Shown here piece after piece: positions 1 to 38,864 of a stretch of DNA of 38,864 nucleotides (the first letter of the stretch is position 1; every line of letters starts with the position of its first letter). The position numbers were made by a program, and so were the translations under genes. The stretch is from Rubrivivax sp. (GTDB lineage Bacteria; Pseudomonadota; Gammaproteobacteria; Burkholderiales; Burkholderiaceae_C): the NCBI GenBank assembly GCA_027490215.1, contig JAIXYO010000069.1:1-38864 (forward strand), read 5' to 3'. The notes beneath the pieces were generated by a model that saw only the letters and a list, made by a program, of their open reading frames with translations, made no database searches and had not been told where the DNA came from.

Positions 1-1028
1 ATGCGCCCGGCGTGCTGGAGGTCTGCGTCAACCGGCCCGGCGAACTACTCGTCGAGACGGTACGCGGCTGGCAGACCGTTCCGGCGCCAGACATGACGCA
101 GGAACGCTGCCTCTCGCTCGCCACCGCGGTGGCGACCTACTGCGACCAGCAGGTCAACCAGGAACGCCCGCTGCTGTCGGCCACGCTGCCCAGTGGCGAG
201 CGCATCCAGTTCGTCATCCCGCCTGCGGTGCCCCGGGGCACGGTGTCGATCACGGTGCGCAAGCCGTCGCACCTGATCAAACGGCTGGACGACTTCGAGC
301 GGGAAGGACTCTTTGAACGCACCGCCACGGTGACGCGAACGCCGAACGCCGCGCTGCTGGCGTTCGAGCAGGAGCTGGTCGCGCTGAAGGACGGTGGCCA
401 CTACGCCGAGTTCCTGCGGCTGGCGGTGCGCAAGCACCAGACCATCGTCGTCAGCGGCAAGACGGGCTCGGGCAAGACCACCTTCATGAAGGGCCTGGTC
501 GAGGAGGTGCCGAGGCAAGAACGTCTGATCACGATCCAGGACACGGCCGAGCTGACGCTGCCGAACCACCCGAACGTGGTCCATCTCTTCTACAGCAAGG
601 ATGCCCAGGGCACCGCCCGCGTCACGGCCAAGAGCTTGCTGGAAGCCTGCCTGCGCATGAAGCCCGACCGCATCTTCCTGGCCGAGGTGCGCGGCGACGA
701 GTGCTTCTACTTCGTGCGGCTGGCTGCGTCAGGCCACCCGGGCAGCATCACCAGCGTGCACGCCGGCAGCTGCGCACTCGCCTTCGAGCAGATGTCGCTG
801 ATGATCCGCGAGAGCGGCGCCGGTGGCGGCCTGCGCATGAACGAGATCAAGTGGCTGCTGAGCGTCGTGGTCGACGTCATCGTGCAGTTCGATCGCGACG
901 AGCGTGGGCGCTTCATCTCCGAGATCCTCTACGAGCCCCGGCGCTTGCGGCTTGGCCGTTGGGATCAGCAGGCGGAGGGAGCTCCGCCCCTCTCGGAGGG
1001 GCAGCGCGGAGCGCGGGGTGCACTATGA
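1..1028 (+). CDS. virB11: VirB11-family type IV secretion ATPase, 5'-truncated by window edge
   Basis: Hexameric traffic ATPase at the cytoplasmic base of a type IV secretion system; it powers pilus assembly and DNA transfer together with VirD4. Numbering from the GTG at base 12, the Walker A motif GKTGSGKTT is at residues 149-157, the acidic IQDTAEL segment follows, and the VirB11 His-box GHPGSITSVHA is at 241-251. The N-terminal phrase VCVNRPGEL matches the start of the family's N-terminal domain. The frame stays open to base 3 with no stop, so the true start probably lies upstream of the window and the GTG at 12 is only the first possible internal start. The stop codon overlaps the ATG of the VirD4 gene (ATGA), so the two are translationally coupled. 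TrbB of Tra/Trb systems is a close relative; pairing with an adjacent VirD4 supports the VirB11 name. Confidence 0.9.
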   Translation, partial: APGVLEVCVNRPGELLVETVRGWQTVPAPDMTQERCLSLATAVATYCDQQVNQERPLLSATLPSGERIQFVIPPAVPRGTVSITVRKPSHLIKRLDDFEREGLFERTATVTRTPNAALLAFEQELVALKDGGHYAEFLRLAVRKHQTIVVSGKTGSGKTTFMKGLVEEVPRQERLITIQDTAELTLPNHPNVVHLFYSKDAQGTARVTAKSLLEACLRMKPDRIFLAEVRGDECFYFVRLAASGHPGSITSVHAGSCALAFEQMSLMIRESGAGGGLRMNEIKWLLSVVVDVIVQFDRDERGRFISEILYEPRRLRLGRWDQQAEGAPPLSEGQRGARGAL

Positions 1029-3133
1029 GCAGCGTCGCTGCGCTTCCGTTCTCGGCCTGGCCGATGGGCCGCAAGGTCGCAGCGAGCGTTTTCGCGGTGG
1101 GCGGCTACGTCGCACTGGCTTGCGCGGCGGTCTACCTGGCCGGCGTGCTGTTTCTGGTGCTGAACAAGGCCAACCCGCGACAGGCGCAGTTCGCGAGCAT
1201 CGTCCACTACTGGGGCCTGTACGCCGACGATGTGCAGCTCCGCAAGAAGCTGCAGATCGCGATCGGCGTCTCCGGGGTCGGGCTGCTGATTCTGCTGCCC
1301 GCCGGCCTGGTCGCCGCGGCGCGGCCGCAGCGGGCGCTGCACGGGGATGCGCGTTTTGCGAGCCCGGCCGAAGTCGAACGCGCAGGGCTCACGGGCCGCG
1401 ACGGCCAGCCGGGCATCCTGATCGGGCGGCACCGCGGCAAGTACCTGACGCTGCCCGGCCAGCTCTCGGTGATGCTGTCGGCACCCACGCGCAGCGGCAA
1501 GGGCGTGGGGGTCGTCATCCCCAACCTGCTGAACTGGCCCGACTCGGCAGTGGTGCTCGACATCAAGGGCGAGAACTTCGACATCACGGCCGGCTACCGC
1601 GCCGCGCACGGCCAGGCGGTCTACGCTTTCTCGCCCTTCGACGAAGACGCGCGCAGCCACCGCTGGAACCCGCTGACCGCCGTGCGCAGCAGCCCGCTGC
1701 ACCGCGTCGGCGACCTGCTCACCATCGGCCAGGTCTTCTTCCCCAACGACGGCGGCGGCACCTCGTCCGAGGCCTTCTTCAACGACCAGGCGCGCAACCT
1801 GTTCCTGGGTCTCGGCCTCGTCCTCCTCGAAACCCCCTCCCTCCCGCGCAGCATCGGCGAGATTCTGCGCCAGTCCTCGGGCAAGGGCCGGTCGCTGAAA
1901 GACCACCTGAGCGGCCTGATCGCCCAGCGCCGCGAGGAAGCGACTTCCGCAAACCCACCACTATCCGACGAATGTACCGACGCCCTGCAGCGCCTGCTGT
2001 CGAACTCGGAGAACACGCTGTCCAGCGTGGTCGCCACCTTCAACGCGCCGCTGACGATCTTTGCGGATGCGGTGGTCGATGCCGCCACCAGCGCCGACGA
2101 CTTCCGGCTCGAGGACGTGCGCCGCCGCCGCATGTCGGTCTACGTGCGCATCCCGCCCAACCGGCTGGCCAATGCACGGCCGCTGCTGAACCTGTTCTTC
2201 TCGCAGCTCGTCAGCCTGAACACCCAACACCTGCCCGAGCAGGATCCGTCCCTGAAGGTGCAGTGCCTGCTGGTCAACGACGAGTTCACGGCGATGGGCC
2301 GAGTGGGCGTCATCACGAGCGCTGCAGCCTTCCTGGCCGGCTACAACCTGCGGCTGCTGACCGTGGTCCAGGCCATGTCGCAGCTCGACGCGGTCTACGG
2401 CGACAAGGAGGCTCGGACCTTCGCCACCAACCACGGCCTGCAGATCCTCTATGCGCCGCGCGAGCAGCGAGACGCCGACGAGTACAGCGCCATGCTCGGC
2501 CACTTCACCGAGCGCGCCACCTCGCGCGGGCGCAGCCGGTCCTTCAGCGGCCACGGGTCGAGCACGGTTAGCCGCAACGAGAGCGAACAGCGCCGCGCGC
2601 TGCTGCTGCCGCAGGAGTTCAAGGAACTGGGCAGCGAGCGCCTCGTGGTGATCTTCGAGAACTGCAAGCCGATCCTCGGCGAGAAGATTCGCTACTACCG
2701 CGACAAGGCCTTCACGTCGCGCCTGCTGAAGGCGCCGACCGTGTCGCGCATGGACATGGACCTGCACCTGGCGCGCGTGCAGCAGCGCTGGCGCTATGCC
2801 GACGACGAGCTACCGGCAGGGAAGACGCTGAACCTGGAGGCGCTGGCGCACGACACGCGGCTGCTGCCGGACTCCTTCGAAGGCGCCCCGGACAAGGTTG
2901 CCGACGAGTTGCTGGCCTTCTTCGACCATGGCGCGCCGGGCATACCTGGCATCGGCGGATCCATCGAGCCCCTCGCCGACGAAGACGGCGTCCTGCTGAC
3001 CGACGAAGACGGCGTGCTGCTGGCCGAGAGCGACGCGGCCGTGAGAGCGCTCGATGTGGCAGCGCTCGATGCCGATACCGAACCGGCAACAGGCGGCGAG
3101 CCCAACGCGCCAGTCACTCGAATGTTGTCTTGA
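1025..3133 (+). CDS. virD4: VirD4/TraG type IV coupling protein
   Basis: Inner-membrane coupling ATPase that recruits the relaxase-DNA complex to the secretion channel. The 702-residue product begins at the ATG overlapping the virB11 stop; longer in-frame starts upstream lie inside virB11 and were rejected. Two hydrophobic segments are at about residues 18-47 and 75-98. Walker A (APTRSGKG) is at 153-160, followed by the family-typical VVLDIKGENF and later LLVNDEFTAMG (Walker B region) and LRLLTVVQAMSQL. The length is normal for the family. The C-terminal tail is acidic and contains a duplicated DEDGVLL unit. It lies between the VirB11 ATPase and an OmpA-like lipoprotein in one operon. Its substrate is presumably the element itself, processed by the relaxase near the right end of the window. 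Confidence 0.94.
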   Translation: MSSVAALPFSAWPMGRKVAASVFAVGGYVALACAAVYLAGVLFLVLNKANPRQAQFASIVHYWGLYADDVQLRKKLQIAIGVSGVGLLILLPAGLVAAARPQRALHGDARFASPAEVERAGLTGRDGQPGILIGRHRGKYLTLPGQLSVMLSAPTRSGKGVGVVIPNLLNWPDSAVVLDIKGENFDITAGYRAAHGQAVYAFSPFDEDARSHRWNPLTAVRSSPLHRVGDLLTIGQVFFPNDGGGTSSEAFFNDQARNLFLGLGLVLLETPSLPRSIGEILRQSSGKGRSLKDHLSGLIAQRREEATSANPPLSDECTDALQRLLSNSENTLSSVVATFNAPLTIFADAVVDAATSADDFRLEDVRRRRMSVYVRIPPNRLANARPLLNLFFSQLVSLNTQHLPEQDPSLKVQCLLVNDEFTAMGRVGVITSAAAFLAGYNLRLLTVVQAMSQLDAVYGDKEARTFATNHGLQILYAPREQRDADEYSAMLGHFTERATSRGRSRSFSGHGSSTVSRNESEQRRALLLPQEFKELGSERLVVIFENCKPILGEKIRYYRDKAFTSRLLKAPTVSRMDMDLHLARVQQRWRYADDELPAGKTLNLEALAHDTRLLPDSFEGAPDKVADELLAFFDHGAPGIPGIGGSIEPLADEDGVLLTDEDGVLLAESDAAVRALDVAALDADTEPATGGEPNAPVTRMLS
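2978..3025 (+). repeat. 24-bp tandem duplication in the virD4 3' end
   Basis: Two head-to-tail 24-base units begin at 2978 and 3002, both opening with GACGAAGACGGCGT and differing at two positions. They encode the repeated DEDGVLL segment in the acidic tail of VirD4. The duplication is in frame, so unit number could vary without disrupting the protein. Confidence 0.75.
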
Positions 3134-3151
3134 GACCGCGGGAGACCTGCC

Positions 3152-3796
3152 ATGCGCCAAACCATCCCCCTGATCCCCTGGCTGTTCGTGCTCGCCTCGT
3201 GCAGTTCGCCGCCGAAACCGCCCACCGTCGACGAAACGCAGAAGCGGCCGGTCAACTCCCAGATGGCCGTGGAACTGCAGGTCTGCAAGAACGACTTGCA
3301 GAACACGCGCCTGATGGCCACCGAGTCGGGCCGCGTGGCAGAGACGACCGCCGCTACGCTGGCCAACTTGGCTGCGCGTCAGCAGATTCTCGCGGCCATG
3401 CGGGGGGCGCCGGGTCAACAGCCCAGAGCCAACAGCGTCTTCACCGTGCGCTTCGACTTCGGCAGCACGCGCGTTGTCATCCCCGCGGATGTCGCCGCCA
3501 CCGTAGTCGAGGACGCCAAGGCTTCGCCCCTGGTCATGCTGCGCGGGCGCACCGACGGCACCAGCGACGCGCCCGCCGAGAGCCGCATCGCGCGAGACCG
3601 CGCCGCGGCGGTACGCGACTACCTGGTGGCCGCGGGCGTGGACCCCGCGCGCATCCGCGCCACCTACCAGCCGGCCGGTGACCACGTCGCCGACAACGTG
3701 AGCGCCGGCGGGCGTGGCCTGAACCGGCGTGTCGAGATCGAGATGTACCGCGCGCTGCCGGTCGCGCTGACCACGGCGGCCGTCGCCCAGCCCTGA
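3152..3796 (+). CDS. OmpA-like peptidoglycan-binding lipoprotein of the transfer operon
   Basis: Probable outer-membrane lipoprotein of 214 residues. A short signal peptide ends in the lipobox L14-A15-S16-C17, so Cys17 would be lipidated after signal peptidase II cleavage. A polar linker follows, and the C-terminal half (about 95-205) has the OmpA/MotB fold signature: FDFGST, then GRTDGTSDAPAESRIARDRA and a terminal LNRRVEIEM. This domain binds peptidoglycan non-covalently. The position directly after virD4 suggests it anchors or stabilises the conjugation channel in the cell envelope, but that role is inferred from context. The start is supported by GGAG just upstream. It is separated from virD4 by only 18 bases. 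Confidence 0.85.
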   Translation: MRQTIPLIPWLFVLASCSSPPKPPTVDETQKRPVNSQMAVELQVCKNDLQNTRLMATESGRVAETTAATLANLAARQQILAAMRGAPGQQPRANSVFTVRFDFGSTRVVIPADVAATVVEDAKASPLVMLRGRTDGTSDAPAESRIARDRAAAVRDYLVAAGVDPARIRATYQPAGDHVADNVSAGGRGLNRRVEIEMYRALPVALTTAAVAQP

Positions 3797-3828
3797 TTTC
3801 CCACCCAACCCACCATCGCGAGGTTGCC

Positions 3829-4971
3829 ATGGATGCAGACAACTCCCCCGTCCGCCGAGCAGCACCCGCCCAGGGTGGCACCGTCGAGCCCGCGAACCGC
3901 GCGCCCGTGGCCATCGCGCGATTCCAGACCCCGGATCAGGTCGCTGGCAAGCGCTATGAGATGCGCGATCCGTTCGCCGAGGTCACGTACCGGGCCAACA
4001 CCCTGCCGGAGATGTTGGCCAAAGCCGAGCAACTGGGCAGCACGCGTTTCGTCGCGGTGGCCGAGGACGGCAAGCGCACCCCTATCCAGAAAGTCGACGG
4101 CGAGTGGCAGCGCGGACAGCAGCGACCGGCGGCACCCGAGCGCCCCCTGGACCCAGTTCCAACGCGTGACGAGGTGCCCGAGACGACGAACGTCGTCCCG
4201 ATGCCCGGCACCACCAAGATTTCGGCATTGCCCGAGCAAGCCGACGGGAAAGCCATCGCGAAGATCGACGCCCAGGCCGAACGCAACGCCCTGGTTGCCC
4301 GTTTGGAATCAGCGCTGACTGACCGCTACATCATCAAACGCGCCCCGGTGACGGTGGGCGACGTGACCATCGGCCGCACCGAGTACCGCTTCCGCGGCGA
4401 CACCTCACGCGTGGCCTTTACCGAATCGACCTTCCGCCTGGCCACCGACACCAACAGCCCATCGGTCGCGCGCTCGATGGTCGATGTGGCCGAAGCGCGC
4501 AACTGGAAGGCGCTGCGCGTGTCGGGCAACGAAGACTTCAAGCGAATGGTCTGGCTCGAGGCTTCGGTGCGGGGCGTCAAGACGCTGGGATACGAACCGA
4601 ACCCGGGTGACCTGGAAGTGCTCAAGCGCGAACGCGAGGCTCGCCTGGTCAACCGCATCGAGCCGGCCCGAGGTGCCAGCGGCGGCGCCGCTGCGGCGCC
4701 AGCCGAGAAGGCATCCGCCCGCGGCGGCGGTGGCCGTAAGGCCGTGCTGGCCGCCATCGAGGCCGTGCTGGTCGCCAAGAAGGTACCCGAGAAGCAGCGC
4801 GCGGCCGTGATGGCCGCCGCCACCGAGAAGCTGACCCAGCGCATCCGCGACGGACAGGTGCCCAGGGTCAAGGTTTATGACAAGGCGGCGGCGTCACAGC
4901 GGCCGGTCGTCGTGCCCACGCCGGAGCTGCAGCGCTCACGCGAGCGATCAGCACCGGCGCCCGTGCGGTGA
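3829..4971 (+). CDS. LPD7-domain conjugation-associated protein
   Basis: A 380-residue soluble protein. The central part (about 165-268) contains the sequence pattern of the large polyvalent-protein-associated domain LPD7, with VAFTESTFRLATDTNSPSVA and then ARNWKALRVSGNEDFKRMVW. LPD7 occurs in many conjugative-element proteins, often fused to relaxases or primases, and its biochemical function is unsettled. The N-terminal third is charged and probably partly disordered; the C-terminal part is Ala/Lys/Arg-rich with predicted helices. No signal peptide or membrane segment is seen. GAGG lies upstream of the ATG. It sits between the lipoprotein and the DUF1173-like gene in the transfer operon, so a role in DNA processing during transfer is plausible. 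The LPD7 assignment is by pattern recognition only. Confidence 0.65.
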   Translation: MDADNSPVRRAAPAQGGTVEPANRAPVAIARFQTPDQVAGKRYEMRDPFAEVTYRANTLPEMLAKAEQLGSTRFVAVAEDGKRTPIQKVDGEWQRGQQRPAAPERPLDPVPTRDEVPETTNVVPMPGTTKISALPEQADGKAIAKIDAQAERNALVARLESALTDRYIIKRAPVTVGDVTIGRTEYRFRGDTSRVAFTESTFRLATDTNSPSVARSMVDVAEARNWKALRVSGNEDFKRMVWLEASVRGVKTLGYEPNPGDLEVLKREREARLVNRIEPARGASGGAAAAPAEKASARGGGGRKAVLAAIEAVLVAKKVPEKQRAAVMAAATEKLTQRIRDGQVPRVKVYDKAAASQRPVVVPTPELQRSRERSAPAPVR

Positions 4972-4981
4972 GGTCACGACG

Positions 4982-6247
4982 ATGGAAACGGCGGTCCTTG
5001 GCATCACCGCGCCGTCGGCGGTCTACGAGATCGCCGGCCGGCGCTTCGAGATCGGCACCCGCGGCTTCACAGAGGCTGTCGCCGACTCCCACGCGGCCCA
5101 CCAGCGGCCCCGATGCATGTGCTTGGTCGAAGGCATCGAGATGTACGTGGCGCGGTTGGGCGATGGCTACATCGTCAAGCGCATGCCTGACACGGGCAGC
5201 CACCATGCACCCGACTGCCCGTCGTACGAGCCGCCTGCGGAATGTTCCGGCCTAGGGCAGGTCTTGGGGTCGGCGATCACCGAAGACCCGGCTACGGGTG
5301 AAACGACCTTGAAACTCGACTTCTCGATGTCGAAGATCTCGGGCCGCACTGCGATGCCGACAGCGGGCAGGGACAGCGACAGCGTGGCCAGCAGCGGCAC
5401 GAAGCTTTCGTTGCGCGGGCTGCTGCACTACCTGTGGGACCAGGCCGAGCTGACGCGCTGGCAGCCCGGGTTTGCGGGCAGGCGCACCTGGAGCACGGTG
5501 CGCAAGCATCTGCTGCAGGCGGCGGAGAACAAGATCACGCGCGGCGACTCGCTGCGCATGCGCCTCTACATCCCCGAGGCGTTCTCGGTCGATCAGCGCG
5601 ACGCCATCAACGCCAGGCGCATGGCGCAGTGGTCGCAAGCCATCGCTGCACCCGGCAAGCCGCAGCACCTAATGCTGCTGATCGCCGAGGTGAAGGAGAT
5701 CGTGCCGGCGCGCTACGGCTTCAAGGCCGTGGTGAAGCATGTGCCCGACCAGGCCTTTGCGCTGGACGAACAGCTCTACCGCCGGCTCGGCCGGCGCTTC
5801 GACTCAGCCCTGGCGCTTTGGGGTGCAGCCGATGACATCCACATGGTGATGATCGCGACATTCAGTGTCGCGCCGACGGGCCTCCCGACCATCGTGGAGC
5901 TATCGCTGATGCCGGTCACGCGGCACTGGCTTCCGGTCGAAGACGGATACGAGAAGCAGCTGATTGAGCGGCTCGTCGCCGATGGGCGGTCCTTCGTGAA
6001 AGGGCTTCGCTACAACCTGGGTGCGGAGGGCGCGTTGGCCAGCGCGACGCTGACTGACTGCGAAGGTTCGGCACCGTTACTGTTCGTCGTTCACGCGGGC
6101 ATCGAGGACACCGGGCGGTACCTGCAGGTGTGCGACCCTTCGGTGCCGGTGTGGCGGTGGAGCCCATCACGCGAAGCGATGCCGGCGCTGCCGCCTCGGC
6201 AGCAACAGCCCACACGAGCGACTGGCTCCGCAGTCGAGTGCCGATGA
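4982..6247 (+). CDS. DUF1173-like protein of the transfer operon
   Basis: A 421-residue protein of unknown function, similar in feel to the DUF1173 family found on conjugative elements. The N-terminal region has a possible zinc site formed by C45-x-C47 and H75-x3-C79 (RPRCMC and HHAPDCPSYE), with the conserved-looking phrase YIVKRMPDTG between them. The rest is a mixed alpha/beta soluble protein with no recognised catalytic motif. I chose the ATG at 4982 because it follows the previous stop by ten bases with GAGGT upstream; the longer in-frame reading from 4877 overlaps the preceding gene and adds only low-complexity Arg/Ser sequence. It is the last intact gene of the left transfer block before the cargo. 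Confidence 0.65.
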   Translation: METAVLGITAPSAVYEIAGRRFEIGTRGFTEAVADSHAAHQRPRCMCLVEGIEMYVARLGDGYIVKRMPDTGSHHAPDCPSYEPPAECSGLGQVLGSAITEDPATGETTLKLDFSMSKISGRTAMPTAGRDSDSVASSGTKLSLRGLLHYLWDQAELTRWQPGFAGRRTWSTVRKHLLQAAENKITRGDSLRMRLYIPEAFSVDQRDAINARRMAQWSQAIAAPGKPQHLMLLIAEVKEIVPARYGFKAVVKHVPDQAFALDEQLYRRLGRRFDSALALWGAADDIHMVMIATFSVAPTGLPTIVELSLMPVTRHWLPVEDGYEKQLIERLVADGRSFVKGLRYNLGAEGALASATLTDCEGSAPLLFVVHAGIEDTGRYLQVCDPSVPVWRWSPSREAMPALPPRQQQPTRATGSAVECR

Positions 6248-6324
6248 GCTGCCGCCTAGTCACGGCCGTTGCGGAGTGGTACAAATCCTCGGACGCTTCT
6301 TTGATTCGCCCGAGCATTCATACC

Positions 6325-6393
6325 ATGCCCGTTTCTGACAATCCTACTCAGCGCACCCAGGCACTGGCGCTGCTCAAGCGGCGGGGAATCTGA
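6325..6393 (+). pseudogene. Stub resembling the N-terminus of an AbiEi-type antitoxin
   Basis: A 22-codon reading frame beginning at the ATG at 6325 and ending with TGA at 6391. Its peptide, rich in the pattern QALALLKRRGI, resembles the first helix of AbiEi-family type IV antitoxins, which normally continue into a winged helix (about 200 or more residues). Here the similarity stops abruptly at the TGA. It may be the truncated remnant of a gene that occupied this cargo site before the BREX cassette, or a chance short frame. The resemblance is from memory and the stretch is short, so confidence is low. Confidence 0.35.
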
Positions 6394-6402
6394 ACCACGC
6401 GC

Positions 6403-6429
6403 TGAACCTCCGCGAAACGCGGGGCGGTT
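6403..6429. repeat. Interrupted hairpin in the convergent junction
   Basis: GAACC (6403-6407) pairs with GGTTC (6425-6429), and CCGCG (6409-6413) pairs with CGCGG (6417-6421) around an AAA loop, giving a two-part stem with a small bulge. It lies between the + strand transfer operon and the 3' end of the - strand BREX operon, where a bidirectional terminator would be expected. There is no T-run on either side, so an intrinsic terminator is not proven. The rest of the 6248-6532 gap shows only the antitoxin-like stub. Confidence 0.35.
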
Positions 6430-6532
6430 CACGGTCACCGACTGAGCCGCTAAACAGATGGTCGAAGTAGTTCGAAGAGCGTGTGAGCATAGGAGGATGC
6501 CTGCAAACCTGGCATCTAAACCCGAGGGCTCT

Positions 6533-9175
6533 TCATTTAGCAGTGGGCCAGACCAAGGCAGACTCTTTCACGACCCTGGATCCGAACTGAAGGTCCACGG
6601 TATCCAACAAGTCGTTGAGCGCAGACATCGCCGAGCGTCGCCAACTCGTGAGGGCTTCAGTGTCAAACGCTCCATCCGGAGACTCTGATTTGAGGTTGCA
6701 GCGGTTCAGAGAACGAAGCACCTCCCAGTCGCGAAGCAGCCTGAAGCTGCCTACGGCGCCAGTGATCCCGACGATTGCTCGCCGCGACTGTGTCGCCACA
6801 TCGGTCACTCTGCTCGACACGTCGACCACCATCATCGGATCGTCAAGGCCATCGACGGCGCAAACCGTTCCAGCGAGACGCTCCGCCTGATGCAGTGCCT
6901 TCTCAAGCAGAGGATGCCCTATGCCCATCAAGTCCGCCTGACTCGGCGCCTTCCGATCGAAGACCAGGTTGTCGTAGGACTTGCGAATGGCGTGGCTGGT
7001 GAGCCAGTCCTCGGGAGTTCTGAAGGACAGTGCGGCGCCTTCCACCTTTGGTCTGCGGCGGTTCAGGGTCAGAACGTTCTGGAAGAACGGCATGAGGTCT
7101 GGCAGATCAACTGGCGGGACGTCCTTCAGATCCGATAGGTCGAAGCTCTCCGCATGGCCTATGAGGTCGCGAACCGTCTGTATTGCCGACTCTCCACCAA
7201 GCGTTCCAGTGGTGTTGTCAAACCACGAGTCCAGCTTCTCACGCTTAACGCTGATCGCACCGGAGAAGAGGTCGTCGAACAGGCCCTCGCCACTCATGCC
7301 CAAGACGAGTTGCATCAGATCCTCAGGCTCGTCCATCGCAGACCCGAGCGCACGCATGATGCTGTTGAGCTTTTGCTCGAGCTTCTGCCAGATCATGGCT
7401 TCGACCGTGTCCGGGTTCCTGAGGGACACCACTTCGACTGGGCGCTGCTGCCCATAGCGGTTGAGTCGGCCGACACGTTGGTGCAGCCGCATGGGGTTCC
7501 AGGGCAAGTCGACGTGGATCAATGCACTACACCGCTCCTGCAAGTCGATGCCCTCGCCGCCAGCCTCCGTCGACACCAGGAATCGAATGCGACCGGCATT
7601 GAAGGCATCGCACATGTCTTCACGGCGTCCCGCCAACTGGGTCAGGCGGCCGTCTGGCAGCCTGATGCCTTCCAGGCGGTCGTCCCCATTCATGAATCCC
7701 ACCGCGCCCTGGCCAAACTCCGCCATCAAGGCACTGATGACAAGCGCCTGGGTACGCTTGTACTCGGTGAAGAGCAACACGGGCTCATTGCCAAACCGTT
7801 GCTTGATGACCTCGATGATTCGGACGATGCGAGTCTCTGAAGTAACCTGATCCGCTGCGGCAATGAGGTCTGAAAGGTATCGACCCTCATCTTCCATCAG
7901 GCGAAGTCGAGCCTGCTTCTCATCCCGCAGCCAGCGCTGCAAGGCCTGTTGGGCCTCGTCCCCCTCACCTTCATCAATGGCTGCAAGCTCCGACTTGGAC
8001 TTTGCGGCCTCCGCCCCGAGACGTTTGATCCGCGTCTGCAGCGCGGCGACAACCGCCGCAATGGAACTCGAAGCGAGCTTCTGAAGCGCAATGAGCACAA
8101 GCATCACTTGCCCTCCCTCAGTTCGACTGAGGGACGTCGCGTATGCCTTGCCCGCCAGGATGAACTCGGACATCAGGTCATAGAAGGTCTCTTCTGGTGG
8201 CGAGTAGGTGAATGTCTCGGGGTGCTGGACCACTGGCTTGAACAGCCGCTGACCCTTCATGTCAGTTGCCTTCTGTTTGGCGTTCCGGATCAGGAATCTT
8301 GGAAGGGCCTGGAGCATGCCGCCTTCGTTCTTCTTGGGGCCGAAGACGTCGGCATCGAGCAGACTCATCAGCGACCAGAACCCAAAGTTTTTCCCTCGAT
8401 GCGGCGTGCCCGTGAAAAGCACGCAGGAGGTCACCTTGCCAGCCCTGTTCAGCTTTTCAACCAGCTCGAAGCCGAGTGTCTTTCCGGTCTCCTCGTCAGC
8501 GTTGAGGTGATGGGCCTCGTCGATGACCACCATGTCCCAGACAGGCGCATCAAGCAGGCGATCGTGCCGGCCGTTGCGGTCCGCGCGCAGGGTCGGCAAT
8601 GACGCGACGACGATCTGGTGAATGCCCCAGAAGTCGGTTCGATCTGTGTCCAGATCCGTGTGATACGTCGCCGCCCGGATGTCGAACATCCGTTTCAGTC
8701 GCATCTGCCACTGCCCGACCAGCTTGGCCGGGCAAAAGATCAACACCCGCTGGACCTTCCTGCTGGCAAGCAAGGGCCAGAGCAGCAGACCGGCTTCGAT
8801 CGTCTTTCCCATGCCGACGTCGTCAGCGATGAGCAGACGCATCGGCCAGGAACGTAGTGCACGGTGGCAAACCCAAAGCTGATGTGGAAGCAGCGAAATA
8901 CGCGACCTCGTGAACACGCCCCAAGCCGCATTGACTGATGTGATCACCTCGGCCTGGACTCGCGCAGCCACTTCAAGCGAAGGCGCCAGCTGCCCTTTTG
9001 TCAGCGCTTCGGATACGGAGGCGACCGGCGTCAACTCTTTCGTGAAGACCTGCTCGATGCCGTGAGCAAATCGTACGACGGTCGTGTCTCCATCCGTGAG
9101 CAGCACGGTGCCTTGTCCATGCCGTGCGTGAAGCACCAAGGCGTTCGGCTGATAGGTCTTGCCGTTGGTCGTCAC
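6533..9175 (-). CDS. SNF2/RapA-type helicase, BREX-associated
   Basis: An 880-residue superfamily 2 ATPase of the SNF2 type, probably a DNA translocase. A short SH3/Tudor-like N-terminus (about 8-50, with ARHGQGTVL and VRFAHGIEQVF) resembles the RapA N-terminal region. Motif I DDVGMGKT is at 118-125, the DEAH box VIDEAHH around 219-223, and motif III TGTPH at 255-259. The second RecA lobe carries LLFTEYKRT, VSTEAGGEGIDLQ and the arginine-finger motif QRVGRLNRYGQQ at 566-577. The GTG start at 9175 overlaps the stop of the upstream giant gene (GTGA) and has AGGAGGAG five bases before it; the 20 extra upstream codons were rejected. SNF2 proteins occur in several BREX types and in DISARM (DrmD). 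Without DRM genes nearby, I assign it to this BREX-type operon. Confidence 0.93.
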   Translation of the reverse strand: MTTNGKTYQPNALVLHARHGQGTVLLTDGDTTVVRFAHGIEQVFTKELTPVASVSEALTKGQLAPSLEVAARVQAEVITSVNAAWGVFTRSRISLLPHQLWVCHRALRSWPMRLLIADDVGMGKTIEAGLLLWPLLASRKVQRVLIFCPAKLVGQWQMRLKRMFDIRAATYHTDLDTDRTDFWGIHQIVVASLPTLRADRNGRHDRLLDAPVWDMVVIDEAHHLNADEETGKTLGFELVEKLNRAGKVTSCVLFTGTPHRGKNFGFWSLMSLLDADVFGPKKNEGGMLQALPRFLIRNAKQKATDMKGQRLFKPVVQHPETFTYSPPEETFYDLMSEFILAGKAYATSLSRTEGGQVMLVLIALQKLASSSIAAVVAALQTRIKRLGAEAAKSKSELAAIDEGEGDEAQQALQRWLRDEKQARLRLMEDEGRYLSDLIAAADQVTSETRIVRIIEVIKQRFGNEPVLLFTEYKRTQALVISALMAEFGQGAVGFMNGDDRLEGIRLPDGRLTQLAGRREDMCDAFNAGRIRFLVSTEAGGEGIDLQERCSALIHVDLPWNPMRLHQRVGRLNRYGQQRPVEVVSLRNPDTVEAMIWQKLEQKLNSIMRALGSAMDEPEDLMQLVLGMSGEGLFDDLFSGAISVKREKLDSWFDNTTGTLGGESAIQTVRDLIGHAESFDLSDLKDVPPVDLPDLMPFFQNVLTLNRRRPKVEGAALSFRTPEDWLTSHAIRKSYDNLVFDRKAPSQADLMGIGHPLLEKALHQAERLAGTVCAVDGLDDPMMVVDVSSRVTDVATQSRRAIVGITGAVGSFRLLRDWEVLRSLNRCNLKSESPDGAFDTEALTSWRRSAMSALNDLLDTVDLQFGSRVVKESALVWPTAK

Positions 9176-12100
9176 AGTTGCTCCTCCTGCTCTGCGGTTT
9201 CGTCGGACTCCATGAACGATCCGTGCTCTGCCCATCGCTCAGCTTCGCGGCGCGCCGCCTCGTTGGTCGCAATGAGTTGAAGCGGAATGTCATACGCCCC
9301 CGAGAAACATGCCGCCTCCTCGCCCAGCTCTGATATCAGGACACGGTAGATGTCGCTGCTGGACCTGAGATCGGTGTGCCCAAGTCGAGCCATCAGCTCG
9401 AGCACCGCACTTCTTGGAGCAAAGGCAAGCTCGCGCGCAACATCGGAGGACAGGATCTCGAGACGAAGCAACTCACGAATGACCAGGTGCTGACCCAGCC
9501 GAAGCATGCCGCTCAAGGTGGGCGCCTCGATACCTGAGCCACTGAGGCTGGGGTCCGACGCTGGCGAAAGCAGAAATTTGGCCAGCTTCGAGTCGCGGCG
9601 ATCCAGCGTCTGAAACAGATGAACGTAGGTGTCGAGCCATCGGGCGATCCGATACAGCCTCGGAAAGCTGTCCATCCACAGCTCGAAGAGCGTGTCGGTC
9701 TGCTGCCCCTCGCCGTAGGCCCGAAGAATATCCATCCAAGCCTCGGCGCCGACGTCGGGATGCACTTCGCAGATCGTCTGCCACCAGCCCTTGCTACCCA
9801 GAAAATCGAGGAAGCCACGATGCTGCTGGTCCGTGACCCGACCGTACCGGCGGAACAAGCCCATGCTGAACAGCGTCATCCAAGCGGTTCTATCGTGAGG
9901 CTCTTCCTCTTTGAGTGCACTTCGATCGACGCTCGCTGGCCAGAATTTGCGATCGAACTCGGCCAGCCACTTCATGCCGTTCTCAGACCACCAGCCATGA
10001 ATCGAGGCCAGGTCGAGACTCGGCGACAGGTCCGGAAAGTCTTCCTCGTCGGTTGCCGCCAGCCCGAGTTTGGTCAGCAGTAGTCGCCTCTCTTCTGTAG
10101 ACAACCCACCCAAGGCAAGTGAATCCTCTTCCAACGCGAACAGCCATCCGCCCAGGTGACTCCGCGCTCGAAGCAGTTCAATGACCGGCCCGTAAATATT
10201 GCGTGCCAGCCATGTGGCGGCCGCGGACTGCGGGTCATCGCCAGTGGCGGACATACACCAGCCCGCGAGCATGGATGGGTCATCGCTCCAGACGGGCAGG
10301 TATTGCTCGACGAAACGAAATGCCGGGGAATCAGCCACGTAGTCGCGGTGCAGAACAGCCTTGTCCGGCGCGAATCTGCTCAGAAGTTGGTCCTCTGGAC
10401 CATGCCCTCGAATCAACGCCTTTGCGGGAACCCATGTGCCGGCACGGGAGCGCAGCGAAAGCGAAGCCATCTCGGCGCGCCACCTGTAGGGCTCGCCAAG
10501 ATTGCTCGGCCAGACACGAATGACCTCGGCCAGGTTGGCTACCTCAGCCGGTGGCAAGTGACCGCAATCGAAAGCCCCCACGACCTGAGCCAAGCCGAGC
10601 GCAGGAATGCTCTCTTCCTCTGCCAAACCGCAGCGCTGCAGCCACCCACGAACCTGATCGGCGCACCATCCTTCAACGGGGAACTTGTCGACGAACAGTT
10701 CCCACCGGAGCAACGCAGGGGCGACGTTCGCCAGGTAGGTCAGATTGACCGACAAGCACAGACTATCGACATCGGCCAAGGCCGCATCGTCCCCTTTCAG
10801 GCCGTTTGGAATCCGACCTGTCCGATCAACGACATTGCGGACAACGCTGCACGCGAATGTGTCGAGCAGCCGCACGTCCATCGCTGAATCCTGCTCAGGT
10901 GGCTCTCCGAGGAGCTTCTCCCACAGACCGTACCAAAAGCCGGCCGGCGACACCGACTGCGAGCATCCCATCGCGGCGGCCAGGACAGGCCAGTTCGATT
11001 CCGACTCGGTTTGCAAGTCAATCAGGACCGGTGAGACTTCGTCCGCGAGTGTCTTCGTCAGGGTCGTGTTGATGAGGGTGGCAGACTTTCCGAGCGCCAG
11101 CGTCGCGCGCCCCGTGTCGATCTGAAAGGGCGCGTTCAACAGAACGCCACGGGCAGCCGTTCCGCGGGTCGGCGCTGTCACCCAGGTCGCTGGAACAGCA
11201 GGTTGGGCTTTGCGGTCGAATTCCTCGATACCGCCTGCTCCAATCCGGAGAACGACACTGCCCGAAGCGGCTCTAAACACCAGGATCCCGGAGTGGACGC
11301 GCCCGCCGTCGACGGGAAGCGCCACAGATCCGGTCTCGATCTGCCTGCCGCTGCCCAGCCGAACGATCCGGGGTTGCCAGGTGTGAGGCTCCTCACCCAC
11401 CACGACACAACGAAGCTTCCGCGCGAAGACCGGCAGAAGGCCAGCAAGTCCGGCGAAACGCTCAGTCACCTCAGAAGCAGCACCCCGCGAATCGAGCGGC
11501 AATTCGATCAGCGTTCCGCGCAGCGCGCGCTGACTGGGTGTCTGCACCGCTTGGTGGAACTGTTTCGTTGCCGGACTCGCCTTCCACTTGCGCGGAAGGC
11601 ATCCCGCCACCACGTCAAAGCACAGGTCACCGCTCCAGACGCGAGGTGTGCTCGATGTGAGCAGCACGCTCTTGAATCCAAGTCCGAACTTTCCGGTGAC
11701 TCCCTCGTCTTCGTCCTTCGCCGACGCTCCCAGCATCAACATGCGTTCGAGGTCGTTCGCGAACTCCGCCTTGTAGCTGGCCAAACGACCAGCGTAATTG
11801 ATAGGGCGACCCCAGTGGGCGAAGCGGATCGTCCGGTCCGACGACTGCATGACGAAGCGGCCGATGGCCTCCGCGTCGAACTCCAGGCGGCCATCGGCCT
11901 TCTGCAGATGCTGCATCTCGATAACGGCGTCATCGGCGTTCTGGAAAACCTCGAACGGGATGCTGGCCACCTCGTACTGGTTGTGCGTGACCCGAGCCTT
12001 GATGCCAGCCAGCACAGCGCCCTGCACTTCTTCGTCGGATTCGACCAGCGCGGCAAGGTCTCCGAGGGCACTTTCAAGACTTGCTGCTGCGCCAGCACTG

Positions 12101-15100
12101 CTCCGGCCTGCCCGCTTGGCGCTTGCCGCACCGCGCCTGGCTTCGTCCAGGCTCGCCAACGCCTTCGCCAACTTCTTGTTCTTTCCGATACCGGGCAATG
12201 AACGCAAGGACTGCGGAAGCCCCTCCAGAATCAGTCCGCGAGCCACGTCCAGCGTGACCTGGTCCGCCTCGTCGGCAAGGGCAAACAGCTCGGAGAGGTT
12301 GGCGTGCTGCTGGTTGTAGAGATCCTTGAGCAGTGATTCTCCCGTCCGCATCAGGATGTCTCGCTGCTGCTGGGGCTCTTTGTCCAAGAGCGCGGTCGCT
12401 GGCCGCATATGCACCCGACAGGTGAAACCCTGCCAGCGGTCCGTCATGACGAACAAGGTCTGGAGCTCATCGACAGGTGCCATCCGAACCTGAACTGCGG
12501 CGCCAGTCAACGACTTCGCGCTCACGTGGTTGCCGCTCAAAACGGCAAGACGGATGGTCAGCGTCCTGAGCGCCTGCGCCAGCGTCTTGTTGCCCATCCA
12601 CTTGACCCGCCGGTCAAAGCCGTCCTCGTGGCCCGGGTCTCGCCAACCAAGTTTGGCGAGATAGTCCTCGTATGCGATGGGGTCGAGCCAACTCTTCGCA
12701 AGAGAGGCGACCCGCTCTCCGAAAAGACCGATCACGGCACCCGCAGCAGGCTTGACGCTGCTGGACACCAAAGGCTCGAAGTACTCCTCTAGCGACTGCA
12801 GCAGTTGCTCCTGCGCAGCGCCGCCCTCTTCACCCGGCAAGTCAGCCGGCTCGAGCGTTGGCGTCGAACGGTTGTCGACAGCGATTCCGCCCAAGGATTC
12901 GAACTGCCTGTCGTTCACGACAAGCTCAGGCATCACGCCATGCACGCCAGCCACGAGTTCGGCGGCTGGCACCCAGGTTCCGGCCTTGCTCAGCAACCGG
13001 AGTTCCGAAAGCGACTTGCGGAGTTCTGGCTCGGAAGCGCTGGCGCGCCACTCGCTCAAGTAAATGCCGAAGACCTCGCGCACGGGCGCACTCAGTCCCA
13101 GCTCGGGAATCTGGGTCAAAGTTCTCCGGCAAATGTCCGCGGACAGCTGTTTGGCGACCTCGGGAACCAGATGCTTCTCGACCGCATCGATCGAGGTTGC
13201 GACCGTCGCCCGCTCAAGAATTCTCCATGCGGGCAGCAGGTCGATGGAGACCAAGGTGGACATGTATTGCTGCAAATCACGATAGCCGGTACTTGCTGCC
13301 CGACCGATCGAAAGGCCGGCCTCAGACATCAACTGCCCCAGAACCGGTAACGCTTCTTCCCCGCTGCTGACTTGAGCTAGCAGTGCCGGGAAGGCGGGGT
13401 GAGCCCGGAGTTCGGCGGACAAGTCGTCCGTGCCGGCGTATGCATAGTCACATCGGCGTGCAAGGCCTCTGATTTCAGCGTCGAGATTGCTGATGCGGAT
13501 GAGACTGTTCAACGCGATTGCTTCACCGGTTTCCAGCGGCAACCATGCCGTTTCACGCCAGGCCTGCGGCAGTCGATCAGTAAGAGTTCGTTTTGCGCCC
13601 AACAGGTCCATCAGGTAGCGCCAATGCTGAACAGGGCTCGCTGCTCTCAAGACGACCGACGCGGCGGTCGTCGCGTCCCAGGTCCGCAGGAATCGCTTCT
13701 GCTGCCGCTTATGGTCATCATCGACGGATGGTTCTACGAACCGAACGCCAATACTCAGGCCATCAGGGAGCTCAGGATCTCGGCCCAAGAAGCACTCACC
13801 CTGCACCGCACCGCGCTGACCGCTGAAGTCCCTGTGAAGCGGCAGGCGCATCCAAGCGTGCTCCTCCACCACCCTGCCGAGCAGCAGATCGATCTCCTCG
13901 GAAGTGAACTCAGTCGCGTCGACCCGGCTGAAATCGTTGCACACGCGAAGTCGATTGAGCACGGAGGTCTCATCAACGGCCTTCACGTTGAGTGGCTGTG
14001 CACACTTGTCCGGTATGGAACTGCACAGGCTGTCGGCCAGCACGCGCCACGGCGCCTCATCGACCATTCGCCATAGCCTGACCCAGGGTGACTTCTGACC
14101 AACCGGATCCTTCCACAGCACATCGCTACCAAGATAGTGGTCCGGCGATCCGTGCAGCAGGTATCGAACGCCTCGGATGACGATTGGATCGTCGAGTTTC
14201 GCGGTTGCGACTAGCGTGAGGAGGTCGGCGCGCTGCAGGTTGTCGCCAAGCAGCGGCGGCGTCGCCTGTGCACCCGCTGCACGCAACACAGCCTCGGGAT
14301 CTTCCGAGCTGGGTATCCTGCCAAGGCCATCCTCTCTCACCCCATCCACATAAGACGCGACGGTCGAGCGAACCACGAACACTCGGAATTCGGGGAGGGC
14401 GCGAGCCAGCTTCTGGACGAATCCCAAAGGCCGATTGGGATCGGAAACCTTGAAGACCCAGCCTCGGCCATGGGACTCGGTCAATTCAGCCAGGGATACG
14501 CCCTCGATGTCGCCATCCGCACCTTTGTAGGCACGAAGCACCTTGAGGCGGCTGCACTGGCGCAGTAGCGATATCTGCCTGGTCTCGTCGCCAGCTGCTC
14601 GAATTACGCGCTCTGAAGCATCAAGAAGCTGAGCCTTGGTAACGCCGCCTGAGTGCGATTCGCTCAAGTCGTGCCGCGTCATGGCATCCAGCCAGGCACC
14701 GAGGTCTGCATCGCTCGTGATCGCAGTAACGCCGTCCGGGCCGAGATCGCCAGGTACCGGCAGCGCGCGGGTCGAAGCGCTCAAAAGCGTTCGATAGAGT
14801 GCCTCAGGTATTGCCCCTTTGGCCGCATGATCCTGCGGACCGAACGCGAATATCCGGTCGGGCGACAACAGTTGAACGATGCGCTTGAAAAGCTTCCTGT
14901 GCTGGCGGACGTCGACCAAACGTACTGTCTGCAGGCACGTTCGCAAGAGGGCGACCAATGCATCTTGGATGTCGCCAGTACGGACGTACCGTGCAGCCTC
15001 CATCTCCAGAAAGTTGGCGAGATATTCGAGGTCCGTCCCGCTCTTCAGTATCTGCGCATCGATGCCCTTCAAAGCACGAATCAGAAGATCCGGCTCCCAG

Positions 15101-16728
15101 GTGGCGTGGCCGATCGCAAGACTGGGGGCCGCGGCGTCAGCAAACGCATACCCGTTCAAAACTGCCAGGCCAGGCAGCGCTCGCCACGGTCTCTCTGCAT
15201 CGTGCAGGGGTGGAGCTGGCAAGGACAACACCGGTTCAATGGCTGGCTCGACGAGTTCCCAACGCGACCCAGACTTCGTCAGCCGTCGAATCCAGGCAAA
15301 GCGCTTGCAGATGAATTGCTGAAACGTCGGATAAAACGCGACGCGCGACCCCGCATCGCCCGCCGCAGCGCACTCCACGATGGCGCGCGTCAGCGCAGCA
15401 GTCTCGTCGTCTTTCAGACCAGCGGATTTGACGTACTCCGAGAGTCCGGGAAGGAACTCCGGCAGCACGGCCTGCTGCGCCAATGACTGGTTCCATTGCT
15501 TCAGCACTACGTGCTGCGATGGGCTTTCTGGCAAGACCTCACAAGGCTTGTCCAAAGCGTCCATGTCGGCGATACCCCGACGACCCGCATCAACGAAGAA
15601 TTGCCCGTGCAGGACGATTCGATACTCCCGGGAAGACCCTGGTATCCAGGCTTCGTAGCTGAAGCGCTGCTCCTCAGCCGGAAGGAAAACGGCCCACTGC
15701 AGGTCCAGTCGACCGGCACGCTTGTCTGCATGAGCAAACATCACGGCTGCTTCGGCGACCGCCTTGTCGGGTCTCGGCTCGCGGGTCCCAGCCTCCGTGA
15801 TGACCATAGACGTCGGCCAGCTCTTGGCCGCACGCAGCGCGCCGAAGGGTAATGCGGCACCGGGTACGCGCTGGCGAACCAGGAAGTGCATGTGTTCAGA
15901 GCGCGGGCGATCATCCCTGACAGTGCCGGAGATCTGAACGTCGTCGGTCTCGTGATCCAACCGTTGATATGCAGGATGCGACTCAAGAGTCACCGTGAAC
16001 GGTTCACGCATGTCCGCACCGGCAAACCGTACTTGCTTCAGGTTCCTTAGAAGGGGAAGCAGCCCCCCTATACGCTGATCAGTGCGGGGGTCTGAGAAGA
16101 AGTCGAGATCCTCTGCTGGGTTCTCGCCGGGATACCGCTCGATGATTGCCGCCATGGGCCGTTCACCTGATCGGGGAACATGCGACTGCCGACGCAGAGG
16201 AACCCACAACAGGAACCAATCGCTGCCGATAGCCGCCTCAGGCTGTGCTCGCGCCACCGACTCCAGGCAGGTCAAGTCATTGTCGGTAACGGCCTCCCAC
16301 TGCTGGTGCATCTCCGAGCAGTCATAGTCTTCAGCGCGCCACGGGTTCAGAAAGTCTTGACTGAGTTCTCCCCCATGGCTTGCCAAGTAGAAGAAGCTCT
16401 CGCAGAGGTGGAAGACGCTCTTCATGCCGAGACCGAACTTTCCGATCGCCCCGGAATCACCCGCCTTGGCGTTCAGTCCAAACGAGCGAATTGCGCGGCG
16501 ATCGCTTGCCTTGAACCTCCCGTCATTCAGCACCCAAAGAGCCGGGCCCTTGAGCAGCATGTGGTCGGCTGCCGCACCATGACCAGGGTGGAACCCGAAC
16601 GCCAGTGACTTTGCTCCCGCGTCGTCTGCGTTCTGCACGAGTTCCTTCAGGATCGGGAAGCCGCTTCTGTAACGATCGCGCAGATTGATAGCAATCTGAT
16701 TGACGTAGTCGGTGGTGAATCCAGTCAC
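9172..16728 (-). CDS. Giant sacsin-like protein with two GHKL (Hsp90-type) ATPase modules
   Basis: A 2518-residue cytoplasmic protein. The first GHKL ATP-binding fold is at the N-terminus: N-box ELVQNADDA at 29-37, VLNDG near 66-70 and GKFGLGMKSVF at 96-106. A second complete set appears much later: QNADDA at 1596-1601 and GKFGLGFKSVL beginning at 1679. Both sets match the sacsin N-terminal/Hsp90-like family, so each module can be expected to bind ATP. The long segment between them and the final 800 residues match no domain I recognise, though repeated PVARE/LSLR-like phrases suggest helical repeats. Translation probably starts at GTG 16728 with a weak purine-rich site upstream. It is preceded by 146 noncoding bases and is coupled by GTGA to the SNF2 gene. 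The pairing suggests an ATP-driven clamp or chaperone working with the translocase; that role is inferred. Confidence 0.88.
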   Translation of the reverse strand: MTGFTTDYVNQIAINLRDRYRSGFPILKELVQNADDAGAKSLAFGFHPGHGAAADHMLLKGPALWVLNDGRFKASDRRAIRSFGLNAKAGDSGAIGKFGLGMKSVFHLCESFFYLASHGGELSQDFLNPWRAEDYDCSEMHQQWEAVTDNDLTCLESVARAQPEAAIGSDWFLLWVPLRRQSHVPRSGERPMAAIIERYPGENPAEDLDFFSDPRTDQRIGGLLPLLRNLKQVRFAGADMREPFTVTLESHPAYQRLDHETDDVQISGTVRDDRPRSEHMHFLVRQRVPGAALPFGALRAAKSWPTSMVITEAGTREPRPDKAVAEAAVMFAHADKRAGRLDLQWAVFLPAEEQRFSYEAWIPGSSREYRIVLHGQFFVDAGRRGIADMDALDKPCEVLPESPSQHVVLKQWNQSLAQQAVLPEFLPGLSEYVKSAGLKDDETAALTRAIVECAAAGDAGSRVAFYPTFQQFICKRFAWIRRLTKSGSRWELVEPAIEPVLSLPAPPLHDAERPWRALPGLAVLNGYAFADAAAPSLAIGHATWEPDLLIRALKGIDAQILKSGTDLEYLANFLEMEAARYVRTGDIQDALVALLRTCLQTVRLVDVRQHRKLFKRIVQLLSPDRIFAFGPQDHAAKGAIPEALYRTLLSASTRALPVPGDLGPDGVTAITSDADLGAWLDAMTRHDLSESHSGGVTKAQLLDASERVIRAAGDETRQISLLRQCSRLKVLRAYKGADGDIEGVSLAELTESHGRGWVFKVSDPNRPLGFVQKLARALPEFRVFVVRSTVASYVDGVREDGLGRIPSSEDPEAVLRAAGAQATPPLLGDNLQRADLLTLVATAKLDDPIVIRGVRYLLHGSPDHYLGSDVLWKDPVGQKSPWVRLWRMVDEAPWRVLADSLCSSIPDKCAQPLNVKAVDETSVLNRLRVCNDFSRVDATEFTSEEIDLLLGRVVEEHAWMRLPLHRDFSGQRGAVQGECFLGRDPELPDGLSIGVRFVEPSVDDDHKRQQKRFLRTWDATTAASVVLRAASPVQHWRYLMDLLGAKRTLTDRLPQAWRETAWLPLETGEAIALNSLIRISNLDAEIRGLARRCDYAYAGTDDLSAELRAHPAFPALLAQVSSGEEALPVLGQLMSEAGLSIGRAASTGYRDLQQYMSTLVSIDLLPAWRILERATVATSIDAVEKHLVPEVAKQLSADICRRTLTQIPELGLSAPVREVFGIYLSEWRASASEPELRKSLSELRLLSKAGTWVPAAELVAGVHGVMPELVVNDRQFESLGGIAVDNRSTPTLEPADLPGEEGGAAQEQLLQSLEEYFEPLVSSSVKPAAGAVIGLFGERVASLAKSWLDPIAYEDYLAKLGWRDPGHEDGFDRRVKWMGNKTLAQALRTLTIRLAVLSGNHVSAKSLTGAAVQVRMAPVDELQTLFVMTDRWQGFTCRVHMRPATALLDKEPQQQRDILMRTGESLLKDLYNQQHANLSELFALADEADQVTLDVARGLILEGLPQSLRSLPGIGKNKKLAKALASLDEARRGAASAKRAGRSSAGAAASLESALGDLAALVESDEEVQGAVLAGIKARVTHNQYEVASIPFEVFQNADDAVIEMQHLQKADGRLEFDAEAIGRFVMQSSDRTIRFAHWGRPINYAGRLASYKAEFANDLERMLMLGASAKDEDEGVTGKFGLGFKSVLLTSSTPRVWSGDLCFDVVAGCLPRKWKASPATKQFHQAVQTPSQRALRGTLIELPLDSRGAASEVTERFAGLAGLLPVFARKLRCVVVGEEPHTWQPRIVRLGSGRQIETGSVALPVDGGRVHSGILVFRAASGSVVLRIGAGGIEEFDRKAQPAVPATWVTAPTRGTAARGVLLNAPFQIDTGRATLALGKSATLINTTLTKTLADEVSPVLIDLQTESESNWPVLAAAMGCSQSVSPAGFWYGLWEKLLGEPPEQDSAMDVRLLDTFACSVVRNVVDRTGRIPNGLKGDDAALADVDSLCLSVNLTYLANVAPALLRWELFVDKFPVEGWCADQVRGWLQRCGLAEEESIPALGLAQVVGAFDCGHLPPAEVANLAEVIRVWPSNLGEPYRWRAEMASLSLRSRAGTWVPAKALIRGHGPEDQLLSRFAPDKAVLHRDYVADSPAFRFVEQYLPVWSDDPSMLAGWCMSATGDDPQSAAATWLARNIYGPVIELLRARSHLGGWLFALEEDSLALGGLSTEERRLLLTKLGLAATDEEDFPDLSPSLDLASIHGWWSENGMKWLAEFDRKFWPASVDRSALKEEEPHDRTAWMTLFSMGLFRRYGRVTDQQHRGFLDFLGSKGWWQTICEVHPDVGAEAWMDILRAYGEGQQTDTLFELWMDSFPRLYRIARWLDTYVHLFQTLDRRDSKLAKFLLSPASDPSLSGSGIEAPTLSGMLRLGQHLVIRELLRLEILSSDVARELAFAPRSAVLELMARLGHTDLRSSSDIYRVLISELGEEAACFSGAYDIPLQLIATNEAARREAERWAEHGSFMESDETAEQEEQL
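9181..9188 (-). promoter_or_regulatory. Strong ribosome binding site fixing the SNF2 start
   Basis: The - strand reads AGGAGGAG here, five bases before the GTG at 9175. It lies inside the last codons of the GHKL gene and decides in favour of this GTG over the longer frame. Confidence 0.8.
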
Positions 16729-16874
16729 TTCTCTTGTCCCCTGAAAAGCTCTCGACTACGCCCTCGGCACCGAATGTTGGCTGCCGCCTGCCCTACGTCG
16801 ACCCAAGCAACCGTGATACCTGCTGTCCTAGTGTCGGACCTAGCGGCGTCCCGTTCCTGAATTGGTCTCCCCAC

Positions 16875-18710
16875 TCATACGTCGATCGGTGTCGTCTTCC
16901 ATACGTCCCGCGCCAAGCCAATCAGGAGGCTGTGCCGCTTTTCGATCGATGCCGCGCTCCACAAGGGGAAAGACTCCAGCTTCTCATTGATGCGGCTGAT
17001 CGAAGTGTTCTGGCCAACGGTCGTGAGCTCAACCAGGCTGCGAGTCAGGTAGTTGTTGCTCTTGCGGTACTCCGCCTGCTTAGCTAAGTAGAAGTCGTTG
17101 CCCGCAACGATGTTGATGGGCTTCTCCAGCAAGGTGAGGTTCCCAAGCTTGTTCTTGTAGTCGTCATAGCTGGAGCCAGGGTTTTCGCCAACCCACTTCT
17201 CGCGCAAAGCCGCCGTTGGTGTGTCCGGCAGGATGTGCTCAATTTCCAGGTTTGTGAATGGCTCAAGGCTCCCTGCAGACTTGAGGCCGCTGAACGCCAT
17301 ATCGACATGCTGCGTGAGGCGTGCAAGGAGGTACCGGGTCCGGTACTGCTGCATCGAGTACAGCGAGAAGCGCTTGAGCGCGTCTGCCAGTTCCTGCGAT
17401 TTGGCTGCCATGTTCTTCTCAAAGCGGTCAACGACAAACGCGTTCAGGGCCGCACGCTGCTTCATCGGCTCCGCGACGCCAGCAATCGCCCTGAGTTCGT
17501 CTGCCCACAGCGAGAAGTTCCGTTCCAGGTCCTTGGTCGGTGTCTTGGTGAAGATGTAAAAGAATAGGAAGCTCTCGAGCTGAGCCACGAAGTGATCAAA
17601 CAGGGCCTTCGGAAAGGTGGCCGCTGCCAGCAGCAATACATAGTGCAGGCTGAAAGCGCCGCCGGTCAGTCGCTTGAGGCTGTCCATCGCCAGACTCGGC
17701 TTGCCGTCGTTCCCCAGCCCATGGCCAAAGGCGAGGTAGTGCTCGACATTTCGAATGACCTTGCGAACAAACTCAAAGGGTTTGTTCGCGTAGTCGCACA
17801 GGGCCGCATTGTCCTTGTCGATGAACCAATCGTAGATCTCGTCCTCGCGCACCACAGCGTCGCCACGCGGGTTCTTGATGGCGTAGTTGGCCATCAAGAA
17901 GTAACGCAGGAAGCGCAGAGGCTTCTCCTTGTCCTTCTCCAGCGGCTTGGTGATCTTCTTCCACTCGTCCTTGAGCTGCGTGAACTGGGTCTGCTTGACC
18001 TGCGTAAAGAGCAGGTTTTTCAGCAGATCCATCGGGTTCAGGCCGACGCCGCGTTCATTGATTGTTTCGAAGATCTTCAGCGCACTGCTGACGTCTGTCG
18101 AAATCTGGATGAACACCACGTTGTTGGCCAGATAGCCCCAGTACTTCTTCAGCTTCGGCGCGTCGTCGTAGTTGTCCTTCAGGTACCTGTACAGCGTGCC
18201 GTATGCGCTGACCAGGTTTTCAAGTGAACCAAAGCTGGGAATTCCCGCCGCCTGAATACCGGCGCGCACCGACTGCGGATCGGTGTCCAGTTCCACCAGC
18301 TTGGTCATGACGTCGCCGGCGCTTTCGTAACGCGGCTCCAGCTTCAAGCTGGTTCTCGTTTCGCCGTCGCTGTCCGTATAGCTGGTCGAAATCAGGCCGC
18401 TGACAGTCTGCCGTTGTGGCTCGCCCTTGAACAAATGCTTGAGGGCACAAAGCAGCAGGAAGAAGGTGGTCAGCCGTTGCTGCCCGTCGATCACCTCGTA
18501 GTGATTCTTCTGATCGGTTGGAGACACGAGCACCGTACCGATGAAGTACTCCCGGGCCGAACCCGCGTCGATCTGCTCGTTGATGTCCTCCAGCAACTGG
18601 TGTACTTCCTTGTCGGTCCAGACATACTCACGTTGGTAGTCTGGGACGATGTAGAAGCACTCCCGAAACGCCTCTTCGATGCTGTACTTGTGATTTTCGA
18701 TTCGTGCCAT
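16875..18710 (-). CDS. DUF262/DUF1524 (GmrSD-like) protein
   Basis: A 611-residue protein with the two-domain layout of GmrS-GmrD fusions, which include type IV modification-dependent restriction enzymes. The N-terminal DUF262 domain shows VPDYQREYVW at 22-31 and the nucleotide-site motif IDGQQRLTT from 74. The C-terminal DUF1524 HNH-like region contains EHILP at 491-495 followed by GNLTLLEKPINI. The His of EHILP is the expected catalytic His. The ATG at 18710 is preferred because AAGGAA lies just upstream and it follows pglZ by 31 bases; the 74 extra upstream codons overlap pglZ. BrxU, a GmrSD enzyme found with some BREX loci, is a precedent for the combination. A role against phages with modified DNA is therefore reasonable but not shown. 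Confidence 0.9.
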   Translation of the reverse strand: MARIENHKYSIEEAFRECFYIVPDYQREYVWTDKEVHQLLEDINEQIDAGSAREYFIGTVLVSPTDQKNHYEVIDGQQRLTTFFLLLCALKHLFKGEPQRQTVSGLISTSYTDSDGETRTSLKLEPRYESAGDVMTKLVELDTDPQSVRAGIQAAGIPSFGSLENLVSAYGTLYRYLKDNYDDAPKLKKYWGYLANNVVFIQISTDVSSALKIFETINERGVGLNPMDLLKNLLFTQVKQTQFTQLKDEWKKITKPLEKDKEKPLRFLRYFLMANYAIKNPRGDAVVREDEIYDWFIDKDNAALCDYANKPFEFVRKVIRNVEHYLAFGHGLGNDGKPSLAMDSLKRLTGGAFSLHYVLLLAAATFPKALFDHFVAQLESFLFFYIFTKTPTKDLERNFSLWADELRAIAGVAEPMKQRAALNAFVVDRFEKNMAAKSQELADALKRFSLYSMQQYRTRYLLARLTQHVDMAFSGLKSAGSLEPFTNLEIEHILPDTPTAALREKWVGENPGSSYDDYKNKLGNLTLLEKPINIVAGNDFYLAKQAEYRKSNNYLTRSLVELTTVGQNTSISRINEKLESFPLWSAASIEKRHSLLIGLARDVWKTTPIDV

Positions 18711-18741
18711 GCTTTCTATTCCTTGATCCCTGAGCCGCGTC

Positions 18742-20940
18742 TCATCGCGCCTGCCACCAGGCGGGTGCGGATTCGTCTCGAATGCTCCAACCTTCCGCAG
18801 CTTTGGTGCCATACCGGTAGGTTGCGAACGGAACAAGCGCTTCGGCAGGCGCGCAGCCACCGTGGTAGCCATTTCGTTTGCTGGCGTAGCGCAACTTGCT
18901 GTTCCAGGCCAGAACAACCTCGTCCATGCCACTTGCAGCCATGATTCGCCTGCCCTTCAGGGCAATCTCGCCGGGATAGGCTTCCAGATTTGGTTCTCGC
19001 CATCGAGCATTGGGGCTCGCCCCCTGCATCGTGGTGTCCTGGTCGAGCACATGGCCGTGGTCGCTTGTGAAGATCACTGCCCGGTCGGATGACCGTGCTT
19101 CCGCCAGCAGTGCGTCCAGCCCCTTGAACTGTGCAATGTCCCAGCGAAGGCGAAGTTGGTCAGACTTCATCAAGTGATCGTCCACTGCATTGATCACAAC
19201 CGCAACGACCCGCTGCCGTGTGTCGCTCAGGGCCGTTCTCAGGTCATCCGAAAGGGTGACGCCAGAACTGTCGAGCAAGTCTCGCTTGTGAAAAATGGCT
19301 GGCGGCTTACCAGCAACAGACGGGGCAACGAGCGACGGGTAGGCACTGAATGCTGACCTCTCCGTCGACGCTGAGCCCGCACAAGCAGCACCGCAAAGCA
19401 GCGACGTCCTGGATGCCTCTGTTGTAGACGGCAGCATGGTCAACAGGGTCGAGCAGGAGCCTTCCGCGCGCTCGAACTGAACCCAGCCGTGATCTGTCAG
19501 GCTGTGATGCAGCTCAAGGAAAACGGGAATGCTCATCCCGTCCACCACGATCAGCAAGCTGCGACCAGCCACCGCAACCGGTGCGACGCACTTGTCGAGC
19601 GCGTCCTCGATCGGAATCAGCGTCGTCCCGTTTGGCTGATCGGCCGACAGTGACTCGGCGAACCGACGGTCAAACAAGTCCCTTCGAACGCGCGTGTTCT
19701 CGCGCAGAATTCCGTAGGCGTTCGCCAAGTCAGCAGAGTCGTCGCCCTCCAGCAGTACCGTCTGCGCCCAATCCACCCAGGCGATTTCGTTGCGATATTG
19801 CTCAGCGAGCGCATTCAATGCCGATGGGAATGAGTTGGCAGTTTGCGTGAGCCAGCTCACCAGCCGAACAGCCATCTTGCACCGGAGCTCGGAGCGACTG
19901 TTCACAACCGGCCCACGGTGGGCCATCAGACGCCCAAATCGCGAAATGGCCTCGGACAGGTTGAGTTCGTTCAGTGCGCCCGCGAATGCCTTTGTCTTTT
20001 CGCGCAGTGCTGCGCTCCCATACCGTGCATGCGCCGCCAGCGACTCAGCCTTCAGCTGTGTCACCAGCGACTCGTAGCGTGCAACCTGCTGCTGTTTGGC
20101 TGCCTCTGGGGCGCGGTCGAACCAGGCGTCAGCTGCGCCAGCCAGTTGGTGCGTGGTGTGTGCCGAAATCGTCAGTCCATCGAACAGCACCTCCAGGCGG
20201 GCAGCCACCTTTGCCCGACTCGCTTCCGTGCCAGCGGTCTTGTCTTCCAAAGCTTCACAGAGCATGGCAATGGCAACCAGTTCATCTGCGCTGCCCGTGT
20301 CGATGGCCGCGAAGACAAAGCTCACCAGGTCGCCCAGCGCTTCACGTAACCGTTGGACTGTCTCCTGACGGGCGGTGTCTTCCAGTGCCTTGAATTGCTC
20401 TCGCCGCTGGGCATCGCCCGCCCATTTCAGCAGGTCAAGTTCGGTCGGCGGATAAGACTCGAAGCCCAAGACAACCCGGAACAACTCTTTCCAGGCGCGG
20501 TCTTGATCCAGGACGAGCGATCGAACCGGGGCGTATCCCTCTGCTGGCATGTATCGCACAAGCAGTTCGGCCAACCAGCGGTGGCGGGCCAATCGCGGAT
20601 CAATGTGCGCCGCCCGAAACAGCGCCAAGACAGTCTGCCAAAGGTCGTGGGTGATGGCGCGCCGCTTGGCGCAGCGGGCCAGTACGTCAGAGCCCAAGTC
20701 ACTCTCGTCACCTGAGAACAGCAAGACAACCGGCGTCGTGCTGGTTGAATGACGGCGCATGGCATCACGAACCGACAACGGGGAACTGCAGGCCGAGACT
20801 GGCCAGCTCCCGGCGTTCACATCCACCGCCGCACCATCGAAGGCATCTGGAGGCAGCCGCAGCAGGATGAACCTGGCTGGTGGGTCGGCCTCGTGGGCCT
20901 GCTTGGCCTGGAGGCTGATCTGATGCGCCGGGACCTTCAT
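18742..20940 (-). CDS. pglZ: PglZ, BREX type 2 alkaline-phosphatase-fold protein
   Basis: A 732-residue core BREX component with an alkaline-phosphatase-superfamily domain in the C-terminal half. Metal-site motifs visible are LLIVVDGMS around 463-470, the TTEASRTS segment near 506-513, and FTSDHGHVLD around 624-633, with a late GYHGGCAPAEALVPF. The N-terminal half is helical and less conserved. PglZ proteins define BREX systems, and this length and motif set fit the type 2 form found with PglW and PglY. The ATG at 20940 overlaps the pglY stop (ATGA), indicating coupled translation and probably a fixed ratio of the two proteins. Whether it is a phosphatase or nuclease in this variant cannot be told from sequence. 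Confidence 0.92.
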   Translation of the reverse strand: MKVPAHQISLQAKQAHEADPPARFILLRLPPDAFDGAAVDVNAGSWPVSACSSPLSVRDAMRRHSTSTTPVVLLFSGDESDLGSDVLARCAKRRAITHDLWQTVLALFRAAHIDPRLARHRWLAELLVRYMPAEGYAPVRSLVLDQDRAWKELFRVVLGFESYPPTELDLLKWAGDAQRREQFKALEDTARQETVQRLREALGDLVSFVFAAIDTGSADELVAIAMLCEALEDKTAGTEASRAKVAARLEVLFDGLTISAHTTHQLAGAADAWFDRAPEAAKQQQVARYESLVTQLKAESLAAHARYGSAALREKTKAFAGALNELNLSEAISRFGRLMAHRGPVVNSRSELRCKMAVRLVSWLTQTANSFPSALNALAEQYRNEIAWVDWAQTVLLEGDDSADLANAYGILRENTRVRRDLFDRRFAESLSADQPNGTTLIPIEDALDKCVAPVAVAGRSLLIVVDGMSIPVFLELHHSLTDHGWVQFERAEGSCSTLLTMLPSTTEASRTSLLCGAACAGSASTERSAFSAYPSLVAPSVAGKPPAIFHKRDLLDSSGVTLSDDLRTALSDTRQRVVAVVINAVDDHLMKSDQLRLRWDIAQFKGLDALLAEARSSDRAVIFTSDHGHVLDQDTTMQGASPNARWREPNLEAYPGEIALKGRRIMAASGMDEVVLAWNSKLRYASKRNGYHGGCAPAEALVPFATYRYGTKAAEGWSIRDESAPAWWQAR

Positions 20941-23900
20941 TCCTGTTCCCGGATCACGATCTGAATGTCCACACTGACCTCGCCGAGTCCCTCAAGCAGC
21001 GTGCGCGCATCCGCCAATGCCTTCAGGGCATCGGTCTTCACCAGCCTGGCGCGCTCAATGCGTTGCGGCGCTTTCATGCCGGGTTCCGGCTCTGGCTCCG
21101 GCGCGGGCTGAGGCTGCGGGGCAGGTGGCGTCGCCCGGTTGGCGACATCGGCCATCAGCGTTCCCGCGTCGCGTTCGAACTGGGCGACAGCGGCTTGGAG
21201 TCCGTCGACGTACTCGTAGCGGAGTACAGCGTGCGCCAGGCTCTCCAGAATCTGGTTGGCACGCGGCGCAAACTCACCGCTGCCGCTCGCGATCGAGCGA
21301 AGACTGTTGACCAGGTAGTGCTTGGCCTCGACACGTGCCAGTGCCTGAACTCCACCGAGAACCGCCTTGGTTTCGGCGACCTCTTCGGTGCTGAAGTCCA
21401 GCCTCGCCACGATGTTGACGAGGTCAAACTCCGAGCTGCTGGCCTCCATGGCCGCGAACCAGTCGCGCAGGCGGGTTGCACCCGTCTTGCGAAGAGCAGG
21501 TTCGCCCGTGGCCACAACATCGGTCTGCACCAAGGTCATCAGCTGCTCGACCACGCGCAGGTAGTTCAGCAAATGGGCTGCCGTGTCGGTTACACGCTTG
21601 CGTGCCGCGCGAGAAAACTCCACCAGTCCCGGCGCTGACCGATACAGCGCTGCCATGGCCGGGTCCAACATATCGCCGGCGAACTTGGTGGCCTTGTCCC
21701 ACTCGGCCGTGGTCGGCAAGGGCTGCTCGCGCACCTCGCACTCGTTGGGCACGTTACCGATTTCGCCCTTGAAGGGCTGGCCGAAACGGTACAAGGAGCG
21801 ATTGCTCTTGGCCAGCCAGGTCAGGATCACCAGGTCTTGCAGGTCTTCGCGCAGGCCACGCCGGTCGGGAAGGTCCAGCCAGCGGCGGAGGTCGGTGACG
21901 GTGGGCTCGCGGCCAGACTGCTGCGCGATTTGTCGGGCAAAGTGCTGCGACCAGTCATCGCGTAACTGCAGCGCTGCTTCGCCCACCTCAGCCAGATCAA
22001 GCTTGGGTGCGATGCGCTTGGCGTCGTCCCGAAGCGAGGCTTCGAGCTCAACCCGATGGGCTGGCTTTTGGGCTGCCAGCACCATCAGATCAGCCAGGCG
22101 TTTCACCGCAATCGGCCTGGGCTCGGCATCAAAGTGCGGGTGGGCTGGAAACTCGTAGTCCAGCGCTTGCTCGGTCAACTTCTCGAACGCACCTTTGAAG
22201 TTGGCCGCCACCGGTGGGCGCAAGACCAAAGAGGGGTCGAGGCTGAAATAGTGCTCGTCGACGGTCTGCGCGGGGTCAAGAGCTTCCTGGGCCACACTGT
22301 TGAGACCGTAGGCGGTGTACAGGCAGTTGCGAATGAACTGACGCAGTTGGTCCCGCTGGTTCGTCAGCAGCACACGTGCTTGCTCACGGTCTGCCTGCGA
22401 CAGTTGGCTGGCGTACTGATCGAGGTTGTTGCCCCGCAGGACGAAATTGATGACCACCAGCCGGCCCAACTGGTCCTGTGTGTTGGGTGACAGGAAGGAC
22501 GGCAGCCAGGCCACCGAGCGCCCGACCCGGCCGTCGTTGAGGAAGCCGTTGATCTTGGCCACATCGTCTTGTGGGCCGTGTTCGGGTTGGTGGTCGAACG
22601 GGAAGTCGATCAGGATGCGCCACGTCCCTTCGCGCCCCTTCAGAGTATCGAAGGACTGCTCGCGGACGTTGCCAAACAGAATCTCCGCATTGCGGCGCGA
22701 GCCGCGCCAACTGATCTCCATCTCCGGGGGCAGCAGGCTGGAGCCGACGTCGGCGAGCCCCAAACCATCGGTGATCAGTTGCCTGACTTCTGCCTGCCGG
22801 TTCCCCTGCGTGTCGAACGACATCGCGTTGGCCAGAATGGCATCCGTATCCACCTTGGCGACTTCCACCGACACGATCGGGTTCGGCGAGTCGTCGGCAA
22901 TCTTAATCTCACCCGCCTGGCCCGCCCAACGCTTGAGCTTGGTCAGTACCGTGATGCCCTCACTGCCAGGCACTGGCGTGCGGATCGTGCCGTGGTTCAG
23001 CGCCGCCAGCTTGGTGGGCGTCAGGTTCTTTAGGGCTTCTACCTCGGGCACCAAAGCGGCCAACACCAGGGTCTTGAGCAGACGGGCGTCGTTTTGCAGC
23101 GCGGCAGCCTTCTTGGGGTCGGCCTTGCCCGCCTCGATGTCTTCCCAGGTCACACCGTGCTGGGTTTCCAGAATCGGCAGCAGGCGACGACGCCAGAGCT
23201 GCTTGGCCTGCTCAAAGAAGAGCTTGATGCCGTGGGTGAATGGTTCGTCGCCGTCGGCAATCACATCGAACAGATCGCCCACCGGGATGACGTCGCCAAT
23301 CTCCAGGGTGTCGGCCTTGTCCACCAGCATCTGCTGCATCAGCTTGAGTGCCGTGCGCTCGCGCTGCAGCATCGACGACACGGCGATCAGGGTCTGAACC
23401 AGTGCCGGCGTGAAAGGGTACAGGTCCTGCAGCATCTGCTGATCGCCGTCGCGCGTCAGCAGGGTTTGCAGCACCTCGGGCTGGCTGCTGAGCAGCTTGT
23501 TGATCGCACCCCTTAGCAGCGCTTCCTCGGCAGGGCCGCGCGTGCGCAGCAGGCGCTTCTTGGCGATTTCTGGAAGATTGCGGTCTTCCAGGTTCACCTT
23601 GTCGAAGCGCGCTTCCCAATACTGCAGCGTGTCGGCAAACGACAACTGTTCCGCACCGGGCATGTGCTCGCCGACCAGTTCGCGCAGATCGCGCTGGCGA
23701 GCCATGAAGCTGACGATGGGCGTCGGTCGGTCGGCGTTGCTTGACTCCACCAGCTTGGCGACCTTTTGTCCTTCGCGGGCAATCCAGGCCACATCGGCGG
23801 CCCGGCTGGCCAGCCAGAGGATGAACTCGTCCAGGAACAGGATGATGCCGTCGTAGCCCAGGTCCTTCGCGTGATGCGACATTGCCGACAGGCCTTCGTC

Positions 23901-24635
23901 GAGCGAGGTGTACATCTCGCGCTGCGAGGCAGAAAGGTGGCTCACGCTGCCATAGAAGGCGCGTGTCAGCGCACCGACGAGCTGGAAGCGCTCTGGGCTG
24001 CCAGGCGGCACTTTCAGCGTGGCCTCGAAGCGCGCAGGGGCCCAGGTCTGCGTGACACGCCCCCAGCCGCCGCCTCCAGTGGCGGCACCGGTCGCACCGT
24101 TCAGGGTGCGGAAGAAGGCCTCATCCCCCATCTGCGTGCGCAGCTTCTGCGCGTCGTTGAGCATGCCCTCGCTCTGGTAGAAGCCAGGGCTCGGTGCGTC
24201 CGGGTGCAGCCGTGCGGTCAGCTCGGCATAGCCCGAGAACAGTGCCGATTCCAGCGTCTCGGCATTGATCATGTGGTACGGCACAACGAGGAACTTCTTG
24301 CCCTGTGTCCACCCGTTGTGCTTGGACACCACCGAGGCCAGTTCGGGCTTGCCACGGGCCGTGGCGTCGCCACGGAGCAGCAGCGAGAGGATGGCCATGA
24401 AGTGGCTCTTACCCGAGCCGAAACTGCCGTGCAGGTACGCGCCCTTGCTCATTCGGCTGTCGATTGCACCCTTGACCACGCCGAGCGCCTGGTCAAAACA
24501 CTTCACCAACTGGGGCGTGGCGATGTAGTCGCGCACGGTTTCAGCAGGGGTGTTCAAGCCGTCGGTCAGGCGCAGAACAAAGTCGCCCTGGTGGACCTGT
24601 TCGGGCAGGTCAAATATCTCGCGTAGTTTTGGCAT
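20937..24635 (-). CDS. pglY: PglY, BREX type 2 P-loop ATPase
   Basis: A 1232-residue ATPase related to BrxC/PglY. Walker A (GSFGSGKS) is at 70-77 and the Walker B-like ILFLDE at 265-270, with the N-terminal phrase LREIFDLPEQVHQGDFVLRL typical of the family. A long helical middle and C-terminus follow. Near the end there is a Pro/Glu-rich linker (PAPQPQPAPEPEPEPG) before a short terminal segment. The size is normal for the BREX ATPase. The ATG is preceded by GAGGGA about ten bases upstream and follows pglX by 25 bases. In known BREX systems this ATPase is required for phage restriction and is thought to form an oligomeric complex with the methyltransferase and PglZ. Confidence 0.93.
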   Translation of the reverse strand: MPKLREIFDLPEQVHQGDFVLRLTDGLNTPAETVRDYIATPQLVKCFDQALGVVKGAIDSRMSKGAYLHGSFGSGKSHFMAILSLLLRGDATARGKPELASVVSKHNGWTQGKKFLVVPYHMINAETLESALFSGYAELTARLHPDAPSPGFYQSEGMLNDAQKLRTQMGDEAFFRTLNGATGAATGGGGWGRVTQTWAPARFEATLKVPPGSPERFQLVGALTRAFYGSVSHLSASQREMYTSLDEGLSAMSHHAKDLGYDGIILFLDEFILWLASRAADVAWIAREGQKVAKLVESSNADRPTPIVSFMARQRDLRELVGEHMPGAEQLSFADTLQYWEARFDKVNLEDRNLPEIAKKRLLRTRGPAEEALLRGAINKLLSSQPEVLQTLLTRDGDQQMLQDLYPFTPALVQTLIAVSSMLQRERTALKLMQQMLVDKADTLEIGDVIPVGDLFDVIADGDEPFTHGIKLFFEQAKQLWRRRLLPILETQHGVTWEDIEAGKADPKKAAALQNDARLLKTLVLAALVPEVEALKNLTPTKLAALNHGTIRTPVPGSEGITVLTKLKRWAGQAGEIKIADDSPNPIVSVEVAKVDTDAILANAMSFDTQGNRQAEVRQLITDGLGLADVGSSLLPPEMEISWRGSRRNAEILFGNVREQSFDTLKGREGTWRILIDFPFDHQPEHGPQDDVAKINGFLNDGRVGRSVAWLPSFLSPNTQDQLGRLVVINFVLRGNNLDQYASQLSQADREQARVLLTNQRDQLRQFIRNCLYTAYGLNSVAQEALDPAQTVDEHYFSLDPSLVLRPPVAANFKGAFEKLTEQALDYEFPAHPHFDAEPRPIAVKRLADLMVLAAQKPAHRVELEASLRDDAKRIAPKLDLAEVGEAALQLRDDWSQHFARQIAQQSGREPTVTDLRRWLDLPDRRGLREDLQDLVILTWLAKSNRSLYRFGQPFKGEIGNVPNECEVREQPLPTTAEWDKATKFAGDMLDPAMAALYRSAPGLVEFSRAARKRVTDTAAHLLNYLRVVEQLMTLVQTDVVATGEPALRKTGATRLRDWFAAMEASSSEFDLVNIVARLDFSTEEVAETKAVLGGVQALARVEAKHYLVNSLRSIASGSGEFAPRANQILESLAHAVLRYEYVDGLQAAVAQFERDAGTLMADVANRATPPAPQPQPAPEPEPEPGMKAPQRIERARLVKTDALKALADARTLLEGLGEVSVDIQIVIREQE

Positions 24636-24660
24636 GTTGTTGTATCCCTCGTGATTCGTG

Positions 24661-27600
24661 TCAGGCCTGCGCGGCTGCGCTGGAGCGTCTGCCGCGTGTG
24701 CGGCGAACGGGCGCAGGCGGCTGCCAGGTACGCACCGCCGTGAGTGTTAGCCCGTGCTGGGCCAGTTGCGCATCGAGCAAGCCCTGCAGGTAGTCGCCGG
24801 TACTCATGCCCAGGTCGTCGTCGATCTCCGGGTGCCATTGATGGACCCAGGGCAGTAGTTCGTCCAGGCCAGCCAAAGCGGGCGTCAGGCGAGCGGCGTC
24901 AGCGCCTTCGCGTTGCAGGATCTCGTACAGATGACCTGTCAGTGCCAGGGCACGTGCCTTGGCGTCGTAGCCGGCCCACAGCAGCATTGGGCTTCCGGCA
25001 TCGTTGCTGCGCTCCAACCCGGGGAAGCTGATGAAGCGCTCCTTGGGGACGTCGAGCGGACCACGCTGCTTCCATAGGGGGCCATCGAGAAAATCCTCGG
25101 GTTTGTACTTCGGTGGCACCGGTATGGCGCCAATCTCGCTGGTCTTGCGTCGCATCTGCTCGGCAGCAATATCCTCGGCGGACGCCGCAATCATGGTCCT
25201 GCTAACGTCAGAGTCGATGACATCCTCTTTTCGTTGCAAGGCCCAGGTGCTTCGCCACACCGAACGCTTGCGCAGGCCGCTGTCGGTATACCGCAGCACA
25301 TCAAGGTAGGGCACGGTAGCCTGTTGCAGGAGTGCCGTCACCGTCACGTGGGCATCGCTACCCGTGCCGGCGTACAAGTCCAATGCACGGCGGAAGCTCT
25401 CGTCGCCCGAAAGCGCATCAACCAGCTCCCGAACAGAGCGTAGGCGCGGAGCTGGATGAGCGTCTCGCGGCCAAAGGTCGGTCGCCTCCAACCGATCAAG
25501 CAGCCAGCCCTCCAGCGCAACCTTTTCGAGCGTGTCCCAGTCAGAACCTGCCCAGCGGCGTTTGCACTCCGGTCGTTCAATCAGCGCGAGGTCACGCGAT
25601 TGCTGGATCGTGGAAATTCGACGTTCGACCAGGGCGCGGTAGTCTGCCGGCCAGCGCGCGGGACATTCCGCAATGGGTTGTGCGCCGTGACGATCGAACC
25701 ACGTCGTGGACGTAGTCCCCGCAGCTAGCTGCCGAGCCAACAGAATCTCGAAGGCGCGCTCTCCGAATTGAAGACCGGGTGGCGCATCTGAGTAACAAAG
25801 CGGTTCGTCCAATACGCCATAGATGCGGTAGGTCTGCCAGTCCAGTTCCTCCTGCCAAGCAATCATCTCGCTTCGAATGCGATCGACTTCAGTCTTCGCC
25901 GCATCCAATTCAGCGCGGGTTGGTACTGCTAACCCGAACGTCGCATCAGGCAGGCGTGTCGCCCGTTGGGTAGCCAGGCTGTCGATTCGCTTGGCGATTT
26001 CGACGGGACGTTCCACCGCCACAGGGAACTGACCGACTTTCGTACTGTCATGCGCGAAGCGCTCATCCCAAAGTGAACGCCGAACACGGGCACCTTCGGT
26101 GCCCATGTGATCGCCACCCTTTGGGAAGCAGACTTGTTTGAGCCAGAAGCAAGATGTCGAGGAATTCAGCAGTCCGAGGACACCCAGGTTGTCATCTTCG
26201 GTGGTGTTGACAGGTAGCTTTATGACCGGCGCGGTCTGCTTGAAGACCTTGCCTCCACGGTCAAGGACGAAATGGTTGTGTGTTGCAACTTCTCCAAAGG
26301 CAATGGCATGTTGATAGGTCAGTCGAGCCAAGGTAATTTGATGCCAGCTCCACCATGCCTTCCCATCAGAGAAATACGTTCCTTGACCGAAAGTCGCTCT
26401 ATTCCCAAGTAATGTTCGGAAGGTCCAAAGGTACCGATGCAATCCAGGGAAATCGGAAAGCGAGACTAAGCCTTGCTCAGCATACGGAACGATTCCATGT
26501 TCATCGGACGAAATCGCCCATTCACGAACGTTGTCGCCTTCGACGAGGGGTCGAACCATTGAGGATTCGACACCCAGCCTGTTCGTCGTGTTTCTGGCAA
26601 GCACGAATGCATCGTCTGCACTTGTGCGCCCTGTGCCGCCATACACATCTGCAAAGGCGCTGATGATTTCTGCTCCAGCGGCATTGATTCGTTCAAGCAG
26701 ATCGGCAGCACCACCACCGGCCAATGCCCATGGGTGGCTGTAAAACTTATCGCGAGGAAAGTCATGAACGCTGACCCACTCTGACTCGGAGTCTCTGCGA
26801 TCGATCTGAGTCAATATGGCGTTCCAGACTATCCCTTGTCCAGGGTCACTTGGTGTCGATGGTTCACCATTGATGCCCAAGACAGCGCGAACAAATGGAT
26901 TCACGGGCGGTCGATTCTGCCCAAGCAGGATTACCGTTGGAGTCCCATGACCGGGTATGTAAGCTCCCGAAGTGTCTATGACATACGAGAGCTCTACTGT
27001 TGGGAAGAAGCCCTCAACCAGCTTCTTGCCAAACTCTCGCTTTTTGAACGAGTCCGACACGATTAGCCCGACAAATCCCGCTCGCTGAGTGTTGTCCAAG
27101 TTGCGAGCGAGAGCCCAGAACCGTTCGCAAAAAGGCGCCACCAAGGCATAAGTCCGATGGCAGCTCTGGAAGCGTTGCCGGTAGAGGGCTGAGACAGCCT
27201 GATCCTTAACCGTGATGTAAGGTGGGTTACCAACCACCGCAGCGTACTTTCTCGCCAGGATCTGATTGGTCGCGGTCAAGTCCTCCGCCGCAAACGCGTG
27301 CCGATACAGATGGTCAGCAGCCGTCGCCAGATTCTCTTGCGGTGTGTTCAATGCGAGCGATTCCTGGGCTCGCGCGTAGTCGCGCTGATCGAATCCGTGC
27401 AACAAGCTGTCGCCAGTTTCAATGTGCAGATGGAAGTCCGGCGCAAGTCTCAGCTTGTGCACTTGGGCCATCTTGAGCGCGGCCACCAGCAGTCGGAACC
27501 GGGCGATCACCACGGCGTAGGGGTTCAGGTCGATGCCCGCGATGCGGTCCAGCGCCTCTTGCAGAGCCAGATTGACGTTGTCTGGCCGCTTGCGTAGCCA

Positions 27601-28353
27601 GCGCGGTGCCAATCTTTCAAAGGCGCCGAGCAAGAAGTGCCCCGACCCGCAGGTCGGGTCGATCAGGTCGACTTCTTCCAGTGTGTAGATGTCGAGCGCA
27701 AGCGTCAGCGTGCGGTCCAGGATGAAGGATTCAACGAACTCTGGTGTCTGTAGTAGGGCGTACCGATCCCGCGCGGCCTCCGACAGGTCCTGGTACAGAT
27801 CGCCCAAGAATCGGGTATTCCAGTCGGGATCAGCGAAGTCGTGAACCAGCGCGCCAGTGTCGGCATTGGTGGCCCGGAAGAAGCGCACCAGTTGCTTGCC
27901 CATGTCCGCAGAGACGGGGGCCGTCAGCAAGACGCGCTGGACCTTCATGACGTCTGACAGGCCAGGTAGGCGGCTCGCGACCGCGAACACGTCGCGCAGG
28001 TAGTCGTTGTCTGAAGCAGTCGGGTTTTGGAGGTAGAAGCCTTCCTGTCTCGCTACAGCAGATTGACCCCGGGCGTCCGTGCCGGCGATCAGCGGCGCGT
28101 CGAGCAGAGCGTTGTCTTCACAGAAGCGGACGAACACGCAGGCCAGGACCCAGGCTACGGCGGACTGGGTGAACTGCGCTTCAGACCAAGTCTCCACGGC
28201 CTCTGATGTGCGCCCGGCGTCGCGTGCCGCCTGCCACTCGGCCGTGAGGCGGCTCTTGTACTCCACATGGGTGGTAAAGCGACCGCGCAGATCGCTCTCC
28301 AGGTCTCGGACTTGGACCTTCAGGTCCGCCAGCAGCTTGGTGCGATTGATCAT
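24661..28353 (-). CDS. pglX: PglX, BREX type 2 adenine-specific DNA methyltransferase
   Basis: A 1230-residue N6-adenine methyltransferase that marks host DNA and sets the recognition specificity of BREX. The AdoMet-binding motif I DPTCGSG is at 232-238 and the catalytic motif IV NPPY at 376-379. The N-terminal 220 residues are the helical BREX-specific extension. The region after NPPY (to about 750) should hold the target-recognition domain. It is visibly richer in A and T than the rest of the gene, suggesting a separately acquired or recombined segment. The start is the ATG at 28353, overlapping the pglW stop (ATGA); the 23 extra upstream codons lie inside pglW. No frameshift or simple-repeat tract suggesting phase variation was seen. 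Confidence 0.95.
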   Translation of the reverse strand: MINRTKLLADLKVQVRDLESDLRGRFTTHVEYKSRLTAEWQAARDAGRTSEAVETWSEAQFTQSAVAWVLACVFVRFCEDNALLDAPLIAGTDARGQSAVARQEGFYLQNPTASDNDYLRDVFAVASRLPGLSDVMKVQRVLLTAPVSADMGKQLVRFFRATNADTGALVHDFADPDWNTRFLGDLYQDLSEAARDRYALLQTPEFVESFILDRTLTLALDIYTLEEVDLIDPTCGSGHFLLGAFERLAPRWLRKRPDNVNLALQEALDRIAGIDLNPYAVVIARFRLLVAALKMAQVHKLRLAPDFHLHIETGDSLLHGFDQRDYARAQESLALNTPQENLATAADHLYRHAFAAEDLTATNQILARKYAAVVGNPPYITVKDQAVSALYRQRFQSCHRTYALVAPFCERFWALARNLDNTQRAGFVGLIVSDSFKKREFGKKLVEGFFPTVELSYVIDTSGAYIPGHGTPTVILLGQNRPPVNPFVRAVLGINGEPSTPSDPGQGIVWNAILTQIDRRDSESEWVSVHDFPRDKFYSHPWALAGGGAADLLERINAAGAEIISAFADVYGGTGRTSADDAFVLARNTTNRLGVESSMVRPLVEGDNVREWAISSDEHGIVPYAEQGLVSLSDFPGLHRYLWTFRTLLGNRATFGQGTYFSDGKAWWSWHQITLARLTYQHAIAFGEVATHNHFVLDRGGKVFKQTAPVIKLPVNTTEDDNLGVLGLLNSSTSCFWLKQVCFPKGGDHMGTEGARVRRSLWDERFAHDSTKVGQFPVAVERPVEIAKRIDSLATQRATRLPDATFGLAVPTRAELDAAKTEVDRIRSEMIAWQEELDWQTYRIYGVLDEPLCYSDAPPGLQFGERAFEILLARQLAAGTTSTTWFDRHGAQPIAECPARWPADYRALVERRISTIQQSRDLALIERPECKRRWAGSDWDTLEKVALEGWLLDRLEATDLWPRDAHPAPRLRSVRELVDALSGDESFRRALDLYAGTGSDAHVTVTALLQQATVPYLDVLRYTDSGLRKRSVWRSTWALQRKEDVIDSDVSRTMIAASAEDIAAEQMRRKTSEIGAIPVPPKYKPEDFLDGPLWKQRGPLDVPKERFISFPGLERSNDAGSPMLLWAGYDAKARALALTGHLYEILQREGADAARLTPALAGLDELLPWVHQWHPEIDDDLGMSTGDYLQGLLDAQLAQHGLTLTAVRTWQPPAPVRRTRGRRSSAAAQA

Positions 28354-31300
28354 GGTTGTTTTGACTTCGTGCTGGGCGTGGCGGCCGCACTGCCGTGTGT
28401 GCGGTGGGCGTTTTCGAGCCAAGCGCGGGGGATACGACCGTAGTCGGTGGTGTTGATGGTGACCGGAACGGCTTCGCCATCCAGCACGGGGCGGTTGTCA
28501 GGCGTCAGAGGGCTGGCAATCAAGGCGACCAGCGGCGGGCGTTTGCCAAACATGCAGGCATCGGCCAGCTTGGCGAACAGCGGCATCCGCTGCCAGCGTG
28601 CAGCCAGCCCGAGATTCACCAACAAGCCCGGCTTGTCGTCCTGCAAAAGTTGCGCCTCGACCTTGGGCCAGACTTCACCGAGCACGGTCGCGAAGTTCTG
28701 TGCATCCACCGAACCTGCGGGCGCGGCATCGGCGGCCAGCAGGATGTTCCAGTCCACGTCCCATTCCTTGGCTTGCGTCTCGAGCAGGGTGAGCACGACC
28801 TCGTCGAAGTCGATGACCTTCAGTCCAAAGCGCTGCGACAGTTCTCGCTGCGCGAGCGCGAGGCCCTTGGGGTCAACGGACAGCGTGAGCAACTTGCCGC
28901 TGGTCAAGGTGTGCTTGATGCGCTCGTCGATCTGCAGTGCCGCCTGTACATCCGGCGCTGTAGACGAGCGCGGGCGGTTGCTGGTCGTACCAAAGCGCGT
29001 GATCTGTGTGGTGCCAGAAATGATGCCCGCCGAATAAAGCGTGACGAAGGCGCGCTTGGCCCCGTCCCACTTGACTTCCAGGCCCGCGTCCTTGAGCAGC
29101 TGCTCCAGCTCCGAGGGGCCGGGCAAAGGCGCCGCCTCTGGGTAGCGGGCAAAAATCCGGCGCCGGATGGTCTCCATGTCGAACTGACGCAAACCGAGCA
29201 GAGAGTTGGTGGCCAGCTTGACGGCGCGTGCTGCAGACAACTGGGCCGGATAGAACTCAAGGCGCGAGGACAGGGCTGCCTGCCGGGCGCATGCAGCTGC
29301 CAGGCGAATCAGGCGATCAGCGCTCAGGCCCGCATCCCCCGCAGGTGGCGGAACGCGCGCCAAGGTGTCGGCCACCTGTTGTGACGATGGCAGCGGGTCT
29401 TGCTGTGCCAGGCGGTCGGCCGCTTCGCCCAGAACCACGGCGTAACTGGCACGCACCTCAGGTGCGGAGGGGAACAGCCCGGTCGCGCCGCTGCTGGCGA
29501 GTGTGGCGACCACCAGATCGTCGACTTGCGGCGCTTCAATCAGCGGCCGAACGTTGGCGTCGCGCTTCACCAGTTGCCAACGGGCTGCTTGCTTGGTGCG
29601 CTCGACGGTGATGACCGCTCGCGTCAGCGCTTCGGCCTCGCTGTGTCGGGCTGGGCCCGTTTGCACGCTGCCGCGCCGGGCCAACAATGCGGTGGCAATC
29701 TCGCCAACCGTGGCGATGCCGCCCAGCCCTGCCAAAACAAGGGCCACGTCGTCTCGCAGGTGCGTGACTTCCGGCTGGCGCGACATCCGCTCAGCCATCG
29801 ACTGCAACAGGTCCTCGGCCAGTGGTGAGGCGTTTGCCTGTGCGCTCAAGCCCAGCCAAGCCTCCAGAGCCTGGAGTTGTGCGTCGTCGCCTTTCTTGGG
29901 CACGAGCAAGGCGGCTGCCGCATCCACCGACAGCTTTGCCACGGTGGTGTCTGCAGGCTGCTCGTCCTTGGCCGCGCCGCCGCTGAACTGTTGCCGCAGT
30001 CGGTCAGCAATTTGGTGCAGTTCACGCGCGACGGCCAAGGCGATGCCACGGTGCCGGTAGAGACGATTGCGCGGCAAGTCGGCCAGATCGCCCGCAGTGG
30101 CCAATTCCTCGTGGCCAATCCGATCGAGCAGTTCAAGGTGCCGAGAATCCAGTTCCAGCGACCCGATGGGCGTGCTCGGCGTGATGCCGCTTTCGACGGA
30201 CGTCGGCTCATCACCGAAGGGCAGGTCGCCTTGCGGTGTTTGCGTCGTGTGCGAGGTGACGGGCCGCGAGACGTTTTCGAACACTTTGCGCCACTGACGC
30301 AGCATCTGTTCGGCGTTGTCAAAGCGCTTGCGGTGGTCGCGGGCCAGTGCCCGAGCAAAGAAGTCGAGTGCCTGCTTGCGAATCGACGCATCAAAGCGCT
30401 CGGAGTCCAGACCGATCTCGGTTTTCAGGGTTGCCGGGTCGGCGCTTCCATCGCCCCATTCGGGCAAAGTGCCGGTGGCCATTTCATGCAAGGTCAGCGC
30501 GCAGGAGTAACGCTCGGCATACCCATCCCACATACCGCGCTTGCGCAAGAACGGGTCCATGTAGACACGCGTGCCTGCGTTCAGGTCAGTCGCAGGAACG
30601 CCCGCCAGCGAGAAGTCGAACAGCGTGAGGGTGAGTCGCTTGCCGGTCCCTGGGCGGATGCCGATGTTGTCTGGCTTGATGTCGCGGTGCGGTACGCCCT
30701 CGCGCTCCAGGTACTCCACAACCGATATCAGCTCCTCACCGAACCGCTGCAGCAGGTCCAAGCCCAGGCGTCCCTCTTGGCGCAGGCGTTCGCCCAGTGA
30801 TTCATCTCCTGCCGAGGAGAGGAAAAGGGTCGCCAGCCCCGCGATTTCGAAGCGTTCAAAGCACTGAACGATGTTCTGGTGCGGCTGTAGCCGCACCAGC
30901 GTCTCAGCTTCGCGCTTGAGTCGCTCGTTGTACTCTGGCTCCAAGGCGATCTTGAAAACACCCTGGCGCGGCTGCCCTGCGCCCTTGCGGCGTACCTCAA
31001 GGGCCAGACTGGTGCCGCCTTTGCCGAGCCGGCGGATGACTTCAAAGCCGTTGAGCTCATTGCCGGTGTTGGCTTCCAGCGGCGAAGCCAGCGGTGATGC
31101 CGGTGCGGTCAGCGCGTCTTCGAGCGCTTCTTCTGCCTTGTCGAGGGCGGCCAAGAATTCGTTGGTCGAGCTGAACCGGTCATCGGGCGAAGGCCAGGTG
31201 GCGAACTGGATGAGTTCCTCAATCTCGGCCAGGCAGCCGTTGACCATGGCCGACAAGGTGAGTCCGGGCCCTTGTTCGCACTTGGTGACCAGCTCGTCGC

Positions 31301-32561
31301 CGCTGATGGCGGGAGGCTCACCCGCGAGTACGAAGTACGAGATGGCTCCGAGAGAAAAGAGGTCCAGCTTGATGGAGTCGGGCCGGGGCGCGTTGCGCGC
31401 TTCGGGGGCGAGGTATATCTCCTGAGCCACACGGTCCGAGAGCATCTCGACGTGCAGCGTTCCGGTCGTCTCGCCTTCGGCTTCTTGCAACTGGCGCGTG
31501 GCGATCTGCCAGTCGAAGATGGTGACATCGAACGAATTGGTGCCAACCGTCCTGACCATGATGGTCTGCGGCGACAGGCCCCGGTGGTACAGGCGGTAGC
31601 GGTGTGCGGCATCCAGTGCTTCAGCAATGGCGCGAACCAACTTCAACCGCTGCCAGAGATCGAGGTGTTCCCCTTGCGCCCGGATGAAGTGGTCGAGTCG
31701 CTGTAGTCCTTCGTCGTACTCAAAGATCAGGGCGGGCCCGTGCTCGCTGTCGATGAAATCTGAAGCGCGCAGGATGCCCGGATGGCGGATGCCTTCGAGC
31801 AACTGAAACTCTCGCCGTGCTGCGTCGGCGAGCATGGAACGCTGTGCGGCATTGAGCGTCCGCTTGGCGGTGTAGAGACGGACACGTCGGCGCAGGTTGG
31901 TCAGCGATACGTGCTTGGCGAGCCAGTCTTGGTGGAAGTCTGTCTCGGCAAGGACCTGTTCGAGCTGGTAGTCGCCAACGCGCCGACTCTGCTGCGGCGG
32001 ACGGATGCCAATGGTTTCCAGCGCCCGATTGAGTGATGTCGCCAGATCGCGGTCTATGGGCTGTGCGCTGGCCACCGGGGCCGTTTCGTCGAACAGCTTG
32101 TTGGCGATGTCGGCCCGGAGTTGGACATTTTCGCGAGCAGGGCCAGAGAGCTTGCACCGTTGCGCAGGGTCGGACAGGAAGACCAGGGATTGGATGTATG
32201 GTGTGCGACGCTTCTGAACAGTCAGCTGCTTTCGCAGCAGCGACGCCAGCTTCTTTGCCTTGCGGTTCGTGAGCAGCAAGGGGTTGTCGTCGAAGTACTC
32301 CCGAGCACCGTCCCGCCAGATCCACGTGTGCGAATCGCCGCTGACCTCGCCAGGCCGGCTCTTGATCTCGACGAGGAAGATGCTGTAGCGCGAAATGATC
32401 AGCAAGTCGACTTCGTTGATGCTCCCGTCTTCCGCGACAAACTCGAAGTTGCTGTAGGCCCGGAACGGCTCGCGGTTCGGCAGTACGCGCTGCACGAAGT
32501 CGAGCGCATCCTGCTCCCACGGAAACTGGGAGGGCGAAATCGTCTTCCAGCGCCCGCTCAT
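28350..32561 (-). CDS. pglW: PglW, NERD and tandem kinase-fold BREX type 2 protein
   Basis: A 1403-residue signalling protein of type 2 BREX. Residues about 12-150 form a NERD (nuclease-related) domain with D52 and the E65-x-K67 pair in the phrase VEIKSRPG. A first protein-kinase fold (about 195-475) is degenerate: the catalytic loop reads HRGLSPQ at 326-332, lacking the Asp of HRD, and DFG is replaced by DWQ at 350-352. A second kinase fold (about 503-770) looks active: GKGGTS at 513-518, K537, HRDIKPDN at 625-632, with DFS at 649-651. The remaining C-terminus is helical. The ATG at 32561 is preferred to a TTG two codons upstream, with a G-rich site before it. PglW in Streptomyces is a Ser/Thr kinase required for the Pgl phenotype. 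Confidence 0.94.
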   Translation of the reverse strand: MSGRWKTISPSQFPWEQDALDFVQRVLPNREPFRAYSNFEFVAEDGSINEVDLLIISRYSIFLVEIKSRPGEVSGDSHTWIWRDGAREYFDDNPLLLTNRKAKKLASLLRKQLTVQKRRTPYIQSLVFLSDPAQRCKLSGPARENVQLRADIANKLFDETAPVASAQPIDRDLATSLNRALETIGIRPPQQSRRVGDYQLEQVLAETDFHQDWLAKHVSLTNLRRRVRLYTAKRTLNAAQRSMLADAARREFQLLEGIRHPGILRASDFIDSEHGPALIFEYDEGLQRLDHFIRAQGEHLDLWQRLKLVRAIAEALDAAHRYRLYHRGLSPQTIMVRTVGTNSFDVTIFDWQIATRQLQEAEGETTGTLHVEMLSDRVAQEIYLAPEARNAPRPDSIKLDLFSLGAISYFVLAGEPPAISGDELVTKCEQGPGLTLSAMVNGCLAEIEELIQFATWPSPDDRFSSTNEFLAALDKAEEALEDALTAPASPLASPLEANTGNELNGFEVIRRLGKGGTSLALEVRRKGAGQPRQGVFKIALEPEYNERLKREAETLVRLQPHQNIVQCFERFEIAGLATLFLSSAGDESLGERLRQEGRLGLDLLQRFGEELISVVEYLEREGVPHRDIKPDNIGIRPGTGKRLTLTLFDFSLAGVPATDLNAGTRVYMDPFLRKRGMWDGYAERYSCALTLHEMATGTLPEWGDGSADPATLKTEIGLDSERFDASIRKQALDFFARALARDHRKRFDNAEQMLRQWRKVFENVSRPVTSHTTQTPQGDLPFGDEPTSVESGITPSTPIGSLELDSRHLELLDRIGHEELATAGDLADLPRNRLYRHRGIALAVARELHQIADRLRQQFSGGAAKDEQPADTTVAKLSVDAAAALLVPKKGDDAQLQALEAWLGLSAQANASPLAEDLLQSMAERMSRQPEVTHLRDDVALVLAGLGGIATVGEIATALLARRGSVQTGPARHSEAEALTRAVITVERTKQAARWQLVKRDANVRPLIEAPQVDDLVVATLASSGATGLFPSAPEVRASYAVVLGEAADRLAQQDPLPSSQQVADTLARVPPPAGDAGLSADRLIRLAAACARQAALSSRLEFYPAQLSAARAVKLATNSLLGLRQFDMETIRRRIFARYPEAAPLPGPSELEQLLKDAGLEVKWDGAKRAFVTLYSAGIISGTTQITRFGTTSNRPRSSTAPDVQAALQIDERIKHTLTSGKLLTLSVDPKGLALAQRELSQRFGLKVIDFDEVVLTLLETQAKEWDVDWNILLAADAAPAGSVDAQNFATVLGEVWPKVEAQLLQDDKPGLLVNLGLAARWQRMPLFAKLADACMFGKRPPLVALIASPLTPDNRPVLDGEAVPVTINTTDYGRIPRAWLENAHRTHGSAAATPSTKSKQP

Positions 32562-32651
32562 CGGCAACCCCCGAGCAAGCTGGACATTGGAGATGGGCGG
32601 CCTAGACGTGCCGCGCCGTGCCCTACATTGATGTTTGGTAGACGGGTCATT

Positions 32652-33566
32652 TCAATCGCAATCTTGTTCGGGCTCGACGGGCTCCGGGCTTTCGTAGCCG
32701 GGAGCCAGCACGGCGCTGCGCACGCCGTACAACGCCAAGTGATTTCTGAGCCAGAGCCTGTGCTCAGGGCCGTTCAATTTGTGGGTCGGGGAGCAGTCCA
32801 CGCTCCACTTGCGCAGGATGTAGCCGGCCATCGCGGCACGCAGCTTCATCTTCAAGACGCCGCGCTCCATGCTGTAGTCCATCTCGGAAATTTCGGGATG
32901 CGGCTGGCCGGGATGGGGGACCAAGTCCAACTCCAGTATTCGGGTCCACTGAATGTCCTGATCGCTGACCTCGTCGGGCGCGACGGGCATCCCTTTGAGC
33001 ACGACTGGCCGTCTGATGCGGGTGATCACGAAGTCTCGGAACTCCTGCGACTTGCGATCAAAAGCGCGGACATGCCAGCGCAGACCGTTGTCGATAAGCG
33101 CAAACGGGACGACCTCTCGATCCGACTGACCGCTGGAGATCGAGTGGTATTCGATGCCCAGGGGGCACCCCAGATGGATCGCCCGGGTTACGTTCGCTAG
33201 AACATCAAGGTCCGGCTGCGTGAGCCGTGACGGGCTCTCACTGGCCACCCACGCCTTGAGCCGCATCGGCTCGCCGTCGCCAAAGCCTTGAGTCAGCCAG
33301 GACAACACACGCTCGGGTGGAAAGTCGAAGACCGGGTGGAAGTCCGGACCCAAGATGTAGGACTTGCCCTTGGAGTCGTAGTCGATGTTGCCGGGGGCCA
33401 AGTCTTTGTACAGCGCCAAGTCCCTGGTGGCGGCGGCGGACTGGATGCCAAAGCGCGACACCAGGTCTTGGCGGCGGATCTCCCCAATGAAGCGCACGCG
33501 CAGCTCGACGAACGCGAGGCGGTCGCGTTGCGGCTGGGTCAGGTCGGCAAGCTGATCTTTCGACAT
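32652..33566 (-). CDS. brxR: BrxR-like WYL-domain transcriptional regulator
   Basis: A 304-residue regulator with a winged-helix N-terminus (about 8-75, including VSRFGIQSAAATRDLALYKDL), a WYL domain (about 138-184, where the eponymous triplet reads WHV at 164-166) and a C-terminal WCX-like extension (about 210-290). This matches the BrxR/CapW group, which represses defence operons and is thought to respond to a nucleotide or nucleic-acid ligand bound by the WYL domain. It is the first gene of the leftward operon, 90 bases before pglW, and that gap shows no clear promoter. A good promoter and palindromic operator candidates lie just upstream of its start, so autorepression is likely. Confidence 0.88.
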   Translation of the reverse strand: MSKDQLADLTQPQRDRLAFVELRVRFIGEIRRQDLVSRFGIQSAAATRDLALYKDLAPGNIDYDSKGKSYILGPDFHPVFDFPPERVLSWLTQGFGDGEPMRLKAWVASESPSRLTQPDLDVLANVTRAIHLGCPLGIEYHSISSGQSDREVVPFALIDNGLRWHVRAFDRKSQEFRDFVITRIRRPVVLKGMPVAPDEVSDQDIQWTRILELDLVPHPGQPHPEISEMDYSMERGVLKMKLRAAMAGYILRKWSVDCSPTHKLNGPEHRLWLRNHLALYGVRSAVLAPGYESPEPVEPEQDCD

Positions 33567-33579
33567 CCGAGAATGCTCA

Positions 33580-33593
33580 TTCGGTTAAACGAA
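33580..33593. promoter_or_regulatory. Candidate BrxR operator (TTCG-TTAA-CGAA palindrome)
   Basis: TTCGGTTAAACGAA is a palindrome with one mismatched pair and arms TTCG/CGAA around TTAA. It sits between the predicted brxR promoter and the brxR ATG, where bound repressor would block early elongation. Binding by BrxR is inferred. Confidence 0.5.
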
Positions 33594-33628
33594 GGCTTAT
33601 GGGAGCTATTGCAGGAAGTATATAAGCC
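33594..33628. promoter_or_regulatory. Inverted repeat GGCTTAT/ATAAGCC overlapping the brxR -10
   Basis: GGCTTAT (33594-33600) and ATAAGCC (33622-33628) are perfect 7-base arms separated by 21 bases. The right arm overlaps the predicted brxR -10 and lies within the spacer of the opposing promoter, so a bound regulator could affect both directions. Confidence 0.45.
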
Positions 33629-33638
33629 GCTCTAGAAT
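33609..33638 (+). promoter_or_regulatory. Possible divergent promoter for the rightward accessory pair
   Basis: TTGCAG (33609-33614) and TAGAAT (33633-33638) are separated by 18 bases on the + strand. The -10 is good and the -35 weak. It overlaps the brxR promoter back to back, so the two would compete or be co-regulated. Confidence 0.4.
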
Positions 33639-33645
33639 GTGTCCA
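33617..33645 (-). promoter_or_regulatory. Predicted sigma70 promoter for brxR and the BREX operon
   Basis: On the - strand, TGGACA (33645-33640; five of six match TTGACA) is followed after exactly 17 bases by TATACT (33622-33617; five of six match TATAAT). The predicted transcription start is near 33610, leaving a leader of about 45 bases that contains the TTAA-centred palindrome. This is the best promoter I can see for the leftward operon. Confidence 0.65.
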
Positions 33646-33742
33646 ACACGTCTTTTTAGTATTTATGTCCGCTGCATCGTGATTAGTGTCTTGCGTGAGC
33701 CAAGGCGACCAAGGGTCTCAATCGCGGCGTGACTCATCCGCC

Positions 33743-33750
33743 AAAGGAAG
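33743..33750 (+). promoter_or_regulatory. Ribosome binding site fixing the GTG at 33755
   Basis: AAAGGAAG precedes the GTG by four bases. The alternative GTG at 33686 has no purine-rich site at the right distance. Confidence 0.6.
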
Positions 33751-33754
33751 CGTC

Positions 33755-35434
33755 GTGAGCAAGCCCATCGTCCCGCAGATGCCGTTCGTATGGCCCGAGC
33801 CCCGTGTGAGCTCAGGGGTCGGGAGCTACGAGACGGCGCTGCCTTTTGAACAGGCTGCACGGGCCGCCCTTGCCGTGTTTGGCGTCGTGTCCGCGATCGA
33901 CGCGAAAGCGGTGAACTGGATGGAGGGGTACCTCGCAGACAGCACCGAGACCAAGCTGCGACTGGTCATCAGCATCCACCCAACGTGCCGGACAACGGAG
34001 GCGGATCTTCACGACCTGCTCAGGTTGGTAGAGCGTCATGGCGACCGGGCCGCGTTCAAGGTGTTCCCTGAGGCGTCGCTGCTTGACCGCTCGTCAAACC
34101 TGCTGTGCCTCTGTGGCGCGGATGGTGATGCGGCGGTTTCGGTCGGGCCGACCGAGAACATGGGCTTCGCTCCGGCGTCACCTTCGCAAGCGAATCTTGC
34201 GTCGATCGTCACAGCGGCCACCTTCGAGGCCTGCCGGAAGTGGTTCGACTACCTCTGGGGCATTGCGGGGCCGTTGCGCCCCGACATTGCGACGTCGATG
34301 CCAGACCTGGTGCTGCCAGAAGGCGACATCGAGGCCGCTCGCATGTGGGAAGACTACCGGCGGCGTTGTCTCGCCTACGACTTGGCCACCGAGCCACCCG
34401 TGCGGGCCATGGTCGATCCAGAGTCTGGCGAGGTCGTTCTCGTGGACCAGAACGATGATCCGGTCGCGTCGCCGACCGAAGCCATCGGCGTCCCCAAACT
34501 CGACCCCCTCTCGGAATACGTAGCGCGGGTCTTCGAGCTCGGCGCGCTCGTGTCCGTGGACAAGTCGACCCGGATTCCGCCCTTGGAGGCGCCCGTGAAG
34601 CCGGAGTGGTTCGGCGTAGACAGCTTTCGTCAGACCGGGATGGTCAGGGCACAAACGTCCATCAAGGTTGCGCCATTCGACGAGGCCACGCTCAAGAAGA
34701 TCGACAGGCTGCGCAGGGTGTCGGGGGAGCTATTGCCTCGCTATTCGTTCGCTCTGGCTGATGGAGTGCGCTGGATGCCCAAGCAGGCCATCCCCCTGTT
34801 CGAGGCAGCGCTGACTGCAGCCAACGAGGACGCGAAGAAGCTTCTCGGGGATACCATGGGTGATGATGTCCAGGCCATCCTCGCGTCGCAGCGAGAGCGC
34901 ATCCGCAACGATGCACAGCGCATGTACGAGGCCTATCACCCCGGTGGAAAGATCCCGGACAACGCCGTCGGCAACATCCTGGATGAGCTCAAGGCCAGGC
35001 TCGACAAGACCAAGGCTGACAAGCTGATTCCCAAGGTCGCGTACTCGCCGGTGGCCTTCAATCCATCACAGAAGTCTGAGTGGTCGTCGCCGTGGGGCCA
35101 AGCGTTCGCGCTGCTCAAGGGCATCGCGGAGTTTCCGCGCGAGGCGATGACCAACCGATTCTTTTGGCAGGGCATCCGGACGGACGAAGACGCACTGATC
35201 AAGGCGATGAACGTGGCGGGTGACCACCTCGTCGCGGAGTACGGCGGTCGCAAGGCCAAGCAGCGCGCCGAAGTGGAACTGGAACTGATCAAGCAACTGG
35301 AAGACGCCTCAGGCGACGCGCTGGCCAAGTGCTGGGCACTGTGGGCTTTGATCACGACCGGCAAGGAGGATGCCGTGGTCGCGCTGGTAGAAGGGTCCGC
35401 CACCGTGGCGCCAAAGATCGCAACAGGGGAATAG
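33755..35434 (+). CDS. Unrecognised protein with a weak PLD-like segment
   Basis: A 559-residue soluble protein I cannot assign to a family. Residues about 65-175 recall the second half of a phospholipase-D-like domain: KLRLVISIHP, then FKVFPEASLLDRSSN and VSVGPTENMGF, ending in FDYLWGIAGPL. The His of the HxK motif is absent, so it would be catalytically dead or the likeness is accidental. The C-terminal half is helical, with a short repeat-free end. The GTG at 33755 is chosen because AAAGGAAG lies four bases upstream; another GTG at 33686 in the same frame has no such site. It is divergent from brxR and four bases from the alarmone hydrolase gene, so both probably belong to the cargo and to one transcript. 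A defence role is inferred only from position. Confidence 0.6.
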   Translation: MSKPIVPQMPFVWPEPRVSSGVGSYETALPFEQAARAALAVFGVVSAIDAKAVNWMEGYLADSTETKLRLVISIHPTCRTTEADLHDLLRLVERHGDRAAFKVFPEASLLDRSSNLLCLCGADGDAAVSVGPTENMGFAPASPSQANLASIVTAATFEACRKWFDYLWGIAGPLRPDIATSMPDLVLPEGDIEAARMWEDYRRRCLAYDLATEPPVRAMVDPESGEVVLVDQNDDPVASPTEAIGVPKLDPLSEYVARVFELGALVSVDKSTRIPPLEAPVKPEWFGVDSFRQTGMVRAQTSIKVAPFDEATLKKIDRLRRVSGELLPRYSFALADGVRWMPKQAIPLFEAALTAANEDAKKLLGDTMGDDVQAILASQRERIRNDAQRMYEAYHPGGKIPDNAVGNILDELKARLDKTKADKLIPKVAYSPVAFNPSQKSEWSSPWGQAFALLKGIAEFPREAMTNRFFWQGIRTDEDALIKAMNVAGDHLVAEYGGRKAKQRAEVELELIKQLEDASGDALAKCWALWALITTGKEDAVVALVEGSATVAPKIATGE

Positions 35435-35437
35435 CAC

Positions 35438-35986
35438 ATGGAAAACACTGGAAGCCAACTGGGCACATTCGTGAAGGCAGTCGCCTTCGCCGCCGACAAG
35501 CACCGCAACCAGCGACGCAAGGACGCCGACGCGTCGCCGTACATCAACCACCCGATCGCGCTGGCCAACGTGCTGGCCAACGAAGGCGGCGTTGATGACG
35601 CGACGGTGCTTTGCGCTGCGGTCCTGCACGACACCATAGAGGACACAGAGACGACAGCCGACGAGATTCGGGCGCTGTTTGGGCCAAAGGTGGCAGCGGT
35701 GGTTCTGGAGGTCACCGACGACAAGTCCCTTGAGAAGCAGGTGCGCAAGCAGCGGCAGGTCGAGCACGCGCCGCACATTTCGACCGAGGCCAAGCTCGTC
35801 AAGTTGGCCGACAAGATCAGCAATGTCCGGGACATCCTGGCCTCGCCGCCGGCGGACTGGTCGGCGGAACGCAAGCAGACGTACTTCGAGTGGGCCGCCC
35901 GGGTGGTAGACGGGCTGCGCGGTGTTCATCCCGGGCTGGAATCCGTCTTCGACGGCTTGTACGCTCGCCAAGCTGAACTGGTCTGA
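35438..35986 (+). CDS. MESH1-type small alarmone hydrolase (HD domain)
   Basis: A 182-residue single-domain HD hydrolase, close in length and sequence to the MESH1/SpoT-hydrolase family that removes the 3'-pyrophosphate of (p)ppGpp. The expected metal ligands are all present: H38 (YINHP), H64 and D65 (LLHDTIEDT) and D125 (KLADKISN); E68-D69 follow in the catalytic segment. No synthetase, TGS or ACT domain is attached, so it can only hydrolyse. Human MESH1 also dephosphorylates NADPH, an alternative substrate here. The ATG follows the preceding stop (35434) by three bases with AGGGGA upstream, so the two genes are co-transcribed. Placement in mobile cargo beside a BREX regulator suggests it either adjusts host alarmone levels after transfer or counteracts a nucleotide-modifying effector. 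Confidence 0.92.
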   Translation: MENTGSQLGTFVKAVAFAADKHRNQRRKDADASPYINHPIALANVLANEGGVDDATVLCAAVLHDTIEDTETTADEIRALFGPKVAAVVLEVTDDKSLEKQVRKQRQVEHAPHISTEAKLVKLADKISNVRDILASPPADWSAERKQTYFEWAARVVDGLRGVHPGLESVFDGLYARQAELV

Positions 35987-36037
35987 GAAGCCCCCACGAA
36001 TGACCACCCACGAGTCAGCCTTGACCAACTTGAACGC

Positions 36038-36071
36038 CTGACGGCTCGAAGGTTCTATTCGTGGCCGTCAG
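36038..36071. terminator. Hairpin at the convergent end of the hydrolase and relaxase genes
   Basis: CTGACGGC (36038-36045) pairs perfectly with GCCGTCAG (36064-36071) around an 18-base loop; the right arm covers the relaxase stop codon. A second 7-base inverted pair, CACGAAT (35995-36001) and ATTCGTG (36057-36063), encloses most of it. The location between convergent genes fits a bidirectional terminator, but no T-run follows, so this is tentative. Confidence 0.35.
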
Positions 36072-37042
36072 CGGTGCGGCTCGATGTCGACTGGCCTCGG
36101 TGCCAGCGTATGTTGGCTATACGTTCTTGGTGCCGCGGTTGGGCTAGTCGGTGCCATCTCCTGAACAAACGCTGCAATCGAACGAGCCAGGTCACGATCG
36201 GCCGCGTCGCCCGACATGGCCAGCGCACGGCCCACGTGCATCCAGGCTTCGACGGCTTCTGCTCGGGTAGCCTGGGCCTGTGCGCCGCTCTTGGCGGCAG
36301 CGCGACTGGTGCGAAGGCGACCATCCTCGCGCGCCTTCAGGCGCCACAAGGGGTCGAAGTTTCGGCTGCGCCCGCGCGTTGCTTGCCGTGTGGCCTCGGC
36401 CTCGACGCCGTGCCCACGAAGCTTCTCGGCAAAGGTCTCGCGCCACCGGTGCAGATCGGCCTTGCGCGGGTTCAGACGCTTGCCGTGCTTCGACTCCGCC
36501 CGTACGCTGATGTGCACATGCGGGTTGGCCTGGTGGTCGTGCAGCACCATCACGTACTTGTGGTCAGCCAGCTCGATCTGCGCGAACTCGCGCGCCGCGC
36601 GCTGCACGGTCAGCGGGTCGGTGCCACGCGGCATCGACAGCATGATGTTGAAGGCCTCGCGCCGCTGGCCGGGTTCAGCGACGTCGTCGATCAACGTGCC
36701 GCCGAAGCGCCAGTCATCGGCCAGGTCGTGCAGGGTTTCCTTGCCTCGCATGGTCTCTCCACGCTCGTCCTCGATGTCGAGCCGGCCGTTCTTGCTGATG
36801 TAGCGGAAGTGGGCAGCGATGGCCTTCATGCCGCGCCCGCCGCCGGTCACCTTGACCATCACCTGAGGTGCACGACGGACCACGGTCGCCTCGATGCGCT
36901 GGCGGATGGCAGCGGCACGTTGGCTTGCCGCACCGGCTTTCAGCTTCGGCTGCGGCTTCACCTTGACGACGCGGTTGCCTGGGTAGAAGAGCCGGTCGCC
37001 CCAGGTGATCAGAACGCCGTCGATATTCGGTGCTTGAGACAT
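36068..37042 (-). CDS. MOBP/VirD2-like relaxase
   Basis: A 324-residue DNA relaxase that would nick the transfer origin and stay covalently attached to the 5' end. The three-His metal motif is clear: H168-D-H170 and PH175-V-H177 in LHDHQANPHVHISV. The preceding FNIMLSMPRGTDP and HFRYISKNG segments are typical of VirD2-like enzymes, with Y81 a candidate nicking Tyr. The C-terminus is short and Ala/Arg-rich, with no helicase or primase domain. The ATG at 37042 has CAGGAG eight bases upstream; the 55 extra upstream codons overlap the MobC-like gene and were rejected. It lies 16 bases after that gene in the same operon and would work with the VirD4 coupling protein at the other end of the window. 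Confidence 0.88.
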   Translation of the reverse strand: MSQAPNIDGVLITWGDRLFYPGNRVVKVKPQPKLKAGAASQRAAAIRQRIEATVVRRAPQVMVKVTGGGRGMKAIAAHFRYISKNGRLDIEDERGETMRGKETLHDLADDWRFGGTLIDDVAEPGQRREAFNIMLSMPRGTDPLTVQRAAREFAQIELADHKYVMVLHDHQANPHVHISVRAESKHGKRLNPRKADLHRWRETFAEKLRGHGVEAEATRQATRGRSRNFDPLWRLKAREDGRLRTSRAAAKSGAQAQATRAEAVEAWMHVGRALAMSGDAADRDLARSIAAFVQEMAPTSPTAAPRTYSQHTLAPRPVDIEPHR

Positions 37043-37058
37043 GACACGCTCCTGAAGG

Positions 37059-37631
37059 TCAATCGTTCGCAGATCGGCCGGCGGCGGCGGTGCTGCCACG
37101 CGGGCGCAGGTCGGCCAGCGCGCCTGCGACCAGGGCCAGGTGGCTTCGCACGTCAGCGCCAAGGGCGTCCAGCATCGGCCGGTACTCCTGGGCCGGGCGG
37201 AACTCACCTTGGCGCAGCAGCTTGGTCAGGTGGTGGAGGTTGCGGCTGAATGTCGACAGCTCTGCGCTGGCTGCGATCAGCGCGGCGAGGTGATCGGCTC
37301 GGCTGCCTGCGCCCAACAGCACGGGCACGCCGGCCACCAAGCCGCCGATGTAGTCGCCTGGGTTCAGACCAGCACGGCGCGCGCCTTCCAGCGTCGCACT
37401 CGCCTGCTCGCGACTCATGCGCAGGCAGAGCCGGACGCGGTCGCCAGTGCCTGACTTCAGGCTCGGCATCGATCGATCGATATCGGCCGGGTCCGACCGC
37501 CCCAGCGCTTCAGCGAGCGTTGTGCGGACCAGGCCGGAGGGCGAGACGCCGAGGGCCTGAGCACGCTCGAAGAGCGCGGCCTTGAGACCGTGCAAATCGA
37601 CGCTCAGTCGATCACGTGACGAGGGTGCCAT
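37059..37631 (-). CDS. MobC-like relaxosome accessory protein
   Basis: A 190-residue protein, probably a DNA-binding partner of the relaxase at oriT. Residues 8-43 (RLSVDLHGLKAALFERAQALGVS) have a ribbon-helix-helix look, and a second strand-helix-helix unit may lie at about 64-100. The segment at 126-140 (STFSRNLHHLTKLLR) matches the Asn-rich helix common in MobC-type proteins. The ATG at 37631 is chosen because AGGAGG lies seven bases upstream; 22 further in-frame codons exist but would place the start inside the divergent regulatory region. The gene precedes the relaxase in a two-gene leftward operon and begins beside the oriT candidate. A regulator role is also possible. Confidence 0.7.
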   Translation of the reverse strand: MAPSSRDRLSVDLHGLKAALFERAQALGVSPSGLVRTTLAEALGRSDPADIDRSMPSLKSGTGDRVRLCLRMSREQASATLEGARRAGLNPGDYIGGLVAGVPVLLGAGSRADHLAALIAASAELSTFSRNLHHLTKLLRQGEFRPAQEYRPMLDALGADVRSHLALVAGALADLRPRGSTAAAGRSAND

Positions 37632-37638
37632 ACCCGAG

Positions 37639-37644
37639 CCTCCT
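37639..37644 (-). promoter_or_regulatory. Consensus ribosome binding site for the MobC-like gene
   Basis: AGGAGG on the - strand, seven bases before the ATG at 37631; it decides the start against longer in-frame options. Confidence 0.75.
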
Positions 37645-37656
37645 GACATGCCGTGC

Positions 37657-37761
37657 GTGTCAGACACCGGCGCCACCGCGCCTATCTCTGCACTCACCTA
37701 CGCATTCAGTATTGGCTCGGACCAAGGCTCTTCCGCCGCTGGATTCGCCCGAGAATCCAGC
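37657..37761. other. Candidate oriT region with hairpins
   Basis: The divergent gap beside the relaxase operon contains GCTGGATTC (37738-37746) and GAATCCAGC (37753-37761), perfect 9-base arms around GCCCGA, and the short palindrome GTGTC-A-GACAC (37657-37667). Between them, CCTATCTCTGC (around 37680-37691) is loosely like the YATCCTG-type nick sites of MOBP relaxases. Position next to relaxosome genes and the strong stem fit a transfer origin. The nick site itself is a guess. Confidence 0.45.
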
Positions 37762-37786
37762 ATGGGCGCACCGCAGATCAGCGGCC

Positions 37787-37811
37787 GAGTTGTCAATCAG
37801 ATTGACAACTC
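37787..37811. promoter_or_regulatory. Perfect 25-bp palindrome, copy 1
   Basis: GAGTTGTCAATC and GATTGACAACTC are perfect 12-base arms around a central A. It lies in the divergent gap between the mobilisation operon and the HEPN/LOTUS gene. Its core TGTCAATCAGATTGACAA recurs at 38783-38800. This is a strong candidate operator or partition-type site bound by a dimeric protein. TTGACA, a -35 consensus, occurs in each arm, but no AT-rich -10 is found at the right distance. Confidence 0.7.
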
Positions 37812-37864
37812 AGGGCCCTGACGCTGCGGCCAGGCTGCGAGGCATGGTCAGGGAGAGAAGAAAC

Positions 37865-38797
37865 GTGAGCGAAGAAGCTGCGCCCCGAGCGCATGTCAGG
37901 ACACCAGAAACGGACGAGGTGCTGCGGCGCATCGGCCGAAACGTCGTGATCTTTCAGCAGGTTGAGCACCTGCTGAAGTTCCTGAACGCGCACTCGGCAG
38001 TGATCGGCCCGGCGAGCCAGTTGTCTGCACGGGTCGAGAAGCAGGTAGCGGCCGTCCACAAGAACACGCTGGGCGAACTGGCGGGCAAGCTGGTAAACAA
38101 CCTTCTACAACCCCCAGCCGAACACGAATCGCCCGACGAGATCGACGAGGTCTGGTTCGGATTTCGTTTCTCGGTCGGCGCGGATGCAGAGTTCGTGGAC
38201 CGACACGACCAGGAGATGCGCGCCCTGGTCGATGCGCGCAACGATCTGATCCACCATTTCCTGCCGCAGTGGCAGTCGTCAGTGGGCGGCGACGCTGAAA
38301 GCGCGCTCACATACCTCGATGCGCAGCGAGCTGAGGCCGTGCGCATGATGGAGCGTCTCGAAGGCTGGGCGCGTTCGCTTGAAACTGGCAGGAAGCAGCT
38401 TGCTGCATTCTGGGCGTCGCCCGAGGGCGAACGACAGATGGAGTTGGCCTTCTTGCAGGGCAGTCGCCTGGTCGCGATGCTGGGCGAGATCGCGATGCGC
38501 ACAGCTCGTTCTGATGGCTGGGCGTTGCTGTCCACAGCCGGGCATCTGATCAAGCGCGAAGCACCGGCTGAGCTTGAGGATTTGCGCAAGCGGTTCGGCC
38601 AGCCAAACCTCAAGGGCGTGCTCTTGGCCAGCGAGTTGTTCGATGTTGCCGACGAGCCAACGCCCTCCGGCGGAAACCGGAAGATCTACCGTATCAACGA
38701 AAGGTACGAACTACAGATCCAACAAGACCCGGCCGCAACTGAACCGCGAGCCTTGGCTGCAGGACAAAGCGGCGCAGAACACTGTCAATCAGATTGA
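37865..38797 (+). CDS. HEPN-motif and OST-HTH/LOTUS-like fusion protein
   Basis: A 310-residue protein with two recognisable parts. The helical N-terminal half contains ARNDLIHHFLPQW, where R125-N-D-L-I-H130 fits the R-x4-6-H motif of HEPN RNases, including the polar residue after Arg. The C-terminal part (about 216-280) runs DGWALLSTAGHLIKREAP, RKRFGQPNLKGVLLASELFDV and ends KIYRI, the pattern of OST-HTH/LOTUS RNA-binding domains. A role in RNA binding or cleavage is inferred. The GTG at 37865 has GGGAGAGAAG just upstream; an ATG at 37844 in the same frame is a weaker alternative. The coding region is divergent from the mobilisation operon and is bracketed by two copies of the palindrome, the second covering its stop codon. 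Both domain calls are by eye. Confidence 0.65.
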   Translation: MSEEAAPRAHVRTPETDEVLRRIGRNVVIFQQVEHLLKFLNAHSAVIGPASQLSARVEKQVAAVHKNTLGELAGKLVNNLLQPPAEHESPDEIDEVWFGFRFSVGADAEFVDRHDQEMRALVDARNDLIHHFLPQWQSSVGGDAESALTYLDAQRAEAVRMMERLEGWARSLETGRKQLAAFWASPEGERQMELAFLQGSRLVAMLGEIAMRTARSDGWALLSTAGHLIKREAPAELEDLRKRFGQPNLKGVLLASELFDVADEPTPSGGNRKIYRINERYELQIQQDPAATEPRALAAGQSGAEHCQSD

Positions 38798-38799
38798 CA
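38783..38799. promoter_or_regulatory. Palindrome TGTCAATC-A-GATTGACA, copy 2
   Basis: Exact repeat of the core of the palindrome at 37787-37811, with 8-base arms around a central A; the identity extends one base further right. It includes the stop codon of the HEPN/LOTUS gene (38795-38797). It may control a gene beginning beyond the window. The last 67 bases contain no gene I can support. Confidence 0.7.
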
Positions 38800-38864
38800 A
38801 GATCTACTCGGAGACGAGACCCGTGAGCGTCAGCCTTGTGGCTTCAACGGCCTCGGTGTGACCG

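Follow-up and report, generated by a model that had tools for sequence, protein, structure and literature searches.

Sequence comparison of a Rubrivivax sp. defence locus points to a probable variant of the type 2 BREX system, which lacks BrxD and BrxHI, has a swappable gene slot behind pglZ and is accompanied by a mobile GHKL-SNF2 gene pair as an add-on. The analyzed stretch of 38,864 nucleotides (the window) is a complete contig of a 72-contig assembly, and the analysis extends as far as the contig ends. All eight defence genes are located on the minus strand with open frames (Table 1), which confirms the gene order brxR-pglW-pglX-pglY-pglZ given in the initial annotation, as well as the DUF262/DUF1524, 2518-residue double-GHKL and SNF2 genes on the same strand (PADLOC, Pfam and motif matches). 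PADLOC was run on these eight genes, and flank genes were assigned by Pfam or PHROGs only. The left flank looks like part of a conjugative element, on which the two gene modules described below lie end to end. A megablast search for near-identical plasmids with window positions 1-25000 returned only short pieces from seven records.

Table 1. Features of the window, with their coordinates and supporting matches
Feature	Position	Strand	Evidence
Left flank: VirB11-like ATPase, VirD4/TraG coupling protein, OmpA-like, LPD7 protein, DUF1173 protein	3..6247	+	Pfam
Module B, DNA block	6532-16730	-	93.1% identity across 10,204 bp with Limnohabitans Bal53 (L021)
RapA/DrmD-like SNF2 helicase, 900 aa, second gene of module B	6533..9235	-	PADLOC DrmD PDLC02634, 854 bits
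Sacsin-like double-GHKL protein, 2518 aa, first gene of module B	9172..16728	-	Pfam SACS, 105 bits
Inter-module spacer, 144 bp	16731..16874	-	Final 30 bp also in L064
Module A, brxR to GmrSD	16875-33566	-	DNA homology to other short-PglZ loci
GmrSD-type restriction gene, 611 aa, last gene of module A	16875..18710	-	Pfam GmrSD_N, 142 bits; GmrSD_C, 69 bits
pglZ, short form, 732 aa	18742..20940	-	PADLOC PglZ, 819 bits; match stops at 756 of 910
pglY / BrxC ATPase, 1232 aa	20937..24635	-	PADLOC BrxC-PglY, 1550 bits; Walker A GSFGSGKS at 70
pglX adenine methyltransferase, 1253 aa	24661..28422	-	PADLOC PglX, 1573 bits; NPPY at 399
pglW, 1405 aa	28350..32567	-	PADLOC PglW, 1644 bits over 3-1393 of 1405
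brxR-like WYL regulator, 304 aa	32652..33566	-	Pfam WYL, 44.6 bits; PADLOC WYL, 72 bits

Two modules joined at gene ends

DNA comparison with related loci splits the locus at gene ends into module A (brxR to GmrSD) and module B (GHKL-SNF2). Homology with G812, G813 and G1141 stops at 16875, at the GmrSD stop codon, and that with G1188 at 16884. On the other side, homology with L021 spans both genes of the pair plus a margin of 2 bp upstream of the GHKL start codon and 1 bp beyond the SNF2 stop, and that with L024 starts at 16730. No sigma-70-like promoter was recognized by consensus in the spacer between the modules. The GmrSD gene belongs with the BREX module and not with the GHKL-SNF2 pair, so the three genes behind pglZ do not form the unit that the initial annotation had seen in them. 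The full trio, for which absence from nearly all other type 2 loci had been named as the refuting outcome, was found in one of the 28 loci examined, the window itself.

The PglW, PglX and PglY proteins of module A are all present and close to full length, placing it among the type 2 BREX systems. PglW contains the kinase-like motifs HRD and DIKPDN; DFG was not found in the motif scan. Module A was found whole or in part in six further loci, with phage genes alongside in three of them, and an almost complete BREX operon is present in phage records. Carriage of BREX by phages has been proposed before, and PMC12458937 describes prophage-like elements whose cargo includes BREX.

Short PglZ and the slot behind it

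The window PglZ retains the phosphatase domain and its invariant residues, and the C-terminal linker and HTH-like part are missing. It stops three residues past a conserved WW, whereas six other type 2 PglZ proteins run 148-179 residues further. A PglZ of 731-732 aa with the same end point (within one residue) was found in all seven module A loci, including G1141, where the gene is split across two contig ends. These proteins share 92-99% sequence identity with the window PglZ and form a single clade with 100/100 support in a tree including five of the seven loci. A comparison of PglZ with solved chains gave no relative at E ≤ 0.01.

The absence of brxD and brxHI claimed in the initial annotation was borne out. 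The only BrxD match in the window was a 32-residue tblastn segment (E 0.003), and the whole Rubrivivax genome gave none, although the same query recovered BrxD in G164, G599 and G795. BrxD was not found in four whole genomes, with the three control genomes positive. BrxHI had no match in the window and only five helicase matches of 25-28% identity in the genome, as compared to the 47-52% shared by the Polaromonas BrxHI with two other plasmid copies; the control genomes were run for the BrxD query only. Around the seven short-PglZ loci, neither gene was matched in the sequence examined, which for the fragments or draft contigs G1141, G812 and G813 stops at their ends, and two control stretches were positive. 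In contrast, brxD and brxHI follow pglZ in all 21 loci examined with full-length PglZ (with only partial coverage of the BrxHI query by the top segment in L011 and L012). These neighbour counts leave out the fragments G597, G643 and G777, as well as G795:C354, where BrxD was found, and G808:C46. Open reading frames of the loci were defined mechanically rather than by a gene caller, and the G164 brxD was located by tblastn instead. Thus, the PglZ C-terminal part, BrxD and BrxHI are absent together or present together in the loci examined. Given the 92-99% PglZ identity, a single event on one stem branch may account for the association of short PglZ with the lack of brxD-brxHI. We have filed module A as a type 2 BREX variant rather than a canonical type 2 system. 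According to the 2026 survey (PMC12839542), BrxHI and BrxD occur in 91% and 88%, respectively, of 1309 type 2 taxa, with about a tenth lacking them, indicating that they are usual rather than universal; the survey presents their roles as uncharacterised or only proposed.

The slot after pglZ is occupied by GmrSD in five of the seven loci, by a remnant with only the GmrSD start in G384, and by the Septu genes PtuA-PtuB in G795 (592 and 238 bits, respectively). The start of the window gene was set to the ATG at 18710, because all five compared copies open with MARIENHK; it lies 31 bp from pglZ, and an alternative frame from the GTG at 18932 would overlap it. The protein has both the DUF262 and DUF1524/HNH domains of type IV GmrSD enzymes with the DGQQR and HNH-type motifs recognized by eye. 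It shares 86-91% identity with the copies in G812, G813, G1188 and G1141. Between the window and G812, dS reaches 1.08 for GmrSD and only 0.06 and 0.13 for PglZ and PglY, and this greater divergence suggests that GmrSD was swapped independently of the core. The position of GmrSD directly behind pglZ, with its start remaining in the sixth locus, is consistent with GmrSD being a working replacement of BrxD/BrxHI, the PglZ C-terminal part having been lost since GmrSD did not need it. We consider this unlikely, because the same position carries PtuA-PtuB in G795, the gene was exchanged apart from the core, and the GmrSD domains do not include those of a helicase or an AAA ATPase.

Still less probable is that module A is a decaying remnant, in which the 3' end of pglZ was lost in one deletion together with brxD and brxHI, their place being taken by other defence genes. 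The window PglZ is indeed shorter than its six aligned full-length relatives, and individual copies of the module are damaged. PglW is in two frames in G384 and brxR is cut, so this copy may be decaying; brxR is reduced to C-terminal pieces in both G384 and G795, was not found in G1188, and is 94% identical to the window copy in G812. However, the frames are open, and the dN/dS values are low for PglZ (0.034-0.071) and PglY (0.011-0.040) in four of the seven short-PglZ loci and for GmrSD (0.050-0.086) in three, at dS up to 1.08, which speaks against decay. The uniform PglZ end point also argues against it, as do the carriage of module A as cargo of phage records and a hypervariable central region of PglX (residues ~400-1100 by sliding identity) in otherwise similar modules.

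The GHKL-SNF2 pair

The 2518-aa protein contains two GHKL cores, with QNADDA at 32 and 1596 and GKFGLG at 96 and 1679. It is related to Sacsin (5v44, E 3e-13), and Pfam assigns it to SACS with HATPase_c_3 below the cut-off. A further internal repeat was considered and dropped, as hhalign was confident for the core only (96.8%). The last 559 residues are predicted to be mostly helical (pLDDT 88, pTM 0.53), with no Foldseek match in the PDB at E ≤ 0.001, and a nuclease domain at this end was therefore rejected. No nuclease domain was recognized in the tested parts of module B, which for the GHKL model means these C-terminal residues. The partner protein is related to RapA by sequence profile (E 2e-46). 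Its model (pLDDT 82) would comprise a small β-barrel, a helicase core and an α/β C-terminus, and has RapA as its top Foldseek match (E 4.5e-32) with a full-chain TM-score of only 0.37.

SNF2 adjoins GHKL in 48 of 50 full-length GHKL loci with room for it, the most frequent gap being -4. The exceptions are L071 without SNF2 and L077 with only a distant SNF2 (31%). Distances within the two families are correlated (r 0.79, n 49; at most 0.24 in 1000 permutations). Among 13 loci with room and a GHKL gene that is not full-length, SNF2 is missing in four (L024, L080, L083 and L098), and in L063 it is on the opposite strand; no GHKL ORF was obtained for L064 and L088 in the pair survey. A profile search covering 50 of 80 loci found no type 2 PglZ match in 42 of 48 carrier genomes, but this profile is blind to type 1 PglZ, and the genomes of L081 and L082 scored zero despite type 1 BREX. 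Module B is found next to BrxL (L081), type 1 BREX (L082), type 6 BREX (L080), HmaB (L041) and HsdR-like genes (L037, L042 and L059). At least four BREX links besides the window were counted among 85 loci, in which type 1 and type 6 genes were sought with single sequences, so that more links may exist. These links could reflect ordinary defence-island clustering. Taken together, the gene neighbourhoods suggest that GHKL-SNF2 is a separate, mobile two-gene unit, which can settle beside or inside BREX, Hma and restriction-modification loci. This agrees with one of the two readings in the initial annotation, an independent system beside BREX.

The other reading, a BREX sub-type in which GHKL-SNF2 stands in for BrxD-BrxHI, appears very unlikely. 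Each pair couples an ATPase with an SF2 helicase, the window pair comes after a BREX operon without brxD/brxHI, and its SNF2 protein scores 248 bits against the PADLOC BrxHI/BrxHII profile. Yet neither gene was found at the other six short-PglZ loci (the contigs of G1141 and G813 stop ~1.1 kb and 5.7 kb past GmrSD), and the carriers are mostly genomes without a type 2 PglZ match. In L024 and L080, the GHKL gene coexists with brxD and brxHI; both lack SNF2, so one helicase could substitute for the other. What stands of the sub-type is a BrxD/BrxHI-less variant marked by short PglZ in seven of seven loci, not GHKL/SNF2 as its functional replacement. In class 1 DISARM, DrmD is accompanied by DrmA, DrmB, DrmC and a methylase; the SNF2 score in Table 1 would fit a partial system of this class, but this is highly improbable and DISARM membership was dropped, since PADLOC found no other DISARM protein among the eight window genes, apart from a cross-match of SNF2 itself to DrmA (164 bits), and SNF2 travels with GHKL.

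Possible mechanism and comparison with known systems

By analogy with known BREX systems, the variable central region of PglX would determine the site at which this enzyme methylates host DNA, PglW and PglY would sense invaders and make a DNA-bound scaffold, and restriction would be carried out by PglZ. The BrxD/BrxHI arm may attach at the PglZ C-terminal part, and the variant would then depend on a nuclease whose gene occupies the freed position. In the window, GmrSD may cut modified phage DNA that PglX-based discrimination misses. The giant GHKL protein may act as an ATP-gated clamp or remodeller with its RapA-like partner as a putative DNA translocase, and together they could form a second defence layer that blocks or strips off complexes of phage replication or transcription. 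More tentatively, and with somewhat less than even confidence, type 2 BREX may be viewed as having a detachable arm (the PglZ C-terminal part, BrxD and BrxHI) and a socket at the operon 3' end, with one lineage having shed the whole arm and its socket taking exchangeable nuclease systems (GmrSD, Septu). Because the arm-less lineage is apparently under selection, it makes testable which activity persists without the arm, and it raises the question of whether the lost PglZ part binds BrxD. The locus suggests a modular make-up of such defences, with exchangeable parts added to a stable core.

We found no account in the open literature searched of such a GHKL-SNF2 pair or of a BrxD/BrxHI-less type 2 clade; a search for sacsin in anti-phage helicase context gave just a 2013 HEPN paper, and the words 'sacsin', 'HSP90' and 'GHKL' do not occur in the text of PMC12839542. 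The GHKL protein also matches PADLOC TmtA (80 bits) of the Tiamat system, but membership was dropped as the matches are confined to the GHKL core (17-109, 7-111, 1657-1704 etc.) of profiles of 1.3-1.7 kaa.

The window shares the pglW-pglX-pglY-pglZ order and near-full-length PglW, PglX and PglY matches with type 2 BREX/Pgl (Streptomyces Pgl; PMC12839542), but differs in lacking BrxD, BrxHI and the PglZ C-terminal part and in having GmrSD in the slot. Proteins with DUF262 and HNH domains are a named class of BREX auxiliary effectors in that survey. The BrxU-type/GmrSD type IV enzymes beside type 1 BREX likewise place a DUF262 and HNH protein in a BREX locus, whereas the window GmrSD belongs to a type 2 core and comes after a pglZ of the short form; its closest solved chain is the DUF262 protein 9jfl (E 1e-9), and of the three chains found (9jfl, 20yv and SspE), none is named BrxU. 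The MORC/paraMORC restriction-modification systems, as described in Iyer 2008 (PMC2292703), also have a GHKL ATPase by an SF2 helicase (SWI2/SNF2 in one class) with restriction-modification genes. The window GHKL protein is, in contrast, sacsin-like, double and 2518 aa long, and the word 'sacsin' is absent from that paper. Finally, RapA, BrxHII and DrmD helicases have the β-barrel, SNF2 core and α/β C-terminus in common with the window SNF2, whose type is distinguished by its pairing with GHKL; this pair recurs by unrelated methylation-based defences, and a standard profile labels its helicase DrmD.

Borders and carriers of the two modules

The initial annotation had treated the GmrSD, double-GHKL and SNF2 genes as a trio downstream of a type 2 BREX core lacking brxD and brxHI. 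This trio does not hold as a unit, since blastn comparison with relatives splits the locus at gene ends into two modules. The match with Limnohabitans Bal53 (L021; 93.1% over 10,204 bp) spans exactly 6532-16730, bounded by the GHKL start codon and the SNF2 stop (module B). The match with the IMG/VR record G812 (L114; two main blocks, 92 and 94% identity) stops exactly at 16875, the GmrSD stop. Matches with G813 (84-85%) and with G1141, from the same genus as the window, stop at the same base, and that with G1188 at 16884. Because these matches break at gene ends, GmrSD is assigned to the BREX genes (module A), and GHKL-SNF2 is a separate cassette. The absence of brxD and brxHI was confirmed: BrxD had no match in the window or its genome (the same query detected its target in three control genomes), and the BrxHI search of the genome yielded only helicases with 25-28% identity.

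Features of the window and of related loci
Locus	Positions	Strand	Feature
Window		minus	brxR (WYL), pglW, pglX, pglY, pglZ, GmrSD-type gene
Window	24661-28422	minus	pglX
Window		minus	double-GHKL protein, 2518 aa
Window	6533-9235	minus	SNF2 helicase, 900 aa
Window			left flank: VirB11-like ATPase, VirD4/TraG coupling protein, OmpA-like, LPD7, DUF1173 protein
Window	33686-38864		right flank
Window	35438-35986		right-flank ORF resembling HD phosphohydrolase
L021			HsdR-like gene about 7 kb upstream of module B, opposite strand
L024			type 2 BREX, full-length PglZ end, brxD, brxHI, then broken GHKL; no SNF2
L037, L042, L059			HsdR-like genes near module B
L041			HmaB methylase and DUF499 near module B
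L080 (Desmonostoc)	134-24027		type 6 BREX: brxE-brxA-brxB-brxC-pglX-GHKL (two adjacent ORFs)-pglZ-brxD-brxHI
L081			type 1 BREX; GHKL-SNF2 pair after brxL
L082 (Pirellulaceae MAG)	2074-26060		type 1 BREX; 1277-aa PIN-TPR protein and GHKL-SNF2 between pglX and pglZ-brxL
L104 (G384)	12316-12900		resolvase-like gene, Tn3 look by eye, near cut brxR edge of BREX copy

The window is one entire contig (38,864 bases) from a 3.51-Mb assembly of 72 contigs, and its left-flank genes make the carrier look like a conjugative element. In the right flank, four of five ORFs had no match in a PHROGs scan, and neither of two had one in a Pfam scan. Phage genes lie alongside module A in three of its seven copies. 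G812 carries a terminase large subunit (900 bits), a tape measure protein and tail proteins, and G813 a tail protein gene. In G1141, a phage lysozyme gene directly past GmrSD is shared with G812 (244/248 residues identical), and PglX and GmrSD of these two modules are 99.9-100% identical. Type 2-like BREX operons with GmrSD adjoin phage genes at loci L114, L150 and L151 (G812), L152 (G813) and L148 (G1141). Prophage-like elements with BREX cargo are already mentioned in a preprint (PMC12458937).

Module A and its short PglZ

The window PglZ (732 residues) ends three residues past the conserved WW closing the phosphatase domain; six plasmid type 2 PglZ proteins continue 148-179 residues further, with a C-terminus that is HTH-like by eye. 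Six more short-PglZ loci share 92-99% identity with the window PglZ, the last residue being 731 in G813, G384, G795 and G1188 and 732 in G812 and G1141. In a tree of 18 PglZ, which took in the five short ones found by then, these form one clade with 100/100 support and a long stem. Tblastn searches with BrxD, BrxHI, GHKL and SNF2 covered every stretch of the seven loci; brxD and brxHI had no matches at E ≤ 1e-5 in the available sequence around any of them, while two control stretches gave matches. Apart from the window, none of these loci showed GHKL or SNF2 in the available sequence. Both genes lie downstream of pglZ in 21/21 full-length-PglZ loci examined (14 plus 7 from two sets; in L024, one of the 14, pglZ is cut by the contig start). 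Whole-genome searches likewise returned no BrxD for the window's assembly (G000), G1141, G1188 and G384, each at least 96% complete. G795 carries BrxD elsewhere, once adjoining its second PglZ, a full-length one. With the PglZ C-terminus, brxD and brxHI jointly absent from the seven loci, module A is classified from sequence as a type 2 BREX variant.

GmrSD comes next after pglZ in five of the seven loci (window, G812, G813, G1188 and G1141). The G384 match breaks off 14 bases after entering the start of GmrSD, and in G795 pglZ is followed by Septu PtuA (592 bits) and PtuB (238 bits). No GmrSD was found at the 21 full-length loci, where roughly 4.5 to 11 kb of downstream sequence was searched.

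Decay of module A could be read from G384, where pglW is split over two frames and brxR is cut, but it is opposed by low dN/dS in PglZ (0.034-0.071) and PglY (0.011-0.040; four loci each) and in GmrSD (0.050-0.086; three loci), with dS in these comparisons reaching 1.08. These ratios indicate that module A is probably not decaying. Among modules otherwise alike, PglX has a hypervariable middle: identity between the window and G812 is 98-100% over residues 1-400 but as low as 32-40% in parts of the 400-1100 span, which thus resembles a recognition region that is being exchanged. GmrSD is likewise judged to have been exchanged, because its dS between the window and G812 (1.08) exceeds those of PglZ (0.06) and PglY (0.13).

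The GHKL-SNF2 pair and its neighborhoods

Relatives of the GHKL protein were collected at 85 loci (the best 80 of 153 from genome contigs, plus four on plasmids and one from IMG/VR). The GHKL ORF was present in 83 and full-length in 55, 50 of which had at least 2.5 kb of downstream room. In 48 of these 50, a family SNF2 is next downstream on the same strand, with gaps of -179 to 819 (-4 commonest); the exceptions are L071, without SNF2, and L077, with a distant one (31%). GHKL and SNF2 distances are correlated (r 0.79 with n=49, against a maximum of 0.24 over 1000 permutations), and the pair is a two-gene unit. Another 13 loci with room have a split or cut GHKL; SNF2 is present in nine (once on the opposite strand) and missing in L024, L080, L083 and L098. 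The double-GHKL protein occupies two adjacent ORFs instead of one in L002, L007, L080, L083 and L098 (several cyanobacteria, one Sphingomonas plasmid). Among an order-wide sample of 399 genomes, SNF2 was found at E ≤ 1e-150 in the window's genome only.

The closest upstream ORFs are diverse: the 49 fall into 39 clusters, and they include four GHKL pieces and 13 ORFs on the opposite strand. Despite this variety, methylation-based defenses recur nearby. BREX-linked copies outside the window occur in at least four of the 85 loci, which may be ordinary defense-island clustering. The L080 PglX was named through similarity to that of L082. The broken GHKL of L024 is about 95% identical to the window GHKL and lies within 20 bp of brxHI. 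By annotation, no BREX lies within 16 kb either side of the pair on plasmids of Trichormus, two Deinococcus and Sphingomonas, and 42/48 carrier genomes had no type 2 PglZ match, with a profile blind to type 1 PglZ. The missing SNF2 in L024 and L080, where BrxHI exists, counts for GHKL-SNF2 as a substitute for BrxD and BrxHI, a role that we consider highly improbable.

Proposed mechanism and comparison with known systems

The GHKL core matches Sacsin (5v44, E 3e-13) and SNF2 matches RapA (profile E 2e-46; Foldseek E 4.5e-32, TM-score 0.37), and the pair might act as an ATP-gated clamp and DNA translocase. No nuclease was recognized in the modeled C-terminal 559 residues of the GHKL protein, because the good model (pLDDT 88) is mainly helical and has no PDB match. 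The C-terminal part of full-length PglZ would dock BrxD/BrxHI, and the module A variant may rely on the nuclease encoded in the slot after pglZ. No further DISARM gene turned up next to the window SNF2, although the PADLOC DrmD profile scores it at 854 bits; automated annotation may report false DISARM parts.

According to a 2026 BREX survey (PMC12839542), 91% of 1309 type 2 taxa have BrxHI and 88% have BrxD, and numerous auxiliary nucleases adjoin BREX, among them GmrSD and dyads of HNH with an OLD-ATPase, so swappable nucleases beside BREX are already described. The accessible parts of this survey gave no account of a type 2 clade with short PglZ lacking BrxD/BrxHI, and the word 'sacsin' is absent from it. 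Module A is proposed to be a new type 2 BREX variant, with a mobile GHKL-SNF2 accessory next to it. GHKL proteins with SF2 helicases have been known in restriction-modification loci since 2008 (PMC2292703); the combination is alike, whereas the GHKL proteins there are MORC/paraMORC, and the mobile accessory may represent a new member of these GHKL-plus-helicase systems.
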